64,000 nt of DNA from Paenibacillus sp. OK003 (lineage in GTDB: Bacteria > Bacillota > Bacilli > Paenibacillales > Paenibacillaceae), in NCBI RefSeq assembly GCF_900109515.1, contig NZ_FOBD01000007.1:248001-312000 (forward strand). The letters are read 5' to 3'. A model generated the notes under the pieces. That model saw only the letters and a program-made list of their open reading frames with translations. It ran no database searches and was not told where the DNA came from. The position numbers and the translations under genes were made by a program. Positions 1-64,000 of this stretch are shown one piece after another (position 1 is the first letter of the stretch; each line of letters opens with the position of its first letter).

Positions 1-1
1 T

Positions 2-337
2 GGACTCATTATGGAAGAGGGGCCAGTGGAGCGTATTTTCGCTCATCCGCAGCATCCGTATACTCAGGGATTGCTGCGCTCCATTCCGAAGCACGGCGAG
101 GAAGGTGGACGCCAGCGGCTGGCAACCATTGAAGGTACACCGCCCAATCTGCTTCATCCACCAACCGGATGTCCGTTTATGGAACGTTGCCCACACGCCA
201 TGGAAGTATGCAAACAGATGCCTGCGTATACCGAGACTGCACCCGGTCATCGAGCGCTATGCTGGTTGCTGGACGATCAAGGTCGGGAACAACATCAAGT
301 ACAAACAGGAGCATCGTCAGAGGAGGTGGAGAAATGA
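2..337 (+). CDS. Oligopeptide/dipeptide ABC transporter ATP-binding protein OppD/DppD, C-terminal part (5' end outside window)
   Basis: Only the last 111 codons are present; the reading frame is open from the window edge. What remains is the C-terminal oligopeptide-transport domain typical of OppD/DppD. It has the HPYT signature near residue 20 and the cysteine-bearing segment GCPFMERCPHAMEVC, which in this family binds a metal or Fe-S centre. The ATPase core (Walker A, signature, Walker B) lies upstream of the window. The gene overlaps the next ATPase by ATGA, as in opp/dpp operons where two ATPases energise one peptide permease. Substrate class cannot be decided from this fragment. Confidence 0.85.
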   Translation, partial: GLIMEEGPVERIFAHPQHPYTQGLLRSIPKHGEEGGRQRLATIEGTPPNLLHPPTGCPFMERCPHAMEVCKQMPAYTETAPGHRALCWLLDDQGREQHQVQTGASSEEVEK

Positions 338-1269
338 GTACAGGAATCGATCAGCGTGAAGTGCTGCTGGACGTGCGTGGTTTGAAAAAACATTTTCCGG
401 TACGTGGTGCTGGCAAAGGCAAAGACGTCGTGAAAGCCGTGGATAACGTCAGTTTTCATATTCACAAGGGAGAAACATTTGGACTGGTTGGTGAATCCGG
501 CTGTGGCAAATCAACGACTGGACGCAGCATCGTAAGACTCTATGATGTGACGGACGGAAGCATTATGTTTGGCGGACAGGACGTTGCGAAGATGAATGAA
601 CGCCAGTTGAAGCCTTTTCGCAAACGGATGCAGACGATTTTTCAGGACCCCTATTCTTCACTGAATCCGGGTATGAATGTCCTGCAGATTATTAGTGAAC
701 CTATGGAAATTCATAATTATGCTTCCAAGGCAGAGATGAAGGGGCGAGCGCTTGACCTGATGAACCGTGTGGGCCTGAAGCCAGAGCACGCGGAGCGTTA
801 TCCACATGAATTCAGTGGAGGGCAGCGTCAGCGGATCAGCATTGCCCGTGCATTGTCGGTGAACCCGGAGTTCATTTTGTGTGATGAGCCGTTGTCCGCT
901 CTGGATGTGTCCGTACAGGCACAGGTGGTCAATATGCTTGAAGATTTGCAGGCAGAGCTGGGACTGACCTATTTGTTTATTGCCCATGATTTGTCGATGG
1001 TACGCCACATCTCCAATCGAATCGGTGTGATGTATCGCGGTAAGCTGGTGGAAGTGGCACCAACAGAAGAACTGTACCGTAATCCGGTACATCCGTATAC
1101 CCAGGCATTGCTGGCAGCAATTCCTGTACCTGATCCAACGGTACGGAACGTGATGCCACCGATTTACAGTGGGGATACCGACTCATCCGCTCGGGGACGG
1201 GATGAAAAACCGGAGTGGATGGAAGTTTCACCAGGACACTTTGTATCCGGCTATCGAGACAGGATATAA
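334..1269 (+). CDS. Oligopeptide/dipeptide ABC transporter ATP-binding protein OppF/DppF
   Basis: Second ATPase of a peptide importer, acting at the inner face of the membrane as a heterodimer with the preceding OppD-like protein. The start ATG at 334 overlaps the upstream stop and follows AGGAGG. The 311-residue product has Walker A GESGCGKST, signature SGGQRQR, Walker B ILCDEP, the D-loop SALDVS and the switch histidine in IAHD. The C-terminus carries HPYTQALL, the oligopeptide-transport domain hallmark. Length is normal for OppF (300-330 residues). Its operon ends soon after, since the next gene has its own ribosome site 55 bp downstream. Whether it serves oligopeptides, dipeptides or nickel is not decidable here. 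Confidence 0.92.
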   Translation: MSTGIDQREVLLDVRGLKKHFPVRGAGKGKDVVKAVDNVSFHIHKGETFGLVGESGCGKSTTGRSIVRLYDVTDGSIMFGGQDVAKMNERQLKPFRKRMQTIFQDPYSSLNPGMNVLQIISEPMEIHNYASKAEMKGRALDLMNRVGLKPEHAERYPHEFSGGQRQRISIARALSVNPEFILCDEPLSALDVSVQAQVVNMLEDLQAELGLTYLFIAHDLSMVRHISNRIGVMYRGKLVEVAPTEELYRNPVHPYTQALLAAIPVPDPTVRNVMPPIYSGDTDSSARGRDEKPEWMEVSPGHFVSGYRDRI

Positions 1270-1324
1270 TGGATTAGGAATATCATGGAATAACGATATA
1301 TAGTGACAGGAAGGTGTGAGTTGG

Positions 1325-1771
1325 ATGAGTGCTGAGTTTAAGTTGTCCCAAAATACAGCCATTCGGCTGGAACAGGCTCGTAGCAAAGGCATGTCGGATG
1401 CAGCTTTGTTGGAAGCGATACAGGCCAAAAATGTTGCTGCTTTTGATGCCGTGTCTGAGGAGCACTACAGATATGATGATCTTTTCTCCTATGCGGACGA
1501 GCATGGCGAGAATCTGGAAGGTGCGGTTAAAGACGGCTACCGGATTACCTTTAACACTCGTGGTGGTCTGGGCATCTACTTGCAAAAGTCCTTCGGATTA
1601 CAGCCAGAGAAAGACTTTACTGTGGGTGAAGGCATCGTAACCGGGTTGAAATTAAAACCGGAGCAGGCAGATGTGCTGGCAAAACGCCTTGCATCAAACT
1701 GGGTGATTACCGAATCCAAAGATGTACCTGAGGGCCAAGAGCTGACGTTGAAGCTGCGGGCTTTGGTTTAA
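1325..1771 (+). CDS. Small hypothetical protein downstream of opp genes
   Basis: A 148-residue soluble protein that I do not recognise. The ATG at 1325 is preferred over an in-frame GTG at 1316 because AGGAAGG (1308-1314) sits at proper distance. The N-terminal half is helical and acidic, and the C-terminal half looks like a mixed alpha/beta fold (around YRITFNTRGGLGIYL). There is no signal peptide, membrane segment or catalytic motif. It lies 55 bp behind oppF on the same strand and is closed by a strong terminator, so it may be the last gene of the transporter operon. Codon use matches its neighbours, supporting a real gene. Confidence 0.7.
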   Translation: MSAEFKLSQNTAIRLEQARSKGMSDAALLEAIQAKNVAAFDAVSEEHYRYDDLFSYADEHGENLEGAVKDGYRITFNTRGGLGIYLQKSFGLQPEKDFTVGEGIVTGLKLKPEQADVLAKRLASNWVITESKDVPEGQELTLKLRALV

Positions 1772-1781
1772 TGAAACAACA

Positions 1782-1828
1782 GACTGTCCCGTTTGCAGTG
1801 AATAACTGCGGCGGGATGGTCTTTTTTT
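1782..1828 (+). terminator. Intrinsic terminator after the opp operon and hypothetical gene
   Basis: Stem GACTGTCCCG (1782-1791) pairs with CGGGATGGTC (1812-1821) through G-U wobbles. An inner GCAG/CTGC extends it, and seven T follow at 1822-1828. Confidence 0.85.
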
Positions 1829-1927
1829 GCAAAAATAGAGGTGGAAGATTACAATTTACATATCATTAATCGGATGGAACATAAATTTGGGATGCATTGC
1901 TTCCGGGATAGAGAGGGGACTTTCATA

Positions 1928-2707
1928 ATGAATCAGCTAACATTTCTGGGAACCGGGGATGCGATGGGTGTTCCGCGGGTGTATTGTGATTGTGACGTTT
2001 GCACAGAAGCCCGACTTACGGGGATCAATCGCCGCAAACGTGCTGCTGTTTTGATTCATAGTGATGGCGAGCACGAACCTTTCATGATTGACTGCGGACC
2101 GGACTGGAGATCACAGATGGAAGACCAGGGGATGCGGATGGTGCAGACGCTGCTGATCACTCATGCGCATTTTGATCATATTGGAGGCTTGCCCGAATGG
2201 GCAGATGCGTGTCGATGGTTGGGTGTAAAAGGGCAGTTGTATGCACCACGGGAGGTGATCGCGACCATCCAGAGTCAATTTCCATGGCTCGGTCGTCATA
2301 TGAATTTCCTGGAAACGGATGCGGATATCGAGCTCGGTGGATGGAAGGTGCACTCCTGGAAAGTTTGCCACGGTCATAATGGCTATTCGTATGCGTATCG
2401 ATTGGAACGTGAAGGATACACCTGGGCGTATTGCTCGGATGCCATTGATCTGAAAGCTGCGGAGAAGCAGCCGCTATACGGGCTCGATCTGCTGGTACTT
2501 GGAACGAGCTTTGTTCATGAACTTGCGGAATTCTCCACACGCTCGGTGTACGATATGGTTGAGGCGCAGGAGCTGTTGCAGGATTTGAAGCCGGGTCAGA
2601 CCTATTTTACACATATGTCTCACGACGTCGATGTACGCCAGAATTATGATCTGGATCAGGGGATTACGCTGGCACTTACCGGTCTGAAGGTGAAGCTGGG
2701 AGAATAG
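1928..2707 (+). CDS. PhnP-like MBL-fold metallo-hydrolase
   Basis: A 259-residue metallo-beta-lactamase-fold hydrolase close to PhnP (phosphoribosyl cyclic phosphate phosphodiesterase). The N-terminus has the PhnP-type structural zinc motif CDCDVC near residue 20, followed by the catalytic motif THAHFDHIGG. A second metal-ligand region THMSHDVD lies near the C-terminus. The start at 1928 (MNQLTFLGTGDAMG) is chosen because it begins at the first beta-strand of the fold; the frame is open to an upstream ATG at 1841 whose encoded extension does not look like this family. No phosphonate genes lie nearby, so the natural substrate is uncertain; many PhnP-like proteins act on cyclic nucleotides or remain unassigned. 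Confidence 0.85.
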   Translation: MNQLTFLGTGDAMGVPRVYCDCDVCTEARLTGINRRKRAAVLIHSDGEHEPFMIDCGPDWRSQMEDQGMRMVQTLLITHAHFDHIGGLPEWADACRWLGVKGQLYAPREVIATIQSQFPWLGRHMNFLETDADIELGGWKVHSWKVCHGHNGYSYAYRLEREGYTWAYCSDAIDLKAAEKQPLYGLDLLVLGTSFVHELAEFSTRSVYDMVEAQELLQDLKPGQTYFTHMSHDVDVRQNYDLDQGITLALTGLKVKLGE

Positions 2708-2840
2708 GACAACAATGCTAAAAATAAATTCAGAAGAGCGTATCCTTTACCGGAGGTTCTTCGTTTACATAGTGTAAGGCCATTACAGCAAGTGAATTGA
2801 AGCAAGATCAATCAGGAACCAACAAAGGGGGGCCCCAAAC

Positions 2841-3707
2841 ATGGCCTTTGTGAAGTCCGTGGATTGCAGAATCAACAGACCACATGATGATAAACAGGTT
2901 GAACCCTATAACCATTCCGGTGTTCAAACCGGATGTACGTTAGAGCAAACGATTGAAGCTGCGCTTCCGAACCTGCTGGGCTCGTTGTACGCCTACTGTA
3001 TGTCATTAACTGGTTCAGTCTGGGAGACGGAGGATCTGGTTCAGGATACATGTGTGAAAGCATTATCCTCTTCAGCTACCCGAAGAACGGGAATGACAGC
3101 GGACATGAACTGGGAAGCCTATCTCATCCGTGTTGCACGCAACACCTGGATTGACGCCATACGGAAGCGTGAGAACTTGGCAAGCAAATTGGAAAGCATG
3201 AAGCCATTTATGCAGGAATTTGAGGAAGAAGAGAGATTCGAGGAAGTCGAGTCCGCTGTTCAAATCCTTGTGGATGAACTGCCACCGTGGCAGCGAGCGA
3301 TATATATGTTACGTGATTTAATGGGATACACGACGGTAGAGACTGCTGAACTGTTGGACACGACGGAAGGGGCGGTCAAAGCTGCCCTGAGTCGTGCCCG
3401 CACTGCTCTGGCGAAAGTGAGGCACAGCCTGCATGAAGCGGATGCTGATCAGACCAATCCATTGGAAGAGCATCCGCAAAATAGGGAGGAACTGCGCAGT
3501 TATTTGCTGGCGTTCCGCAGCGGTGATACAGCACGTTTAATTGATCTATGCCTGAGTCAGACCGATGATCCGATGGCTGTGGCGGGAACGATTTTGCAGC
3601 AGACTCTGCCGTCTCAATCGATGCAGCCAGTGATGTACAGTTATTCAAGCTCCGGTATGAGTTCAATGTCGTATGGGGGAGGATATACGGTCAACATGGT
3701 TGCGTAA
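2841..3707 (+). CDS. Sigma-70 family (ECF-like) RNA polymerase sigma factor with C-terminal extension
   Basis: A 288-residue alternative sigma factor. Residues about 45-75 form region 2 (SVWETEDLVQDTC), and residues about 140-190 form region 4 with the helix-turn-helix around GYTTVETAELL and SRARTALAKVR. Regions 1.1 and 3 are absent, as in ECF factors. After region 4 come roughly 95 extra residues. They begin like the start of a SnoaL-type domain (LLAFRSGDTARLIDLC) but end in a Ser/Met/Tyr/Gly-rich tail, so only part of such a domain could be present. The ATG at 2841 follows AAAGGGGGG. No anti-sigma gene is adjacent; instead clpP starts 18 bp downstream. Promoter targets are unknown. Confidence 0.85.
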   Translation: MAFVKSVDCRINRPHDDKQVEPYNHSGVQTGCTLEQTIEAALPNLLGSLYAYCMSLTGSVWETEDLVQDTCVKALSSSATRRTGMTADMNWEAYLIRVARNTWIDAIRKRENLASKLESMKPFMQEFEEEERFEEVESAVQILVDELPPWQRAIYMLRDLMGYTTVETAELLDTTEGAVKAALSRARTALAKVRHSLHEADADQTNPLEEHPQNREELRSYLLAFRSGDTARLIDLCLSQTDDPMAVAGTILQQTLPSQSMQPVMYSYSSSGMSSMSYGGGYTVNMVA

Positions 3708-3725
3708 ACCAGGGAGGCAAAATGC

Positions 3726-4307
3726 ATGAACGTGGTACCTTATGTTGTTGAACAGACAGCCCGCGGAGAGCGGAGCTATGATATTTATTCCCGTTTGCTG
3801 AAAGATCGGATCATTATGGTATCCGGGGAAATTGAGAATCAGATGGCCAATGCGATCGTGGCCCAGTTGTTGTTTCTGACCGCAGAGGACCCGGAGAAGG
3901 ATATTCAGATGTATATCAACAGTCCTGGTGGTTCCGTGACTGCCGGATTCTCCATCTATGACACGATGCAATTCGTGAAGCCTGACATTTCCACAATCTG
4001 CACAGGCATGGCAGCCAGCTTCGGTACGATCCTGCTGGTTGGTGGGACAAAAGGGAAACGGCTGGCGTTGCCGAACAGCGAAATCATGATTCACCAGCCG
4101 CTTGGCGGAACACGGGGGCAGGCCTCGGATATGCTGATTCACGCCAACCGAATTATCCAGCACCGTCAGCGCCTCAATAAACTGCTTGCCGATCATACGG
4201 GACAGCCGATGGATCGGATTGAAAAGGATACAGACAGAGATTACTTCCTGACCGCTGCGGAAGCCGTCGAGTATGGTCTTGTGGATAAGGTGATATCCAG
4301 TACGTAA
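3726..4307 (+). CDS. clpP: ATP-dependent Clp protease proteolytic subunit ClpP
   Basis: A 193-residue serine peptidase subunit that assembles into a tetradecameric chamber and degrades proteins fed by ClpX/ClpC-type unfoldases. The catalytic triad is visible as Ser98 in GMAASFG, His123 in MIHQPLGG and Asp172 in DTDRDYF. The oxyanion-site region SPGGSVTAG and the Glu/Arg-rich handle are intact, and length is normal. The start follows GGGAGG, 18 bp after a sigma factor gene, and a strong terminator closes the unit. Many Paenibacillus-type genomes carry more than one clpP, so this copy, outside the usual locus and coupled to a sigma gene, may be an accessory paralogue (inference). Confidence 0.93.
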
Positions 4308-4374
4308 GAAAAAAGGTGCCATACGTATACGTGTCAAGAAACACGACAAAAGAAAAGCAAGAAAAATGCACAGC

Positions 4375-4414
4375 AAAGTAGCCCGGAAGGTCATTCGACT
4401 TTCCGGGCTACTTT
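4375..4414 (+). terminator. Terminator after clpP
   Basis: A perfect 14-bp stem: AAAGTAGCCCGGAA (4375-4388) with TTCCGGGCTACTTT (4401-4414), short loop, T-rich on the 3' side. The A-rich 5' side could let it work on both strands. Confidence 0.85.
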
Positions 4415-4452
4415 ACTGTCTTGTCTGTATTGGGAAAAAATTGAATGCTTAT

Positions 4453-4505
4453 TTGACTAATTCCATGTATAGTGTATATATTATATATACACACTATACA
4501 TGGAA
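4453..4505 (+). promoter_or_regulatory. Promoter overlapped by a long palindromic operator (YtrA/GntR type)
   Basis: A sigma-A-like promoter reads TTGACT (4453-4458), 18 bp, TATATT (4477-4482). A palindrome covers its spacer and -10 region: TTCCATGTATAGTGT (4461-4475) is exactly mirrored by its reverse complement at 4491-4505, with AT-rich alternation between. The GTGTA...TACAC core resembles operators of YtrA-subfamily GntR repressors. The first downstream gene is such a regulator, so autorepression is the natural reading. Confidence 0.8.
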
Positions 4506-4536
4506 TGGATTGTTGAAACGAGTGAGGTGAGAGAAC

Positions 4537-4917
4537 ATCAAAATACTAATATCAAACGCATCAAGCGATCCGATCTATATGCAGATTTTGACCCAGATTA
4601 GACAGAGCATTTTAAGCGGGGAACTGGTTGCAGGGGAGAGCCTCCCCTCCATCCGTCAACTTGCGAAGGATCTGCAGGTCAGTGTAATTACAACCAAACG
4701 TGTCTATGAAGAACTGGAGAAAGAGAAACTGATTGATTCTGTCGTAGGCAAAGGCTGTTTTGTTTCCGGGGCCAATCAGGAGTTTATTCGGGAACAGCGG
4801 CTGAAACGAATCGAAGATAAAATGCTCGATATCCTTCGTGAGAGCAAGGAACTGGGCATGAGTGTTCAAGATGTAGTTAAGCATTTTACGTTGCTAGTGG
4901 AGGAGGAAGACGCCTGA
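4537..4917 (+). CDS. YtrA-subfamily GntR transcriptional regulator (probable non-AUG start)
   Basis: A small winged-helix repressor of the YtrA group, predicted to control its own ABC-transporter operon. The helix-turn-helix region is seen around LPSIRQLAKDLQVSVITTKR, followed by a short C-terminal dimerisation helix. The family normally begins with about 10 residues ahead of PIYMQI. Here the in-frame region has no ATG, GTG or TTG between the upstream stop at 4528-4530 and ATG 4579. An ATC at 4537 lies 6 nt after GAGGTGA and gives an ILISNASSDPIY-type N-terminus matching the family, so I place the start there. Starting at 4579 would remove part of helix 1. It overlaps the next ATPase gene by one base. 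Confidence 0.75.
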   Translation: MKILISNASSDPIYMQILTQIRQSILSGELVAGESLPSIRQLAKDLQVSVITTKRVYEELEKEKLIDSVVGKGCFVSGANQEFIREQRLKRIEDKMLDILRESKELGMSVQDVVKHFTLLVEEEDA

Positions 4918-5783
4918 TGAACGCAATTGAGTTGCGCAACCTATCAAAAACGTACCCCTTATTCAAGCTGGATCAGATCACTTTGGATGTTAAACAAGGT
5001 TATATTACCGGACTTATCGGTCCAAACGGGGCGGGGAAAAGCACACTGATCAGCCTGATTACCGGATTGATTCGTCCTGACTCCGGGAGCATCAGAACAT
5101 TGGGAAAAGAGATGCCTGCTCAGGAAGTTAACGTTAAAGAACGCATTGGCATTGTTTCAGATGAATGTTTCTATTATGAGCATCTTACGATCCGTGAAAT
5201 GAAAAGCATGATTGCTCCTTTTTATAAGAAATGGGATGAGAAGCAATTTAACAACTACCTGGAGCAATTTGAATTGTCTCCCAAAAAGAAGATTGAAGAA
5301 CTGTCCAAAGGCATGAAAATCAAATTTTCACTGGCTATCGCTTTATCTCACGATGCTGAGCTACTCATCATGGATGAGCCTACATCCGGGCTTGATCCTG
5401 TGTTTCGGAGAGAACTGCTTGACTTGCTTGCAGATATAATACAGGACGAAACTCGATCCATTATTTTCTCGACTCATATCACGACCGATTTGGAGCGGAT
5501 GGCAGATTATATTACATTCATCAATAAAGGAAAGATTGTGTTTAATGAAGCAAAGGATGATGTACTTGAAAGGTACATTATAGTAAAAGGGGACATGAAG
5601 CTGCTTGATGCGGACACGCGAGGACAATTCGTCGGAATCCGTGAGACAGCGGTTGGTTTTGAAGGCTTATCAGACAACAGGGCGGAGGCAGAACGATTAT
5701 TTGGCAATGATGCTCTTTTACATAGACCCTCCCTTGAAGACCTTATCTATTTTACGGCCAAGGGGGAACGGCATCATGCTTAA
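4917..5783 (+). CDS. ABC transporter ATP-binding protein (YtrB-like)
   Basis: A 288-residue ATPase with Walker A GPNGAGKST, a signature in the form LSKGMKIKF and Walker B LLIMDEPTSGLDP. The LSKGM signature variant is typical of ABC-2-type exporters found in GntR/YtrA operons. The start ATG shares one base with the regulator's stop and follows GGAGGAGGA. The gene overlaps the next permease by 8 bp, so the three genes form one translationally coupled unit. By analogy with ytr-type operons it may respond to cell-envelope stress or antibiotics; substrate is not evident. Confidence 0.9.
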   Translation: MNAIELRNLSKTYPLFKLDQITLDVKQGYITGLIGPNGAGKSTLISLITGLIRPDSGSIRTLGKEMPAQEVNVKERIGIVSDECFYYEHLTIREMKSMIAPFYKKWDEKQFNNYLEQFELSPKKKIEELSKGMKIKFSLAIALSHDAELLIMDEPTSGLDPVFRRELLDLLADIIQDETRSIIFSTHITTDLERMADYITFINKGKIVFNEAKDDVLERYIIVKGDMKLLDADTRGQFVGIRETAVGFEGLSDNRAEAERLFGNDALLHRPSLEDLIYFTAKGERHHA

Positions 5784-6402
5784 CTTGCTTCGCAAAGATT
5801 ATATTGCTTTGAAAAGCTCGCTATGGGCCATCCTTTTTTATTTTGTTGTATTCAGTGTCGCATTTATCCCGACAGTGGAAATGTCGATGTATTTTGTTGG
5901 GATCTATACTGCTTTCGGTTCGATTATGCTTGCAACCATGATTGATATCAAAAACCATAATCATAAATTTCTTGTCACGCTCCCGCTTAGCCGCAGAAAC
6001 ATTGTGCAAGCGAAGTATCTGTCCGCCATTCTCTATACGCTTCTTGGAGTTTTCGCTTCGTCTGGCGCTCACTGGCTGGTTAACTTTCTTTTTCCCGAAC
6101 TGAACAAGCCGGACTTTTCAGTACTGGACATCCTGATTTCGATTGGAATGGTGCTGGTTTTAATTTCGATCTATATGCCTCTTTTTTACGCCCTTAGTAA
6201 AAAGGGAGCGGGAATAATTAATACGGTTTTCATGTTCGTTCTTATTATTTTAGCGCAGCCTGTTGCTTCACTCCTGTATATGGCAGGCGAGAACGGCATG
6301 GGTCGTGCTTCGGTTTATGTTTTTGTTTCAGTTTGCATTCTTCTGTTGTTCATTGTCTCCTATTTTGTAACGGTCCGACTGTTTGCAAGGAAAGATCTAT
6401 AG
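5776..6402 (+). CDS. ABC-2 type transporter permease
   Basis: A 208-residue integral membrane protein with about six hydrophobic segments, starting MLNLLRKDYIALKSS. The amphipathic N-terminal Arg/Lys/Asp segment before the first membrane helix is typical of ABC-2 permeases in GntR/YtrA operons. The ATG at 5776 lies inside the end of the ATPase gene (8-bp overlap). It is the last gene of the operon and is followed by an intrinsic terminator. Function is inferred from the partner ATPase: export, or a membrane-stress-related transporter. Confidence 0.82.
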   Translation: MLNLLRKDYIALKSSLWAILFYFVVFSVAFIPTVEMSMYFVGIYTAFGSIMLATMIDIKNHNHKFLVTLPLSRRNIVQAKYLSAILYTLLGVFASSGAHWLVNFLFPELNKPDFSVLDILISIGMVLVLISIYMPLFYALSKKGAGIINTVFMFVLIILAQPVASLLYMAGENGMGRASVYVFVSVCILLLFIVSYFVTVRLFARKDL

Positions 6403-6483
6403 GATGAATAAAGAAGGATTTCAAAAAAAAACTTTCTAATTTACTTTGTCAGTCGAGGACAGCAGAACAGCAGCCCAAAAAGT

Positions 6484-6507
6484 AAAGTCGCCAAACGGCG
6501 ACTTTTT
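6484..6507 (+). terminator. Terminator between convergent ABC operon and MocR gene
   Basis: AAAGTCGCC (6484-6492), loop AAAC, GGCGACTTT (6497-6505), then further T. The A-tract on the 5' side allows use from both strands, suiting the convergent genes. Confidence 0.85.
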
Positions 6508-6587
6508 GTGTTACAGAAGATTTAAAATTTGTGACCTGCCAGACAAGCTGTCGTTAATCTGCAAATGCAGATTTTGCAAACGTATCA

Positions 6588-8036
6588 TCACGTATTTTCA
6601 GCCAACGCAATAAGTCTGCTCATGCCTTCCCGGATTTGCTGCTCGTGAGCATAGGAGAAGGAGAGACGCAGCTTGCGACTGGCGTTCGCATCGGAAGGAT
6701 CGAATACCGTTCCCGGCACAAAAGCGACGGAATGCTCCATGCATCGGTGAAGCAAGCGCCCCGTATCTACACCTTCCGGAAGCTCTGCCCAGATATTAAG
6801 TCCACCCTCAGGACGAGTCCACGTCCAATTGGTTTGTTGAAGGCACTGTTCCATTACTTCCATCCGTAGCTGAATGGCGGTACGCAGCTTGGACAAGTGC
6901 TGTTGCATGCGTGGAGACTGAAAATAACGGAGGAAAAGCTTCTGATTTAGCAGAGGTGATCCGTTATCTGTCAGTGCTTTTACGGCCTGTAATCCTGGCA
7001 TAAACCGGGGGCGGCACATGATTGCGGCAATCCGCAGACCCGGCACGACATATTTGCTATAGCTGCGAATATAGAGTGTATGCCCTGTAGTATCGTATGT
7101 GAAGATCGGCGCAGGAGGTTTTTCCTTGAAATAGATATCATACGTGCTGTCGTCTTCCACCAGGAAACATCCGTACTGTTCCGCCAGTTCAGGCAGTTGT
7201 TTGCGCTGCTCGGTCGGAATATTGATGCCCGTAGGATTTTGGAAGGTTGGCGTCATATAAAATACTCTTGGCTTTTCCTGCTTCATCAGGCGTTCAATCT
7301 GTTCCAGATCGTAGCCATCACGATGAATATCCGTAAAAATCAACTTGGCACCCTGTTTGCGGAAAATTTCCATCGCAGGGCCGTACGTTGGCCTCTCCAT
7401 GAGCACACGGTCACCGGGTCTAACGAGACTGCGGGAGATCACATCAATGGCCTGCTGTGCACCAGAAGTGATCAGCACTTCATCAGACGAGATGTAGAAA
7501 CGTTCCCTCGTCGTCAGATGGCTTGCCAAGGCACTACGCAGCTCCAGATCTCCCTGAATCGTGGAATATGTCCCAAGCAGACGGGGATATAAATCCAGCA
7601 AATCCCGCATCAGTTCTCCCCAATAGCGGTTGGGCAGCAGGGCGGGGTCGATCAATGATTTGGAGAATTGGTATTCCGCCTCAAGGGATTGCACGCGGGC
7701 AAGTGAATCCCAATGCAGCCAGGCAGACACGGCCGGGTCATCGGCCTGATCTGTCACGGGAGATGGGTCAGCAGGACTGACATAATAACCGGACTTATCC
7801 TTGACGTAAACGTTCCCGCGTTCTTTTAATTCCTGATAGGCCTTAAAAACAGTGAGGCGATGTACACCGAGCAGCTCGGACAGGCTCCGCACGGACGGCA
7901 GCTTCTCATGCTCTTTCCACTCTCCGGCTTCGATCCGTACAACCAGATAATGTACCACTTGCTCATATAGTTTCAGGCTGTTATCTGTCATCAACATGGT
8001 TTTGCCCACCCGGCTCACGCTCCTTTTGAACTCCAT
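6588..8036 (-). CDS. MocR/PdxR-type GntR regulator with aminotransferase-like domain
   Basis: A roughly 480-residue MocR-family regulator. The N-terminal winged helix (around KLPSVRSLSELLGVHR) is linked to a fold-type I PLP-binding domain. The PLP lysine is in YIRSYSKYV, with the Asp-bearing segment FLVEDDSTYDIYF and RPTYGPAME before it. These proteins sense PLP or a PLP adduct and regulate a neighbouring gene. The ATG at 8036 has no clear ribosome site. A GTG at 8009, 10 nt after AAGGAG, may be the true start and would cost 9 residues. It is divergent from an EamA transporter gene with repeated operator-like motifs between. The regulated substrate is unknown. Confidence 0.88.
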   Translation of the reverse strand: MEFKRSVSRVGKTMLMTDNSLKLYEQVVHYLVVRIEAGEWKEHEKLPSVRSLSELLGVHRLTVFKAYQELKERGNVYVKDKSGYYVSPADPSPVTDQADDPAVSAWLHWDSLARVQSLEAEYQFSKSLIDPALLPNRYWGELMRDLLDLYPRLLGTYSTIQGDLELRSALASHLTTRERFYISSDEVLITSGAQQAIDVISRSLVRPGDRVLMERPTYGPAMEIFRKQGAKLIFTDIHRDGYDLEQIERLMKQEKPRVFYMTPTFQNPTGINIPTEQRKQLPELAEQYGCFLVEDDSTYDIYFKEKPPAPIFTYDTTGHTLYIRSYSKYVVPGLRIAAIMCRPRFMPGLQAVKALTDNGSPLLNQKLFLRYFQSPRMQQHLSKLRTAIQLRMEVMEQCLQQTNWTWTRPEGGLNIWAELPEGVDTGRLLHRCMEHSVAFVPGTVFDPSDANASRKLRLSFSYAHEQQIREGMSRLIALAENT

Positions 8037-8058
8037 TGTAACAGCAAACGGGAACTAA

Positions 8059-8112
8059 CTGTTCTGTTTTATTCATTCTGTTCTGTAGACAGTGCTTTAT
8101 GATGGAGAACAG
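8059..8112. promoter_or_regulatory. Repeated CTGTTCTGT motifs in the MocR-eamA divergent region
   Basis: CTGTTCTGT occurs twice in direct orientation (8059-8067 and 8078-8086), 19 bp apart start to start. Its core recurs inverted as AGAACAG (8106-8112). MocR-type regulators are known to bind paired direct repeats, so this is the probable operator for both divergent genes. Confidence 0.6.
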
Positions 8113-8129
8113 ATGAAGGAGGGGCTAGC

Positions 8130-9068
8130 ATGGTTGCAGTAGCATTTACCGTTATGTGTCTTATTTTTGGAACAACGTTTCTAGCGATTAAAATTGGCGT
8201 GGAGGCAGGCATGCCGCCTTTTCTATCGGCAGGACTACGCTTTATCATTGCAGGTGCTCTAATGTTTGCATGGATGTGGATGAAAGGGAAAGTGAACCTG
8301 TCTTTATTATGGCGTAAAGAGATGCTCTTGACCGGGGCCGGATTGACATTCGGGACCTTTGCGACCTTATATTGGGCTGAACAATATGTGAGCTCGGGTG
8401 TTGGTGCGATTCTGTCAGCAACAGGTCCACTGATGATTATGGTGATGCAGACAGCATTGTTGCGTCAAAAAACGTCTGCACGCATGATTGCGGGCTGCCT
8501 GATCGGTTTTGCAGGGGTTATCCTTGTGGTATTGCCGGGTGTATCGATTGGTGGCAATTCCCTGTGGCTATGGGGCTGTATTGCCGTATTGGTGGGTGAA
8601 GTCTGTTATTCGGCAGGGGCGTTGTACTCCAAAAAGGTCATTAATCAGTTTAAGGAGGCTAGTCCTGTAGCGATCAATGCGGTGCAAATGATGTACGGAG
8701 GATTGCTGTTATCTGCACTTTCGGCGGTTACGGAATCGTGGAGCACAACTGGACTGGATTGGATACCAGCGGTATCATCCCTGATCTATCTGACAGTAAT
8801 CGGTTCGATGGTCGGGCACAGCTTGTTCTACTGGATCATGTCTCGTACCAACCCGTTATTCCCGGCGACCTGGTTATACATTTCCCCTCCGATTGCGGTT
8901 GGGCTTGGGGCAGTTCTCTACAATGAACATGTAAGCTGGATTACATGGTTGGGCGTTGCACTGATCGTTTCAGGTTTGCTGGCGATGAATGAGAAAGTGA
9001 TGGGGTGGCTAAAGAAAGGCAAGCAAGCGAGGGCGTTCGTGCAAGCTTCCGAATCTGTTTTAAAATAG
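8130..9068 (+). CDS. EamA/DMT-family transporter
   Basis: A 312-residue drug/metabolite-transporter-superfamily protein with about ten hydrophobic segments forming two EamA repeats (first repeat from VAVAFTVMCLIFGTTFLAIK; second from about residue 150). The ATG at 8130 follows AAGGAGG. It stands alone, divergent from a MocR regulator that presumably controls it. Regulator-transporter pairs of this kind often export an amino-compound or vitamin B6-related metabolite, but nothing in the sequence fixes the substrate. Confidence 0.88.
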   Translation: MVAVAFTVMCLIFGTTFLAIKIGVEAGMPPFLSAGLRFIIAGALMFAWMWMKGKVNLSLLWRKEMLLTGAGLTFGTFATLYWAEQYVSSGVGAILSATGPLMIMVMQTALLRQKTSARMIAGCLIGFAGVILVVLPGVSIGGNSLWLWGCIAVLVGEVCYSAGALYSKKVINQFKEASPVAINAVQMMYGGLLLSALSAVTESWSTTGLDWIPAVSSLIYLTVIGSMVGHSLFYWIMSRTNPLFPATWLYISPPIAVGLGAVLYNEHVSWITWLGVALIVSGLLAMNEKVMGWLKKGKQARAFVQASESVLK

Positions 9069-9110
9069 GTGAAGTTCAATTTATTCGAATCGTTCTGATT
9101 AACCTTAGAG

Positions 9111-9148
9111 GCTCAATCTAAACATCAATAACGGATTTTAGATTGAGC
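9111..9148. terminator. Perfect 12-bp inverted repeat between convergent genes
   Basis: GCTCAATCTAAA (9111-9122) is mirrored by TTTAGATTGAGC (9137-9148). No clean T-run follows on either side. It lies between the convergent eamA and tetR genes and probably ends both transcripts. Confidence 0.55.
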
Positions 9149-9154
9149 TAAAAT

Positions 9155-9724
9155 CTATTCCAACCATATTTTTTCGTTAACCAATTGGTAATAATATTGA
9201 TCCATCTGCTCTGCTGTAACATCATCCTCGATATGGTGTATCCACCATGTGACAAGCAAACTAATCACCCCTGAGTGAAACTCTGCTACAAGTTCTATGG
9301 GTAGCGAATAGCCTTTACCCCTTTTCTTCAATTCCAGAACATCTCGTCTGAATATTTCTCCTATATACTTAATCAGAAAGTTGTTAAATGCTTCATCCTT
9401 CTTTTGGTTCTGAACGATCTTCTCCAGTACACTTCCGAATAGTATTTTAGACACACTTTGAAGAGGCTCCTTTAGTCGCTCATCTACATCCATTTGTAAA
9501 TAATCCTGGAGATTCTGATTTAAAGTGAACGACAATAGAGCGAATTTATCCTCAAAATGTTTGTAAAACGTTGTTCGATGGACCATGGCTTTATCACATA
9601 TTTCATTGATCGTGATGTTGCTGAAAAGTTGCCCTTTTTGACATAACAAATCGACGAGCGCCATCGTTAACAATTTATGAGTTCGGGTAACTCTTAAATC
9701 GATCTTTTTACCATTATTTTTCAT
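9155..9724 (-). CDS. TetR/AcrR-family transcriptional regulator
   Basis: A 189-residue repressor. The N-terminal 55 residues form the TetR DNA-binding domain, including NITINEICDKAMVHRTTFYK with the characteristic helix-turn-helix and the following FYKHFEDK segment. The helical C-terminal ligand domain is not diagnostic. It is divergently oriented from the FAD monooxygenase gene across 156 bp that contain an imperfect inverted repeat. Control of that enzyme, with the enzyme's substrate as possible inducer, is the likely role (inference). Confidence 0.88.
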   Translation of the reverse strand: MKNNGKKIDLRVTRTHKLLTMALVDLLCQKGQLFSNITINEICDKAMVHRTTFYKHFEDKFALLSFTLNQNLQDYLQMDVDERLKEPLQSVSKILFGSVLEKIVQNQKKDEAFNNFLIKYIGEIFRRDVLELKKRGKGYSLPIELVAEFHSGVISLLVTWWIHHIEDDVTAEQMDQYYYQLVNEKIWLE

Positions 9725-9776
9725 CTACATCATTTCCTTATTGTAGTTTAGCTATATAGTATCCTTATATTGATTC

Positions 9777-9820
9777 TTACTTGATACGAGTTTCTGAGTA
9801 TATATTGGTATTATAAGTAA
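9777..9820. promoter_or_regulatory. Imperfect inverted repeat, candidate TetR operator
   Basis: TTACTTGATAC (9777-9787) is nearly mirrored by GTATTATAAGTAA (9808-9820) in the intergenic space between the divergent tetR and monooxygenase genes. It is a plausible operator, but the symmetry is imperfect. Confidence 0.4.
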
Positions 9821-9880
9821 TTTTTTGATGGTTCTACAAGTGCAGATAAAATATGACGGAATAGAGAGGATGAAGTGGCG

Positions 9881-11407
9881 ATGCCCGACATGAAAAAAGC
9901 TGTGGTGATTGGGGCAGGTATTGCAGGGTTAATCACTGCAAGAATGTTATCTGATTATTATGATGAGGTATGTATCATTGAGCGAGATGAATTGCCTTCT
10001 GAGCCGGCGAATCGGCAGGGTGTACCTCAATCCTTTCATCCACATCGTGTATTACCACGCGGCGGACTCATTCTGGAACATTACTTTCCCGGATACAATG
10101 ACGAATTGGTCGCGCTTGGCGCCATTCCTTCACATGAAGAGAAATTTGTGATTGCCAATCGCTACGGTACATTAGTTAATAAGGCAAATGCTGCTTCTTC
10201 ATTCAAGATTGCGTCGAGTAGCAGAGCCCTTCTGGAATGGGTTCTTCGTCAGCGAGTCCAGAACATAGATCATATAAGCTTCTTAACAAATACGGAAGTT
10301 ACCGGTTTATTGATATCTGAAGATCAGCGTTCAATTACAGGTGTTTACACCAAAGAAAGAGGCCAAGAGAATCGTGAAGAAATACTTGCAGCAGATATGG
10401 TTATTGATGCCGCAGGACGTTCTTCCAAATTGATCAAATGGCTCGATAAACTAGGTTTGTCCGTGCCGGAACCGGAAGTGCTCAAGGTATCTCTTGGTTA
10501 CAGCACCCGATATTATAAAATACCATCCGCTATTAAAAAAGAATGGGGAACGGTGATAACAGAATCAGATCCTGTGAAAGGAATTCGTGCAGGCATGTTG
10601 TGGCGCATTGAAAATGATATTGCTGGACTCTTACTATTCAACGCAGGTGGAGAAGAATATCCTTCCACAAAGGCGGATGAGTTTCAAGAACAAATCAAGT
10701 ATCTGTTCGCTTCGGATGAGATCGTAGAGTTGGAAAACCAACTGGAGCCTTTTCAAGGCCCGCGGGGATACCGTATTTCGGAGTCCATCCGCCAGCATTT
10801 TGAGCTCATGGAGAATTGGCCCTCCGGATTACTCGTCCTTGGCGATGCATTTTGCAGCTTCGATCCGATCCATGGACAAGGAATGACGGTCGCCGCAATT
10901 GAAGCCGAGACCATAGGAAAATGTTTGGATGAGCAGCGAATACATCCTGAGCCGCAGTTTGAGCGCAAAGTCCTGCTTCGTATGCAGCAGGCGATTGAAC
11001 CGGCCTGGTGGCTTAGTTCTGTGGCCGATCTGCGATGGAAAGGGGTCGAACAGGTTGGGCCTTCCCGAATGAAAGGGGTTGCGTTTGCTCAGAAGTATAT
11101 AAACTTGTTTACTAAGCAGGCGATGAAAAAGGCGAGTCAGGAACATAATAATCATCTCTTTTTCACCCAGTTCCTGATGAATGCCTTGATCCTTCCTCCA
11201 AGTGAATATTTTAAAGGTGACATCTTGAACATGATACTGAACGATAATAGTTCTGAAGAAGAAATGGAATTAAGAGCAGAGCTGGGCGTACAAGATCCTG
11301 AATTGTTCCAGCAAAGAATAGATGAAGTTATTCCGTCATTTCAACTGGAATTTGATGGCCAAATCAAAAAACTGCTGGAGTCTTTCCAGCATGCCATGAG
11401 CAAGTAA
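9881..11407 (+). CDS. FAD-dependent monooxygenase/oxidoreductase
   Basis: A flavoprotein of about 508 residues in the aromatic-hydroxylase/squalene-epoxidase-like superfamily. The N-terminal dinucleotide-binding motif is VVIGAGIAGLITARML. The FAD-contacting GD motif appears near residue 315 in LVLGDAFCSFDPIHGQG. ATG 9881 is taken as start because AGAGGA at 9865-9870 is 10 nt away; an in-frame GTG at 9875 is only 4 nt away. About 150 residues after the GD motif form a helical tail. It is divergent from a TetR regulator, suggesting an inducible oxidation or detoxification reaction, but the substrate cannot be read from the sequence. Confidence 0.85.
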   Translation: MPDMKKAVVIGAGIAGLITARMLSDYYDEVCIIERDELPSEPANRQGVPQSFHPHRVLPRGGLILEHYFPGYNDELVALGAIPSHEEKFVIANRYGTLVNKANAASSFKIASSSRALLEWVLRQRVQNIDHISFLTNTEVTGLLISEDQRSITGVYTKERGQENREEILAADMVIDAAGRSSKLIKWLDKLGLSVPEPEVLKVSLGYSTRYYKIPSAIKKEWGTVITESDPVKGIRAGMLWRIENDIAGLLLFNAGGEEYPSTKADEFQEQIKYLFASDEIVELENQLEPFQGPRGYRISESIRQHFELMENWPSGLLVLGDAFCSFDPIHGQGMTVAAIEAETIGKCLDEQRIHPEPQFERKVLLRMQQAIEPAWWLSSVADLRWKGVEQVGPSRMKGVAFAQKYINLFTKQAMKKASQEHNNHLFFTQFLMNALILPPSEYFKGDILNMILNDNSSEEEMELRAELGVQDPELFQQRIDEVIPSFQLEFDGQIKKLLESFQHAMSK

Positions 11408-11442
11408 GACAATAAATCGTGGTGCGTGAAAGTAGGCAAAAC

Positions 11443-11622
11443 ATGAAACGAATAATTTTAAATTTCATAGCTAGCATTGTAATCTCATTTATTGTATTTT
11501 TTATTGTTTTATTTTTTACCGATGTCCCAGATACAAATCGTGTCATTTTATCTATGGCGATTACGATTTCACTACAATTATCCTTGATTACCGCATTGTT
11601 GCTCTCAAAACATAAAAAATAA
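11443..11622 (+). CDS. Small two-helix membrane protein
   Basis: A 59-residue peptide that is almost entirely hydrophobic: helix one about residues 5-25 (IASIVISFIVFFIVLF), a short polar turn DVPDTNR, helix two about 33-54, and a Lys-rich end. It starts 36 bp after the monooxygenase gene on the same strand and could be co-transcribed. The ribosome site is weak (AGTAGG) and an in-frame GTG at 11419 is an alternative. Base composition is AT-rich. No family recognised. Confidence 0.5.
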   Translation: MKRIILNFIASIVISFIVFFIVLFFTDVPDTNRVILSMAITISLQLSLITALLLSKHKK

Positions 11623-11680
11623 CAGAGAAATATACCTAATATAATCGCTTAAACAGGATAATGAACATATTTTTAAAATC

Positions 11681-11722
11681 AAAAAAACAGCCCTGTACAG
11701 CGAAATTCGCCGACTGGGCTGT
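11681..11722 (-). terminator. Terminator of the HAD phosphatase gene
   Basis: On the minus strand ACAGCCC (11722-11716) pairs with GGGCTGT (11693-11687), followed by seven U (complement of the A-run 11681-11687). Confidence 0.8.
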
Positions 11723-11735
11723 TCGTTGATCTTAT

Positions 11736-12539
11736 TTACTCTGCGTTCAGTACAAACTTCTCGATCACTTGCTTCACGCCGTCTTCGTTATTGCTCGCCG
11801 TAATGTAATCTGCCAGCTCTTTCAGAGCAGGGATGGCATTTCCCATCGCTACACCAAGACCAGCAACTTCCAGCATCTCATGGTCATTCCAGGAATCCCC
11901 GATGGCAATGCACTCGCTCAATTGGTGACCGAAGTGATCTGCCAGGAAGGTTAATGCATGGCCTTTCGTTCCCTCGCTGTGCATGATCTCAAGGAAGTAT
12001 GGCTTGGACTTGGTGATGTGTACTTCAGGCCCGAGCAATTCGCGCAGGGCAATCGCAACCTCGTCGAGATAATCAGGCTCATCAATGATGAGCAGTTTCG
12101 GTGTTTTTTGCTCAATCACTTTGATGAAATCCGGTTCGATATGGTACTGAGTACCATTCAGTTTGGCGTAGTCACGCAGCTTGTCGTTTTCTTCACGGGC
12201 GTAAAGTTTGTCGTCAATGTACGTTTGCAGGTGCAGATTATGCTCCAGGCAGTAGTCGTACAATTTGCGGGAAGCGTCCTGTGGAACGTAGCGCTCGTAA
12301 AGTACTTTTTCGTCCAGCAAGTTTTTCACCAAAGCGCCTTGATACGTAATGATGGGCACGTTCAGCTTCGTTTGGCGAGCGAGTGCTTGGGCAGAAGCAT
12401 AAGCACGGCCAGTTGCCAGTGTTACAACCACACCATGTGCTACCGCTTGTTCCAGGGCAGTCTGTGTTGCAGGCGTTACTTCCTTGTTATCGTTGATCAG
12501 GGTATCATCAATGTCAATTGCAATTAATTTGTAGGTCAT
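11736..12539 (-). CDS. Cof-type HAD-superfamily phosphatase
   Basis: A 267-residue haloacid dehalogenase-like hydrolase of the Cof/IIB class, dephosphorylating small metabolites such as sugar phosphates or flavin-related phosphates. Motif I is DIDDTL near residue 9, motif II is in TLATGRAY, motif III Lys is in EGTKGHAL, and motif IV is GDSWNDHEM. The start follows AAAGGAGAG. Its 5' side is filled by a dispersed repeat (12595-12776) that separates it from the lipoate ligase gene on the same strand. Either it is read through from that gene or the repeat region supplies its promoter. Confidence 0.9.
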   Translation of the reverse strand: MTYKLIAIDIDDTLINDNKEVTPATQTALEQAVAHGVVVTLATGRAYASAQALARQTKLNVPIITYQGALVKNLLDEKVLYERYVPQDASRKLYDYCLEHNLHLQTYIDDKLYAREENDKLRDYAKLNGTQYHIEPDFIKVIEQKTPKLLIIDEPDYLDEVAIALRELLGPEVHITKSKPYFLEIMHSEGTKGHALTFLADHFGHQLSECIAIGDSWNDHEMLEVAGLGVAMGNAIPALKELADYITASNNEDGVKQVIEKFVLNAE

Positions 12540-12594
12540 CTGTGTTGTTTCTCTCCTTTTTTTATCTGTATCTATACCTGACTGAATCTACATC

Positions 12595-12776
12595 AGTTCA
12601 ACTAAACGTTTTACACAAGAACGGAGAGGACAGAAAAAACCTGAAGAAGCGGAGCGTTCGCCTTTATCACCGGATTTTCCCTTTGAAGAAGGGAATCAAA
12701 AAAATCTGGGGATAACAGCGATCGGAAGGTTATTCTGTCATCGGAGTGGCAGGTGTAAACTTTCTTGGGTTGAACT
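12595..12776 (+). repeat. Dispersed repeat, copy 1 (MITE-like, terminal inverted repeats)
   Basis: A 182-bp element. It begins AGTTCAAC (12595) and ends with the mirrored GTTGAACT (12769-12776), with secondary mirrored TTTTACAC/GTGTAAA inside. It holds the 30-base core shared exactly with the copies at 18.05 and 31.2 kb (here 12699-12728) and an internal hairpin built on CCGGATTTT and AAAATCTGG. It occupies nearly the whole gap between lplJ and the HAD gene. Confidence 0.8.
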
Positions 12777-12783
12777 TATATAC

Positions 12784-13785
12784 CTACTCCTCAAGGAAAA
12801 TAAGGCCAATAAAGTCCTCCAGCTCCAGGTTACCGAAGTAATGTTTTACATCCAGACCCTTAAGTGCAGTACGCACCTCAGATTCCTCGTAACGCTTGCC
12901 ACGCAGCATATCTTCGATATCCGCCACATCGCCTACGCCGAAGAAATCACCAAAGATTTTGATATCTTCAATGCGTCCATCTTTGATATTCATGCGCAGA
13001 TCGATGATGCCAACAGGGAATTTACGTGTATGCTTCACATTGCTTTCCGGGGAAAGCCCGTAGTTCCAGTCCCAATTGTTATAACGCTCGGCAGAGATTT
13101 CGTTGATCTTGTCCCAGTCTTTCTCTGTGAGTTCATATTGAGGGACGTCTTGTGGCTCCATGCGGAAAATATGACGGAGCAGCTCGTCCCGGAATTGTTC
13201 AATGGTCAGCTTGCTGTCGATCAGATCACGAATATTCGCAACACGACTGCGCACGGATTTGGTGCTCTTGGACTTGAACTTCTCCGGATTAACGTTGAGT
13301 GAAGCCTGGACGTGGTCGAGGTTCAGGTTAAACATCAATGTGCCGTGACTGAACATACGGCCACGTGTAGAGAATTGGGCATTGCCCGAAATTTTCTTCT
13401 CTCCGACTTGCAGATCGTTACGTCCCGTCAGTTCGGCATTAACGCCAAGCTCCTGCAGGGCTTCCACCACAGGCTGCGTGAATTTACGGAAGTTATGGAA
13501 GGATTGTCCGTCATCCTTGGTAATAAAGCTGAAATTGAGGTTGCCCAGATCGTGATAAACGGCTCCGCCTCCCGAAAGACGACGTACGACTTGAACACCG
13601 TTATCCTGAACATACTCAATATTGATCTCTTCAATAGTATTCTGGTGTTTTCCGATAATAATGGACGGGCGGTTGATGTAAAACAGCAAATAACTGTCAT
13701 CCATCGGCAGATGCTTCAGAATGTATTCCTCAATGGCGAGGTTTACAGAAGGATCTGTAATGCCCTGGTTATCAACAAACAGCAT
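12784..13785 (-). CDS. lplJ: Lipoate--protein ligase LplJ
   Basis: A 333-residue enzyme that activates free lipoate with ATP and attaches it to lipoyl domains of dehydrogenase complexes or GcvH. It is very similar as remembered to Bacillus LplJ: MLFVDNQ start, SIIIGKHQNTIEEIN, the RRLSGGGAVYHD lipoate-binding loop, and GRNDLQV and KISGNAQFS segments. ATG 13785 is preferred over 13791 because GGAGGA is then 6-7 nt upstream and the N-terminus fits the family. The C-terminal accessory domain is present. It stands alone; the cobamide genes start divergently 200 bp away. Confidence 0.93.
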   Translation of the reverse strand: MLFVDNQGITDPSVNLAIEEYILKHLPMDDSYLLFYINRPSIIIGKHQNTIEEINIEYVQDNGVQVVRRLSGGGAVYHDLGNLNFSFITKDDGQSFHNFRKFTQPVVEALQELGVNAELTGRNDLQVGEKKISGNAQFSTRGRMFSHGTLMFNLNLDHVQASLNVNPEKFKSKSTKSVRSRVANIRDLIDSKLTIEQFRDELLRHIFRMEPQDVPQYELTEKDWDKINEISAERYNNWDWNYGLSPESNVKHTRKFPVGIIDLRMNIKDGRIEDIKIFGDFFGVGDVADIEDMLRGKRYEESEVRTALKGLDVKHYFGNLELEDFIGLIFLEE

Positions 13786-13984
13786 GGTCATTCCTCCATT
13801 AATGTATGTGAGGGATGCATATCCCTTATATAGTGATGCTTTACGGAATCGAAATTCCTACTCTATTGTAAACGAATTGTCGAAAGGACACAAAGGAATT
13901 GAAGCCGCAAAGGGCATGAATAGCCAAAACAGGATTGACCCCTGCCTGCCACGACATCCATAATAAAAAGGACATGCAGAAAGG

Positions 13985-15145
13985 ATGACGGACAGGATGA
14001 CCGGTTTAATTGAAGTTTTCGGACATGGCGGTGATGTGGAGACAGCCGCGGCACGTTTTGGAGGGAATCCTGCGGATTTCCTCGATTTTAGCGCAAATAT
14101 TAATCCTCTGGGTCCACCTCATGAAGTGTTGGAGGCTCTGGAGCAAGGTTTACATACGGTACTTCGTTACCCTGATCCGGGGCATCGTGCGTTCAAAATG
14201 TTGCTTAGTGACCGGCTGGAATTAACCCCGGATCACATATCTGTTGGCAATGGGGCGGCGGAAAGCATGGCTCTAATCTTACTTGGACTCGCGCCGCGTA
14301 GAGTAGGTACAGTAGAGCCCGGTTTTTCAGAGTACAGTGCATTATCCAGACAATTTGGAGCAGAAGTCCACCATGTTCAAGGACGAGAAGAGCTGGACTG
14401 GCGAGCAGAACCGGAAGATATTGAGAAGCTGATGGAGCGGGTGGACCTGCTTTTCCTTGGACAGCCCAACAACCCCAATGGGGTACAGTATCCGGTGGAC
14501 GTTCTGCAACAGCTTGCTCATAAAGCAGAGACAACAGGTACAATATTGGTTGTTGATGAGGCATTTATCGATTTTATTCCTGAATCACAGCGGCAATCGC
14601 TTGCACCCAGCTTGAAAGAGTATCCTCAAGTGATCATCATTCGTTCGATGACCAAGTTTTATGCGATTCCAGGCCTGCGTCTGGGTTATGCGATGGGGCG
14701 TCCTGAACTGATTCGTGCCATGACAGAGAAACAGGTCACCTGGAGTGTGAACGGGCTTGCACTGATCGCAGGAGAAGCCTGTCTGCGCAGTGGGGATAAT
14801 TTTGAACAGGAGACATTAGCACTGGTGTCACACGAGCGGGAGAGATTAACGGAAGGCCTGAAGGCTTTGGGATGTAAGGTGACGCGAGGGGAAGCGAACT
14901 TTATACTGGCAGCTCTGCCAGAGCCGTGGACAGCGACGTCCATCCAGGCTGCCCTCGGTGAACGCGGTATACTGATCCGAAGCTGCGCAATGTATCCCGG
15001 ACTTGGGGAACGACATGTACGTTTTGCGGTCAAGGACGCGGAGGCTAACGGACGTTTGCTGGAAACGATAGGAAATGTAATTACGTCTAATCCGACAACC
15101 GGATTAGAGGCAGGGGGACAAAGCGATGGCACTGCCATTCTATAA
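13985..15145 (+). CDS. cobD: L-threonine-phosphate decarboxylase CobD
   Basis: A PLP enzyme making (R)-1-amino-2-propanol phosphate, the linker of the cobamide nucleotide loop, from threonine phosphate. Fold-type I features: the N-terminal DFSANINPLGPP characteristic of CobD, FLGQPNNPNG, VVDEAFIDF, and the PLP lysine in RSMTKFYAIPGLRLGY. The 386 residues include about 20 extra at the C-terminus where the frame overlaps cbiZ by 20 bp. ATG 13985 is close behind AAAGG; ATG 13997 is an alternative. It heads the cobD-cbiZ-cbiB-cobC cluster. No B12 box is seen upstream, unlike the btu operon. Confidence 0.92.
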   Translation: MTDRMTGLIEVFGHGGDVETAAARFGGNPADFLDFSANINPLGPPHEVLEALEQGLHTVLRYPDPGHRAFKMLLSDRLELTPDHISVGNGAAESMALILLGLAPRRVGTVEPGFSEYSALSRQFGAEVHHVQGREELDWRAEPEDIEKLMERVDLLFLGQPNNPNGVQYPVDVLQQLAHKAETTGTILVVDEAFIDFIPESQRQSLAPSLKEYPQVIIIRSMTKFYAIPGLRLGYAMGRPELIRAMTEKQVTWSVNGLALIAGEACLRSGDNFEQETLALVSHERERLTEGLKALGCKVTRGEANFILAALPEPWTATSIQAALGERGILIRSCAMYPGLGERHVRFAVKDAEANGRLLETIGNVITSNPTTGLEAGGQSDGTAIL

Positions 15146-15953
15146 TTATTACTCCCATTTACAAAAGGACCAAAAGGACCAGAACGAATACAGATCTTCT
15201 GTGTGGCCTGGATTACACGTCTCCGCACATGAGCGGCATATTAAAGCGTCCAGTCCTTCTGCTGTAACAGCCCTTTCCAGTGCCGTGTATGGGGGCGGCA
15301 TGATTGAAATTGATCGCATATTCAACATCTATGTGGACAGACATTATCGCTGTGACGATCCCCCACGTGATATTGCTGATCTGTTGAGTGAATGGCAGGA
15401 GCAGCAGGATCAATGTGCCGGTCTTCTGACTGCGGTTCGATTGGAGCACACAGCGATCCAGGAATACGAAAGTGATGAGTTCGGATTACTTTGCTGCACT
15501 ACAGCAGGGGTATCCAATGCTGCACGGGCGGGTTCTGCAAGAACCGTGTTTGATGCTGCGGGGAATGAGATGAGCAATGGGACGGTGTCCCAGAAAATTG
15601 GGAAGGTTTCGGCTTCAACCTATACTCCCGGTACGATCAATATCATGTTGTGGATGAATGGGCGTATGACTGCTGGAGCGATGGTGAATGCCATTCAGAC
15701 TGCGGTAGAGGCGAAGGCCGCTGCGTTAGCTGATTTCGGTGTGGCCGATTCAGAGAATGGTCTAACCGCAACCGGAACAACAACGGATGCCATCGTACTC
15801 GCGGTAAGTCAGGCTGAAGTAAATAAACCGCTCATCAGTTACGCCGGGACGGCTACGGTCATGGGTGCAGCGATCGGCAGGCTGGTGTATGACACGATAA
15901 CGGAAAGCCTGCAAGCCGCGCAGGAGTGGAAAGAGAGGAATAACAAGCAATGA
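15126..15953 (+). CDS. cbiZ: Adenosylcobinamide amidohydrolase CbiZ
   Basis: A 275-residue hydrolase that removes the aminopropanol side chain from adenosylcobinamide, giving adenosylcobyric acid for re-assembly by CbiB. It is recognised by GGGMIEIDRIFN near the N-terminus, TAGVSNAARAG in the middle, and the C-terminal TGTTTDAIVLA motif. It overlaps cobD by 20 bp and cbiB by 4 bp. Its neighbours fit perfectly: CobD makes the new side chain and CbiB attaches it. CbiZ is uncommon outside archaea and some bacteria and here coexists with CobU, giving two salvage routes. Confidence 0.9.
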   Translation: MALPFYNYYSHLQKDQKDQNEYRSSVWPGLHVSAHERHIKASSPSAVTALSSAVYGGGMIEIDRIFNIYVDRHYRCDDPPRDIADLLSEWQEQQDQCAGLLTAVRLEHTAIQEYESDEFGLLCCTTAGVSNAARAGSARTVFDAAGNEMSNGTVSQKIGKVSASTYTPGTINIMLWMNGRMTAGAMVNAIQTAVEAKAAALADFGVADSENGLTATGTTTDAIVLAVSQAEVNKPLISYAGTATVMGAAIGRLVYDTITESLQAAQEWKERNNKQ

Positions 15954-16978
15954 CATCTCTGCTGATTCAATGGGCTTCTTGGCCGATCTGGACGGGAATG
16001 GCTGGAGCCTGGATTATTGTAGGAGCATACATATTGGATCGCTGCATCGGAGATCCACGCTGGATTCCTCATCCGGTGATTGGCATGGGAAAGGCCATCT
16101 CTGCACTGGAGCGGGCGATAAGATCGCGGGTGGATTCGAACCAGGCTCTCCAAAGAGCTGGCGTTTTATTTCCACTTTTGATTGCAGGCGGTTCTTTTGC
16201 ACTGACTTGGGGATTAATCTATGTGCTGGGTCTTATACATCCCGTTGTTGCGGTTGTGGCAGAAGTGGTGTTAATCGCAACCACCATTGCCTCGAAAGGT
16301 TTGAAGGATGCAGGTATGGAAGTTTACCGCCATCTGAGTCAACAAGATTGGCCTGCGGCGAGACGTTCACTGGGTATGATTGTAGGACGTGATACGGCTC
16401 ATCTGGATGAAAAGGAGATTGTGCGAGGAACGGTAGAGACTGTGGCGGAGAATATCGTGGATGCTATCGTCTCTCCACTGTTCTATGCCCTGATTGGTGG
16501 TGCACCACTTGCCATGGCCTATCGGGCGGTAAATACACTGGATTCCATGGTGGGTTATAAAAATGAAAAATATCTTCATCTCGGCTGGGCATCAGCCCGT
16601 CTGGATGATTGGGCCAACTGGATTCCCGCGCGGCTGACCGCCTTGCTGTTGATTATAGGAGCCTGGTTCATGAAGATGGATGCCAGAGGGGCAGCACGCA
16701 TGGTGTCCCGGGATGCACGACTGCACCCAAGCCCGAATAGCGGTTTTCCCGAGTCGGCGGTGGCCGGAGCGCTGGGCATAAGACTTGGCGGACATAACGT
16801 ATATCACGGCGTGGCTTCATTTCGCGCATATATGGGCGAGCCGTCAAGACGGATGGAAGCAGAAGATATCGTACGAACAACACGGCTTATGTTCTGGTCG
16901 GCAGGTTCTTTTGTTTTAGTATGTTGGTGGGTCACCTTAGGGATATGGTCTGCTGGAGGTGCACTGTTATGGAGATAG
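15950..16978 (+). CDS. cbiB: Adenosylcobinamide-phosphate synthase CbiB
   Basis: A 342-residue polytopic membrane enzyme joining aminopropanol phosphate to adenosylcobyric acid. Family segments seen: LDRCIGDPRWIPHPVIGMGK near residue 30, VGRDTAHLDEKEIVRGTVET, DAIVSPLFYALIGG and NTLDSMVGYKNEKY. Four to five hydrophobic stretches are present. The start overlaps the cbiZ stop (ATGA), and the end overlaps cobC by 10 bp, so translation is coupled. It lies downstream of both CobD and CbiZ in the pathway order. Confidence 0.93.
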   Translation: MTSLLIQWASWPIWTGMAGAWIIVGAYILDRCIGDPRWIPHPVIGMGKAISALERAIRSRVDSNQALQRAGVLFPLLIAGGSFALTWGLIYVLGLIHPVVAVVAEVVLIATTIASKGLKDAGMEVYRHLSQQDWPAARRSLGMIVGRDTAHLDEKEIVRGTVETVAENIVDAIVSPLFYALIGGAPLAMAYRAVNTLDSMVGYKNEKYLHLGWASARLDDWANWIPARLTALLLIIGAWFMKMDARGAARMVSRDARLHPSPNSGFPESAVAGALGIRLGGHNVYHGVASFRAYMGEPSRRMEAEDIVRTTRLMFWSAGSFVLVCWWVTLGIWSAGGALLWR

Positions 16979-17616
16979 AAGCTGGACATGGTGGCATGCA
17001 AAGCCGCGAGATTATTTTGATACGTCATGGTACAACGGCGTGGAACTTGGAAAAAAGGTATCTTGGACATACTGACATCGGACTGTTGCCTGAAGCAAAG
17101 CAGGAGCTATCTTCGCTGCGTGAGCAGTTTAGCAATATCACATGCGAAGCCCTGTATTGCAGTGATCTGCTGCGTTGTCAGCAGACACTCACATACATTG
17201 CATCGTCCCAAATGGGACAGGCCAAGCTTGATGCCCGACTAAGGGAGATCGACTTTGGTGAGTGGGAGGGGTTGACCTATGATCAGCTCAAGGACAATCC
17301 ACAGTACCGAGACTGGATCGATGCGCCGCAGGAGGTAACGCCACCAAATGGCGAGCCTTGGAAAGCATTTGCAGAGCGTATTGATTCATTTATGGAAGAG
17401 AGTCTGATGTCCTTTTTACCAATACTTCACTCTCCCAGCATAAACGTGCCAAAGGTAGCGGTGATTACGCATGGCGGTGTTATTCGTTATATTGTGTCAC
17501 GTCTCATTCCGAATCAAGATTTCTGGGATACGCAGGTGGTACCAGGACAAGCGATAAAGATCCGGCTGGCTGGCGATGGGGATAGCTGGGTTGGAACCCG
17601 ATTGACTTTTCCGTAG
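16969..17616 (+). CDS. cobC: Alpha-ribazole phosphatase CobC (histidine phosphatase family)
   Basis: A 215-residue histidine-phosphatase-superfamily protein, predicted to dephosphorylate alpha-ribazole phosphate or cobalamin phosphate at the end of loop assembly. The catalytic motif is ILIRHGTTAWN, with the second histidine in ITHGGVIR. ATG 16969, 9 nt behind GGAGG, is the start; it overlaps the cbiB end by 10 bp. The histidine phosphatase family is broad, so the specific function rests on genome context, which is strong: last gene of cobD-cbiZ-cbiB-cobC. Confidence 0.85.
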   Translation: MEIEAGHGGMQSREIILIRHGTTAWNLEKRYLGHTDIGLLPEAKQELSSLREQFSNITCEALYCSDLLRCQQTLTYIASSQMGQAKLDARLREIDFGEWEGLTYDQLKDNPQYRDWIDAPQEVTPPNGEPWKAFAERIDSFMEESLMSFLPILHSPSINVPKVAVITHGGVIRYIVSRLIPNQDFWDTQVVPGQAIKIRLAGDGDSWVGTRLTFP

Positions 17617-17622
17617 ATCGGG

Positions 17623-17651
17623 TTGTAAGGATGTACAATATAACCTATAAT
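17623..17651 (+). promoter_or_regulatory. Promoter of the btu/cob leader
   Basis: TTGTAA (17623-17628), 17-bp spacer, TATAAT (17646-17651), 100-250 bp before the B12 riboswitch core. Predicted to start the long btuF leader. Confidence 0.7.
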
Positions 17652-17759
17652 CACAACAGAAGTGTGACTTAGCAAGTGCATCATCGGATGGAGGTTCAAC
17701 AAGCCCTGCCAACGATGCAGGATGCTCACTTGAATGGTTAAACAATATTAGCGACCAAG

Positions 17760-17935
17760 GGTCCCGCGTGCATGCAGTAATGTTTCATGCTTTTATATGA
17801 GGCGATGAACGGCAAACGGGTGAAATAGGGAAGCCGGTGTAAATCCGGCACGGTCCCGCCACTGTAAATCAGGATGAATTCCTGTAAGTCAGGTTACCTG
17901 CCCTGGACGTATAAACCGGTGTTCCTTCGAGGAAA
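17760..17935 (+). promoter_or_regulatory. Cobalamin (B12) riboswitch
   Basis: Leader RNA aptamer binding adenosylcobalamin. Consensus pieces are present in order: GGGAAGCCGGTGTAAATCC (from about 17828), GCCACTGTAA around 17858, and the B12 box AAGTCAGGTTACCTGCC at 17886-17902. The 5' boundary is approximate. A terminator (18013-18052) lies downstream as a likely expression platform, so high B12 would switch off the btuF operon. Confidence 0.92.
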
Positions 17936-18012
17936 GGACAGCGTTTCGGGCAGTTCTCTGTGCATTTACAGCGCCAAGCTGACCATGTACAGATCGCCAC
18001 ATGCGAGACGTC

Positions 18013-18052
18013 ATCCCTGATCCTGACCCAAGGATTGGGGATTTTATTTTTT
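18013..18052 (+). terminator. Probable riboswitch-controlled terminator
   Basis: A two-step stem, ATCCC and ATCCT (18013-18024) pairing with AGGAT and GGGAT (18031-18042), then a T-rich tail to 18052. It sits 110 nt after the B12 box and directly before dispersed repeat copy 2. Confidence 0.7.
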
Positions 18053-18053
18053 C

Positions 18054-18246
18054 ATATAAGATGAACCGAATATTACACGAGAACGAAGAGTGCAGAACCA
18101 ATCTGAAGAAACGAAGTGTTCGCCTTTATAACCGGATTTTTCCCTTTTCAAAAAGGGGATCAAAAAAATCTGGGGATAACAGCGATCGGAAGATGGTACT
18201 GCAATCGTAGTGGCCTAGTGTAAAGTTTTATTGGTTCATCTTATAT
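18054..18246 (+). repeat. Dispersed repeat, copy 2, inside the btuF leader
   Basis: A 193-bp element with mirrored ends: ATATAAGATGAACC (18054-18067) and its reverse complement (18233-18246). It carries the shared 30-base core at 18163-18192 and the internal CCGGATTTTT/AAAAATCTGG hairpin. Same orientation as copy 1. It begins two bases after the riboswitch terminator tail and ends 68 bp before btuF. Confidence 0.82.
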
Positions 18247-18313
18247 AGGAACACAAATTCAAGCGGATTTGGGACAGGAGCACTACTCATTAGAATGGAT
18301 AGAGAAGGGGAGA

Positions 18314-19318
18314 ATGAACACAATGAATTTCAAGACATGGAAAGGCGTAGCGTCACTGCTGAGCGCAGCGATGCTGGCACTGACGTTGGCCGGATGTGGT
18401 ACAACAACAACGAACGAGGGTACAGGAACCTCGCAACCTGCACAGGAGCAATCCCAAGGTCAGGCGCAGACAGATCTCAAAACACAATATCCAATTACGG
18501 TTACAGATGCTACGGGAGAATCGTTTACGTTTGACAAAGCACCAGCCAAAATCGTATCCGTATCTCCGGCTGAAACGGAATCCCTGTTCGCACTCGGATT
18601 GGACGAGCAGATCGTAGGGGTATCCGACTATGACGATTATCCGGAAGCAGCAACAAAGAAACCAAAAATGGGCGGCATAACAAAGCCTAATGAAGAGTCG
18701 ATCATTGCAGCTGATGCTGATATCGTATTTACAGGCATTTCAATGAGCAAAGAGTCGGTGAAGAAACTGCGTGATCTGGGCATTACCATTTTCAAAACAG
18801 ATCCTAAATCAGTGGATGATGTGATAAACAACATTGAAACATTTGGTAAAATCACGGATCATCAGGAAAAAGCGCAGGAGATCATCACCCAGATGAAACA
18901 GGATGTGGCTGATGTAACTGAAGCGGTGAAGGCAGTTAAACCGGAAGAGAAGAAAAAAGTATATGTTGAATTCTCCCCAGGCTGGACTGTGGGTAAAGGC
19001 GAATTCATGGATGAATTGATTACACTGGCCGGAGGAAACAACGTAGCTTCCGACTTGACTGGCTGGAACCAGATTAATGAAGAGAACATTATTGCTTCTA
19101 ATCCAGACGTCATTCTGTATGCGAACGATGTCATTGATGAAAATTCCAAAACATTGGATCAAATCATCAAAGCACGCAGCGGATGGGATCAAATCACGGC
19201 TGTGAAAAACGATGCAGTCATTGGCCTGGATGGCAACCTGCTGAGTCGTCCGGGACCACGTGTAACGGAAGGTTTGAAAGCTGTAGCCAAAGCGATCTAC
19301 CCTGATCTGTTCAAATGA
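18314..19318 (+). CDS. btuF: Corrinoid ABC transporter substrate-binding lipoprotein BtuF-like
   Basis: A 334-residue extracellular binding lipoprotein. Its signal peptide ends in lipobox LTLAGC near residue 27, followed by a Thr/Gln/Gly-rich tether and two lobes of the helical-backbone (TroA/BtuF-like) fold: KIVSVSPAETESLFALGL, then VSDYDDYPEAA. Iron-siderophore binding proteins share this fold, but the upstream B12 riboswitch and downstream cob genes point to corrinoids. ATG 18314 follows AAGGGGAG closely; ATG 18323 in frame has better spacing. The stop overlaps the permease start by ATGA. Confidence 0.88.
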   Translation: MNTMNFKTWKGVASLLSAAMLALTLAGCGTTTTNEGTGTSQPAQEQSQGQAQTDLKTQYPITVTDATGESFTFDKAPAKIVSVSPAETESLFALGLDEQIVGVSDYDDYPEAATKKPKMGGITKPNEESIIAADADIVFTGISMSKESVKKLRDLGITIFKTDPKSVDDVINNIETFGKITDHQEKAQEIITQMKQDVADVTEAVKAVKPEEKKKVYVEFSPGWTVGKGEFMDELITLAGGNNVASDLTGWNQINEENIIASNPDVILYANDVIDENSKTLDQIIKARSGWDQITAVKNDAVIGLDGNLLSRPGPRVTEGLKAVAKAIYPDLFK

Positions 19319-20361
19319 GTAAAAAGCTGGTAGTGTACGGAACGGCCGGAATGGTGCTGCTTGTGTTAACCGTGCTCATCTGTACGGGCATCGGTTCGGT
19401 TGCCCTGCCTGTCCGGGACATTGCGGGCATCTTGCTTCATCACATTCCCTGGCTGGGCGACTGGATTGTTCCTGACTGGAATACAGCAGCAGAACAGATT
19501 ATCTGGAAGGTCAGATTCCCACGTGTACTGCTTGCCGTGCTTGTAGGTGCATCACTGGCGATTGCCGGAACTGGATTCCAGGGGGTTCTTCGTAACCCTC
19601 TGGCTGATCCGTTTACCCTGGGCGTATCGTCTGGTGCATCGGTAGGTGCGGCTTTTCTGATTTTTTTCGGATTGCAGTATGCGCTGATTGGGATCTGGAC
19701 TCTGCCACTGGTCGCGTTTCTGACGGGAGTAGTCACATTGTGGTTTGTGCTGGCCCTCGCTCGGGAGGGACGTAAAATACCGACACACAGCCTGATTCTG
19801 GCTGGCGTGGTCATGCAAAGTTTCCTGGGAGCCGTAGTCTCCTTCCTGTCGACCATGTCGAAGCAGACCATCAATGAAATTATATACTGGACGATGGGAA
19901 GTCTAGCACTGCGTGGGTGGTCGTATACGGCCATCCTTTTCCCGTATTTTGTGCTGGGACTGATTTTTCTCTGGAGCCGTGCGCGTTCGTTGAATGTACT
20001 TGCCCTGGGGGAGCGACAGGCTGCTCATATCGGGGTTAAGGTGGATGGATTGAAGCTGTCGGTGTTAGCTGTGGGTACACTGCTTACGGCAGGCGCTGTC
20101 TCCGTATCCGGTGTGATTGGCTTCGTCGGGTTGGTCATTCCGCATATTCTTCGGCTCATCGTCGGACCTGATTATCGATTGCTGGTGCCTTTGTCCGCGA
20201 TTGGGGGAGCCATCTTCATGGTCTGGGCAGATACGATTGCACGCTCATTGCTGGCCCCAACCGAAATTCCGCTGGGTGTGGTTACAGCTTTTGTTGGAGC
20301 GCCATTCTTCGCGTATCTGCTGCACCGGAACAAAAAGCTGCGGAAGGGGATGATGCCATGA
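19315..20361 (+). CDS. btuC: Corrinoid ABC transporter permease BtuC-like (FecCD family)
   Basis: A 348-residue polytopic protein of the FecCD/BtuC family with about nine or ten membrane helices. Seen: the first helix from residue 5, the conserved VRFPRVLLAVLVGASLAIAG, LADPFTLGVSSGASVGAA, and the C-terminal GFVGLVIPHILR segment that contacts the ATPase. It is coupled to btuF and btuD by 4-bp overlaps on both sides. Specificity for corrinoids comes from the riboswitch and operon context. Confidence 0.9.
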   Translation: MSKKLVVYGTAGMVLLVLTVLICTGIGSVALPVRDIAGILLHHIPWLGDWIVPDWNTAAEQIIWKVRFPRVLLAVLVGASLAIAGTGFQGVLRNPLADPFTLGVSSGASVGAAFLIFFGLQYALIGIWTLPLVAFLTGVVTLWFVLALAREGRKIPTHSLILAGVVMQSFLGAVVSFLSTMSKQTINEIIYWTMGSLALRGWSYTAILFPYFVLGLIFLWSRARSLNVLALGERQAAHIGVKVDGLKLSVLAVGTLLTAGAVSVSGVIGFVGLVIPHILRLIVGPDYRLLVPLSAIGGAIFMVWADTIARSLLAPTEIPLGVVTAFVGAPFFAYLLHRNKKLRKGMMP

Positions 20362-21179
20362 GCGCATTCATGAAAACAGACCTTACCGAGAGCCGGCCGA
20401 TGATAGAAGTCAAAGAAACTGGTAAAATGTATGGTAACCATCGGGCTCTGCATGCAGTGGACTGGAAAGTCAAAGAGGGTGAATGGTGGGGCGTTGTTGG
20501 TCCAAACGGCAGTGGCAAATCGACCCTGATTCAGCTACTTGCCGGAACCGAACAGCCAAACGCAGGCAGCATACAGATTGATGGCCGCGACATTTCCTCA
20601 TACACCCGTAAAGATTTGTCACGTATGATTGCGGTTTTGCAGCAGGATGGTCTGCCAGCCATCTCTTATCCCGTAAGAGATGTTGTCGAGATGGGACGTT
20701 ACCCTTACCAGAACTGGCTTGGCAAAGAAACGTCGGATGGGGCAGCGGTAGTTGATAAGGTGTTAGAGGAGTTGGGTCTGAGTGACATGGCCGAACGACC
20801 TTTGGATGCACTTAGCGGTGGACAACGGCAGCGGGTTGCGCTTGCCAAAGTCATGGCTCAGGAACCCAGGCTATTATTGCTTGACGAGCCAACCACCTTT
20901 CTCGATATCAAATATCAATTGCAATTCATGGAGTTATTATCAGCGTGGCGTCAAAAAAATCATATTACAATTGTGGCGGTGCTGCATGATCTGAACCTGG
21001 CCGCACAATTTTGCGATCATATTCTGGCGCTGCGTGACGGGACTTGTGTAGGTAGTGGCACACCCCATTCGTTGATGACGGAAGAGAACATCCGGGAGAT
21101 TTTCCGGGTGAGCCCGGCCATGGTGAATCATCCCGACAATGGATTGCCACAGCTTTTGCTAAGACGAGAGAAGAAATGA
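20358..21179 (+). CDS. btuD: Corrinoid ABC transporter ATP-binding protein BtuD-like
   Basis: A 273-residue ATPase with Walker A GPNGSGKST, signature LSGGQRQRV, Walker B LLLLDEPT and switch histidine in VLHDLN, as in FecE/BtuD proteins. It is coupled to btuC by ATGA. About 14 residues precede the first conserved strand (IEVKETGKMYG), so an internal start at MIEVKE is possible. Function: energising corrinoid uptake with btuF and btuC. Confidence 0.9.
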   Translation: MSAFMKTDLTESRPMIEVKETGKMYGNHRALHAVDWKVKEGEWWGVVGPNGSGKSTLIQLLAGTEQPNAGSIQIDGRDISSYTRKDLSRMIAVLQQDGLPAISYPVRDVVEMGRYPYQNWLGKETSDGAAVVDKVLEELGLSDMAERPLDALSGGQRQRVALAKVMAQEPRLLLLDEPTTFLDIKYQLQFMELLSAWRQKNHITIVAVLHDLNLAAQFCDHILALRDGTCVGSGTPHSLMTEENIREIFRVSPAMVNHPDNGLPQLLLRREKK

Positions 21180-21226
21180 ATGAAGCGGGGGATACCCTAT
21201 ATTTTAATAAAGGAAGTGCTGGCTGT

Positions 21227-22357
21227 ATGAATAATGAACAGGTGTTGGAACAGTTAATGGGTCGGATCGTGGGTCCACATGAGGCAGTTGCGGCTGAAGC
21301 TTCCGCGCATGTGGATGCATTGACGAAGCCCCCCGGCAGTCTGGGCAAGCTTGAACAGCTGGTTATTCGTCTGGCGGGGATCACCGGTGAGGCTCGGCCT
21401 TGCTTTGATCGAAGAGCTGTCATCGTTATGGCTGCGGATCATGGGGTGGTTGAAGAAGGGATTAGCGCTTTTCCTGCTGAGGTAACGCCGCAGATGGTCC
21501 TGAATTTCCTAGCAGGGGGAGCGGCTGTCAATGTGCTTGCGCGCCACGCTGGAGCTCATGTGATTTGTGTGGATATCGGCGTGAATGCGGATCTGGATCA
21601 TCCAGACCTGGTCTCCCGCAAAGTCCGCAAAGGAACAGCCAACATGGCGAAGGGTGCTGCAATGACCCGGGGCGAAGCGATTCAGGCCATTCTTGCAGGA
21701 GCTGAAGTGGTCTCCACCGAGGTTGCGAAGGGAACGCAGTTGTTTGTGACCGGAGAGATGGGAATCGGGAATACAACTGCTAGCGCTGCGGTGATGTGTG
21801 CATTAACCGGAACAGCACCTGCTTCAGCGGTTGGCCGGGGAACAGGCGTAGATGATGCCGGTTTGCAGCGCAAAGCCGCAGTGGTCAGCCAAGCCCTCAG
21901 CGTGAATGCTCCGAATGCAGACGATGCACTCGATGTACTGTGCAAAGTGGGCGGACTGGAGATTGCCGGACTGACAGGCGTGATTCTCGCAGCTGCTGCA
22001 AACGGATGCCCGGTTGTCGTGGATGGATTTATCTCCACCGCTGCCGCGTTGATTGCGAGTCATCTTGCTCCGCTCAGTACAGAATACATGATTGCTTCCC
22101 ACACATCGCATGAAAGTGGACATGCAGCGTTGCTGCGTGAGCTTGGTCTGAAGCCCATGCTGGATCTGGACATGCGACTGGGTGAAGGTACCGGAGGCGT
22201 TCTTAGTCTTCATCTGATTGATGCGTCATGCCGTATTTTGAACGAAATGGCGACATTCGCAAGTGCAGGGGTATCTGGTGGCACGAACGAGATTCAACCT
22301 ACGGAGTCTTCATCAGTTTCTACTGATTCATCTGTTCAAGGAGAGGTATCCTCATGA
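21227..22357 (+). CDS. cobT: Nicotinate-nucleotide--dimethylbenzimidazole phosphoribosyltransferase CobT
   Basis: This enzyme activates the lower-ligand base, giving alpha-ribazole phosphate. Recognised motifs: LTKPPGSLGKLE near residue 40, VMAADHGVVEEG, FLAGGAAVNVLAR, GEMGIGNTTASAAV, GRGTGVDD, and LGEGTGGVLSL near the C-terminus. ATG 21227 lies about 10 nt after AAAGGAAG and gives 376 residues, close to the family length. The frame also opens at ATG 21176, overlapping the btuD stop, which would add 17 residues. About 35 Ser/Thr/Val-rich residues at the C-terminus exceed typical CobT. It overlaps cobU by ATGA. Confidence 0.93.
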   Translation: MNNEQVLEQLMGRIVGPHEAVAAEASAHVDALTKPPGSLGKLEQLVIRLAGITGEARPCFDRRAVIVMAADHGVVEEGISAFPAEVTPQMVLNFLAGGAAVNVLARHAGAHVICVDIGVNADLDHPDLVSRKVRKGTANMAKGAAMTRGEAIQAILAGAEVVSTEVAKGTQLFVTGEMGIGNTTASAAVMCALTGTAPASAVGRGTGVDDAGLQRKAAVVSQALSVNAPNADDALDVLCKVGGLEIAGLTGVILAAAANGCPVVVDGFISTAAALIASHLAPLSTEYMIASHTSHESGHAALLRELGLKPMLDLDMRLGEGTGGVLSLHLIDASCRILNEMATFASAGVSGGTNEIQPTESSSVSTDSSVQGEVSS

Positions 22358-22914
22358 GTGTTCTCGTGACGGGCGGGGCACGAAGTGGCAAAAGTTCATT
22401 TGCCGAGCGACTCTGTATGCAGCGATCCTCTGAGGCTTGGTATATCGCTACGGCTCAGGCTTATGATGACGAGATGCGTGAGCGTATACGTCTGCATCAG
22501 AGCCAGCGGGATGAAGGAGGATATCTATGGCATACGGTGGAGGAACCGCTGGCATTGTCTGAGTTAATTACACAAATGGGAGAGTCCCATACAGGTACGT
22601 CTGCACCAACCGTTCTGGTAGATTGTCTGACACTGTGGCTCAGTAATGTGCTGTTAGCGCATGAACATGATCCGGTGCAGGTGCTGTACGATCATATGGA
22701 CGCGCTGGTAGCGGCCATCCATTCGTATCCGGGTCTGCTCGTGCTTGTCACCAATGAAGTAGGGGACGGTATTGTGCCGGAGTATGCGCTGGGCAGAAGA
22801 TATCGGGATCTGGCGGGCATTCTCAATCAGCGGATTGCCGCGATTTGTCGCGAAGTGTTTCTGGTGACAGTGGGTATTGCCATTGAGCTGAAAAGCAGGG
22901 AGTATCGTTTATGA
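22354..22914 (+). CDS. cobU: Bifunctional adenosylcobinamide kinase / guanylyltransferase CobU
   Basis: A 186-residue enzyme that phosphorylates adenosylcobinamide and converts it to AdoCbi-GDP, the substrate of CobS. P-loop TGGARSGKSSFAE is at the N-terminus; WYIATAQAYDDEMRERI and HQSQRDEG include the residues around the guanylylated histidine; TNEVGDGIVPE is also conserved. Four-base overlaps join it to cobT and cobS. Its presence along with CbiZ means imported cobinamide could be used directly or be remodelled first. Confidence 0.93.
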   Translation: MSVLVTGGARSGKSSFAERLCMQRSSEAWYIATAQAYDDEMRERIRLHQSQRDEGGYLWHTVEEPLALSELITQMGESHTGTSAPTVLVDCLTLWLSNVLLAHEHDPVQVLYDHMDALVAAIHSYPGLLVLVTNEVGDGIVPEYALGRRYRDLAGILNQRIAAICREVFLVTVGIAIELKSREYRL

Positions 22915-23801
22915 GTAAAGGCGATTTTGAACAAAAACATGCGGCCGCGGCCGCTTTTCAATTTCTATCCCGTTTTCCGGTGAAAATGCAGCTTGATTTC
23001 GTTCCGCCATTACTGCGGGAGAGTGTAGTGTATTACCCGCTGGTTGGTGCGATCATCGGATTATGCGTCTGGCTGGGTGGAGCCCTGACCGGTGCACTGC
23101 TTCCATCGTTTCCAGCTGCGGTGTTAACCTTGACGTTATGGGTATGGCTAACCGGAGGCCTTCATCTGGATGGTTGGATGGATACGGCAGATGGTCTGCT
23201 CAGTTATCGCACCCGTGAGCGAATGCTGGAGATTATGAAAGACAGTCGTGTGGGGGCCATGGGCGTGATCGCCTGTGTCCTGCTGCTGATGATGAAAGCG
23301 TCATTAATTGCTGACTTTATCGCACGTGGCAACTGGGCGTATGGAGCTTTGCTCATCCTGCCGATGATCTGGAGCCGCTGGTTCATGGTGTATGCCATGG
23401 CGGCCTGGCCGAATGCCCGCAAGGACGACGGACTCGCTGTCCTGTTCAAGGGATTGGGTGAACGGAGGGAAGTCCAGCGTGCACGCAGCTCTGCGGTAGG
23501 ACTATCCATTCTGGCAGGTGTGATCACATGGGCAGTTGTATGGATCTTCCAGCCGGATACAGCCATGTTTCAGGTACTGGCGACGGAGAATGGATTGGGG
23601 ACGTTACCATGGTGGCTGTATCCGGTTGCAGCGATCATTGTGGTGCCGCTGGCTGGCTATGTGATTGGCAAATTCGTTGCCGGGCGTATCAGTGAAAGGC
23701 TGGGTGGACTTACAGGGGACACGTATGGAGCCATGAATGAGCTGCTGGAGGCCGCACTGCTAACGGTACTTAGTCTGTTGCAGGGATTCTTTTTGATATA
23801 A
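22911..23801 (+). CDS. cobS: Adenosylcobinamide-GDP ribazoletransferase CobS
   Basis: A 296-residue membrane enzyme that joins AdoCbi-GDP with alpha-ribazole (phosphate). Family features: FQFLSRFPV near the N-terminus, YYPLVGAIIG, and the active-site segment GGLHLDGWMDTADGL, followed by MKDSRVGAMG. Several hydrophobic helices cover the rest. Its start overlaps the cobU stop. An acidic Asp-rich motif and the complete length suggest function is intact. Confidence 0.92.
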   Translation: MSKGDFEQKHAAAAAFQFLSRFPVKMQLDFVPPLLRESVVYYPLVGAIIGLCVWLGGALTGALLPSFPAAVLTLTLWVWLTGGLHLDGWMDTADGLLSYRTRERMLEIMKDSRVGAMGVIACVLLLMMKASLIADFIARGNWAYGALLILPMIWSRWFMVYAMAAWPNARKDDGLAVLFKGLGERREVQRARSSAVGLSILAGVITWAVVWIFQPDTAMFQVLATENGLGTLPWWLYPVAAIIVVPLAGYVIGKFVAGRISERLGGLTGDTYGAMNELLEAALLTVLSLLQGFFLI

Positions 23802-23825
23802 CGCGGAGAGTGGTGGTGAGGGAAC

Positions 23826-25415
23826 GTGGAAGATACTTCTGCACAAACGTCTGAACAAACGGCGGCAGTATTAATGCTGCAAGGGACAGCATCGGATGTG
23901 GGGAAAAGCGTAATTACGACGGCCTTATGCCGAATATTCAAGCAGGATGGCTTCAGGCCAGCTCCGTTCAAATCACAGAACATGGCGCTGAATTCTTACG
24001 TCACAGAAGACGGAAAGGAAATCGGAAGAGCGCAGGGAGCGCAAGCCGAGGCATGCGGCATTGAAGCGACGACAGATATGAACCCGATCCTGATCAAGCC
24101 GGTTCGGGATATGCATTCCCAGATTGTCGTGCACGGTGTGCCTCTTACACAGATGAGTGCATGGGACTACCGGCAGCATTTCCTGCCCCAAGCCAAACAA
24201 ACGGTCATGGATGCACTGAATCGGTTGCGCGCGACATATGATATTGTGCTGATGGAAGGTGCAGGCAGTCCTGCTGAGATCAATCTGAAGGATCGGGATA
24301 TCGTTAACATGAATTTGGCGGGCTGGGCGGATGCTCCGGTAATTCTGATTTCGGATATTGATCGTGGTGGTGTCTTTGCCTCCATTGTAGGTACATTGGA
24401 GCTGCTTGAGCCGCATGAGGTTCGGCGTGTAAAAGGATTCATCATCAACAAGTTTCGTGGAGACCTGTCCTTGCTGCAGCCTGGGTTGGACTGGCTTGAA
24501 GAACGGACAGGCATACCTGTATTGGGCGTATTGCCTTACGTAAGTGATATTCAGATTGAAGCGGAAGACTCCGTGGTGCTGGACTCGATGCGACATGGCA
24601 AATCCGGTCAGCAGGAGCTGGACCTTGCGGTAATTCGTTATCCGCGTATTTCCAACTTTACAGACTTTGATGCCCTTTCCAGGGAACCGGATGTGAATGT
24701 GCGATACGTGACTTCTCCCGCTGAACTGGGGCATCCCGATGCCATTCTGCTTCCGGGTACGAAGGATACGATTGGGGATCTGGCATTTCTGCGTGCGTCG
24801 GGACTCGAGCAAGCGATTGCCAGCCAGACGGAGCGTGAAAATGTTCAGCTTGTCGGGATATGTGGTGGATACCAGATGCTCGGTCAGCATCTCAAAGATC
24901 CATTTGCGGTAGAAGCGAATCAGATCCAGGAAGCCTATGGATTGGGATGGCTGCCCCTATCGACAACATTCCTACAGAACAAACAAACGGTGAGAGCCTC
25001 TGGGCATGTACACAGTCATCATCCAATTCGTTTGCCCAAGGAAAGCGATGCAGCAAGCTCGTTGCCCATCCATGGATACGAGATTCATATGGGTGTTACC
25101 GAGTGTATTGAGCCTGAACGTTTAACGGCCTTATTCGAAATCGCCCATCCGGGAGGTCAATCCTTCAATGAAGGCTGGGGCACGACTGACGGCAAAGTGT
25201 GGGGAACATACCTGCATGGTTTGTTTGAAAGTGATCCATTCCGGCGCTCATGGCTTAATGGTCTGCGTGAAGGAAAAGGACTTGCTCCGTTGCTGGAGAC
25301 GTACAGCGCACGTGAACGTAAGGAAATGGAGTTCGATCGTGTAGCTGAATCATTACGTTCTTCCTTGGATATGCAGCGTGTGTACGAGATTATGGGCGTT
25401 CAGGCACCTGAATAA
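23826..25415 (+). CDS. cobQ: Cobyric acid synthase CobQ/CbiP
   Basis: A 529-residue glutamine-dependent amidotransferase that amidates the b, d, e and g side chains of the corrin ring. The N-terminal ATP-binding dethiobiotin-synthetase-like domain shows LQGTASDVGKSVITTAL. The C-terminal class I glutaminase-like domain has nucleophile Cys in VGICGGYQMLG and His in TYLHGLFES. The start is GTG 23826 behind GAGGGA. As cobyrinic acid diamide is its substrate, its presence hints that corrin-ring genes exist elsewhere or that incomplete corrinoids are imported. It is the last gene of the btu/cob operon, followed by a strong terminator. Confidence 0.93.
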   Translation: MEDTSAQTSEQTAAVLMLQGTASDVGKSVITTALCRIFKQDGFRPAPFKSQNMALNSYVTEDGKEIGRAQGAQAEACGIEATTDMNPILIKPVRDMHSQIVVHGVPLTQMSAWDYRQHFLPQAKQTVMDALNRLRATYDIVLMEGAGSPAEINLKDRDIVNMNLAGWADAPVILISDIDRGGVFASIVGTLELLEPHEVRRVKGFIINKFRGDLSLLQPGLDWLEERTGIPVLGVLPYVSDIQIEAEDSVVLDSMRHGKSGQQELDLAVIRYPRISNFTDFDALSREPDVNVRYVTSPAELGHPDAILLPGTKDTIGDLAFLRASGLEQAIASQTERENVQLVGICGGYQMLGQHLKDPFAVEANQIQEAYGLGWLPLSTTFLQNKQTVRASGHVHSHHPIRLPKESDAASSLPIHGYEIHMGVTECIEPERLTALFEIAHPGGQSFNEGWGTTDGKVWGTYLHGLFESDPFRRSWLNGLREGKGLAPLLETYSARERKEMEFDRVAESLRSSLDMQRVYEIMGVQAPE

Positions 25416-25446
25416 AAAAACTGCATCTGGTGTGCAGTCCAAAAGA

Positions 25447-25508
25447 ATACCCCCATGCGTGGCAACGTTCCCTTGAACCTGGAACGAGGCTGAGCATGGG
25501 GGTATTTG
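25447..25508. terminator. Bidirectional terminator between cobQ and the chemoreceptor gene
   Basis: ATACCCCCATGC (25447-25458) mirrors GCATGGGGGTAT (25494-25505), with an inner GTTCC/GGAAC stem. T-rich on the plus side and A-rich upstream, so it can end both convergent transcripts. Confidence 0.82.
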
Positions 25509-25564
25509 TGTACCCAATGTTAAGTTTGATTCGAAAATGGAAATAATGGGTTAAAGTATTCCGG

Positions 25565-27265
25565 TTAGTTTATTTTGAAGTTCTTCATGGCGGATTGCAG
25601 TTCTACCGCTTGCTCATGCAGATGACGTACGGTGTTGGAATGGGAGTCCATCTCATTCAGTTGGAGATCCGCTGTAGAAGCAATCTCTTGCATGCTTTGA
25701 CGGGACTTAGATGTAATTTGAGCCGTTTCTTCCACGGAAGCACTGACTTCTTCAGCTCCAGCAGATACTTGCTGTGTTGAGGCCGATACCGTCTGAATGG
25801 TTAGATTGACGTTCTGAATCAATTCGTTAAGCTGCTGGAACGCAGAGCCTGCCTGTTGAACTACATGAGTACCTGATCCAATCTCTTGGGTTACACGGTT
25901 CATGGCATCAACCGAACGTTCGGCATCTTCACGGATAGTACCCAGGTAATCGGAGATTTCCTCTGTAGCTGTCTTGGATTGCTCTGCCAGTTTGCGTACT
26001 TCTCCGGCAACAACGGCGAACCCACGTCCATGTTCTCCCGCACGTGCTGCTTCAATGGAAGCGTTGAGGGACAGCATGTTAATCTGTTTCGTGATTTCAA
26101 AAATGGATTGAACGATGGTCCCTATCGCGATCGAGCGCTCGTTCATCGTTTCGACATAACGCAGAGATTCGCTCGCGGTCTGGCCGACACGTTCCATTTG
26201 CTCAATGGCGTCCTGAGCCAGACGGTTACCCTTAACAGCTTCGTTCGCAGCATCTCCGATCTGCTCGGATACTTCGGCAGAAGAGGAGGCAATATGCATA
26301 ATGCCCTGTGTGATTTCTTCCATGGCTCTTGCATTTTCGGCTGCGCTGGAAGCGATACTTACGCTGCCTTTCTCTGCACTTTCTGCAGAACGACTGGAGT
26401 TTTTCACCATACCGGACATGGATTCTACCCGTTTGAGCAAATCATTGGAGCCTTCTACAACTTCATTGGACGTGGAAAGGGCGCGGCTAATCATTTCTTT
26501 CAAATTATGAGTCATCGTCTGGAAGCTTGAAGCCAGCTGTGCAATCTCATCCTTACCTTTAATCTGAAGTTCAGCCGTCAGATCTCCTTGTGATATCTGT
26601 TTGCTATGTTGAACGAGCTTGATGATCGGTTTGGTTACACGTTTGATCATGCTTGTCGATATGAGCCATCCTAGCACAATGACCAATGCGGTGATACCGA
26701 GGCACAACCAGAAGATCTGTGCAATTTTGTCCTGAATGAATTGGGCATCCATGCTAACAGCCATGATCATGTTACTTCCTGCGATCGGTATAAAGGCTGC
26801 TTTATGTACACCGAAGGAATCGGCATAAACCTGGCTGATTTCCATTTCTTTTTTTTCAGTGGCCGCACTCATTGCTGCTTCTACTTTAATCTCATCTCCG
26901 GCTTTCATGCCCGAGGAGGTATTTGCGATGACAACGGTAGCTTTACCATCCTGAATGGCCACGACGTAGGCTCCGTCCAGATTATGCTCTTTGGCTTTGC
27001 CAGCCAAATAGGATTCCACGGTGAGTGCAGCACCTTCAGAGCCAGCCCCGCCACTCTGTACTTGCAAAATTTTAGAAGCGGATGTGTTCTTGTATATATC
27101 CTGAATGGACGTGCTCAGGACCTTGTCGAACTGTGGAAGCACGTAGCTCTGCATAATATTCATGGAGACAGCATAGAAACTGATACTAAACAACAGGGAA
27201 GCAACCAGCAGTACGAGGAACAAAGTGCCTCTGATTTTACCGGCAACGGTGCGATTTCGAAACAT
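25565..27265 (-). CDS. Methyl-accepting chemotaxis protein
   Basis: A 566-residue transmembrane chemoreceptor. Membrane segment one is about residues 13-34; an extracellular sensor of roughly 145 residues (probably Cache-like) follows; membrane segment two is about 182-205 ([18 protein letters not shown]); then HAMP and a long helical signalling domain. The conserved signalling tip is [20 protein letters not shown] with [10 protein letters not shown]-like continuation. The start follows AAAGGATG. It is a lone gene, convergent to cobQ and divergent from tcyP. The ligand is unknown; the neighbouring cystine transporter is suggestive but not evidence. Confidence 0.93.
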
Positions 27266-27548
27266 AGAATCATCCTTTCACGTCAAGTTCATTAACATTA
27301 TCGCTTTTCCGTTATCGTAAGACTAAATACCAACGAAGAAAGGCCTAATTTTCACGTTGAGAAAACTTGGGAATAAGCGGATATACCTATATTACAAAAT
27401 TAACCGGAGGTTGAATACAATAATTTTCACGATTCAGTGTATTTTTTTCAGAAATAGATGAATTTGTTACACGCATATTACATAATATCAATTAATACCT
27501 ACCAGAATAGTTTGATATATGATATATTGTTGATTATCGCTTTTGAGC

Positions 27549-27577
27549 GAGTAGAAAACCGGGATATCCGGTTACTC
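27549..27577 (+). promoter_or_regulatory. Palindromic element just before tcyP
   Basis: AACCGG (27557-27562) and CCGGTT (27568-27573), with flanking GAGTA (27549-27553) and TACTC (27573-27577), can form a hairpin ending about 8 nt before the GAGGAGG ribosome site. It could be an operator or a leader hairpin affecting tcyP. In the rest of the 334-bp divergent gap (27266-27599) I see AT-rich sequence and no confident riboswitch. Confidence 0.4.
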
Positions 27578-27599
27578 ACACTGAGGAGGATTTATACAA

Positions 27600-28997
27600 A
27601 TGAATACCTTTTTAATCATTTTAAACGTCGTGGTCATGCTCGCTCTTCTGGGTGTCCTGTTCTGGATGCAGAAGAAACATGTTTCGTTTACCAAGCGTGT
27701 GTTTGCGGGTTTGGGCATTGGGGTCGTATACGGCGTCATTCTGCAATTGATCTACACATCTGATTCTGACATCATTACCAAGTCGGTCGATTGGTTTAAT
27801 CTGGCCGGTTCAGGATATGTTCGTTTGTTACAAATGGTCGTAATTCCATTGATTATGGTTTCTATCATTTCGGCCATCATGAATCTGAAAGGCAAGCAGA
27901 ATCTCGGTAAAATGAGCCTTTCGATTATCGCAATCCTGCTCATCACGACGGCAATTGCCGCAAGCGTGAGTATTGTGACGAGCTTGAGCTTCAACCTGAC
28001 GTCCATTGAGATCGAAGGTGGAGACCGAGAGCTTGCACAGGGGCAGAAGATGGAAGAACGTCTCGTTGACGTGAAGGATCAGACGATTCCACAGCAAGTA
28101 CTGGAGTTCATTCCGTCGAATCCATTCGCGGATATGACCGGAGAACGTCGTACCTCCACACTGGCTGTTGTTATTTTCTCGGCCTTTATCGGTGTGGCAG
28201 TGCTCGGATTGGATCGCAAAAAACCACAGCAGGCGGAAACGTTCCGCGGCATGGTCGATGCGGTATATGCGGTGGTTATGCGGATTGTAACGCTGGTGCT
28301 CAGGCTGACGCCTTACGGGATTTTGGCGCTGATTACGAAGGTAACCGCCACAACGAACCCGGATGAGATTCTGAAGCTGATCAAATTCGTCATTGCTTCC
28401 TACGTGGCGTTGATCGTCATGTTCATCATCCACCTGATTATTATTTCACTGTTTGGCTTCAATCCAATTACGTATGTGAAAAAGGTTCTCCCAACGCTGA
28501 TCTTTGCTTTCACATCCCGTTCAAGTGCGGCAGCGATTCCGCTTAACGTGGAGACACAAACGAAGAGATTGGGTGTTTCGGACGGGATTGCGAACCTGTC
28601 GGCAAGCTTTGGTGCTACGATTGGTCAAAACGGCTGTGCCGGGATCTATCCGGCCATGCTGGCGGTCATGATTGCTCCTACGGTCGGGATCGACCCGATG
28701 AGCTGGGACTTCATCATTACTCTGATCCTGGTAGTCGTGATCAGTTCATTCGGCGTAGCCGGTGTAGGCGGCGGGGCAACCTTCGCTTCCCTGATCGTGT
28801 TGTCCACGATGAACCTGCCGGTAGCTTTGGCAGGCTTGCTGATCTCGGTTGAACCGCTCATCGACATGGGCCGTACAGCGCTGAACGTGAACGATTCGAT
28901 GACCGCAGGTCTCGTATCCAGCAAAATTTTGAAAGAAAACGATCAGGATACATTCAATGATCAAAGCCGTGATCTGGATTCCGCCCTTCAGGCGTAA
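27600..28997 (+). CDS. tcyP: L-cystine:cation symporter TcyP
   Basis: A 465-residue secondary transporter of the dicarboxylate/amino acid:cation symporter family, closely resembling TcyP, the sodium-coupled cystine importer. Seen: N-terminus MNTFLIILNVVVMLALLGVL, KHVSFTKRVFAGLGIG, the serine-rich re-entrant loop TSRSSAAAIPLN, the NGCAGIYPAML segment, and GVAGVGGGATFAS. About eight membrane helices are expected. The start lies 7 nt after GAGGAGGA. It is a single gene with its own terminator, divergent from a chemoreceptor gene. Control by the cysteine regulator CymR is likely by analogy, but I could not place a convincing site. Confidence 0.9.
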   Translation: MNTFLIILNVVVMLALLGVLFWMQKKHVSFTKRVFAGLGIGVVYGVILQLIYTSDSDIITKSVDWFNLAGSGYVRLLQMVVIPLIMVSIISAIMNLKGKQNLGKMSLSIIAILLITTAIAASVSIVTSLSFNLTSIEIEGGDRELAQGQKMEERLVDVKDQTIPQQVLEFIPSNPFADMTGERRTSTLAVVIFSAFIGVAVLGLDRKKPQQAETFRGMVDAVYAVVMRIVTLVLRLTPYGILALITKVTATTNPDEILKLIKFVIASYVALIVMFIIHLIIISLFGFNPITYVKKVLPTLIFAFTSRSSAAAIPLNVETQTKRLGVSDGIANLSASFGATIGQNGCAGIYPAMLAVMIAPTVGIDPMSWDFIITLILVVVISSFGVAGVGGGATFASLIVLSTMNLPVALAGLLISVEPLIDMGRTALNVNDSMTAGLVSSKILKENDQDTFNDQSRDLDSALQA

Positions 28998-29047
28998 TTC
29001 AGATTCATAATAGGCGGATGGCAGTTACAGCCACAAGCCATGCAAGA

Positions 29048-29085
29048 GCAGCCGTTCTTCGGGTTAATCCGGAGGGCGGCTTTTT
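29048..29085 (+). terminator. Terminator after tcyP
   Basis: AGCCG (29050-29054) pairs with CGGCT (29077-29081), extended by inner TTCGG/CCGGA pairing, then five T. Confidence 0.7.
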
Positions 29086-29202
29086 GCTTTTAGCATCCGC
29101 TCGGCATACCGTAAATATCACTTGAAGCCAGCTGGAGTTATTTAGTGCTGTTCAACTTTGGGGAAATGTGATAGAGTATTCATGTTTTGGCCCAGAGCCA
29201 AA

Positions 29203-29243
29203 CCGCGGTTCGTAACCATCCCGCGTAATCAAAACTAGGAAGG
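29203..29243 (+). promoter_or_regulatory. PreQ1-I riboswitch
   Basis: A compact preQ1 class I aptamer: P1 stem CGCGG (29204-29208) with CCGCG (29221-29225), the loop beginning TTCGTAACC, then the A-rich tail AATCAAAACTAGGAAGG (29227-29243), which contains the ribosome site. Ligand binding would tie up the AGGAAGG and block translation of the downstream queuosine-precursor transporter. The match of ligand and gene supports the call strongly. Confidence 0.85.
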
Positions 29244-29256
29244 CAGTGTATTTATA

Positions 29257-29940
29257 TTGTTTAATTTAGGATGGGGAGCGCTTTTCGTTCTCGTAACGTA
29301 TGGCTTTTTTCTTTTGTGTTACCGCTTGTTCGGTAAAAAGGGTCTTTATGCCTGGATTGGTGTGGCAACAGTCATTGCCAATATACAGGTGACCAAAACG
29401 ATAGATATTATGGGGATCGTTCTAACGCTGGGCAATACGATGTATGTCAGCATGTACCTGACCAGTGATCTGCTCAACGAGAAGTATGGACCAGCTGAGG
29501 CACGTAAAGCCGTATGGTTCGGGTTCTTCACATTGATCATGACGACAGTGCTGATGCAGATGGTATTGTTCTTTGAACCGGCTTCGACGGACTTTGCACA
29601 GGATTCGATGAAAACCCTGTTTGGTCTGCTGCCACGTCTGGCACTCGGAAGTCTGACAGCTTATTTCATCAGTCAGTTCCTGGACGTGCGACTGTACACT
29701 TGGCTGCGCAAGGTGGCACCAGGGCGCAATCAGTTGTGGATACGTACCAACGGCAGCTCGATCATCAGTTCGTTTGCGGATACGCTGGTATTCTGCACGA
29801 TTGCGTTTGCCTTCATCTATCCATGGGACGTCTGGCTTGAAATTTTCTTGACGACGTATGTGATCAAATTTGTATTGACTGCGGTAGGAACGCCGTTTCT
29901 ATATGCTGCACGAAGCTTTAAATTCAAGGACGAAGCCTAG
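29257..29940 (+). CDS. Queuosine precursor transporter (YhhQ/VUT family)
   Basis: A 227-residue polytopic membrane protein of the DUF165/YhhQ family, importing preQ0/preQ1 for tRNA queuosine. Characteristic segments: VTKTIDIMGIVLTLGNTMY, SDLLNEKYGPAEARKAVWFG and SIISSFADTLVFC. Start is assigned to TTG 29257, 13 nt after AGGAAGG; no ATG or GTG lies in a better place in this frame. The preQ1-I riboswitch just upstream both supports the function and explains regulation. It is monocistronic, with a bidirectional terminator behind it. Confidence 0.9.
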   Translation: MFNLGWGALFVLVTYGFFLLCYRLFGKKGLYAWIGVATVIANIQVTKTIDIMGIVLTLGNTMYVSMYLTSDLLNEKYGPAEARKAVWFGFFTLIMTTVLMQMVLFFEPASTDFAQDSMKTLFGLLPRLALGSLTAYFISQFLDVRLYTWLRKVAPGRNQLWIRTNGSSIISSFADTLVFCTIAFAFIYPWDVWLEIFLTTYVIKFVLTAVGTPFLYAARSFKFKDEA

Positions 29941-29980
29941 ATTCGTAGTTCATTCGTCCGAAAATGTTGAATTCAAACAC

Positions 29981-30024
29981 AAAAGTCCCGCAAAGCCATG
30001 CATTCATGGTTACGCGGGACTTTT
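29981..30024. terminator. Bidirectional terminator
   Basis: AAAAGTCCCGC (29981-29991) mirrors GCGGGACTTTT (30014-30024), with inner CCATG/CATGG pairing. Serves the convergent transporter and peptidase genes. Confidence 0.88.
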
Positions 30025-30042
30025 GGTTATGGCCAAAAAGGA

Positions 30043-31131
30043 TTAGTCCGTCAGAATTTGCAGCTCTTTCGGATAGGACGTCAGCACCTCAACACCAGTT
30101 TCTGTCACAAGTACATCATCCTCGATACGCACACCGCCTGCGCCGGTATAGATGCCCGGTTCGATCGTAAATACTGTACCTTCCTCGAGAATGTCCATGT
30201 TCTGACCATGCAATGAAGGATATTCATGCACGTCAATGCCCATGCCATGTCCAACTCTGTGCAGGAAACGTTCGCCGTATCCGGCTTCTTCCGTAACCTG
30301 GCGTGCTGCACGGTCAATATCCGCACAGGTCACGCCTGGCTTAACTGCACGAATGGCAGCTTCGTTTGCTGCGAGCACGGTGTTATAGATGGTTTTAAGT
30401 TCAGGTGAAATGTCACCAAAGGCAAATGTGCGCGTAATATCTGATGCATACCCACCAGCATAGACACCCATATCAAACATCAACAGATCGCCATGCTGCA
30501 ATTTGCGTTCACCCGGTGTGCCGTGTGGCAAGCCTGTTTTGGGCCCAGTGAGCACCATTGTATCAAAGGAAGGGCTGTCTGCACCCAGTTTCTTCATCTG
30601 GTATTCCATTTCGGCAACCAGTTCGATTTCGGTTACGCCCGTACGAACGTGGGACAATCCTTGGCGAAGCGTCTCCTCGATCAGATGAATGGCATGGCGA
30701 ATGCGAGCGACTTCATCCGGTGTTTTTTTCACACGCAAGGTGCGAAGCAGAGGACCGACATCTTCAAAGTTGACAGCACCAAGGGCGGTGGTCAACTGTT
30801 CATAACGTGCAACAGTCACGTATTCTTTTTCGAGACCTACACGGCCCAGGCGTCCTTGATAACGCTCAAATAAGGCGTACGGATTGTCCGTATCGGAATG
30901 CGTGGCAATGTTCGAGACCGAAGAAGCGGCTGCTGCAGCTTCCTCGTCAAGTGCAGGCACGATCAACAGCGGATCTTCGCCGCGTGCAAGAACAAGCCCA
31001 AGGAAACGTTCATGCGGATTACTCGCAAAACCTGTTAAATAGTAAATATGCTTCGGATCTGTAATCAGCATGGCGTCCAATCCTTGTGTAGACAGACCCG
31101 CTTCCAGCCGGGATAAAGGAGTTTGATTCAT
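30043..31131 (-). CDS. M24-family Xaa-Pro peptidase (aminopeptidase P-like)
   Basis: A 362-residue cytoplasmic metallopeptidase predicted to cleave Xaa-Pro bonds. The N-terminal creatinase-like domain (LITDPKHIYYLTGFASNPHER) is followed by the pita-bread catalytic domain with metal ligands in MFDMGVYAGGYASDITRTF, the His in HRVGHGMGIDVHE, the Glu in FTIEPGIY and the Glu of RIEDDVLV. All five ligands appear present. The start follows AAAGGTGG. Upstream lies dispersed repeat copy 3. No operon partner. Confidence 0.9.
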   Translation of the reverse strand: MNQTPLSRLEAGLSTQGLDAMLITDPKHIYYLTGFASNPHERFLGLVLARGEDPLLIVPALDEEAAAAASSVSNIATHSDTDNPYALFERYQGRLGRVGLEKEYVTVARYEQLTTALGAVNFEDVGPLLRTLRVKKTPDEVARIRHAIHLIEETLRQGLSHVRTGVTEIELVAEMEYQMKKLGADSPSFDTMVLTGPKTGLPHGTPGERKLQHGDLLMFDMGVYAGGYASDITRTFAFGDISPELKTIYNTVLAANEAAIRAVKPGVTCADIDRAARQVTEEAGYGERFLHRVGHGMGIDVHEYPSLHGQNMDILEEGTVFTIEPGIYTGAGGVRIEDDVLVTETGVEVLTSYPKELQILTD

Positions 31132-31160
31132 TAGTTATATGTCCACCTTTCAGTTCGTTC

Positions 31161-31392
31161 TATATAAATTGAACTAAATAATATTTACACTTGCCACTCC
31201 GATGACAGAACAACCTTCCGATCGCTGTTATCCCCAGATTTTTTGGATTATCTTTTTCAAGGGGTAAAATCCGGGGATAGCGTATGCTTCCGATGCAGCT
31301 TTCTTTCAGAAAGCTTTTAGGCGAACACTTCGTTTCTTCAGGTTATTTCTGTCCTCTACGTTCTCGTGTAAATATTTAGTTCAATTTATATA
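31161..31392 (-). repeat. Dispersed repeat, copy 3 (inverted orientation, longest)
   Basis: A 232-bp element with perfect 20-bp terminal inverted repeats: TATATAAATTGAACTAAATA (31161-31180) mirrored at 31373-31392. The shared 30-base core lies at 31215-31244 in reverse orientation. It has about 40 extra internal bases compared with copies 1 and 2, including a small AAAGCTTTCTGAAAGAAAGC-type hairpin. It lies just upstream of the M24 peptidase gene. In the rest of the gap to 31627 I see only short CTTACT repeats (31530-31562). Confidence 0.85.
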
Positions 31393-31627
31393 TCTTCTTT
31401 CTATTATAGAAGAATGTCGGGGAAATCCAAATGGAGGCAGGAATGATGACCGAAAATTAGCTTTAACTACCCGTTTGAGTGGTAGGTGAGGAGGGTAATA
31501 CAGGGCGAAACCGCGTAGGGTTGCTAATTTGCTTACTCGCTTACTTACTTATTGACTTACTTTGGAAATGGACAGTCCTTGAAACTAGGATTACAAGATA
31601 TAACAAAATTAGAAGGGAGATGTATTC

Positions 31628-32836
31628 ATGAATAATCGACTAAGCGTTCCGTTATATGCTTCGTTACTCAGTATGGCTTTGCTAACAGCCTGTGCTTCGG
31701 GTGACCCGGCGACAGAATCGCAGCAGACATCACAAGGACAGGGTACAGGTCAGGGACAGACAGCGGAAGGTGGTAATAACATTGCTGGTGGTGGGGAAGA
31801 GGAAACAGATGAAAATGCTGTAATTCCTTACGAGGCTTCCGTGCTGGTCGACGGACTCAATGTACCTTGGGAGTTGGTAAGCGTGCCTGATGGACGGATG
31901 TTTGTAACAGAGCGACCGGGTACCATTCGGGTCATCGAGAACGGAGAGCTGGCATCTGAACCTCTGATTGAATTTTCTGCACCGTTTAATGAAGAAGGGG
32001 AAGGTGGCCTGCTTGGACTTGCTGCTGATCCGGACTTTGACAATAATGGCTATCTGTATGCATACCATTCCTATCTGGAAGGTGGTGGTGACATTGCCAA
32101 TCGGGTGTTGCGTTTGAAAGTGAGTGATGGGAAGGCGACCATAGACAAGGAGCTGCTCAGTGACATTCCTGGCGGCGTGAATCACAATGGAGGACGGATC
32201 AAGATTGGCCCGGACAATCTGCTTTATATTACGACAGGTGAACGCTATGAGCCGGAGCTGGCTCAGAACGAAGATAGCTTGGGTGGCAAAATATTGCGGA
32301 TTGGTCTCGACGGATCGATCCCAGAAGATAACCCTTGGCCTAATTCACCGGTGTACAGCATGGGGCATCGGAACGCACAGGGCCTGGCTTGGAACCTGGA
32401 CAATGGCTATCTGTATGCCACAGAGCATGGTCAGCGTAATTTTGATGAAATAAACCGGATTGAAGCTGGTGAGAATTATGGCTGGCCAGAGGTAGAGGGA
32501 GACGATGATGACAACGGCACATATCAGGCTCCGCTTGCCCATAGTGGAGATGAAACATGGGCTCCATCAGGTGTAGCCTTTATAGAGGAAGGTCCGTGGG
32601 CCGGATCACTGCTTGCTGCCAATCTGCGGGGTGAACAACTGCTCAAAATTACTCTTTCCGAAGATGGTACACAAGTAACGCAGGTGGAACCGATTTTTAA
32701 GAACGAGTGGGGACGTATTCGTAATGTGACTGCCGGAGAAGACGGGAAAATATATGTGCTGACGAACAACCGTGATGGTCGGGGATCTCCACGCGATGGA
32801 GATGACCGACTGATCGTTCTGACGCCGAAACCGTAA
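31628..32836 (+). CDS. PQQ-dependent sugar dehydrogenase (GSDH/YliI family) lipoprotein
   Basis: A 402-residue secreted lipoprotein: signal peptide with lipobox LLTAC near residue 22, then a Gln/Gly/Thr-rich linker to about residue 55, then a six-bladed beta-propeller of the glucose/sorbosone dehydrogenase type. Motifs: GLNVPWELVSVPDGRMFVTE, GEGGLLGLAADPDF, GGVNHNGGRIKIGPD, and SMGHRNAQGLAWN, which includes the catalytic-type histidine region. Such enzymes oxidise aldoses with PQQ. No PQQ synthesis genes are seen here, so cofactor and substrate are open. The start follows AGAAGGGAG. Confidence 0.88.
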   Translation: MNNRLSVPLYASLLSMALLTACASGDPATESQQTSQGQGTGQGQTAEGGNNIAGGGEEETDENAVIPYEASVLVDGLNVPWELVSVPDGRMFVTERPGTIRVIENGELASEPLIEFSAPFNEEGEGGLLGLAADPDFDNNGYLYAYHSYLEGGGDIANRVLRLKVSDGKATIDKELLSDIPGGVNHNGGRIKIGPDNLLYITTGERYEPELAQNEDSLGGKILRIGLDGSIPEDNPWPNSPVYSMGHRNAQGLAWNLDNGYLYATEHGQRNFDEINRIEAGENYGWPEVEGDDDDNGTYQAPLAHSGDETWAPSGVAFIEEGPWAGSLLAANLRGEQLLKITLSEDGTQVTQVEPIFKNEWGRIRNVTAGEDGKIYVLTNNRDGRGSPRDGDDRLIVLTPKP

Positions 32837-32850
32837 CATTTACAATAGAA

Positions 32851-32894
32851 AAGGGGTTGTTCCGCCATGTTCATGACGTATGGGACAGCCCCTT
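32851..32894. terminator. Hairpin between convergent genes
   Basis: AAGGGGTTGTTCC (32851-32863) pairs with GGGACAGCCCCTT (32882-32894). The T-rich side is on the minus strand, so it best serves the metallo-hydrolase gene. Confidence 0.6.
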
Positions 32895-32937
32895 CGCTTC
32901 ATTATTTACGTAAATTTAAGTTAGTTGCAGGTACCAA

Positions 32938-33669
32938 TTAGTCCGCACTTTCCGCGAGTTCGGCAATGCGCCGACTCGGCTCATCGGTGTACTCGCCACC
33001 ATGGTAACAAAGTACCTTCTCCAGCTTCAGCCCAAGCAGCCTTTTCAAGCTGCGCAGTGCTTCAGGCATGTCCGGTGTTGCAGGTGGAGCAGGACCCACT
33101 AATTCATCATCGACCACACGCAATTCATCGGCAGCGAGCAGGGACTGTTGCTCCCGGAAGTACAGGCAGATATGTCCAGGAGTGTGTCCTGGTGTATGAA
33201 TGACCTGGATACCGCCTTGTAGAGGCAGCATGTCACCATCTTCTAGCACTTTGGATATTTTGAACTCAGTCCGTTGTGAGATCAATTGTTCCGCCAGCTC
33301 CGCTATAGGTTCAGGCAGCAACGCTTTGCGTTCTGGTGTGAACTTGATCATGGGCTCTTTTCCCGTGATAAACGGAATTTCATCGCTATGCGCCCAGATT
33401 TCCACTTCGGGAACAGCATTCACCAGGGCACCAAGATTACCAATGTGGTCTATATCGGAATGGGTTACAATAATGCGCTTGATATCAGATAGCTGAACGC
33501 CTTCGTGCTCCAGTGCGGATTGAAGTTCGGCGAATTGGCCAATCATGCCTGTATCCACAAGCGTAATACCATCTTCATCGCGCAGCATAACAGGGTAGAT
33601 TGGGTTTTTACCCGCAGGTGTAACTATATGAAGATTTAGAACCGTAATTTCTCTGGGTTGATTATTCAT
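32938..33669 (-). CDS. MBL-fold metallo-hydrolase
   Basis: A 243-residue metallo-beta-lactamase-fold hydrolase, subtype unknown. The metal motif reads VTHSDIDHIGN, an HxDxDH version in which Asp stands where the second His of the classic HxHxDH would be. A further ligand lies in HTPGHTPGHICLY and another His in CYHGGEY. ATG 33669 is taken as start. A strong AGGAGG about 20 nt upstream is separated from it by a small self-complementary CTCCGGATTCGCTCCGGA stretch, so initiation here is not certain. Likely acts on thioesters, lactones or similar esters; no specific substrate can be given. Confidence 0.82.
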   Translation of the reverse strand: MNNQPREITVLNLHIVTPAGKNPIYPVMLRDEDGITLVDTGMIGQFAELQSALEHEGVQLSDIKRIIVTHSDIDHIGNLGALVNAVPEVEIWAHSDEIPFITGKEPMIKFTPERKALLPEPIAELAEQLISQRTEFKISKVLEDGDMLPLQGGIQVIHTPGHTPGHICLYFREQQSLLAADELRVVDDELVGPAPPATPDMPEALRSLKRLLGLKLEKVLCYHGGEYTDEPSRRIAELAESAD

Positions 33670-33740
33670 ATTTGTTTCCGGAGCGAATCCGGAGCACCTC
33701 CTTTGTCGTGTATGACCATTTTGCATGTATCATGCATTCG

Positions 33741-34286
33741 TCAATTCTCTGGCTGATTATATTTCAAGTATTTTCTATACTTCTTCACCGTATCCAGGGT
33801 AGATTCAAACTCTTGATTTGCATCATGATGTTCTCTAATGATGGAAGCATAAGAAAAGTTGGAGTGAATAAGTTTATTTCTCAGTTGAAACACTTTGGCC
33901 ATTTCTTCTTCCAATTTCTCTTCTCCTGATTTCAGGGACAGATGCTGATTTTTCAATTCAGACTGAAGGATCTCGATATTGGATAATGAGCGGTATGCAG
34001 GAGTTTTCATCAGCTGAATCGAATTAAATTTTTTTTGATACGTTTGCTGGTATAGTTGATTCAGTAGGTCTTCAATGATCGAGCATAATTCAATCGTCCA
34101 TGAACTATATTTTCGCTCTTTCCGTTTTTGGGTAAGCTCACCAATCTCTTCATCGTTCCACAGTTTATCTTTTTCATACAGGGATGAGTCTATCTTTTGC
34201 TGGAGATTTTGAACTTCCTGTTCGATGAGTGCAATCTCATGTTTCGCTTCTTTTTTCAGTTTCTTGAAGTCTTCTTTGGTTAGCAT
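33741..34286 (-). CDS. Hypothetical coiled-coil protein with a HEPN-like RNxxxH motif
   Basis: A 181-residue soluble protein not assigned to a named family. Residues 1-60 are Lys/Glu/Gln-rich and predicted coiled coil (IEQEVQNLQQKIDSS). The middle is helical (WTIELCSIIEDLLNQLYQQ). Near residue 138 the motif FQLRNKLIHSNFS matches the Rx4-6H signature of HEPN domains, where it forms an RNase active site or RNA/nucleotide-binding surface. The coding region is AT-rich relative to its neighbours, consistent with recent gain. It is close to the metallo-hydrolase on the same strand but shows no clear functional link. Confidence 0.7.
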   Translation of the reverse strand: MLTKEDFKKLKKEAKHEIALIEQEVQNLQQKIDSSLYEKDKLWNDEEIGELTQKRKERKYSSWTIELCSIIEDLLNQLYQQTYQKKFNSIQLMKTPAYRSLSNIEILQSELKNQHLSLKSGEEKLEEEMAKVFQLRNKLIHSNFSYASIIREHHDANQEFESTLDTVKKYRKYLKYNQPEN

Positions 34287-34415
34287 ACGTATCCTCCCTA
34301 TAAGACCAATATGTGATCTTTTGATTATCTCATATTGACGTCAGCCGTGCTTTAAAAACAAGAGGATGACTGTCTCAAAATATGAAGAACCTCTGGTTCA
34401 GAAGGGAAGTACCTG

Positions 34416-35279
34416 ATGACCATTCCAACAGCCATTGTTACGGGAGCCAACTCAGGCATGGGTCTGGCAACCACTATTGAACTTGCAAGGCAAGGGTATC
34501 ACGTGATTATGGCGTGCCGCAGTGAGAAACGCGGACAGCAGGCACTGGAGGAGGCGCTGCGTCAGTCCGGCTCTACTGCGATTGAACTGATGCTGTGTGA
34601 CCTGGGGTCACTGGAGAGCATCCGTCATTTTGCCCAATCCTTCCGTGAGCGTTACCATATACTTGATGCTCTCGTTAATAATGCGGGTGTCGTCATGTTG
34701 AAGCGCCAGGAAACCTCCGATGGTTTCGAGCAAGCGATCGGTATTAACCATCTTGGACATTTCCTGCTTACCTTACTCCTGATCGAACCGTTGAAGTCTG
34801 CCAAGCAGGGCCGTATAGTGAATGTTTCGTCTGGTGCATACAAAGCCGGCAAAATCCATTTCGAAGATCCCCATCTGCATAAAGGCTTCAATCCAATCAA
34901 AAGTTACGCTCAATCCAAGCTGGCTAATGTGTTGTTCACCCGTGTACTGGCCCGCAAATTGGCGGAAACCCGGATCACGGTCAACTGCCTTCATCCCGGT
35001 GCGGTTGGTACAAGTATTGGCGTAGACCGCAATACGGGGTTTGGCACACGCATTATGGCTTTGGTGGGCAAGCTGCCGTTTTTCCTTTCACCTGAAGAAG
35101 GGGCACAAACGGCCATCTATCTCGCCACAAGTCCTGAAGTCGTCGGGGTAACCGGACGTTACTTCTATCAACAAAAGGACCAGGAATTGAAAGCCCATGC
35201 GCTGGATGTCGCAGCTGCTGAGCGTTTCTGGACATGGAGCGAAGAGCAAGTCGGACTTAGACCTGAAGAAAAATTGTAA
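34416..35279 (+). CDS. Short-chain dehydrogenase/reductase
   Basis: A 287-residue NAD(P)-dependent oxidoreductase of the classical SDR type, close to the retinol-dehydrogenase-like group. Cofactor motif TGANSGMG lies near residue 10, NNAGVV near residue 88, catalytic Ser in VNVSSGAYK, and YxxxK in SYAQSKLANVLF. The Arg after the second strand (MACRSEKRG) suggests NADP preference. It starts behind GGGAAG and is a lone gene ending at a strong hairpin. Substrate unknown. Confidence 0.9.
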   Translation: MTIPTAIVTGANSGMGLATTIELARQGYHVIMACRSEKRGQQALEEALRQSGSTAIELMLCDLGSLESIRHFAQSFRERYHILDALVNNAGVVMLKRQETSDGFEQAIGINHLGHFLLTLLLIEPLKSAKQGRIVNVSSGAYKAGKIHFEDPHLHKGFNPIKSYAQSKLANVLFTRVLARKLAETRITVNCLHPGAVGTSIGVDRNTGFGTRIMALVGKLPFFLSPEEGAQTAIYLATSPEVVGVTGRYFYQQKDQELKAHALDVAAAERFWTWSEEQVGLRPEEKL

Positions 35280-35324
35280 TTGCTGACCGCTTGAAGCAGA
35301 AGGGGAGACATTCTTGGAACAGAA

Positions 35325-35363
35325 TTAGAGGCAGCCGTTTTCCATATTAACGGCTGCCTCTAA
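35325..35363. terminator. Perfect 15-bp hairpin between convergent SDR and thrS genes
   Basis: TTAGAGGCAGCCGTT (35325-35339) mirrors AACGGCTGCCTCTAA (35349-35363). There is no long T-run, but its position between convergent ends fits a terminator for both. Confidence 0.7.
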
Positions 35364-35395
35364 CGTTAAGTTTCAGCCCATTCCTGATTAAGCGC

Positions 35396-37372
35396 TTAGG
35401 CTTTGGCCTTCACAGCTTGCTGAATCAGCTCCATAAATGCTTCAATGCGCTGAATGCCTTGATCGCCCTGACCGTATGCACGGACAGAGGCGGATGAGGC
35501 ATTTTTCTCATTTTCCCCCAGTACAAGCGAGTAAGGCACTTTCTCCATCTGAGCTTCACGGATTTTGTAGCCGAGCTTCTCACTGCGCAAGTCTGTTTCT
35601 ACTCGAATTCCGGCAGCCCGCAGCTGGCTCTGAACTTGAAGGGCATAGTCTGCGTAATGATCCGACACCGGCAGCAGCTTGACTTGCACGGGCGCGAGCC
35701 AGAGTGGAAACACACCTGCATAATGTTCAGTCAGGATGCCGATGAACCGATCAATTGAACCATAGATGGCACGGTGGATCACGACTGGACGGTGTTTCAG
35801 GCTATCCTCCCCAATATAAGTGAGATCGAACTTCTCGGGCATTTGGAAATCGAGTTGAATTGTTCCACACTGCCAGCTGCGCTTCAGTGCATCGAGAATG
35901 TGGAAGTCAATTTTCGGACCATAAAAGGCACCATCACCCTCGTTAATGCGGTATTTCACACCGCGCCGATCAAGTACATTCTGCAATGCTCTCTCTGCTT
36001 GATCCCACAGCTCTTCCGATCCCATGGAATCTTCCGGACGAGTGGACAACTCAATGTTGTACTCAAATCCAAAGATGTCGTACATACGTCCGATCAATGA
36101 AATCGCCTGGTTAATCTCTTCCTCGATCTGCTCTGGCATCACATAGAGATGGGCATCATCCTGACAGAAAGTCCGCACCCGCATCATGCCGTTCAGAGCT
36201 CCTGAGAATTCATGGCGGTGGACCTGACCGAATTCCATCATACGAATCGGCAGCTCACGATAGGAATGGAGTGTATTTTTGAAAATCAGCATGTGTCCCG
36301 GGCAGTTCATAGGTTTCAGGGCAAAAGTCGCATCGTCCACTTCCGAGAAATACATATTGTCCTTGTAATGTTCCCAGTGCCCCGATTGCTCCCACAGACG
36401 GTTGTTCATCATGAGGGGAGTGCGAACTTCCTGATAGCCTTCCTGTAGTTGCAATTCACGGGAGAATTGCTCCAGTTCTGTACGCACAGTCATGCCTTTG
36501 GGCAGATAGAACGGCATACCGGGTGCTTCTTCGGAGAACATGAACAATTCAAGCTCTTTGCCCAGTTTGCGGTGATCCCGTTTTTTCGCTTCTTCCAGCA
36601 TGTGCAGATGTTCATCCAATTGGGCTTTGCTCGGGAAAGCAGTGCCGTAGATGCGTTGCAGCATTTTATTATCCGAGTTGCCGCGCCAGTATGCACCAGC
36701 CACATTCAGCAGTTTGAATGCTTTGATCCGACCAGTGGAAGGAAGATGTGGGCCTCGACAGAGGTCGAAAAATTCTCCTTGGTCATAAATCGAAAGCTCA
36801 GCGTCCTCTGGTAAATCCTGAATGAGTTCAAGCTTATACGGGTCCTGAATCTCTCCAAAGATGCGAAGTGCGTCCTCCCGGCTAACTACCCGGCGGCTAA
36901 TCTTTTCATTTTCTTTTATGATTTTGTTCATTTCTTGCTCAATGGAAGCCAAATCACTGATGGATAGAGCATGCTCCAGATCGACATCGTAATAGAATCC
37001 ATCTTCAATGACAGGTCCGATGCCCAGCTTCACTTGTTCCGCACCGTAGATGCGTTTGAGAGCCTGCGCGAGTACATGAGCTGTGCTGTGTCGGTAGCGA
37101 TACAGACCTTCCGCGCTGTCCAAAGTAACGATGACGAGTTCGCAATCTTGCTCAAGCAGCCAGTCGAGATCGACATTTTTGCCATTTACGATTCCGCCGA
37201 TGGCTTGTTTACCCAGACTTGTGCTGATGGATGAGGCGACCGCTCCTACAGTGATGCCTGCGTTGTAAGAACGTACAGCTCCGCCTTGCAGGCGAATTTC
37301 AATTGGATGCCCAGGTTGCTGTTGGTCATTCGATTGGTTGCTGGATTGGCTGTTATTATTCGGATTACTCAT
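35396..37372 (-). CDS. thrS: Threonine--tRNA ligase
   Basis: Class II aminoacyl-tRNA synthetase charging tRNA-Thr. Domains in order: an unusual Asn/Gln/Ser-rich N-terminal tail (about 25 residues), TGS domain (EIRLQGGAVRSYNAG), editing/SAD domain (HSTAHVLAQALKRIYG), catalytic core with KPMNCPGHMLIF and RHEFSGALNGMMRVR, and a C-terminal anticodon-binding domain. The start ATG 37372, 8 nt behind GGAGAG, is preferred to an upstream ATG 37408 that lies in the leader terminator. Regulation is by the T-box leader directly upstream, which reads uncharged tRNA-Thr. Confidence 0.96.
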   Translation of the reverse strand: MSNPNNNSQSSNQSNDQQQPGHPIEIRLQGGAVRSYNAGITVGAVASSISTSLGKQAIGGIVNGKNVDLDWLLEQDCELVIVTLDSAEGLYRYRHSTAHVLAQALKRIYGAEQVKLGIGPVIEDGFYYDVDLEHALSISDLASIEQEMNKIIKENEKISRRVVSREDALRIFGEIQDPYKLELIQDLPEDAELSIYDQGEFFDLCRGPHLPSTGRIKAFKLLNVAGAYWRGNSDNKMLQRIYGTAFPSKAQLDEHLHMLEEAKKRDHRKLGKELELFMFSEEAPGMPFYLPKGMTVRTELEQFSRELQLQEGYQEVRTPLMMNNRLWEQSGHWEHYKDNMYFSEVDDATFALKPMNCPGHMLIFKNTLHSYRELPIRMMEFGQVHRHEFSGALNGMMRVRTFCQDDAHLYVMPEQIEEEINQAISLIGRMYDIFGFEYNIELSTRPEDSMGSEELWDQAERALQNVLDRRGVKYRINEGDGAFYGPKIDFHILDALKRSWQCGTIQLDFQMPEKFDLTYIGEDSLKHRPVVIHRAIYGSIDRFIGILTEHYAGVFPLWLAPVQVKLLPVSDHYADYALQVQSQLRAAGIRVETDLRSEKLGYKIREAQMEKVPYSLVLGENEKNASSASVRAYGQGDQGIQRIEAFMELIQQAVKAKA

Positions 37373-37405
37373 GTGAACCACTCTCCAATATTCATATTTG
37401 AAGCG

Positions 37406-37720
37406 CAAAAAACACCCGTCCCGGAAAAGGGACGAGTGCGCTCAGCTCGTGGTTCCACCCTAATTTGGTTATGAATGCTCCTGAACACGACCAGCCGCCG
37501 CAAACAAGAACATCATAACCCTCATTGGAATCCGTTATCGGGGATCAGGCGGTGAACTCTACTGACAGCTTTGTTCGGAATCCGGGAAGAAGACCGAAAA
37601 GCTGAAGTTCGAGGTCACGGCTGCAGAGGGGTAATTCCGGTCCGTTCGCTGAAGAAGGTTTCACCAATCCCTTCTCTCTCTGGGCAGCACGCAAACGGAA
37701 TCTTGTCTCTGGTCATCGCC
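37406..37720 (-). promoter_or_regulatory. T-box leader of thrS
   Basis: Minus-strand leader RNA. The T-box sequence AGGGTGGAACCACG lies at about 37461-37448. It is followed by a terminator hairpin (CACTCGTCCC/GGGACGGGTG, about 37436-37411) and six U just before the gene. A stem I with candidate Thr specifier ACC (37632-37630) lies near the 5' end; the exact 5' limit is approximate. Uncharged tRNA-Thr would stabilise the antiterminator. Confidence 0.9.
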
Positions 37721-37848
37721 AAATATGCAAAATCGATACCCATTAAATTGATCTTAATATCGTTGAAGTCCATATCAATATATTGGAACAGGTGTTATTG
37801 AGTGTCGATTATATAGACTGAAAATGAAAAGGTCAAGCGGAATGTTGT

Positions 37849-39609
37849 TTATCCATGTTCTGATTGTCCATCCCATATTAATCGAATGACAGTACCTTCA
37901 CCAGAAGTCGATTGCACTTCAATACGGCCCTTCATCGCTTCAATTAACCCTTTCGTAACCGCCATGCCAAGGCCTGATCCGACATCGGACGTGCCTGTAT
38001 CCGTCCCTCGGTAATATCGTTCAAACAGCCTCCAGACCAGTTCCGGGTCCATTCCTTGACCGTCATCGGCAAAATGAACACTGAACTCACCTGTCTGCTT
38101 ACCCGGATGCACACTAACGGTCAGAGTCGACTCCGCTGGATTATGTAGAAGGGCATTAGCAGTCAGATTATCGACAATACGTTCAAACGAAGGAATATGC
38201 ACATGGCCGTATACCGGAACTTTCGCAGGCCGGAATACAATACGCCCCTCGCCATATACTGGATTGCGTTCGGCACGCTGGACGAGATCATGCAGCAGCG
38301 TATTTACGTCAGTTTCTTCCACCGGTGGCTGGTATCCACCGCTTCGCAATCGGTACGTCATGGCAAGGTCATTCACAAGTCGATCCATATACATGGATTT
38401 ATCCAGCATAATGCCCGCAAATTCTCTCACTTCTTCCGGGGACCAGCTATATTTCTGTGCTTCAAGCATATGGGCGTACCCCTGGATGGAGGATAGAGGT
38501 GTCTTGAGATCATGCGTTATTCCGGCGATCCATTCCTCACGCAGAGATTCGGTCTGTTTACGAAGCTCTTCATCTTGTTTCAATGTTGCGGATAATGCCT
38601 GCATGGAGCGAAGCACTTCGGCATACACGTGGTATTTCCGCTTCCATTTGCCATTTCGTCGCTGGCTGCGAGGTACGCCGCCGATGCCTTTGGGCTCTTC
38701 ATAATGTCCCTGTTCCAGGCGCTGGAGCCATTGGAGCATATGCAGCATGGGGGAACCGAAACGATTTGCGTACCATAGGGCCAGCAGAATTAGCAAAATG
38801 ACAACGGATAAAATCAGCACGATGACCACTGGGGTCAAAATGAAGTTATAGGGATTTTCATCCCCTGTAGCAGTTGGATCGACAGGTATACTGAGCATCC
38901 AGGTCGTGCCATTCTGATCATCGTAAAAGGTTGCGATCGATATTCCATATCGATTGGGGTAACGAATACGCAAAGCCAGTTCCTGTATGTTGTAACTGCT
39001 AGGGATGTCCATGGCAGGTTTATTATAAGAAGCCAGCTCTTGACCGTAGGCATCCAAAATTTGCAGATAGGCACCTTTGGAACGAATGGCATCCTCTTGT
39101 TTGGGCTGCAGCATAAGCTCTCCATTGGTGTAATGACTATCCACACGGGCTTGATCGAGTAAGGATTTGGCCTGATCGCGTTCGCCGTACAGCAAGGTGA
39201 ACATCTCGCCGTTTTTCTCCCGGATCAGCATAACGATCTGGTACGGGAACGGCTTTTTGCCTTCCCAGTATGCGATCAGCTCTCCAGGCATGTATTGCTT
39301 CGGAACGTCATTCGGTGTATCAAAATCATCAATGACGTAGCCTTTTTCATCCACAACCTGAAGCCATCCCTGATTTTTCTCGACCTGCTTCAGCAGTCTG
39401 GGGTCATAGCGAACCGTACCATCGGGCATGATTTCTGCGGTATTAATCAGTTGGTCAAGACCACTGGTAGCGAAGTCATCCACCAGGCTTACTTCATTCA
39501 CCTTTTGAACGACCCAATAGGTGGCTGCAGAACCCAACAGGATGATGAGAACGACTGCGCCAGCAAGCATACCGATAAATCGGGTCATTAATCTGCGACG
39601 AATACTCAT
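37849..39609 (-). CDS. Membrane sensor histidine kinase
   Basis: A 586-residue kinase. Membrane segment one is about residues 12-32, an extracellular sensor of around 220 residues follows, and segment two is about 262-283 (VVIVLILSVVILLILLALW). The phosphoacceptor motif GITHDLKTPLSS lies near residue 370, and the ATPase domain has N-box NLTANALLHN, a G1-like GQGMDPELV and GSGLGMAVTKG. No clear HAMP is seen; a helical linker takes its place. It overlaps the response regulator gene by four bases. The signal is unknown; divergent placement beside an M23 lipoprotein suggests a cell-envelope role (inference). Confidence 0.9.
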   Translation of the reverse strand: MSIRRRLMTRFIGMLAGAVVLIILLGSAATYWVVQKVNEVSLVDDFATSGLDQLINTAEIMPDGTVRYDPRLLKQVEKNQGWLQVVDEKGYVIDDFDTPNDVPKQYMPGELIAYWEGKKPFPYQIVMLIREKNGEMFTLLYGERDQAKSLLDQARVDSHYTNGELMLQPKQEDAIRSKGAYLQILDAYGQELASYNKPAMDIPSSYNIQELALRIRYPNRYGISIATFYDDQNGTTWMLSIPVDPTATGDENPYNFILTPVVIVLILSVVILLILLALWYANRFGSPMLHMLQWLQRLEQGHYEEPKGIGGVPRSQRRNGKWKRKYHVYAEVLRSMQALSATLKQDEELRKQTESLREEWIAGITHDLKTPLSSIQGYAHMLEAQKYSWSPEEVREFAGIMLDKSMYMDRLVNDLAMTYRLRSGGYQPPVEETDVNTLLHDLVQRAERNPVYGEGRIVFRPAKVPVYGHVHIPSFERIVDNLTANALLHNPAESTLTVSVHPGKQTGEFSVHFADDGQGMDPELVWRLFERYYRGTDTGTSDVGSGLGMAVTKGLIEAMKGRIEVQSTSGEGTVIRLIWDGQSEHG

Positions 39610-40373
39610 GCGCGTGACACTTGGTTAGGCTGAATGAGTTTGTACCCCAGCCCCCGGACGTTGACGAGAAACGTAGGGTTAGAGGGATCAGCCTCAATCC
39701 GCTCACGGATACGGTGAATATGAACCATAACGGTGTTGTCATCGCTGATGGATTCCGAACCCCATACACGCTCATACAATTCAGATTTAGTGAAAATACG
39801 ATTGGGATGCTTGCAGAAAAAGAGCAGCAGCTGATAGACAAGAGCCGGACAGGTTACAGGCTGGCCTTCAACCTGAAGTTCACCGGCGTGTTCAAATACT
39901 TGAAAACGACCAAAATCATATACCCCTTCCTGCACGGCAGGAGATGACGAAGTTACGTCAGAAGAGGGTGTAGTCGCCGTTGTAGTCGCCGCCATTTTGG
40001 TAGGTAAATAACGTTTCAGCAGTGATTTGATCCGGGCGACCACTTCCAGTGGATTAAAGGGTTTAACGACATAATCATCGCCGCCAACGGCGAATCCGGT
40101 TAACTTGTCATAATCCGTTGTTTTGGCGGTCAGAAAAAGAATCGGTGCATCGGTCACTTGCCGCAGAAAGGGACAGATCTCCAGTCCGCTTTTGCCAGGC
40201 AGCATGATGTCCAGCACAATGCAGTGATAGGTTTTATTTTCGCAGGCGGTAATCGCCTCTTCTCCAGTGGTAACGGTGTCGACGTCTACAAATTGCTCTT
40301 TGAGCAGGACGGTTTTGAGCATATGTAAAATGGCTTGTTCATCATCAACTAACAGTATGGAGACGTGATCCAT
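39606..40373 (-). CDS. OmpR/PhoB-family response regulator
   Basis: A 255-residue regulator. Receiver domain (residues 1-120) has the acidic pair in LLVDDEQ, phosphoacceptor Asp in CIVLDIMLPGKSG, and Lys in VVKPFNPLE. A Thr/Ala/Ser-rich linker of about 30 residues, longer than usual, leads to the winged-helix domain (NRIFTKSELYERVWG, DDNTVMVHIHRIRERI). The start ATG 40373 follows AGGAGG at a 12-nt gap. It is first in a two-gene operon with the kinase and is divergent from the M23 lipoprotein gene, a plausible target. Confidence 0.9.
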   Translation of the reverse strand: MDHVSILLVDDEQAILHMLKTVLLKEQFVDVDTVTTGEEAITACENKTYHCIVLDIMLPGKSGLEICPFLRQVTDAPILFLTAKTTDYDKLTGFAVGGDDYVVKPFNPLEVVARIKSLLKRYLPTKMAATTTATTPSSDVTSSSPAVQEGVYDFGRFQVFEHAGELQVEGQPVTCPALVYQLLLFFCKHPNRIFTKSELYERVWGSESISDDNTVMVHIHRIRERIEADPSNPTFLVNVRGLGYKLIQPNQVSRA

Positions 40374-40591
40374 GATATGAAATGACCTCCTAGGACTTCC
40401 TATTTGTTTATTGCTAATCATACCATCCGAAAGGGCAATGTAGTGTGTGAGCTATCTTAACGGAATCTTAATTATGAAGCCATAGCAGACGTAACAGTTT
40501 AACTACATGTAAGGATGGGTTAGACGAAGGATAAGATTCATTCTGTACACTTAACTGGAAAGTATAACGAACACCAGAAAGGATGTTGAGC

Positions 40592-41752
40592 ATGAGGTGG
40601 AGAATGAACAGGCAGCATGAGAGAAACGAAATAGAGGAGCAGCGTTCGAATTGCGGGGAAAATACGCTGGAATCCGATTATGAGGCACCTGAGAAATTGC
40701 ATCGTAGAAAAGGCTGGAGGCTGATTGCCATTACCCTTGGCGCCTGCGTGATGTTGTCTGCCTGCGGTAACAGTAACTCGATTACATCCGATCAGGCGGA
40801 GCAGCAGTCCAAGGAACAGACGACAAATACCAATGAAGCGAGTGAGAGTACCCGTCAGGCAGGGAATTCAGGTACAGAGGTGAGCGCCATCATTACACCC
40901 GACAATTTCATTGATACGTTAATGAACGGTTCCAAGGATGCCATTTACAGTCAGATGAGTCCCGAGTTGAAGGAAGCACTAACGCTTGAACAGTTTAAAA
41001 CGTCTGCGGACCAATTTCTTGAGGGCGTAACTTCCTTTGATCTAGTGGTGGATGCCAAAGTGAACGATTTAACTGAGTTCGCCTGGAAGGATCAAACAGG
41101 AACCAAAGGCATTCAAGCTTATTTTACCGAAGCCAATCAGATTGAAGGTCTGTTAATCCAACCACTGGAACTGCATAAGGATACAGATCAAACGTTCACC
41201 AAAACCGAATTTCAATTCCCTATGAAGGGTGAATGGTATGTGTTCTGGGGAGGCAATGATGTGATGTCAAACTATCATTACGAGCATAAAACACAGCGCT
41301 ATGCGCTAGATATCATTCGCACCAAAGAAGCTTTCAGTTACAACGGAGATGGCAAGGTGAACGAAAACTACTACGCTTTTGGTGAGCCGCTCTATGCAGC
41401 TGCGGACGGAACTGTAGTTGAGATCAAGAACGATATTCCAGACAACATACCAGGTGTTATGAACCCGGAAGAGCCAGCGGGTAATAACGTGGTCATTGAC
41501 CATGGAAATGGAGAATACAGCGTCACGGGGCATATCAAGGAAGGCAGTGTAGCGGTAAAAAAAGGGGATAAAGTCATGCAGGGAGACCTCATTGGAGAGC
41601 TGGGTAACTCAGGTAATTCCAGCGAAGCTCATCTGCACTTCCAGGTATCGGACGGCCCGGATCTATTCACTTCCCGTTCTGTTAACATTCGTTGGGCGGA
41701 TCAAAGTCAGCAGCTAACCCGGGGTAACACGATTCAAGGTTTGCCTGAGTAA
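40592..41752 (+). CDS. M23-family peptidase-like lipoprotein with DUF3887-like domain
   Basis: A 386-residue protein. About 45 charged residues precede the hydrophobic signal segment WRLIAITLGACVML and lipobox LSAC, which is unusually far into the protein. After a Gln/Ser/Thr-rich linker comes a DUF3887-like domain (FIDTLMNGSKDAIYSQMS), then the LytM/M23 domain with YALDI, GHIKEG and HLHFQVSD. The Asp and His ligands expected of M23 peptidases are largely present, so it may cut peptidoglycan cross-links. ATG 40592 is favoured over ATG 40583 by spacing to AGAAAGGA. It is divergent from a two-component system. Confidence 0.82.
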   Translation: MRWRMNRQHERNEIEEQRSNCGENTLESDYEAPEKLHRRKGWRLIAITLGACVMLSACGNSNSITSDQAEQQSKEQTTNTNEASESTRQAGNSGTEVSAIITPDNFIDTLMNGSKDAIYSQMSPELKEALTLEQFKTSADQFLEGVTSFDLVVDAKVNDLTEFAWKDQTGTKGIQAYFTEANQIEGLLIQPLELHKDTDQTFTKTEFQFPMKGEWYVFWGGNDVMSNYHYEHKTQRYALDIIRTKEAFSYNGDGKVNENYYAFGEPLYAAADGTVVEIKNDIPDNIPGVMNPEEPAGNNVVIDHGNGEYSVTGHIKEGSVAVKKGDKVMQGDLIGELGNSGNSSEAHLHFQVSDGPDLFTSRSVNIRWADQSQQLTRGNTIQGLPE

Positions 41753-41851
41753 TTGTGGAGTTGAGTTGAATGTTGTGGATGACGTCGACTTCCTTCCTCC
41801 GTTATAATATCGTCATAAGATAGAATTGATCTGGAGGATGGAGGAGTAGAC

Positions 41852-42355
41852 ATGGAGTTGGATAGTGTACAGATTGAGTATGCGCGTCGTGAGGATTTGC
41901 CAAGGATTGTGGAGATCTATAATTCCACGATTGAGAGCCGAATGGCAACGGCGGATTTGGAGCCGGTGACCGTAGAGCGACGAATTCCGTGGTTTGAGGA
42001 GCATTCATCCGATCACCGCCCACTTTGGGTCATGAGGCATGAGGGAGAGGTTGTAGCCTGGGCGAGCCTGAGTTCATTTTATGGACGGCCTGCGTACAAT
42101 GGGACGGTGGAAGTCAGTGTGTATGTGGATCAGCAGTGCCGGGGAATTGGGGCTGGTGGACGTTTGCTGAATACGATTTTTGAGGCGTGTCCTGCGCTTG
42201 GAATCAAGACGATTCTGGGCTTTGTGTTTGGACATAATGAACCGAGTCTGGGGTTATTGCGCAAGCATGGCTTTGAACAGTGGGGTTACTACCCTGAAGT
42301 AGCTGTACTGGATGGTGTCAACCGGGATTTGGCGATTTTAGGCAAAAAGTTATAA
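41852..42355 (+). CDS. GNAT-family N-acetyltransferase (phosphinothricin acetyltransferase-like)
   Basis: A 167-residue acetyl-CoA-dependent N-acetyltransferase of the Pat/YwnH kind. Features: N-terminal IEYARREDLPRIVEIYN, the EVSVYVDQQCRGIGAGGRLL strand with the Q/RxxGxG/A acetyl-CoA loop, and the late GFVFGHNEPSLGLLRKHGF segment. The start follows GGAGGATGGAGGAG. It is a single gene with its own terminator. Substrates of this group include glutamate-like or methionine-derivative amines; exact specificity unknown. Confidence 0.87.
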   Translation: MELDSVQIEYARREDLPRIVEIYNSTIESRMATADLEPVTVERRIPWFEEHSSDHRPLWVMRHEGEVVAWASLSSFYGRPAYNGTVEVSVYVDQQCRGIGAGGRLLNTIFEACPALGIKTILGFVFGHNEPSLGLLRKHGFEQWGYYPEVAVLDGVNRDLAILGKKL

Positions 42356-42376
42356 CGATGTTTCACAATAAATGAA

Positions 42377-42416
42377 AACCTCCAGATCCACAATGCGTGG
42401 ATTGGAGGTTATTTTT
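42377..42416 (+). terminator. Terminator after the GNAT gene
   Basis: AACCTCCAGATCCAC (42377-42391) pairs with GTGGATTGGAGGTT (42397-42410), then ATTTTT. Confidence 0.88.
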
Positions 42417-42443
42417 GCTTACATAGAACAAATATGGGATGAC

Positions 42444-42944
42444 TTAGGTGTGCGATACGCCAAGCCTTTGTTTAATATCCTGAATCTGTGCCAGATGACG
42501 CTCTTCATGATAGCTTGCAAAATCGACCCACTGAGCCAGATCCATCTCACCGAAAACCGGGTGAAGAAAGGACTTGCTCCGCAGCAGTTCAGCCCCATGA
42601 TCTTGTGCGACATGCATCAACGCTTGATGTGAGCCTTCCAGATCGTGGCGAACATTCGCCAGCGTTTCCGGTTCCGCGGGAGGCTGGAGATGAGATGGGG
42701 CGCTAACAGAGCGGCTGCGATCCAATGTAAGCTCATATGGTTTTTTGTCCACAGAAACGGTCTGTTCCTTCTCTAGCGCGGTGCGGGCTTGCTTCACAAT
42801 GATGTTTTCCATCAGATTCAGGTGACGGAGAACTTGCATAATGCTCCAGTGGTCAGGTGTGGGTTGGAGGTTCAATTGTTCTTCATTGAGTCCAGAGACG
42901 GCTTCCCAGATTTGGCTCCGAATGTCGTCATTACGAGTGAACAT
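42444..42944 (-). CDS. DinB-family protein
   Basis: A 166-residue four-helix DinB/YfiT-like protein. Putative metal ligands: His in WSIMQVLRHLNLMEN and the pair in ASYHEERHLAQI near the C-terminus, matching the spacing in DinB_2 proteins, some of which are thiol-dependent S-transferases. It is monocistronic and divergent from the coiled-coil/amt operon. The precise reaction is unknown; the name DinB reflects family history rather than a DNA-repair role. Confidence 0.85.
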   Translation of the reverse strand: MFTRNDDIRSQIWEAVSGLNEEQLNLQPTPDHWSIMQVLRHLNLMENIIVKQARTALEKEQTVSVDKKPYELTLDRSRSVSAPSHLQPPAEPETLANVRHDLEGSHQALMHVAQDHGAELLRSKSFLHPVFGEMDLAQWVDFASYHEERHLAQIQDIKQRLGVSHT

Positions 42945-43156
42945 CGTGCGATCCTCTCCTTTTATATGAGTTCTATGATGTCAGCTTGTGTAAGTGCAGT
43001 GCCTAAAATGTGGATGCTTAATATACATCATAGAGGATCTGAAAGATGAATGCGAAGATGTGTTTAATATACGATGTTAGTTGAATTTATGTACATAAGA
43101 ATGAAGCTGTTTTTTATAAATGGGTCATATGAAATCATACCATCGCCAAAAAAGGA

Positions 43157-43186
43157 TTGACGCTAAGTAGTGCTGGACTCTATAAT
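43157..43186 (+). promoter_or_regulatory. Promoter of the coiled-coil/amtB operon
   Basis: TTGACG (43157-43162), 18 bp, TATAAT (43181-43186), about 40 bp before the first start codon. No convincing nitrogen-regulator (GlnR/TnrA) box was found around it. Confidence 0.8.
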
Positions 43187-43227
43187 CGATAACAAGTAAC
43201 TCGATATGTAAGGAGTCCTGACATGAT

Positions 43228-43641
43228 ATGTTAGTAATTGACGAGGTGTATCACCATACAGCATTGCAAATATCATCGTCCGATTTATTGTACCTTATCC
43301 AACAGCTCAAGGTCAAAAAAGAAAATGAGATCGAAACGCTTAAACATAAAATTGAACAATTCGAACAAAAAAAACGTGCGGAAGAAGTGGCTTATCAATC
43401 CTTGTCGACTGTACGCAAATGGTTCGCAGGCCGCCCTGCATCTCATCACCAGGCGGTGGAATATATGGTCCAGGTGAAGGAACGTTTTCGCAAAATGGAA
43501 CAAATCCGGCGGCGGATACGAGAACTCGACCGCATTGCTGAACGAATCAAGCATCCAGACAGCATCGAACGGGACGAAATCGAGCTTACGCCCGAAACGA
43601 TCCGGGAGATTAGACAGCTTAGGGAAACGGAGGATGTATAA
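43228..43641 (+). CDS. Small coiled-coil protein ahead of amtB
   Basis: A 137-residue highly charged protein, not recognised. Residues about 25-60 (VKKENEIETLKHKIEQFEQK) and 85-115 (ERFRKMEQIRRRIRELDRI) form heptad-like coiled coils around a short KWFAGRPASHH turn. There is no signal peptide or membrane segment. It is the first gene after a consensus promoter, and amtB begins two bases after its stop, so the two are almost certainly co-translated. The usual amtB partner is the PII protein GlnK, which is absent here. A link to the transporter is inferred only from position. Confidence 0.75.
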   Translation: MLVIDEVYHHTALQISSSDLLYLIQQLKVKKENEIETLKHKIEQFEQKKRAEEVAYQSLSTVRKWFAGRPASHHQAVEYMVQVKERFRKMEQIRRRIRELDRIAERIKHPDSIERDEIELTPETIREIRQLRETEDV

Positions 43642-43643
43642 GC

Positions 43644-44933
43644 ATGACTTTGGAGACGTTAAGCTCCGGGATGGATACGGTCTGGGTCGTACTGAGTGCA
43701 GCGATGATTTTGTTGATGGAGGGCGGATTCGCTCTGCTGGAGGCTGGCTTTGTACGTTATAAAAATAGCGTGAATATTATTATGAAGGTTTTCGCTGATA
43801 TTACGATTGGAACGTTGCTTTTCTATGCCATCGGATTTGGCTTAATGTATGGCTCTGATGCTGGAGGTTTTGTAGGCATAACCGGATTTTTCCTCAAAGG
43901 GGATTTGTCTCACCTGGACGTACCCGTATCATTGGAAACATTCTGGCTGTTCCAGGCTGCGTTTACCATTGCCGTCATTTCCATCGTATCAGGCGCTGTG
44001 GCAGAGCGGATTAACTTTCGTGCCTATCTGCTGTACATCATATTGATGACGGCCATTATTTATCCGATTGGTGGACATTGGGCATGGGGCGGCGGTTGGC
44101 TCAGCAAGCTGGGGATGCAGGATTTCGCCGGTTCCGCAGTCATTCACGCGTTGGGCGGGTTCTCTGCACTGGCTGCAGCGATTATTATTGGGCCGCGTAA
44201 AGGCAAATACACACCGCTTGGCGTGAGTGCCATTGCGCTTCCGAGCAATCTGCCGCTGGCATCTGTAGGCGCATTTCTGCTGTGGTTCGGCTGGTTTGGC
44301 TTCAATGCAGGAAGTACGCTCAGCGCAACTGATGTAAGGATCGGTCACATTGCCATCGTTACGATGTTATCTGCTGCTTCGGGCGGTGCGGTTACACTGC
44401 TTTATACCTTGTTCCGGTTCAATCGTTCAGACGCACCATCGGTCATTAATGGCTCGCTGGCCGGTCTGGTCGGTATTACGGCGGGCTGTGCTTTTGTCGG
44501 TGATGTAGCTGCGATATTCATCGGGGCGGTATCCGGATTGCTCATGATGGCTGCAACGAATTGGCTGGACCGCAGGCAGATTGACGACCCGGTGGGTGCG
44601 TTCCCTGTTCATGCTGTATCCGGGATGTGGGGAACGATTGCCGTGGGTTTGTTTGCAACCGATGGTGGCTTGTTCATGGGAGGTGGCTGGAGGCTGCTGG
44701 GTGTTCAGGCGCTCGGCCTCACGGCTTTGGTCGTCTGGGGATTTGTCATGACCTGGATTGGTCTGAAGCTGATTGGCAAGATCGTTCCTGTCCGTTCCAC
44801 GGAAGAAGAGGAAGATTTGGGTCTGGATATTAGTTATCATGGGGTAATGGCTGCACACCAGTCCCATGAATTTTTGGATGGCGAGGAGCATATTCGTGCT
44901 TTCCAGAATGATTCACCGAATCGGGATCGTTAA
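43644..44933 (+). CDS. amtB: Ammonium transporter AmtB
   Basis: A 429-residue Amt-family channel for ammonium with about eleven membrane helices. The twin pore histidines appear in FAGSAVIHALGGFS and FPVHAVSGMWGT; the AFTIAVISIVSGAVAERI and GGHWAWGGGWLSKLG segments are typical. No signal peptide is evident, which is usual in Firmicutes. The cytoplasmic tail of around 45 residues is acidic. The start is two bases after the coiled-coil gene's stop and AGGATGTATAAGC gives a modest ribosome site. No glnK is adjacent. A terminator follows. Confidence 0.93.
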   Translation: MTLETLSSGMDTVWVVLSAAMILLMEGGFALLEAGFVRYKNSVNIIMKVFADITIGTLLFYAIGFGLMYGSDAGGFVGITGFFLKGDLSHLDVPVSLETFWLFQAAFTIAVISIVSGAVAERINFRAYLLYIILMTAIIYPIGGHWAWGGGWLSKLGMQDFAGSAVIHALGGFSALAAAIIIGPRKGKYTPLGVSAIALPSNLPLASVGAFLLWFGWFGFNAGSTLSATDVRIGHIAIVTMLSAASGGAVTLLYTLFRFNRSDAPSVINGSLAGLVGITAGCAFVGDVAAIFIGAVSGLLMMAATNWLDRRQIDDPVGAFPVHAVSGMWGTIAVGLFATDGGLFMGGGWRLLGVQALGLTALVVWGFVMTWIGLKLIGKIVPVRSTEEEEDLGLDISYHGVMAAHQSHEFLDGEEHIRAFQNDSPNRDR

Positions 44934-44961
44934 GAATGAACCGACTGGATAATAAGGAAGC

Positions 44962-44992
44962 AGACTGACACCGGATGTCAGTCTCTTTTTTT
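44962..44992 (+). terminator. Terminator after amtB
   Basis: AGACTGACA (44962-44970) mirrors TGTCAGTCT (44976-44984), followed by a T-run. Confidence 0.9.
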
Positions 44993-45088
44993 GCAAGAAG
45001 CAGGGAAAGAAGACTCAGCGGAAGAATATACAGGTGTGAACCTGAATATGTCTCACCATAGATGTATTGTCAGAAGGGGAGGATCTGT

Positions 45089-46030
45089 ATGATTAAACCT
45101 GAACAATGTGAACGTCTGACCAGAAAAGCCCGGAAAACTCTTGAGGAGTATGGATTGGGTAATGCTGCCGATCTGCTGTTATCTTCAAGCCGTTGGGGAA
45201 TTCGCCTTGATGTATCGACAATCGATGAGTATCGCAGAACAGGAAATTCACGTGTAGGTGGAAATCCGGATCTGCCGGGGAACATGAAATGGCCTTTGAC
45301 ACAGGATGGGGTGCCCATGACGTTCCTGGCCCAGTTGAATCTCGTGGATTTGACGCCATATACGCCTAATGATGGGCGCGGGAGTTTGCCCGAACGGGGC
45401 ATGTTATACTTCTTCATTGGTGTGGATGAACCTGCTTATCATATTGAGCATCGTGTGATCTACGAGCCGGACGCTCATAACCTGATAAGGCGAGAGCCTG
45501 ATGGCGAAACCGCGCTGGGTAAGGACGATTTTGTAGCACATTCGGTAACAGTGCTGCCTAATCTCGAGTTTCCTACATACGCATACATTGATTCTCTGGC
45601 TCTGAATGCAATCGCCGCCCCGTTGTCTGGTGGAACGGTAGCCGTCGAAGAGGGAGGTCTGTATGACCGATACCTTGAATTTGAGTCCAGCTGGAATCAT
45701 CCGAGTACGCAGAACTGGGGTGGCATGTTTGGATACCCTGACGGTCAGCATCCGGATGCAGAACACCAGGCGCTGTTACAGATCGTACTTGGTGAAGAGT
45801 ATGCTTATGACGAGCAGGCGTGTGAGAGGAAGCTGACTGAACATTATGGCGGGGATGAGAAACGGACACAACAAGAGCTTGCGGATACCTTGCTTCTATT
45901 AAAAATTGATACGCATGATGCTATCGGTTTTCAATGGTGGGATTGTGGGGAACTGCAATTTTTCATTCGCAAGGCTGACTTGCTCGCGGGACGGTTCGAT
46001 CAAACGTATTGTTCGTTATATTCAAGTTGA
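45089..46030 (+). CDS. YwqG-like DUF1963 protein
   Basis: A 313-residue soluble protein of the DUF1963/YwqG family, function unknown. Family features: SRVGGNPDLPGNMKWPL near residue 55, FLAQLNLVDL, a MLYFFIGVDEP strand and the late FQWWDCGELQFFIRKADL motif. Start ATG 45089 is 6-7 nt behind AGGGGAGGA; the frame is open to 45062. Monocistronic. Related proteins are often in polymorphic-toxin or stress contexts, but nothing here supports that. Confidence 0.85.
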   Translation: MIKPEQCERLTRKARKTLEEYGLGNAADLLLSSSRWGIRLDVSTIDEYRRTGNSRVGGNPDLPGNMKWPLTQDGVPMTFLAQLNLVDLTPYTPNDGRGSLPERGMLYFFIGVDEPAYHIEHRVIYEPDAHNLIRREPDGETALGKDDFVAHSVTVLPNLEFPTYAYIDSLALNAIAAPLSGGTVAVEEGGLYDRYLEFESSWNHPSTQNWGGMFGYPDGQHPDAEHQALLQIVLGEEYAYDEQACERKLTEHYGGDEKRTQQELADTLLLLKIDTHDAIGFQWWDCGELQFFIRKADLLAGRFDQTYCSLYSS

Positions 46031-46162
46031 GTTCGTGTTTGTTATCATTAGAGCAACAAAATGTCCCAAATTCCGTCTATATGAGGGAGGAGGGACTTTT
46101 TTTTGTTTGTCATTGTTGGTTTTTGAGCAAAGCTGGTTTATATATAAAGGGGGATTTTATAG

Positions 46163-46191
46163 TTGATTAGCGATCATATGTTCTATATAAT
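46163..46191 (+). promoter_or_regulatory. Promoter of the second DinB gene
   Basis: TTGATT (46163-46168), 17 bp, TATAAT (46186-46191), 24 bp before the proposed TTG start. Confidence 0.75.
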
Positions 46192-46214
46192 GGGATAAAA
46201 AGGGAGTGTTTCGG

Positions 46215-46673
46215 TTGATTCAGTCTGCATTTAAACATATTGATATGGCAGTGACATCATTAGTCCATTTATGTGACCAACTGTCGGAGCAGGACTTGGC
46301 TTTGACTCCGATTGAAGGCAAACGGCCGGTTGGAGAATTGCTTTCTCATCTATCCGTCATTTGTCGTGCAGATGTACATATTTCGGAGGGAGCTTCCGAA
46401 GAAGAAATGGCTTTGTTTTACGAGGAAAATCAGCCAAATTCACTGAGTGAGATTAGGGAAGCGCTGATTGCGAATCAGATGTACCTCTACCATCGATACA
46501 GACAGTTTAATACGGAGGAATTATTACAGGTGACTGACTCCTATTGGGGAGCTTCGTACAGTCGTCTGGAGTGGCTGCTTGAGATCATGGGACATGTGTA
46601 TCACCACAGGGGTCAACTGCATACGATGCTGACACTGACGGGTATAGAGCCCAAAGCAGCGTTGTTTGAATAG
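46215..46673 (+). CDS. DinB-family protein (second copy in window)
   Basis: A 152-residue four-helix protein with DinB/YfiT-like features: HIDMAVTSLVHLCDQLSEQDL, the first His in GELLSHLSVICR, and the last pair in MGHVYHHRGQLHTML. The start is placed at TTG 46215, 8 nt behind AAAAGGGAG; GTG 46206 in the same frame touches the ribosome site and is less likely. It is only distantly similar to the DinB protein at 42.4 kb. Reaction unknown. Confidence 0.82.
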   Translation: MIQSAFKHIDMAVTSLVHLCDQLSEQDLALTPIEGKRPVGELLSHLSVICRADVHISEGASEEEMALFYEENQPNSLSEIREALIANQMYLYHRYRQFNTEELLQVTDSYWGASYSRLEWLLEIMGHVYHHRGQLHTMLTLTGIEPKAALFE

Positions 46674-47029
46674 ATAGATCCAGGTCCATAATGTGAGGTT
46701 CTGCCTAAATATAGAGCAAGATTTAATAGAATACATAGAGCATGTTATCGGCAACAAGCAACGGTTAAGCAAGGATTAGATCGACGATACTATATGTTAA
46801 TAATAGAGATTGGGAAGTGGAAGAAAACAATACCACTGATGAGAGAGATAGATGAACCTATTCAGAAGCTGCATCGGGTTTCCATAATCGTTTCCATTAT
46901 GGAGGGTACTGAGTTTACCGGAAATCCAACGTTTTTGCTTCTTTCCGAGGGCGATGATTTTCGCAGATTCATTTCCTAATGGTATACTTTGATCTACAAA
47001 TGATTCATGGAATGGAAAGGAATAATGCC
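46674..47029. other. Intergenic stretch before the VanRS-like operon
   Basis: 356 bp without a convincing gene. A 61-codon open frame at 46794-46979 lacks a ribosome site and family resemblance. The region is AT-rich and should contain the promoter of the regulator-kinase-penicillin-binding-protein operon, though I cannot fix its -35/-10. Confidence 0.5.
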
Positions 47030-47734
47030 GTGGCACAGCCAGCAACCATTCTGCTTGTGGATGATGAGCAGGATATTATTAAACTGATGGAGATTTATTT
47101 TGGCAATGAAGGATACCGGGTTCTGACAGCCAGTGATGGGATCGAGGCGCTTGAGCAATTGAAGAAAGAGCCAATTGATCTGATCATTCTGGATGTCATG
47201 ATGCCGAATATGGACGGAATTGAAGCATGTATGAAAATTCGGGAAGAGCAGAAAATGCCGATCATTATGCTGTCCGCCAAAAGCATGGATATGGATAAAA
47301 TCACAGGGCTGAGCATCGGTGCTGATGATTATGTGACTAAGCCGTTTAACCCGCTTGAACTTGTGGCACGGGCAAAGTCACAGCTTCGCAGGTACCATAC
47401 CTTCAATGAAGGCCGGGAAAGCAAGGAGCATGAATGGGTGATTGACGATCTGGTCATCAACACCGATACGCATGAGGTCTGGGTGGATGAGCAGCCTGTT
47501 CGCTTGACTCCCCGTGAATTTGCCGTTCTGGAGCTGCTGGCGCGCCATCAAGGCTCTGTGCTGAGTATGGAGCAGATCTACAGACAGGTCTGGAAAGAAG
47601 AGTTTATGGAGTCCAACAACACCGTCATGGTGCATATCCGCAAGATTCGTGAGAAAATCGAACTCGACAGCAAACATCCCAAGTTCATACAGACGGTATG
47701 GGGTGTTGGTTATAAGATGATCAAACCACAATAA
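47030..47734 (+). CDS. OmpR/VanR-like response regulator
   Basis: A 234-residue regulator beginning MAQPATILLVDDEQDI. GTG 47030 is the start because GGAAAGG lies 9 nt upstream and the product then begins like VanR relatives; the frame remains open to 46979. The receiver has phosphoacceptor Asp in LIILDVMMPNMDG and Lys in VTKPFNPLEL; the winged helix includes RLTPREFAVLELL and NNTVMVHIRKIREKI. It is first of a four-gene same-strand set with its kinase, a kinase-like membrane protein and a penicillin-binding protein, implying control of cell-wall functions. Confidence 0.92.
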   Translation: MAQPATILLVDDEQDIIKLMEIYFGNEGYRVLTASDGIEALEQLKKEPIDLIILDVMMPNMDGIEACMKIREEQKMPIIMLSAKSMDMDKITGLSIGADDYVTKPFNPLELVARAKSQLRRYHTFNEGRESKEHEWVIDDLVINTDTHEVWVDEQPVRLTPREFAVLELLARHQGSVLSMEQIYRQVWKEEFMESNNTVMVHIRKIREKIELDSKHPKFIQTVWGVGYKMIKPQ

Positions 47735-47788
47735 GCACGTGCGTCTATGAGGTTCATTGGATACAGAGCGTGAGCAAGGAGTTCCGAG

Positions 47789-48925
47789 ATGAATTCAAAA
47801 TTAATTAACACAGTCCGGTGGAAATTTATCTACGCATTTCTGCTGAGTGGCATTTTGACGGCGGCTATTTTATATGGGGGCAGCAAAGTTGTACACTCCA
47901 TTCTGGCGGCTCAGACCTATCCTAATTATTCGATTCCTGCAAGGGGCATCAGGTGGCTGGTGAACCATATTGGGTCGGTGCCATTAATGATTATGGTTGG
48001 CATACTTGGCTTTGTGCTGTTCTTTTTCCTGTTCACGCGCAGGGTGATGCTGGTTTTGGACGAGATTACGGCGGGAATTCAGGAAGTAGCCAAAGGGGAG
48101 CTGTCTCATCGGATCGAGGTGAAGACATCGGATGAATTCGGCGTTGTGGCTGCCAGTGTTAATCAGATGGCTGAACAATTGCAGCTGTCATTGCAGGAGG
48201 AGCGTAGTGCGGTCGCTGCCAAAAATGACTTGATTACAGGCATTTCTCATGATTTGAGGACGCCGCTGACCTCTATTCTCGGATTTTTGGAATACATAGA
48301 GAAGGATCGGTACCAGGATGAAATTGAGATGCGCTATTACGTGAGTATTGCGTACGAGAAATCCCTAACATTAAGGAAGCTAATCGACGATTTGTTTGAA
48401 TATACCCGTGTCAGTGGTGGTAGCTTACCCTTGTCATTGACTTCCTTGAACCTGAATCCATTCCTGATGCAGCTTGCGGAGGAGTTCGCTCCGATGCTGG
48501 AAGAAGCGGGCATGACATACAAGATCATTGGTGGACAAGAACCTTTATGGATTCAGGCCGCTCCTGGAGAGCTTGTTCGTGCGTATGAGAACCTGTTCAG
48601 TAACGCGATCCGTTATGGGGCACAGGGTAAAGTGATGGAGATTGCGTTGTCTCTTGAAGGTGAAGAAGCTGTGGTGCGCATCAGCAATTATGGTGAACCG
48701 ATTCCGGCGCAGGATTTGCCACATTTATTCGATCGATTCTACCGGGTGGACAAGTCTCGCTCTCGTGATACAGGCGGCACCGGACTGGGGCTGGCTATTG
48801 CCAAATCCATGATTGAATTACATCGCGGGAGTATCATTGCCTACAGTGATCAGGGCCGAACCGATTTTGTCACCCGTTTTCCTGTGACTGCTCCTCCGAT
48901 AAACAGAGATGCAGAGGAACGGTAA
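47789..48925 (+). CDS. VanS-like sensor histidine kinase
   Basis: A 378-residue kinase with membrane segments about residues 12-33 and 65-90 (VPLMIMVGILGFVLFFFL), a very short (about 30-residue) extracellular loop, HAMP (about 92-145), phosphoacceptor motif GISHDLRTPLTS near residue 155, N-box ENLFSNAIRYG, and GTGLGLAIAKSMIELH. The small external loop fits VanS/BceS-like intramembrane or membrane-sensing kinases. It is encoded 54 bp after its regulator with GGAGTTCCGAG as a weak ribosome site. Confidence 0.92.
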   Translation: MNSKLINTVRWKFIYAFLLSGILTAAILYGGSKVVHSILAAQTYPNYSIPARGIRWLVNHIGSVPLMIMVGILGFVLFFFLFTRRVMLVLDEITAGIQEVAKGELSHRIEVKTSDEFGVVAASVNQMAEQLQLSLQEERSAVAAKNDLITGISHDLRTPLTSILGFLEYIEKDRYQDEIEMRYYVSIAYEKSLTLRKLIDDLFEYTRVSGGSLPLSLTSLNLNPFLMQLAEEFAPMLEEAGMTYKIIGGQEPLWIQAAPGELVRAYENLFSNAIRYGAQGKVMEIALSLEGEEAVVRISNYGEPIPAQDLPHLFDRFYRVDKSRSRDTGGTGLGLAIAKSMIELHRGSIIAYSDQGRTDFVTRFPVTAPPINRDAEER

Positions 48926-49094
48926 CCTGGCAGAATTCTCTTCTAATTGTAAGAGAGCTTGCTTGATTCAACATGTATGCAAAATGCTGAATTAAGAAAA
49001 TGATAAGAAGTTACCCACTTCCACATTAAGAAATATTCGGTATTCTAAACCTCAATCGTACTGATGAACTGTAAAATTGAGGAGGATGCCGAAT

Positions 49095-49889
49095 ATGAGA
49101 TTATTTTTACGTACAGTCAGACTAAGATACATATATATTTGCGGAGCAAGCGCCTTACTTAGCGCAGCGCTCCTATTTGTCGTTTATCACATGTTACGTT
49201 TTGCCCACCATCATATCCTATCGGAGACAACAGGAATAACTCGCACTATGTACTGGATGATAAACCATATCGGTACAACGCCATTGGTTATATTCATCGG
49301 TGGGGGTATGTTTGCGTTGTTTTTTTGGATTCGATCCCAGAAGATTGCAGATGACCTCAAGTTGATTGGTCGTGGAACTCATGAACTGGCCAATGGCCAA
49401 ATTCCAGCACAGATAGAAGTGTTGAACGGAGGAGAGCTGCGACAGATTGCTGCTGATCTGAATGACATTGCGTTACGTATACAAGCAGAGCGGTTAAACA
49501 GTTCAGACCATGAGTGGGTAAATGGAGAGCCTAGAGGCGAAGAATGGTTCAGTCCTACTATGTATATGTATGGTGATGAAAGCAGCCGGCAACAAATGGT
49601 ATCAGAAAGTGAGAGAAGCCATCAGCAACGTATTCAAGAAGAGTTGGTTGGATCACAATCTGGTCGTATAAGTGCCGATCTGCCGATTAAACTGACTCTC
49701 TACGGTGTTCGTTCTTCGCTGGATACGATCATGGAAGGACGCTGCCGGGATGAAGCGGAGATTCAGCATTGGGTCAGGGTGGCGCATGAACAGACGTTAA
49801 GGCTGGAGGTTGCCCTGGATTCTATGGAAATGAAGCCACAGGAACATTCAGGCTCCAATCCACATACATGTAGGGAACCTGAATGTTGA
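49095..49889 (+). CDS. Kinase-derived membrane protein lacking phosphoacceptor histidine and ATPase domain
   Basis: A 264-residue protein resembling the sensor half of the preceding kinase. Membrane segments are about residues 9-31 and 57-77; the loop-to-helix sequence NHIGTTPLVIFIGG parallels NHIGSVPLMIMVGI of that kinase. A HAMP-like stretch follows (GTHELANGQIPAQIEVLNGG). After an insert of around 60 polar residues, a dimerisation-helix-like pair remains: DEAEIQHWVRVAHEQTLRL parallels DEIEMRYYVSIAYEKSLTL. The SHDLRTP box is absent and no ATPase domain follows. ATG 49095 is 9 nt behind GAGGAGG. It overlaps the penicillin-binding protein gene by 7 bp. Probable sensor or modulator; function unproven. 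Confidence 0.75.
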   Translation: MRLFLRTVRLRYIYICGASALLSAALLFVVYHMLRFAHHHILSETTGITRTMYWMINHIGTTPLVIFIGGGMFALFFWIRSQKIADDLKLIGRGTHELANGQIPAQIEVLNGGELRQIAADLNDIALRIQAERLNSSDHEWVNGEPRGEEWFSPTMYMYGDESSRQQMVSESERSHQQRIQEELVGSQSGRISADLPIKLTLYGVRSSLDTIMEGRCRDEAEIQHWVRVAHEQTLRLEVALDSMEMKPQEHSGSNPHTCREPEC

Positions 49890-51745
49890 GATTTAGCATA
49901 AGGCGCAGAATTTATCACATATTTGATGCCTCTGTAGTCATCGTTATTTTGCTAGCGGTCGGCTACATCTATATTGTTACTTACGGCGAAGGTGTACTTC
50001 GCAATCATCCTGAGGCCATTTCGGTGGCCTCTTCTACCATCATTACCAATGCGGATGGATCAGAAATTTCGAGATTACAAGTACAAACCAAGGGATATGC
50101 GGAGTATGCCGATTTGAAGGATATGCCCGATCTGTTAAAGCAGGCGTTTCTGGCTACAGAAGATCGACGTTTCTATAATCATGATGGACTGGATTTTATC
50201 GGGATTGGCAGGGCGGTTGTGCAGGATGTTTTACATATGAACCTGAGTCAGGGAGGCAGCTCGATTACACAGCAACTGGCCAGAAATCTGTACTTGAACG
50301 GAGATAAAACGCTGGTTCGCAAGGTGAATGAAATGTCGATTGCCATGGCGATGGAAAAGAGATTTACCAAGGAAGAGCTATTGGAGCTGTATTTGAATCA
50401 TATTTATATGGGACGCCAGCAATATGGGGTTAAAGCCGCGGCGTGGCGCTACTTCGGGATCAAGGATTTACATCAGCTGGAGATCTGGCAAATGGCTACG
50501 CTGGCCGGAATTCCGAAGGGACCTTCCATATACAATCCGGTGGATCGGGAAGACCTGTCCAAAGAGAGGCGTTCTGTAGTTCTCGGCATCATGCATGAGC
50601 AAGGAATTATTACCAAGAAACAGATGGAGGCAGCACGAAGTGTGGACTATACCCCGCCAAATTCAACATCTGCATCGACTTCAGGCTCAACAGCGCCTGC
50701 CTACGTGTCTGCCTTGGATGCGGTAATCGAGGAGGCTTCCCGTCTGACAGGCAAGAGTGGAGCAGAGATTCAATCCGCAGGCTGGACCATTCGTACGGGA
50801 TTGGATGATCAAGCGCAGCTGGCGATGGAGCACGCATTCCGTGAATCTTCCCGGTTCACCGATGATCGTGAGGATGAGCAAGTGCAGGCGAGTATGGTCA
50901 TACTGGACCAGCATAACGGTGAAGTCAAAGCGATGATGGGTGGACGTGACCCTGTAAAAGGAGGCATTAACCGGGCAACCACGGATGCAAGACAACCTGG
51001 TTCTGCATTTAAGCCTATTATTGCATACGGACCTGCATTGGAATCTGGTCGGTTTAAGCCAGAGAGCATGCTGCCTGATCAACGCATGAAATATGGGAGT
51101 TATCAACCAGGCAACTTGGGCGGGCGTTACAGAGGTACAGTTACGATGTCGCAAGCCATTGAAAACTCCATTAATGCTCCGGCCGTATGGCTGCTGCATG
51201 AGACAGGACTGGGACGCGCACATCAATTTGCAGGTCGATTGGGCATTGAACTGGGCAAGGAGGATCTCAATCTGTCGATCGCTTTGGGTGGTTTGCATAA
51301 AGGGGTGTCTCCACTAAAAATGGCCCAGGCATATTCCGTGTTTGCCAATAACGGCAAGTTCAATACGGCACATCTAATTCGTGAAATTACGGATTCACGC
51401 GGCCGGACAATCTATGCTTTTAAGCCAGACAACAAGCAGGTGATTTCCACCAGCACGGCAACGGCCATGACCGGCATGCTCCAAGATGTGGTCAGTCAAG
51501 GAACAGGTAGAAGGGCACAGCTGAGTCAGCATAAGGTAGCGGGGAAGACAGGAACAACGCAGGCTGCATTACCTGGTGTAAGCAAGGATGCGAACAGGGA
51601 TCTGTGGTTTGTAGGATATACCAGCAAGTGGACGGCTGCAGTCTGGATGGGATTTGATCGTACGGATGCAGAGCATTATATGAGATCTGGAAGTGGTGTT
51701 GCGGCGGATTTATTTGCATCGGTGATGAAGCGTGTTTTGCCATAA
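49883..51745 (+). CDS. Class A penicillin-binding protein (PBP1A-type)
   Basis: A 620-residue bifunctional peptidoglycan synthase. An N-terminal membrane anchor (about residues 17-37) is followed by a GT51 transglycosylase domain with FLATEDRRFYNHDGLD, GGSSITQQLARNLYL and ELYLNHIYMGRQQYG. A linker rich in Ser/Thr precedes the transpeptidase domain, where SxxK is in PGSAFKPI, SxN in ENSINAP and KTG in VAGKTGTTQ. All catalytic motifs are intact. The start lies within the end of the upstream kinase-like gene, so the two are translationally coupled. Regulation by the VanRS-like pair is likely. Confidence 0.93.
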   Translation: MLRFSIRRRIYHIFDASVVIVILLAVGYIYIVTYGEGVLRNHPEAISVASSTIITNADGSEISRLQVQTKGYAEYADLKDMPDLLKQAFLATEDRRFYNHDGLDFIGIGRAVVQDVLHMNLSQGGSSITQQLARNLYLNGDKTLVRKVNEMSIAMAMEKRFTKEELLELYLNHIYMGRQQYGVKAAAWRYFGIKDLHQLEIWQMATLAGIPKGPSIYNPVDREDLSKERRSVVLGIMHEQGIITKKQMEAARSVDYTPPNSTSASTSGSTAPAYVSALDAVIEEASRLTGKSGAEIQSAGWTIRTGLDDQAQLAMEHAFRESSRFTDDREDEQVQASMVILDQHNGEVKAMMGGRDPVKGGINRATTDARQPGSAFKPIIAYGPALESGRFKPESMLPDQRMKYGSYQPGNLGGRYRGTVTMSQAIENSINAPAVWLLHETGLGRAHQFAGRLGIELGKEDLNLSIALGGLHKGVSPLKMAQAYSVFANNGKFNTAHLIREITDSRGRTIYAFKPDNKQVISTSTATAMTGMLQDVVSQGTGRRAQLSQHKVAGKTGTTQAALPGVSKDANRDLWFVGYTSKWTAAVWMGFDRTDAEHYMRSGSGVAADLFASVMKRVLP

Positions 51746-51904
51746 AAAAGAATGGTTAACTGTATTCTATTACTCAGGGATTTTTCAACAGACATGGGTA
51801 GTTCGGTTTTATGGATTGTACAGTTATCATACAAATGGATACAACGATGAAAACAAAACACTGCATATTTGATGATTAAGGATCAACATTGGCTGGAAAT
51901 ATAG

Positions 51905-51950
51905 AAGACCCGTTAGAGACAGCGTTTACCCTGTCTCTAACGGGTCTTTA
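51905..51950. terminator. Strong bidirectional terminator
   Basis: GACCCGTTAGAGACAG (51907-51922) mirrors CTGTCTCTAACGGGTC (51931-51946), with flanking T on the plus side. Lies between the penicillin-binding protein and ThrE genes. Confidence 0.88.
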
Positions 51951-51986
51951 TCGTTTAGTTTAGTGATAATATATTCATTTACTGTG

Positions 51987-52436
51987 TTAGGATTTTGCTC
52001 GCAGTGATTCGGGTATACGACGAATCATTTGGTTCAGCACCTCGGACAATACAAGTCCGATCGCGATGGCACCGGATAACATGAGCGCCTTGGCAGCCAT
52101 CTCCATGGCTGCACCGTAGTCATTTTGCACAAAATTACGCATCGCATTGTAAGCCAGTCCACCGGGGACGAGCGGAATGATGCCTGCCACGCTAAAGATA
52201 ATGACGGGCGCGCGAAACATGCGGGAGAACAGCTGGCTGATGACACCTACCGCGATGGTCGCTGCCAGTGTAGCAGGAACAGCATCCGCAGCATATTCGA
52301 GCACAATATAGATGAGCCAGCCGATCATGCCGACAAATCCACCGTGAAGCAGCATGCGCCGAGGAGCGTTGAAAATAATACCGAATGCGGCCGAGGCGAC
52401 AAAGCTGGTCAGGGCTTGTTCAATAAAATGAAGCAT
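51987..52436 (-). CDS. Threonine/serine exporter, ThrE C-terminal-type subunit
   Basis: A 149-residue membrane protein of the ThrE_2/DUF3815 type with four or five hydrophobic segments and GIIPLVPGGLAYNAMR, a motif repeated in its partner (VMPLVPGLLITNAVR). Start ATG 52436 is 8 nt behind GGAGGAG; an upstream ATG at 52454 lacks a ribosome site. In actinobacterial ThrE both parts are fused; here they are two adjacent genes and presumably form one exporter of threonine, serine or small peptides. Confidence 0.85.
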   Translation of the reverse strand: MLHFIEQALTSFVASAAFGIIFNAPRRMLLHGGFVGMIGWLIYIVLEYAADAVPATLAATIAVGVISQLFSRMFRAPVIIFSVAGIIPLVPGGLAYNAMRNFVQNDYGAAMEMAAKALMLSGAIAIGLVLSEVLNQMIRRIPESLRAKS

Positions 52437-52455
52437 AACCTGCAACTCCTCCATC

Positions 52456-53331
52456 TTACGTAAAAAGTGAAAAAACAACAGCAATGCCTGTACCAATCGC
52501 AAAAGCCGTCAGAAACGCCTCGGCTCCTTTGGATAACCCGGACACGAGATGCCCGGCCATCAGGTCACGCACAGCATTGGTAATCAGCAGTCCAGGTACC
52601 AGGGGCATGACTGAGCCAATAATGATTTTGTCCCGTTCATGACCCGCGCCCATATAGACAAGCAAAAAGGCGAGCAGACCAATCACAAATGAAGCTGTCA
52701 GCTCGGCAAAAAACTTTACGAGTACCAGTCGATGGAAGGCAATGACCGCTGCATAGCCAATACCACCGCAGAGTACCGCAGGGAGAAAGTCGACCCAGCC
52801 TCCACCAAACATAATGGTAAAGCACCCACTGGATAATGCCGCCGCTGTAAGCCGCACAACCGCAGAATAGGAGGAGGGCTGTCCCTCAATTTGTTGTAAC
52901 AATGCATAGGCATCCTCAACGGACAATTCACCTTGTCCAATACGCCTGGAAACGGCATTCACTTCGGATACCTTGTGCAAATCCGTGGTTCGTTCAGAGA
53001 TCCGTATCAGCTTGGCAGGCTCGGTTGCATCAACCGAGAAGAAGATACCTGTGGGCACAACATAACTGTGCGAATGGGGCAGGCCCAGCGCGGCAGCCAT
53101 GCGTTTCATCGTATCTTCCACACGATAGGTCTCACCGCCGCTTTGCAGCATGATTTTGCCTGCCAATAGACAGATTGCAATCACGCGGGATTGTTCAGTA
53201 TGATTTGTCCCAACCAGCTCCGTCTCAGACTGAGGCACGGGTGGAGGATCATGAGGGATATATTCCAACCGGATCAAGCTCCGTTCATATGAGATAAGGC
53301 TTGGTGCCGACACCATTGTATCATATTTCAC
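52456..53331 (-). CDS. Threonine/serine exporter, ThrE N-terminal-type subunit
   Basis: A 291-residue protein. The first 150 residues are soluble (ThrE_1/DUF1212-like: LLAGKIMLQSGGETYRVEDT, SYVVPTGIFFSVD), and the rest forms about five membrane segments including SVMPLVPGLLITNAVRDL. An extended N-terminus of around 45 residues may not all be translated. The gene lies 19 bp upstream of the ThrE_2-type gene. Together they match the split form of the exporter common in Firmicutes. Confidence 0.86.
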   Translation of the reverse strand: MKYDTMVSAPSLISYERSLIRLEYIPHDPPPVPQSETELVGTNHTEQSRVIAICLLAGKIMLQSGGETYRVEDTMKRMAAALGLPHSHSYVVPTGIFFSVDATEPAKLIRISERTTDLHKVSEVNAVSRRIGQGELSVEDAYALLQQIEGQPSSYSAVVRLTAAALSSGCFTIMFGGGWVDFLPAVLCGGIGYAAVIAFHRLVLVKFFAELTASFVIGLLAFLLVYMGAGHERDKIIIGSVMPLVPGLLITNAVRDLMAGHLVSGLSKGAEAFLTAFAIGTGIAVVFSLFT

Positions 53332-53433
53332 ACGTTAGCAAGGAAACATACCGCACGAACCACAGGAAGTCATCCAGGTTGCAGAGATTAATGCCATACA
53401 TTCACACCAAATTGATAACCCGACAACTTCTAA

Positions 53434-53492
53434 AACCCAAAAAGGCTTCGCTCCCGGGCCTGATGGTCAAAGGGAGTGAAGCTTCTTGGGTT
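53434..53492 (-). terminator. Long hairpin terminator of the 100-residue protein gene
   Basis: Arms 53434-53455 and 53472-53492 pair over about 20 bp (AACCCAA...GGGTT ends, CTCCC/GGGAG inside). On the minus strand it is followed by TTTT. Confidence 0.75.
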
Positions 53493-53516
53493 AGGCTCCA
53501 TAGAGACAAAAAACAA

Positions 53517-53822
53517 CTACATCAACAGGGTAATGACCAACAGCTCATACAGCACGAGTGGCAGAATGGTTGGTCCAAACAAGGCACGTGGCTCGGGATA
53601 TCCATGCATCGGCGTAACCTGGAGATACAATATTCCCCGATCCGCGCTGATAATGACACCTTCCCATACCTGACCATCGATATTCTGGACTTGCACCTTC
53701 TTGCCGACATGCTGCCGGGCTGTATGATGAAGCATATTCCGCACACTTTGCACGGATTGGAGCATTGGTTGATTGGCTTGGTATACGACCCGTGCGGATG
53801 GTGTGGATGTGGATTCAGACAT
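53517..53822 (-). CDS. Small protein with an Sm-like/SH3-like strand pattern
   Basis: A 101-residue protein, not recognised. The middle portion KKVQVQNIDGQVWEGVIIS, followed by GILYLQV, has the alternating strand pattern of small-barrel (Sm/SH3) domains. The C-terminus is hydrophobic (PLVLYELLVITLLM) and could touch membrane. It starts MSESTSTP; an upstream in-frame ATG at 53831 is less likely. Pattern and context (lone gene in a spore former) would suit a coat- or envelope-associated protein, but this is speculation. Confidence 0.65.
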   Translation of the reverse strand: MSESTSTPSARVVYQANQPMLQSVQSVRNMLHHTARQHVGKKVQVQNIDGQVWEGVIISADRGILYLQVTPMHGYPEPRALFGPTILPLVLYELLVITLLM

Positions 53823-53886
53823 GATGCACAACCCTTCCTCAAAATCATTTCTTACTTCAAGGTATGCATCTGCCTACAAAAGGTGA

Positions 53887-54930
53887 TCACACAAATGCCA
53901 TCTCAAGTCTTCCATGCCCATTCTCATAAGCCACGTTACCCAGCGCTCCATTCACAAAAGTTAATTGTGGCGGGATGTGGCCAAGATCCACATCATACAG
54001 TACGGGAACATCCATATCTCCGAGAGCCGAAGACAGGGCATCGATGAAGTTGAAATCTCCTGTATCGGAATAACCAGCAGGTCGGCCGAACATGAAGCCT
54101 TTTACGCCTGCAAACCAGCCTGCCTGTCTCATCTGCCACAGATGACGGTAGATATCACCCGCATTCATCTCACAGCTTTCCAGATACCAGATCGTTCCTT
54201 CTTCTGCACAATACTGATCGAGATACGCTTCAACTGGTGCATAAGGCGTGCCAATCAGACAGGTGATTGTATCCATGCAGCCGCCGATCAACCGACCTGA
54301 GAATGTAACCTGCGAGTCTGCGCCTTCGGGCTGCCCCAGCTGTTTCCAGTGAGAAGGAGTATCCAGATTGAACCGCGACAACTCCGGTTTCCATTCTGAT
54401 TGATAGTGAGTGGATGAAGATTGGGTGATCTGCCCTCCCTGGCCCGTCTGTAATACATCAATCCAGCGGGCGGTCACCGGATCGAGCTCGTTAGATCTCA
54501 GGTCCACGTAGTTCGTACCATGTGCCGAAGCTGTTCCGGTGATCAGGGTGTATGCGAATAAAAAGGTGCTGATATCCGAATATCCCATGACCCATTTGGG
54601 CGGCAAGGTTTTCAAAGCTTCCCAATCGAGCAGGGGCAGAATATCCATAAGGAACTCTCCACCCCACGGAGGAATAATAGCCTGAATCTCAGGGTCGCGG
54701 AAAAATGCATTCATCTCGGCAGCGCGATCTTCTTTGGATGAGCTTACACATTTGGCGTTATGCCGTAGAAACGGGCTTTCCTGAACACCAAAACCAAGGC
54801 GCTCCATGTTGTGCCTGCTCTCTTCAAGGTAATGATGCAAGGATTCACTTACACCGCTGGATGGTGCAGCCACGCCAATGGTATTTCCCGGAGCGAGTGG
54901 TTGCGGGTAACGGATCGAACGCTTATTCAT
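53887..54930 (-). CDS. LD-carboxypeptidase / MccF-like S66 peptidase
   Basis: A 347-residue serine peptidase of family S66. N-terminal IGVAAPSSGVSESL, the segment AIIPPWGGEFLMDILPLLDW, nucleophile Ser in VMGYSDISTF, and the His in LGHIPPQLTFVNGA are visible; the Glu of the triad is expected near YLESCEMNAGD. Members either trim murein tetrapeptides or confer immunity to microcin C-type Trojan-horse antibiotics (MccF). The long FLFAYTLITGTASAHGTN region resembles the MccF-like subgroup. Start ATG 54930 follows AAAGGGTG. Lone gene. Confidence 0.88.
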   Translation of the reverse strand: MNKRSIRYPQPLAPGNTIGVAAPSSGVSESLHHYLEESRHNMERLGFGVQESPFLRHNAKCVSSSKEDRAAEMNAFFRDPEIQAIIPPWGGEFLMDILPLLDWEALKTLPPKWVMGYSDISTFLFAYTLITGTASAHGTNYVDLRSNELDPVTARWIDVLQTGQGGQITQSSSTHYQSEWKPELSRFNLDTPSHWKQLGQPEGADSQVTFSGRLIGGCMDTITCLIGTPYAPVEAYLDQYCAEEGTIWYLESCEMNAGDIYRHLWQMRQAGWFAGVKGFMFGRPAGYSDTGDFNFIDALSSALGDMDVPVLYDVDLGHIPPQLTFVNGALGNVAYENGHGRLEMAFV

Positions 54931-55042
54931 TTTGGAAACACCCTTTCTTGTGAACATATCGATTTAATTCTAGATGGTTGATATTTTCATTATAGTACAT
55001 GGCTACTTCATGTGGCTTGCGATTATGGCTGTTACATTTCCT

Positions 55043-56362
55043 TTAGGGAGTCACAGGGATTTCAATAGAGAACGGTGCACGAATTTGATCAGGGTAAGAG
55101 TATATTTCCATTGTCAGATTTCCTTTGGCTGCGGCTCCATTTTTAATGACAACTCTTGCTTCAAAGACGGAAGGGCTCCAACCTACTTCATTAATGTCGA
55201 AAGGGTTTCCTTTACTGTCCTCGATATTGGTAAATGATAGCCCTGAAGTAGCATTTTGAGCGTCTGCAATTGAAAACTCGAGGATGAGATTTTTGCCCTG
55301 GACCGTGCTTTGCAGCAATTTCAAACTTGAGGGGCCACCTTGTATCACACCTGAGGATGGATCGATGCTGATAACCAGTTCATCCTTATCCACCGCTGAA
55401 AGTCCAGACCCCTGCAGCGTCAGTTTTTTCGGAGTGGAGAAGTACATGCTCTCGAAAAAGACAGAACTTCCAGAGCCTCCGATAGAGGAGGAATCCGTTC
55501 TCCATGCTCGGCCTTGCTCATCTACCAACTGCAAATCACGAATTCCGAAGATTTTTTTGGTGTTGTTCCGATCATATTCGATATCAAGTACAAGGCGAGT
55601 GGGATACAGAACGGCCTGTTTTACATGAATACGCTGCCCGTCCACGGTCATTGTTTGATTTACGGGAATGATTTTTTTCATGCCTTTCGTTAAGCTGCGA
55701 TCCACTGGGAAGGTGACCTTCCACTTATTATTCGGTTCCTTACCTCGTTCCTTAAATACAACGGTCAGCTCTTGTGGCGGTAAGGATTCTGTGAATGAGA
55801 CATCGATTTTATCCTCATAAATGCCACTTTCTGAAACTGGCCTAGGAGTGGAATAGCTAAACGCAACAGGCAGCTTTTTACCATGCTCATCAAGCAAATC
55901 GATGTCATATCCACCTTTCTCCGGATCTTTCATGCCTTTCATCGTGTAAAAAATAACCATGCGTGACTCATCTGTAATGATGCTGTCCACGGTCAAGGAA
56001 GCACCATTATGCTCATCGGTCACACCAACCTTCTGCAAGAGGGACTGATCAATGGCCATCATTAACCCCTTATCCTGGCGAATCATGCTCACAATGCCTT
56101 CCATGCCGGGCAATTGCTCTACAAAGGACGCAAAGGCGGGGGAGACGCGGATACATCCCGTAAACACGAGGAGGATCGCGGCTGCAGATATGGAGCTCAT
56201 AACCCAGCGCAGCCGGGACTTGCGCTTGCGCGTAGCCTGACGGATTCCAGCCTGTACAGCCTGATATGCTTCGGCATCCGGTATGGACATGGCGTCGTAT
56301 TCTATTTTGCGATCATTCAGACGCAGCTCAAGGGCTTCAAATGACTTCATCTCATCGCTCAT
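55043..56362 (-). CDS. DUF4179-containing anti-sigma-type membrane protein
   Basis: A 439-residue protein: cytoplasmic N-terminus of about 50 residues, one membrane segment (about residues 53-70, SSISAAAILLVFTGC), and a large extracellular part with DUF4179 followed by a DUF5643-like beta-rich domain. Proteins of this layout are encoded with ECF sigma factors and act as anti-sigma factors. It overlaps the sigma gene by four bases, which supports that role. The external domain may sense envelope stress. Confidence 0.87.
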   Translation of the reverse strand: MSDEMKSFEALELRLNDRKIEYDAMSIPDAEAYQAVQAGIRQATRKRKSRLRWVMSSISAAAILLVFTGCIRVSPAFASFVEQLPGMEGIVSMIRQDKGLMMAIDQSLLQKVGVTDEHNGASLTVDSIITDESRMVIFYTMKGMKDPEKGGYDIDLLDEHGKKLPVAFSYSTPRPVSESGIYEDKIDVSFTESLPPQELTVVFKERGKEPNNKWKVTFPVDRSLTKGMKKIIPVNQTMTVDGQRIHVKQAVLYPTRLVLDIEYDRNNTKKIFGIRDLQLVDEQGRAWRTDSSSIGGSGSSVFFESMYFSTPKKLTLQGSGLSAVDKDELVISIDPSSGVIQGGPSSLKLLQSTVQGKNLILEFSIADAQNATSGLSFTNIEDSKGNPFDINEVGWSPSVFEARVVIKNGAAAKGNLTMEIYSYPDQIRAPFSIEIPVTP

Positions 56363-56874
56363 AATGTTACATCTCCTTTCGTTTCAAGTTGGTCCCGGAG
56401 CTGCCTAAGTGCCCGGTGCAATCGGGATTTTACGGTTCCGGTCGGGATTTCGAGAATATCAGCGACTTCTGTTAAGGAGAAACCTTCGAAATAGCTTAGA
56501 ATAATAATGGGTTGGCAATCCCGATCCAGTGAAGATACGGCTGCGGCCAGATCAGGGTCTGCGGGCTGGTCCCAGCTGCTAGGTTCATGAATTTCGGTAA
56601 CGTGGCTGAACCGGCTCTTGCGTTTGCGTTCGTCCACACAGTAGTTCAGCAGAATGCGGATTAGCCAAGTGGCGAAATAGGAGGGTTCTTTTAACTTCTT
56701 GAGCTTTCGATAAGCTCTGTAGGTGCATTCCTGTATCGCTTCCAGCGCATCGCCCTCGTTGTGCAGATAGGCATAAGCGATCCGGTACAGTTGGCTCTGT
56801 TGCATCTCCATTAAGGCTGCAAAAGCCTCGGCATCCCCTTTTTGTGCGGCGATGGTCAGTTGAGCAGGGGTCAC
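56359..56874 (-). CDS. ECF sigma factor paired with DUF4179 protein
   Basis: A 171-residue sigma factor. Region 2 (residues about 20-85: YLHNEGDALEAIQECTYRAY, SYFATWLIRILLNYCVDERK) and region 4 (about 110-160: FEGFSLTEVADILEIPTGTV, KSRLHRALRQLR) are complete, and length is typical. It overlaps the anti-sigma gene by ATGA. Such SigV/SigX/SigM-like modules usually activate their own operon and envelope-protection genes; I could not identify its promoter motif. Confidence 0.9.
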   Translation of the reverse strand: MTPAQLTIAAQKGDAEAFAALMEMQQSQLYRIAYAYLHNEGDALEAIQECTYRAYRKLKKLKEPSYFATWLIRILLNYCVDERKRKSRFSHVTEIHEPSSWDQPADPDLAAAVSSLDRDCQPIIILSYFEGFSLTEVADILEIPTGTVKSRLHRALRQLRDQLETKGDVTL

Positions 56875-57002
56875 ATGGCTCCTCCTTTCATGGATGTTGG
56901 TGCGTATTAGACCGTGGAAAGGGCTAAACGGTTCTTGATTTTGGAAAAAAAGTTATGTATACACGTGAGACTACCATAAAGAAGAAATTTGCTTATAAAC
57001 TG

Positions 57003-57057
57003 AAAACAACCGCCAATCTCCCCCTTATGTTAGAGAGAGGAGTTCGGCGGCTGTTTT
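57003..57057. terminator. Terminator of the GNAT-Nudix gene
   Basis: AAAACAACCGCC (57003-57014) pairs with GGCGGCTGTTTT (57046-57057). Read on the minus strand it ends in TTTTC. Confidence 0.75.
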
Positions 57058-57104
57058 GCTTCATATGACTTGTCTGACCGTAATGAGATTCGTTTCTCCC
57101 GATC

Positions 57105-58205
57105 TCAATCTTCAGAATAAAGATGGAGTTTCTTCGCAGCTTCCAGACCAGGCACCGCGAAACTAGCGAGCGGCGATGGCAGATCATCCAGCGGGAACCA
57201 ACCGATCTCACCAATCGCTCCGCCTTCTTCGAGATTACGAGCAATGCCGCCAATAACCCGAGTTGAGTAGAGGACGGAAATCCAGTGTTCCTGTTGTTCA
57301 GGTCGGATCGTCTCTGCGGTGCAGAGCAGCTTGTCGATGACAATATCCAGATTGACTTCTTCCTTAATCTCCCGAACGACCGTCGTTTCAACGGATTCGT
57401 ACGGGTCGACTTTGCCCCCAGGGATACTCCAGGTGTGCTGTTCAGGCTGACGATTCCGCCAAACCAAAAGGACTTCATTACGTTCGTTAAGGATGATCGC
57501 TCCCACGCCAATCCGAGGTTGAACAGGAGAGTTCTCTGTACCTTTGACGTTAAGTAAGGACAACGCAGATTCTTCGGAAGCGACCAGTCGTGAGTCTGAG
57601 TGATCTTCCGTCTGTTTGGCTCCTTGGGCAAGAGTCGAGTGAAACGCGAGCGGAAGTTTGGTTTGCGTTGACCATTCTTCTGCAAGAATACTCATCGAGA
57701 TCAGATCATAATGCGTCCCATCCCGTAGAACGGCAGAGCGCTGGCGCCCTTCCTCCCGAAATCCGGCTTTTAGATAGGCACGTCTCGCAGCTTCATTGTA
57801 TTCAATCACTTCCAGCGCAATTCGGTTCAGATTCAATTCATGGAATCCATAACGAATAATCAGAGCGAGAGCATCACTGCCGTATCCTTTACCCCGATCT
57901 TTATCATCACCAATGCCAATGGCCAGGCGCGCAGAGCGGTTATTCCACTCAATTCGGTAGAGGGCCGTGAATCCGATGAACCGATTGTCCTCCAGTGTAC
58001 GCAGTGCAAATTCAAAGCCGTTGTCTCTGCGAACTGCGGATGACCCCGTCTCATCCGGCGTTAGCGGAACAGCAATATCGGTATCCAGATTACGCAAGTA
58101 ATCATAACTGTCAGTGAAGTGGGCGAGCCGCATGCAGTCTTCTGGACAAGGAGCGGCCAGCCGGACTTTGGAGCCTTGAAAAGCATTTAAATGACGTGGA
58201 GCCAT
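57105..58205 (-). CDS. GNAT acetyltransferase-Nudix hydrolase fusion
   Basis: A 366-residue two-domain enzyme. Residues 1-180 form a RimJ-like GNAT domain (FIGFTALYRIEW, DRGKGYGSDAL acetyl-CoA loop, EYNEAARRAYLKAGFREEG). After a roughly 45-residue polar linker, residues about 225-366 form a Nudix domain with a complete Nudix box: GKVDPYESVETTVV then REIKEEVNL. The GNAT half resembles protein or peptide N-acetyltransferases; the Nudix half would cleave a nucleoside diphosphate derivative. Both domains appear intact. The linkage may couple acetylation with clean-up of a nucleotide product. Lone gene. Confidence 0.86.
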   Translation of the reverse strand: MAPRHLNAFQGSKVRLAAPCPEDCMRLAHFTDSYDYLRNLDTDIAVPLTPDETGSSAVRRDNGFEFALRTLEDNRFIGFTALYRIEWNNRSARLAIGIGDDKDRGKGYGSDALALIIRYGFHELNLNRIALEVIEYNEAARRAYLKAGFREEGRQRSAVLRDGTHYDLISMSILAEEWSTQTKLPLAFHSTLAQGAKQTEDHSDSRLVASEESALSLLNVKGTENSPVQPRIGVGAIILNERNEVLLVWRNRQPEQHTWSIPGGKVDPYESVETTVVREIKEEVNLDIVIDKLLCTAETIRPEQQEHWISVLYSTRVIGGIARNLEEGGAIGEIGWFPLDDLPSPLASFAVPGLEAAKKLHLYSED

Positions 58206-58344
58206 GTTGCACCTCTTTTATTGGATATGGAATCATACATTTTATCTCATTATACTACGAATCAGAAAGGATACCGAAAAAGGGCACAAGCAGGGAAGCA
58301 TATCCTCCTGATGAGGAAAAGAAAAGCGACGCTAAATGCGCTAA

Positions 58345-58378
58345 ATATAGATCCATATAGATCCATATAGATCCATAT
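58345..58378. repeat. Short tandem repeat, 10-bp unit
   Basis: ATATAGATCC occurs three times head to tail plus a partial unit (58345-58378), in the 249-bp gap between the GNAT-Nudix and flgB-like genes. The rest of the gap shows no gene. Confidence 0.85.
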
Positions 58379-58420
58379 CATTCAACATAGATCATCTGGA
58401 TATTTCCGAATATAGACAAA

Positions 58421-58446
58421 ACAAAAAGCAGCCAAAGGGCTGCTCT
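58421..58446 (-). terminator. Terminator of the flgB-like gene
   Basis: Minus-strand AGCAGCCC, loop, GGCTGCT hairpin (58444-58427) with five T after it. Confidence 0.85.
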
Positions 58447-58454
58447 ACCATTCA

Positions 58455-58865
58455 TTATTTCATATCCTGCAACAGGTTTTTCATTTTCTTGTAGTGCCCG
58501 CTGACCCGATCAACCATGTAGTTATACATAAGCTGATTCTCCGAAAGATTCGCCATTTCCTTGTCCATATCAACGTTATTGTTGTTATTATTCATGGAAG
58601 TTTCGTTGTTCTCGACAATCCGGTAGTTTACGATAGAGTCATTGGGATTACTGACCGGAAAGTGTTTCTCATGCGTCCGCTTCATGGCGAGCTGATCTGT
58701 TTTGCCATTCTCAATGATACGTCTGAGCTCTTCCTCAAACTCCACCGATTTCTTTTTGTAATGGGGTGTGTCCGCATTGGCAATATTTTCAGTGGTAACC
58801 TTGTGCTGCGCGTTCAGCGCTTGTAACAGAGATTCATTGCGTCTGGAAGTGTTCGTTTCAATCAA
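58455..58865 (-). CDS. FlgB-like flagellar basal-body rod protein (orphan copy)
   Basis: A 136-residue rod protein homologue. The N-terminal rod signature HKVTTENIANADTPHYKKKS is near residue 20, and the C-terminal NVDMDKEMANLSENQLMYNY followed by a long helix is typical of FlgB. A run of five to six Asn precedes it. Start is placed at TTG 58865, 9 nt behind AAGGAG; the frame continues upstream but without a ribosome site. flgB normally heads the fla/che operon followed by flgC and fliE; none is adjacent here, so this is probably a second copy. Confidence 0.82.
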   Translation of the reverse strand: MIETNTSRRNESLLQALNAQHKVTTENIANADTPHYKKKSVEFEEELRRIIENGKTDQLAMKRTHEKHFPVSNPNDSIVNYRIVENNETSMNNNNNNVDMDKEMANLSENQLMYNYMVDRVSGHYKKMKNLLQDMK

Positions 58866-58939
58866 CGGCTCAGTCTCCTTCAATGGAAAATGCAATTGCT
58901 TTCATCATAAAAAAATGAGCTGCTGCCTGTCAAGTTAGG

Positions 58940-59013
58940 CAAAAGAAAAGGACAAGCGCATGGCGCAGGTCTTCATTACGAAATCCTGCCTTCATGACAT
59001 CTTATCCTTGTCC
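58940..59013 (-). terminator. Terminator of speD
   Basis: GGACAAG (58950-58956) pairs with CTTGTCC (59007-59013), with inner GCAGG/CCTGC. A T-rich tail lies on the minus strand. Confidence 0.65.
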
Positions 59014-59047
59014 CAGCCCGTATGAATCAGTCTTCACGAATTAGCCA

Positions 59048-59863
59048 TTAAGTTGGACGACTGATGTTTTTGCCATAATAAATCTCATCCATCTCCAGCT
59101 TCAACCACTCCGTAATTTCCTGTTGCTCGGCCTTGCTCAGTTTATCTTTGGTATAACCAAACAGATAGTTATCGAGATCGAATTCTTTCAGTTTGCACTT
59201 GGTGTGAAAAATGTTCTCCTGATAGACGTTCACGTCAATCATGTCGAAGCTGCTTTTGATCTCATCCGGAATATAATTCTGGATCGAACCGATCTCATGA
59301 TCAATAAACAGCTTGCGTCCGCTCGTATCCCGTGTAAAGCCACGTACCCGGTAATCCATCGTCATGATATCCGTATCGAACGAGTGGATCAGATAGTTCA
59401 GTGCCTTTAGCGGCGAGATTTCACCACAGGTAGAGACGTCAATATCTGCCCGGAACGTACTGATGCCTTCGCTCGGGTGGAATTCGGGGTACGTATGAAC
59501 GGTAATATGGCTTTTGTCGAGCTGCATGACGACATTATCGGGCAGGGGGCCTGGAGATTCATCGAAGGATTCTTCGGGGATCTCCACAATGGGTCCTTCC
59601 GACACAAGCATCGTCACACTTGCACCCTGGGGAACATAGTCCTGTTGGGCGACATTCAGCACATGGGCACCGATAATGTCAGACACGTTGTTCAGGATTT
59701 TGCTCAATCGGGCCGCATTATATTGTTCATCAATATATTCAATGTAAGCTTCGCGTTCATCTTTGGTTTTTGTATAACAGATATCGTACATATTGAAACT
59801 CAGCGACTTGGTCAGGTTGTTGAATCCATGCAGTTGAATGCGCTGCTCTGGCGTTAATGTCAT
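59048..59863 (-). CDS. speD: S-adenosylmethionine decarboxylase, enterobacterial-type proenzyme
   Basis: A 271-residue pyruvoyl enzyme that decarboxylates SAM, supplying aminopropyl groups for spermidine. It is the long form related to the E. coli enzyme, not the short form of Bacillus. The self-cleavage site is in [14 protein letters not shown] near residue 113, where the Ser becomes the pyruvoyl group; conserved Cys is in [13 protein letters not shown]. Start ATG 59863 is about 10 nt behind AAAGGGGA. No speE is adjacent. Lone gene. Confidence 0.92.
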
Positions 59864-59984
59864 GGTTGCAGTTCCCCTTTGTCCCATACGACATGGTAAT
59901 CGCAGTTTTACTACTACTTATACCCAACCTGCCGCCAAAAAAAACATATGTACGTCATTCTTTGCTACTCCAGTCGTGCACAGG

Positions 59985-60566
59985 TCAGAAGGAAGAATCT
60001 TCATAATTCCCAACATCGTTCATCCGTTCATCTTCAGCAACCGATTGGATATCCTCCGAGGTGATGCTGATGATCGTATAATCTTCATTCTGCTGTTTTT
60101 TGACCGCTTTTTCCTTAATAAAACGGGGACTTCCATCCCCGGCATCTTCATCATATACAAGCAGGAGACCGTCGCTTTTGCGCAGCAACAAGTCGTCCCG
60201 CGCAGTAAACTGCCACGGGCCGATATACGGCTGACGACTAATGGCACCATAATAGTCCACACCTTGCAAAATGGAGCGATAATACTCCTGTTTGTCTTCC
60301 TTCCATTGTTCCTCGGGATTCTGAAAAGCGGTAATGATCGACAGCTTCAGATCCGGGAACGTCTTTTTCAGCTCAAGCACCACTTCGCAGGCCCACAGGT
60401 CTACACCGTATTGGCCTGGAGTCAGCACCCACTCCAGCCCGTCTTCGACCAGGGGTATAAGACGGGAGGAGATCGCCTTTTTGATGTAAGGAATTCCCTC
60501 ATGCTTCTGTCCGAAAATCTGTAGTTCATGTGCACGATAACCGGTAATCAACACGTTTTTCAGCAT
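59985..60566 (-). CDS. ypsA: YpsA/DUF1273-family (SLOG) protein
   Basis: A 193-residue protein of the YpsA family, with a Rossmann-like SLOG fold thought to bind a nucleotide-derived ligand. Seen: VLITGYRAHELQIF at the N-terminus, the GQYGVDLWACEVVLELK motif, TAFQNPEEQW, and SDGLLLVYDED. In Firmicutes YpsA influences cell division. Length is normal and the start lies 8 nt behind AAAGGAG. Lone gene between speD and the pseudouridine synthase. Confidence 0.88.
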   Translation of the reverse strand: MLKNVLITGYRAHELQIFGQKHEGIPYIKKAISSRLIPLVEDGLEWVLTPGQYGVDLWACEVVLELKKTFPDLKLSIITAFQNPEEQWKEDKQEYYRSILQGVDYYGAISRQPYIGPWQFTARDDLLLRKSDGLLLVYDEDAGDGSPRFIKEKAVKKQQNEDYTIISITSEDIQSVAEDERMNDVGNYEDSSF

Positions 60567-60677
60567 CGGTTTCTCCTTTCAGGCGTGGTCAGGCCATCGG
60601 CCAGTTCCGGCACCGAGGCTTGTCCAGAATCGGCTGAAATCGCTGAGTCAGCGATGCCTGTTCTTTGAATCATCCCG

Positions 60678-61811
60678 TTAGTTCGCTGGTGGAGCATCCG
60701 TACGGAATGGATAGAGGAACTGTTTCGGAATATCGGTCTCAAATCTCATCAGCTCACCCGACGTTGGATGGATGAATGAGAGTACCCGTGCATGCAGTCC
60801 GAGGCGACCCAGTGTTTTGGTTTGAGCACCATATTTTTTGTCGCCTGCGATGGGGTGGCCCAGATCTTCCATATGCACACGAATCTGGTTTTTGCGTCCC
60901 GTTTCCAGACGGACTTCCAGCAAGGAGAACTCGCGGTTCGATTGTAGACGTTTGTAGTGTGTAATGGCATGTTGTCCATCATTCGGGCGAGAACTGGAAT
61001 ACATTTTGAGCGTCTTCGTTTCTTTCAACCATGAGGAAATGGTGCCCTCTTCCTTCGCAACGGCGCCTTCCACAAGGGCAACATATACACGTTCCTGTAC
61101 ATTCTCTTTCCAGTTGTCCTGCAGCTTCTGCTGCACTTCTTCACTCTTCGCGAACATCATGACACCGGAAGTGTCGCGGTCCAAACGATGGACAATAAAT
61201 ATTCGGTTCAGCGCGTCGGTACGGCGAACATGCTCGGTCAGCTGGCGATAAGCGGTAAGATCATCACTTTTGTCAGCGGCAATGGATAACAGTCCGGCTT
61301 CCTTGCGAATGACAATGATATCATCGTCTTCATGCAAAATGTTAATCCCTGTCAGGGAAGGAGCGGCAACAGCGCCTTCTTTGCTGATCGTTACGATCTG
61401 CCCTGGCGTCAGCTCCAGATTAAACTTGGTCACCACTTTCTGATCAACGGCTACCTGTCCGCGACCCAGAATGGATTTGACCGCATTACGGCCGGACTTC
61501 AAGTGTTTCAGCAGGAAGTTGAGCAGCTCATCCGGTTCGGTGACTTTGTAAGGGCGTGGTGGTTCTTGCTTGCGATAATAGGAATTTCCTGAGCGTTTGG
61601 GTGCTTTGGGTTTGGGTGCTCCTGCTTTCTTGGGGGCCGCGGAGGATTTGGCGGCTACTAGCTTTTTCGCCGCTCCTGTATTGCGTGATGCGGATGGTCC
61701 TGTTGATTTGGCAGAAGTAAAAGTGGACCGACCAGATCGTGCTGTGGACGAACCTGCGGATGCCTTCCCCTTGGCCGATGTATTGCCTGTTGGGCGTTTG
61801 CGTTTATTCAT
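60678..61811 (-). CDS. RluA-family pseudouridine synthase with basic low-complexity N-terminus
   Basis: A 377-residue RNA-modifying enzyme. The first 75-80 residues are almost only Lys, Ala, Ser, Thr, Gly, Pro and Arg, probably disordered and RNA-binding. Then comes an S4 domain (ELLNFLLKHLKSGRNAVKSI) and the catalytic core with Asp in HRLDRDTSGVMMFAKS, and late motifs RVHMEDLGHPIAGDKKYG. Start ATG 61811 is 9-10 nt behind AAGGAG. Target uridines (rRNA or tRNA) are not predictable. Confidence 0.9.
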   Translation of the reverse strand: MNKRKRPTGNTSAKGKASAGSSTARSGRSTFTSAKSTGPSASRNTGAAKKLVAAKSSAAPKKAGAPKPKAPKRSGNSYYRKQEPPRPYKVTEPDELLNFLLKHLKSGRNAVKSILGRGQVAVDQKVVTKFNLELTPGQIVTISKEGAVAAPSLTGINILHEDDDIIVIRKEAGLLSIAADKSDDLTAYRQLTEHVRRTDALNRIFIVHRLDRDTSGVMMFAKSEEVQQKLQDNWKENVQERVYVALVEGAVAKEEGTISSWLKETKTLKMYSSSRPNDGQHAITHYKRLQSNREFSLLEVRLETGRKNQIRVHMEDLGHPIAGDKKYGAQTKTLGRLGLHARVLSFIHPTSGELMRFETDIPKQFLYPFRTDAPPAN

Positions 61812-62000
61812 AAATAGTAATCTCCTTCTGAACAGCCTGTACCGCTTGTGTGCATACGATCCGTTCATTTCGTTATGCAGTCCAATATACCATTAACCGG
61901 GGGCAAATAAAAATAGGTGGAGAGAATCTGTTACCCATCCAGTCCAAAGAGAGTCAAGATTCATAGAATAACGTATCTCATAGCGTTGGAGGTGCTACTC

Positions 62001-62417
62001 ATGGGTGTTTTTCTCGATATGAGAAGTTCGATGAACTCGGGAAGCGTAGGACAGCCCGGTTTGTCCCTGTCTCCTTCGCCGGAAGCGTTTGGCTCCATTG
62101 GTTTGCAAACCCTTGGTGTTCCAAACCCCATTATCACCTTGAATGGCACGGTTGGCGTTACCGGAGAAGTGGGGGATACGTTCGTTGTTGAACTTGTACG
62201 GGGCAGTGTTTACGATCCGTTCTTTGTAATCTATCGCGCCGAAGGTACAGTAGGTCAGAACGGTGGCGCTGAATTTCATTCGTTCACTGCACAGGATCTG
62301 TCCGCACCGCCTGCACTGGAAAGTGTGTATACCTCGTTTATTTCAGGGGTATCCACATCGGTACGAACCGGACCCGAAATGTTCTATGGTATTGCAGCCA
62401 CCAATGGGTTCCTGTGA
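62001..62417 (+). CDS. Hypothetical small beta-rich protein
   Basis: A 138-residue protein with no family recognised. After a Gly/Ser-rich start (SGSVGQPGLSLSPSPEAFG) come regular hydrophobic strands (PIITLNGTVGVTGEVGDTFV), suggesting a beta-sandwich. No signal peptide is seen. Start ATG 62001, 6 nt behind GGAGGTG. It is followed by a good terminator. In a spore former such proteins are often coat or exosporium proteins, but I cannot support that. Confidence 0.7.
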   Translation: MGVFLDMRSSMNSGSVGQPGLSLSPSPEAFGSIGLQTLGVPNPIITLNGTVGVTGEVGDTFVVELVRGSVYDPFFVIYRAEGTVGQNGGAEFHSFTAQDLSAPPALESVYTSFISGVSTSVRTGPEMFYGIAATNGFL

Positions 62418-62472
62418 ACAGAAGGTTCAACAGGAAGAGTGTTATCATATGGCATCTTATGATGAGCAGACA

Positions 62473-62507
62473 AAAATCCCGGCTCCAAGGAGTCCGGGAT
62501 TTTTTGT
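62473..62507. terminator. Terminator after the small beta-rich protein
   Basis: AATCCCGG with CTCC (from 62475) pairs with GGAG and CCGGGATT, then T-rich sequence. A-run upstream allows two-way use. Confidence 0.8.
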
Positions 62508-62528
62508 TGTAGTATCCACGTTTACAAA

Positions 62529-62651
62529 CTAGTTGGCGGAGCCTTTCAAAATGATGTTGTTGGCTTTGCCGAAGTCGATGGCGACTTTGCCCGCAAGTGC
62601 CGCTGTCCGCTCCGCAAGGACAACCGCGTTCACGCCACAGGAGAAGTGCAT
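62529..62651 (-). CDS. Possible small ORF or gene remnant
   Basis: A 40-codon minus-strand frame beginning MHFSCGVNAVVLAERTAALA and ending NNIILKGSAN. Codon pattern is strikingly coding-like and it ends 22 bp from a two-way terminator, but there is no ribosome site and the frame closes just upstream. It may be the 3' remnant of a decayed gene or a real small protein. No family recognised. Confidence 0.35.
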   Translation of the reverse strand: MHFSCGVNAVVLAERTAALAGKVAIDFGKANNIILKGSAN

Positions 62652-62779
62652 TACGGGGTGAAAATACACCGAAAATCATTGGCGGCTCCACGCCGTCCTG
62701 TCTTCTATGTTGCGTGGCACGCAGGCGGCGGGAAACGCAGCTGCATGTCTCGCCTACTACAAGCCAACTGACGGAGTGG

Positions 62780-62914
62780 ATGAAGCTGGATCATATACAT
62801 TTTGCCGCCGTGGAACAGAATCACCTTCGCGAGATGAATCAGCGCAAAAAGGCGTTGGACAATGCGGTGGAGCAGGTTAAACGTCTGCGTCGTCAGGAGA
62901 CTGGGGAAGGGTAG
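62780..62914 (+). CDS. Possible small coiled-coil protein
   Basis: A 44-codon frame, MKLDHIHFAAVEQNHLREMN onward, charged and helical, ending 58 bp before the glycosyltransferase start. GGAGTGG lies immediately before the ATG. It could be a small protein or the tail of a degraded longer gene, as the frame stays open upstream to 62597 with unlikely sequence. Not recognised. Confidence 0.35.
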   Translation: MKLDHIHFAAVEQNHLREMNQRKKALDNAVEQVKRLRRQETGEG

Positions 62915-62972
62915 CAGATGAGGCTGAGAAGAAAAAAACCGCAATACGCGTAGACAGGAAGGGGCTTAAACC

Positions 62973-64000
62973 GTGATCACCATCAGTCTGTGTATGATTG
63001 TGAAGAACGAACAACGCACGCTTGCGCGCTGTCTCGACTCGGTCGCCGGCATCGCGGACGAGATCGTGATTGTAGATACCGGTTCATCCGACCGTACGAA
63101 AGAGATCGCCGCGCAATATACCGACCGGGTCTACACGTATGAGTGGAAGGATGATTTTGCCGCAGCGCGGAATTATTCATTCGACCAGGCCACACAGGAA
63201 TATATCCTGTGGCTGGATGCGGATGATGTGCTGCTGCCCGCGGAACGGGCGAAGCTGGAAAGGTTGAAGCAGCAGCTGCCGTCAGGCGGTGAGACGGCGG
63301 CTGTGATCTTGGGCTATACGCTGGCCGAGGGGCAGGAGGGAAGTCCGCTCGTGACGGACCGACGGTTGCGCCTCGTCGAGCGGGAAGCGAGCTGTCGCTG
63401 GCATGGCCGGCTGCACGAGCAGTTAGGCTTCCCGCCGGGCGGGGTCATTACGGCAGATATTGCCGTCACGCACCGCCGCGAAGCGGGCCATCATTCGGCG
63501 CGAAACGTGCGCATCCTGCGCAAATGGATCGCCGAAGAGGGCGCAGCCCAGGGACGCCTGCTGTTCTATTATGCAGGCGAATGTTATGACCGCCGGCGTT
63601 ATGCGGCGGCGGTTCGGGCGTACGCGAAGCTGCTGCTGGAGCCGAGCGGCTATCGCGAGGATCGGCTCATCGCCTGCGCGCGGCTGGCGGAATGTTACGA
63701 ACGGCTTGGCGAGCCGGGCCGGAAGCTGGGGGCACTGTTACAGTCATTTCAATTCGACTTGCCACATACCGACTTCTGCTGCGCCATCGCTGCCTGCTTC
63801 CAGGAGAGGCAGGAGATTGTGTCCGCCATCTACTGGTATATGCAAGCGCTCGATGTCAGCAGTCGCGATCCGGGTCTGCGCCCTGTGGCTGCGGCATGCC
63901 GCACTTGGCTGCCACACGCCAGGCTCTCCCTTTGTTACGCTCACATGGGAAACGGGGAGCAGGCGCTTCTGCATAACAGCAAAGCAAGAGAGTATCTGCC
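62973..64000 (+). CDS. Family 2 glycosyltransferase with TPR-like repeats (3' end outside window)
   Basis: At least 342 residues, open to the window edge. Start GTG 62973 is 8 nt behind AGGAAGGGG. The N-terminal GT-A domain has ITISLCMIVKNEQRTLARCL, DEIVIVDTGSSDRTKEIA, DFAAARNYSF and the metal-binding ILWLDADDVLLP. From about residue 175 the sequence turns into helical repeats (LLFYYAGECYDRRRYAAAVRA, LAECYERLGEPG) typical of TPR-bearing glycosyltransferases. Acceptor unknown. Codons are far richer in GCG, CGC and CTG than in the rest of the window. Confidence 0.88.
   Translation, partial: MITISLCMIVKNEQRTLARCLDSVAGIADEIVIVDTGSSDRTKEIAAQYTDRVYTYEWKDDFAAARNYSFDQATQEYILWLDADDVLLPAERAKLERLKQQLPSGGETAAVILGYTLAEGQEGSPLVTDRRLRLVEREASCRWHGRLHEQLGFPPGGVITADIAVTHRREAGHHSARNVRILRKWIAEEGAAQGRLLFYYAGECYDRRRYAAAVRAYAKLLLEPSGYREDRLIACARLAECYERLGEPGRKLGALLQSFQFDLPHTDFCCAIAACFQERQEIVSAIYWYMQALDVSSRDPGLRPVAAACRTWLPHARLSLCYAHMGNGEQALLHNSKAREYL

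Follow-up and report, generated by a model that had tools for sequence, protein, structure and literature searches.

The window, a 64,000-nucleotide stretch of the Paenibacillus sp. OK003 genome, contains three copies of a short repeat element: c1 (190 bp), c2 (191 bp) and c3 (228 bp). Their ends were re-set using the empty-site comparison and the end profile. Each copy contains a putative structured RNA core scored with model R1, and the copies and their neighbours are arranged as follows.

11736-12539, minus strand: HAD-family hydrolase gene, neighbour of c1
12591..12780, plus strand: c1, short form, with TA at 12589-12590 and 12781-12782
12632..12737, plus strand: putative structured RNA core of c1 (108.4 bits, E 8.6e-26)
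12699..12728, plus strand: 30-base core segment AAAAAATCTGGGGATAACAGCGATCGGAAG of c1, identical in all three copies
12784-13791, minus strand: lipoate-protein ligase gene, neighbour of c1
18055..18245, plus strand: c2, short form, sense, with CA and TA flanks, directly adjoining a cobalamin riboswitch terminator on its 5' side
18094..18201, plus strand: putative structured RNA core of c2 (102.5 bits, E 2.9e-24; a relative of the training set, whose 38 rows include the c2 sequence itself as L031)
18163..18192, plus strand: the same 30-base segment in c2
18269-19318, plus strand: periplasmic-binding-protein gene, 3' of c2
30043-31131, minus strand: M24 metallopeptidase gene, with c3 upstream
31163..31390, minus strand: c3, long form, sense, with TA at 31161-31162 and 31391-31392
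31206..31350, minus strand: putative structured RNA core of c3 (64.3 bits, E 2.6e-14)
31215..31244, minus strand: the same 30-base segment in c3

c1 is antisense to both of its neighbour genes. c3 contains an extra hairpin module, AGCTTTCTGAAAGAAAGCT, inserted at the small P2 hairpin of the core. A preliminary description of this DNA had reported the identical 30-base segment, a central CCGGATTTT/AAAATCTGG hairpin and mirrored TTTACAC/GTGTAAA motifs; direct reading of the sequence confirms all three, the 30-base segment at the same positions and strands. Every copy folds far more stably than its dinucleotide shuffles, with z-scores of -4.6 (c1), -8.2 (c2) and -8.7 (c3) and none of 200 shuffles as good for any copy. 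No intrinsic terminator (a GC stem followed by a T run) was found inside c1, c2 or c3. The minus strand of c1 has one promoter-like match inside the element, where shuffles expect 0.4.

The three are members of an extensive family of short mobile elements. Had only these three copies existed, the preliminary description would have been refuted by its own terms; the searched part of the genome contains at least 99 A-type non-overlapping profile matches, these three among them and some of them fragments, and at least 16 B-type ones. A 14-base core pattern has 89 matches in this genome and its reversed control has none, indicating that the family is not a product of chance. The element is short, non-coding, dispersed and multi-copy, as a miniature inverted-repeat transposable element (MITE) should be. 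At least 20 exact matches to the core pattern occur in 47 of 75 genomes of the genus, with a maximum of 137, and the core model is positive in 197 of 246 genomes and 33 of 46 genera of the order. One alignment took in the 30 of the 75 searched genomes that yielded loci.

Among 62 full-length copies, both ends share the profile C-TA|TATAARTTGAACTA. The preliminary description had noted ends that are unlike between copies and pair within each copy, and this is true genome-wide: over the first 14 arm positions the mean within-copy match is 9.73, compared with 8.55 (sd 0.17) when right arms are shuffled among the 62 copies, and none of 2000 shuffles is as high. Outside the element no clear matching is seen: for 12 flank positions including the TA, 228 of 2000 shuffles are as high. 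On either side, the two flanking positions are most often T and A. A general rule of insertion into hairpin loops was rejected, flank pairing over the 62 copies being not above shuffles. Three insertions between short inverted repeats were observed, at G000:130053, G015:283029 and G058:307953.

Empty and filled sites, whose comparison the preliminary description had proposed, both occur between relatives. The c3 site is empty in the close relatives G015 and G058 and fits a change from TA to TA-element-TA, with a 3-base difference adjoining the site. The c2 site is empty in the same two genomes, where the sequence TTTTTTC|GGAAC has no TA target, and the junctions differ in several further filled/empty pairs.

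Five IS630-family insertion sequences of 1162-1167 bp (L317, L322, L337, L338 and L339) were found in four related genomes. Their ends differ from TATAARTTGAACTA at 0-2 of 14 positions (0 in L338), and CTA flanks them on both sides. One reading-frame piece each from L338 and L317 scores 141.2 and 95.8 bits, respectively, against NF033545 (IS630 family transposase), the latter below the cut-off of 100 bits. The preliminary description had suggested seeking a full-length transposase with the same ends; transposase-bearing IS630 elements that share the terminal inverted repeats occur in these relatives within the genus, not in OK003 itself. None of seven candidates in the OK003 genome has an IS630 domain, and among the 47 genomes in which the core pattern matches 20 times or more the domain was found in just 7, so mobility through that enzyme may or may not be current. 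Neither repeat profile, A or B, matches the five IS630 loci at E 1e-3, indicating that the insertion sequence itself lacks the RNA core. The IS630-type terminal inverted repeats, the mostly TA flanks, the empty sites and the transposase-bearing elements with like ends mark the ends as transposon ends, and sequence comparison makes IS630-type mobility of the element highly likely.

The predicted structured core spans approximately 107 positions. In an alignment of 38 diverse cores (A2; 38 of 40 chosen stretches, L099 and L228 being dropped because their ends looked misplaced), 93.1% of pair cells are paired. Double-changed cells number 148, compared with 48.2 ± 6.4 (sd) in shuffled versions and 18-46 in slid versions, a comparison in which the A2 structure is favoured over slid ones through having been chosen on the same sequences. 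Loop nucleotides are highly conserved beside freely varying helices, although AACAGCGA and some of the GAA segment were fixed by the pattern used for choosing, which makes those A2 columns conserved by construction; the same columns vary among loci found by the model. In other genera, quite different outer helices surround the core. The P2/P4 region pairs differently in consensus folds from different alignments.

Transitional pairs were counted as G.U-type or A.C-type in 194 of 286 distinct aligned stretches that passed length and similarity filters, related sequences being counted. The ratio is 66:14 in the inner stem (13 pairs vs 1, p 0.0018) and 191:9 in the core (12 pairs vs 3, p 0.035), or 46:7 in the core once a pair that is G.U in 145 of the 194 copies is removed. 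It is 27:11 in the TTTACAC helix (4 pairs vs 1) and 114:107 in the apical hairpin (2 pairs vs 5). The outer transposon arms lean the same way as the inner stem, at 80:54 (9 pairs vs 3, p 0.15), and the contrast between stem and arms consists of separate per-region counts on related sequences. The G.U excess, strongest in the inner stem and core, points to RNA of the sense strand. In 57 of 62 copies the sense strand has the lower folding energy; this was rejected as proof, the copies being related, and the pair-wise G.U test was used instead.

Of 12 comparisons at five B-type loci, 10 show greater conservation in the core than in the flanks (for example, 141/145 vs 203/246); at B locus 153058 the core is less conserved than the flanks relative to both G015 and G058. 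Orthologous copies between citZ and icd and upstream of leuA have been kept in another genus, with their stems rewritten and re-paired by compensation.

Gene context was assessed for 82 of the 99 A-type matches (model start at or before 40, end at or after 215) and all 16 B-type matches. Copies between co-directional genes are sense in 57 cases and antisense in 7, a ratio that omits the divergent, convergent and one-sided sites included in the context counts, and the start codon lies a median of 35 nt downstream. Of 18 divergent sites, 13 have the element closer to the sense gene. Other sets give sense:antisense counts of 20:2, 55:11, 7:3 and 4:2 with 17 edge cases set aside, the last two not being significant, and among 30 loci from sparse genomes (orthologues included) 21 copies share the direction of a co-directional gene pair and 5 oppose it. 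Elements tend toward the majority element strand of their contig. In 9 of the 13 cases with genes running against that strand, the element was oriented with the genes, compared with 44 of 47 otherwise, and the sense bias may partly reflect replication direction. A gene-specific riboswitch was rejected, as the neighbour genes are diverse and share no theme.

The middle of the element covaries through G.U intermediates, lies in sense orientation close to gene starts and persists at fixed loci in another genus. In these respects it behaves as an RNA, and selection on the sense strand at the RNA level is very probable from these comparative data. The preliminary description had offered a MITE or a structured RNA as alternatives; both appear to apply at once, the ends behaving as a MITE and the middle as an RNA, so that only the MITE reading of the middle falls away. 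Each copy is probably a non-autonomous MITE with IS630-family ends, wrapped around a structured RNA domain that may influence transcript processing or stability in cis. An IS630-type transposase would act on the ends and spread the element into TA sites, and the middle would be selected as RNA read from the strand carrying ACAGCGATCGNAAG; comparison supports both steps. The selected RNA would be closed by P1, a long and variable stem, and would further contain a 3x3 internal loop (GNA/GNA), a 2-bp hairpin capped by a GNA or GNNA loop, a UCGC/GCGA helix and P3, a long hairpin. Its position suggests that it would be read within mRNA leaders and intercistronic regions, where it may mark the site at which the transcript is cut or protected, with sense copies tolerated or useful and antisense copies removed.

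Such cis-acting control of mRNA processing or stability is favoured as the mechanism, but only tentatively. If transcription itself were controlled, the RNA would act on RNA polymerase as a processive antiterminator or attenuator in the sense leader of any gene. Sense placement shortly upstream of many kinds of gene, the position of c2 directly after a riboswitch terminator and the alternative P2/P4 pairings would all suit this, yet c1, c2 and c3 contain no intrinsic terminator-like site and their neighbours no common theme, and we regard it as unlikely. A transposon-borne self-cleaving ribozyme or protein-recruiting RNA is less likely still. It would explain the conserved loops beside varying helices (part of that conservation being fixed by the choosing pattern) and the dispersal in repeats without a gene theme, but no Rfam ribozyme family matches and a cleavage site is not assignable from sequence.

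The element could instead be a purely selfish IS630-derived MITE whose fold is incidental to its long inverted repeats. Template switching, or gene conversion between the arms, would then keep the arms matched, and the sense bias would come from co-orientation with replication or from the removal of harmful insertions. TA-flanked bacterial MITEs with highly base-paired transcripts are known (PMC2229807, as excerpted), the outer arms have no significant G.U bias, and elements tend to follow their contig's strand. This account is improbable, however, given that G.U-type steps predominate most strongly in the inner stem and core, that other genera carry the core within quite different outer helices, and that the citZ-icd and pre-leuA orthologues evolve by compensation. 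A cis-acting RNA class native to the order, found at citZ-icd and ilvC-leuA in some genera, may equally well have been captured by IS630 ends in Paenibacillus as not, or slightly less so, to become a portable post-transcriptional module before dozens of unrelated genes.

If the MITE-borne RNA reading is correct, one conserved RNA device has been spread by a transposon through the leaders of many unrelated genes. Cultivable bacteria would then allow a direct test of whether mobile elements rewire expression through RNA, the naturally occurring filled and empty alleles serving as controls. In that case the core would constitute a new structured RNA family that could be annotated across the order, and would help in interpreting leaders, including the one belonging to the cobalamin-riboswitch gene in the window. 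It is also instructive in itself that one small element would combine DNA-like ends with an RNA-selected middle.

A match to an already named RNA family would have refuted the preliminary description. Rfam 15 gives no family above its curated cut-off for the elements in the window, and no match in twenty divergent loci, in ten further loci (nine with an A-type element) or in three stretches that contain four B-type loci. Rfam structured RNA families are likewise covariation-supported, multi-copy and intergenic, and the conserved folded RNA may represent a new kind of portable RNA signal. Nothing in the titles and abstract openings of the open-access literature was recognised as this element, and the word "repeat" is absent from the available part of a Paenibacillus transcriptome paper (PMC5670726).

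The closest described systems are the following. RUP of Streptococcus pneumoniae is a 107-bp element with 9-bp repeats that is linked with IS630-Spn1 (PMC2229807). Like the present element, it is small and non-coding, with about 100 copies per genome, a TA target and IS630-family terminal repeats; unlike RUP, the present element is 190-228 bp in the window and has a probable RNA-selected core that also occurs at fixed loci and across the order. Correia/NEMIS elements of Neisseria and ERIC elements of enterobacteria have reported RNase III or RNase E effects on mRNA, and for ERIC orientation matters (PMC2229807, PMC10969869). By description they too are TA-ended, palindromic and present in transcripts (same sources), in contrast to the conserved multi-helix core seen here, which is common to families with different closing helices. 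The IS630 insertion sequences of the genus share the TATAARTTGAACTA-type ends and CTA flanks, but are about 1.16 kb long and carry transposase reading frames.

The element combines IS630-type terminal inverted repeats with a structured RNA core. The preliminary description had reported three copies with inverted-repeat ends and an identical 30-base core, read as a MITE or a structured RNA. Reading the window sequence directly shows that all three are genuine and correctly placed, and that every letter of the core agrees among them. The copies and their neighbours are as follows:

12591-12780, + strand: copy c1, flanked by a HAD-hydrolase gene and a lipoate-protein-ligase gene
17783-17919: cobalamin riboswitch
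18013-18042: terminator hairpin of the riboswitch, with a T run
18055-18245, + strand: copy c2, beginning directly after the T run, with a periplasmic-binding-protein gene on its other side
31163-31390, - strand: copy c3, a long form, ahead of an M24 metallopeptidase gene

The copies can be aligned end to end except for a 38-base internal module found only in c3, and each folds much better than shuffled sequences. A covariance model built from diverse relatives recovers all three and no other independent place in the window, where its three extra rows are weak opposite-strand matches within the copies themselves. No terminator was found within c1, c2 or c3.

Sequence comparison supports mobility by IS630-like ends. 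The end profile of 62 full-length copies is, on both sides, C-TA followed by TATAARTTGAACTA, with T and A as the commonest flanking bases. Because a loose version of the end pattern also matches elsewhere by chance, pairing, spacing and CTA flanks were relied on. A domain search of 75 genomes of the genus found the DDE domain PF13358 in 21, including only 7 of the 47 high-copy genomes, and did not find it in the assembly of the window (G000). Five of 30 PF13358 loci examined, from four genomes (G040 twice, G061, G008 and G017), carry the element end on either side, with 0-2 mismatches in 14 per end, CTA outside and ends 1162-1167 bp apart; at L338 the end is exact on both sides. Two open-reading-frame pieces submitted to NCBIfam matched the IS630 family transposase, one above (141.2) and one just below (95.8) the curated cut-off of 100. 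Given these IS630-type loci with matching ends and transposase matches, it is plausible that the genus contains an enzyme that mobilises the elements. At L317, L322, L337, L338 and L339 the transposase is split into two reading-frame pieces, which may reflect a programmed frameshift or decay.

Filled and empty sites were compared between the G000 contig and syntenic regions of about 400 kb from three relatives, G015, G058 and G002. Copy c3 is missing from G015 and G058, and the site reads as one target TA (CGTTC-TA-TCTT) that has been duplicated to either side of the element; 3 bases differ immediately beside this site. Copy c2 is missing from the same two genomes, leaving an exact junction between TTTTTTC and GGAAC that contains no TA. 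The distant G002 carries an element with like arms in the same place as G000, while the closer G015 and G058 carry none, a pattern that could reflect the precise loss of an old insertion in one lineage or two insertions at one site. At the c1 site, 26 of 30 aligned genomes (G000 included) have the element or a remnant, and the four without it (G001, G002, G040 and G049) retain an arm-like stretch. Some genomes show the opposite orientation and different arms (L170-L199), and this variability in presence, orientation and arms indicates that the site has been repeatedly or variably occupied. In its left flank, a six-base segment (ACCCGA / TCGGGT) seems to be inverted in place between relatives L171 and L187. 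Three insertions (G000:C29:130053, G015:283029 and G058:307953, in regional coordinates) sit in the loop between the arms of a short inverted repeat, and the relative lacking the insertion has this repeat intact; insertion into such loops as a general rule was rejected.

RNA-level selection in the sense strand is also supported. In 38 cores chosen at no more than 82% identity, 93.1% of cells are paired in the proposed structure. Pairing survives a change on both sides in 148 cells; shuffling gives 48.2 (sd 6.4) such cells and sliding the structure gives 18-46, the structure having been chosen on the same 38 sequences. The AACAGCGAT and AGAA columns are invariant in this alignment, mostly fixed by the choosing pattern. 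Loci found via the model have a variable core, with the UCGC/GCGA helix re-paired as UCGU/ACGA (L436) and CCGC/GCGG (L420).

Selection on a single RNA strand should tolerate G.U but not A.C, and the kind of half-changed pair between compensated states was therefore scored in 194 non-redundant copies of type A, the type found in the window. Raw counts include related copies, so per-pair sign tests were relied on. G.U-type outnumber A.C-type pairs by 66 to 14 in the inner stem (per pair 13 to 1, p 0.0018) and by 191 to 9 in the core (12 to 3, p 0.035), or 46 to 7 in the core once the one pair with G.U in 145 copies is left out. Neither the TTTACAC helix (27 to 11; per pair 4 to 1) nor the transposon arms (80 to 54; 9 to 3) reach significance, and the apical hairpin gives 114 to 107 (2 to 5). 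As a descriptive comparison of regions, this suggests a G.U signal that is strongest at RNA-like parts and less pronounced at the parts that a transposase would read as DNA.

The strongest sequence evidence that the fold matters where no movement is seen is provided by fixed loci in one genus, g42. In five genomes the RNA lies between the citrate synthase and isocitrate dehydrogenase genes, and in five it lies ahead of leuA, with an upstream ilvC called in four; the genes were named at L420 and L436, and the other g42 loci were tied to these two. Between orthologous copies, the long closing stem P1 and long hairpin P3 are rewritten on both strands, and the core loops are little changed.

Type B loci have the core of type A closed by a different helix. 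Five were compared: all four of G000, G015, G058 and G002 carry three of them, and the other two occur in a subset of these genomes. Their core is more conserved than the flanking sequence in 10 of 12 cases, for instance 141/145 vs 203/246 at locus 27013 (G000 vs G002); in one of the ten the margin is a hair. At locus 153058, compared with G015 and G058, the flanks are the more conserved part. Other genera show further closing helices, and some copies in genome G211 also have TATATAAGTTGAA-like ends (L401).

Based on simple open-reading-frame calls, elements between co-directional genes are sense in 57 cases and antisense in 7 (p 8e-11; type A alone, 51 to 6), and the median distance is 36 nt from the preceding stop and 35 nt to the following start. 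At divergent sites the element is nearer the sense gene in 13 of 18. Further sets, some including orthologues, give sense-to-antisense counts of 20:2 and 55:11, and of 7:3 and 4:2, not significant alone. In sparse genomes, 30 loci gave 21 sense and 5 antisense placements relative to a co-directional gene pair. The antisense ones are L419, L434 and L428, from one distant family, and the G280 loci L427 and L438; among their positions are sites ahead of thiO, close to dnaJ and between xylB and xylA. The sense bias is confounded by replication direction: with genes running along the contig's majority element strand the element followed them in 44 of 47 cases, compared with 9 of 13 for genes running against it.

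Our first choice of mechanism, held tentatively, is that the element would act in cis as an RNA processing or stability control. This choice is based on its position directly ahead of genes or between the genes of an operon, the lack of a gene theme among its neighbours, the lack of a terminator in c1-c3, and the precedents of ERIC and Correia transcripts, as described in two papers (PMC2229807, PMC10969869). Alternatively, it may act in processive antitermination, as a ribozyme or as a protein-binding RNA.

On its transposon side the element is a new representative of the RUP/IS630-Spn1 kind, and its RNA part would form a new family of structured RNAs. Rfam 15 gave no match on the window elements, in three stretches with four B-type loci, in ten loci (nine with an A-type element) or in twenty divergent loci, and we found no recognised description of the element in open-access papers.

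A 14-base core pattern matches G000 (6.72 Mb) 89 times and its reversed control 0 times. Fetched G000 stretches contain at least 115 non-overlapping profile hits (99 type A, 16 type B), some being fragments or pieces of one copy; this list is not exhaustive, since the underlying similarity searches scored the best 40 of 152 and best 40 of 144 candidates. A scan of named genomes gave at least 109 stretches, with Paenibacillus accounting for 80 of 80 among the matches listed. Within the genus, an 18-base pattern occurs in 62 of 75 genomes, with at least 20 matches in 47 and a maximum of 137. A class-wide draw of 299 genomes, which may hold no other families of the order, yielded hits in 27, all from the window's own family. 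At E ≤1e-4, the core model is positive order-wide in 33 of 46 genera and in 197 of 246 genomes, training genomes included; no more than 15 places were scored in each genome, and the E-values are rough owing to a short calibration. L200 has three G+C-rich repeats in tandem, spaced by about 297 bp (8723-8821, 9020-9117 and 9316-9414); they match the model weakly, at 27-30 bits, and may represent a divergent branch of this RNA.
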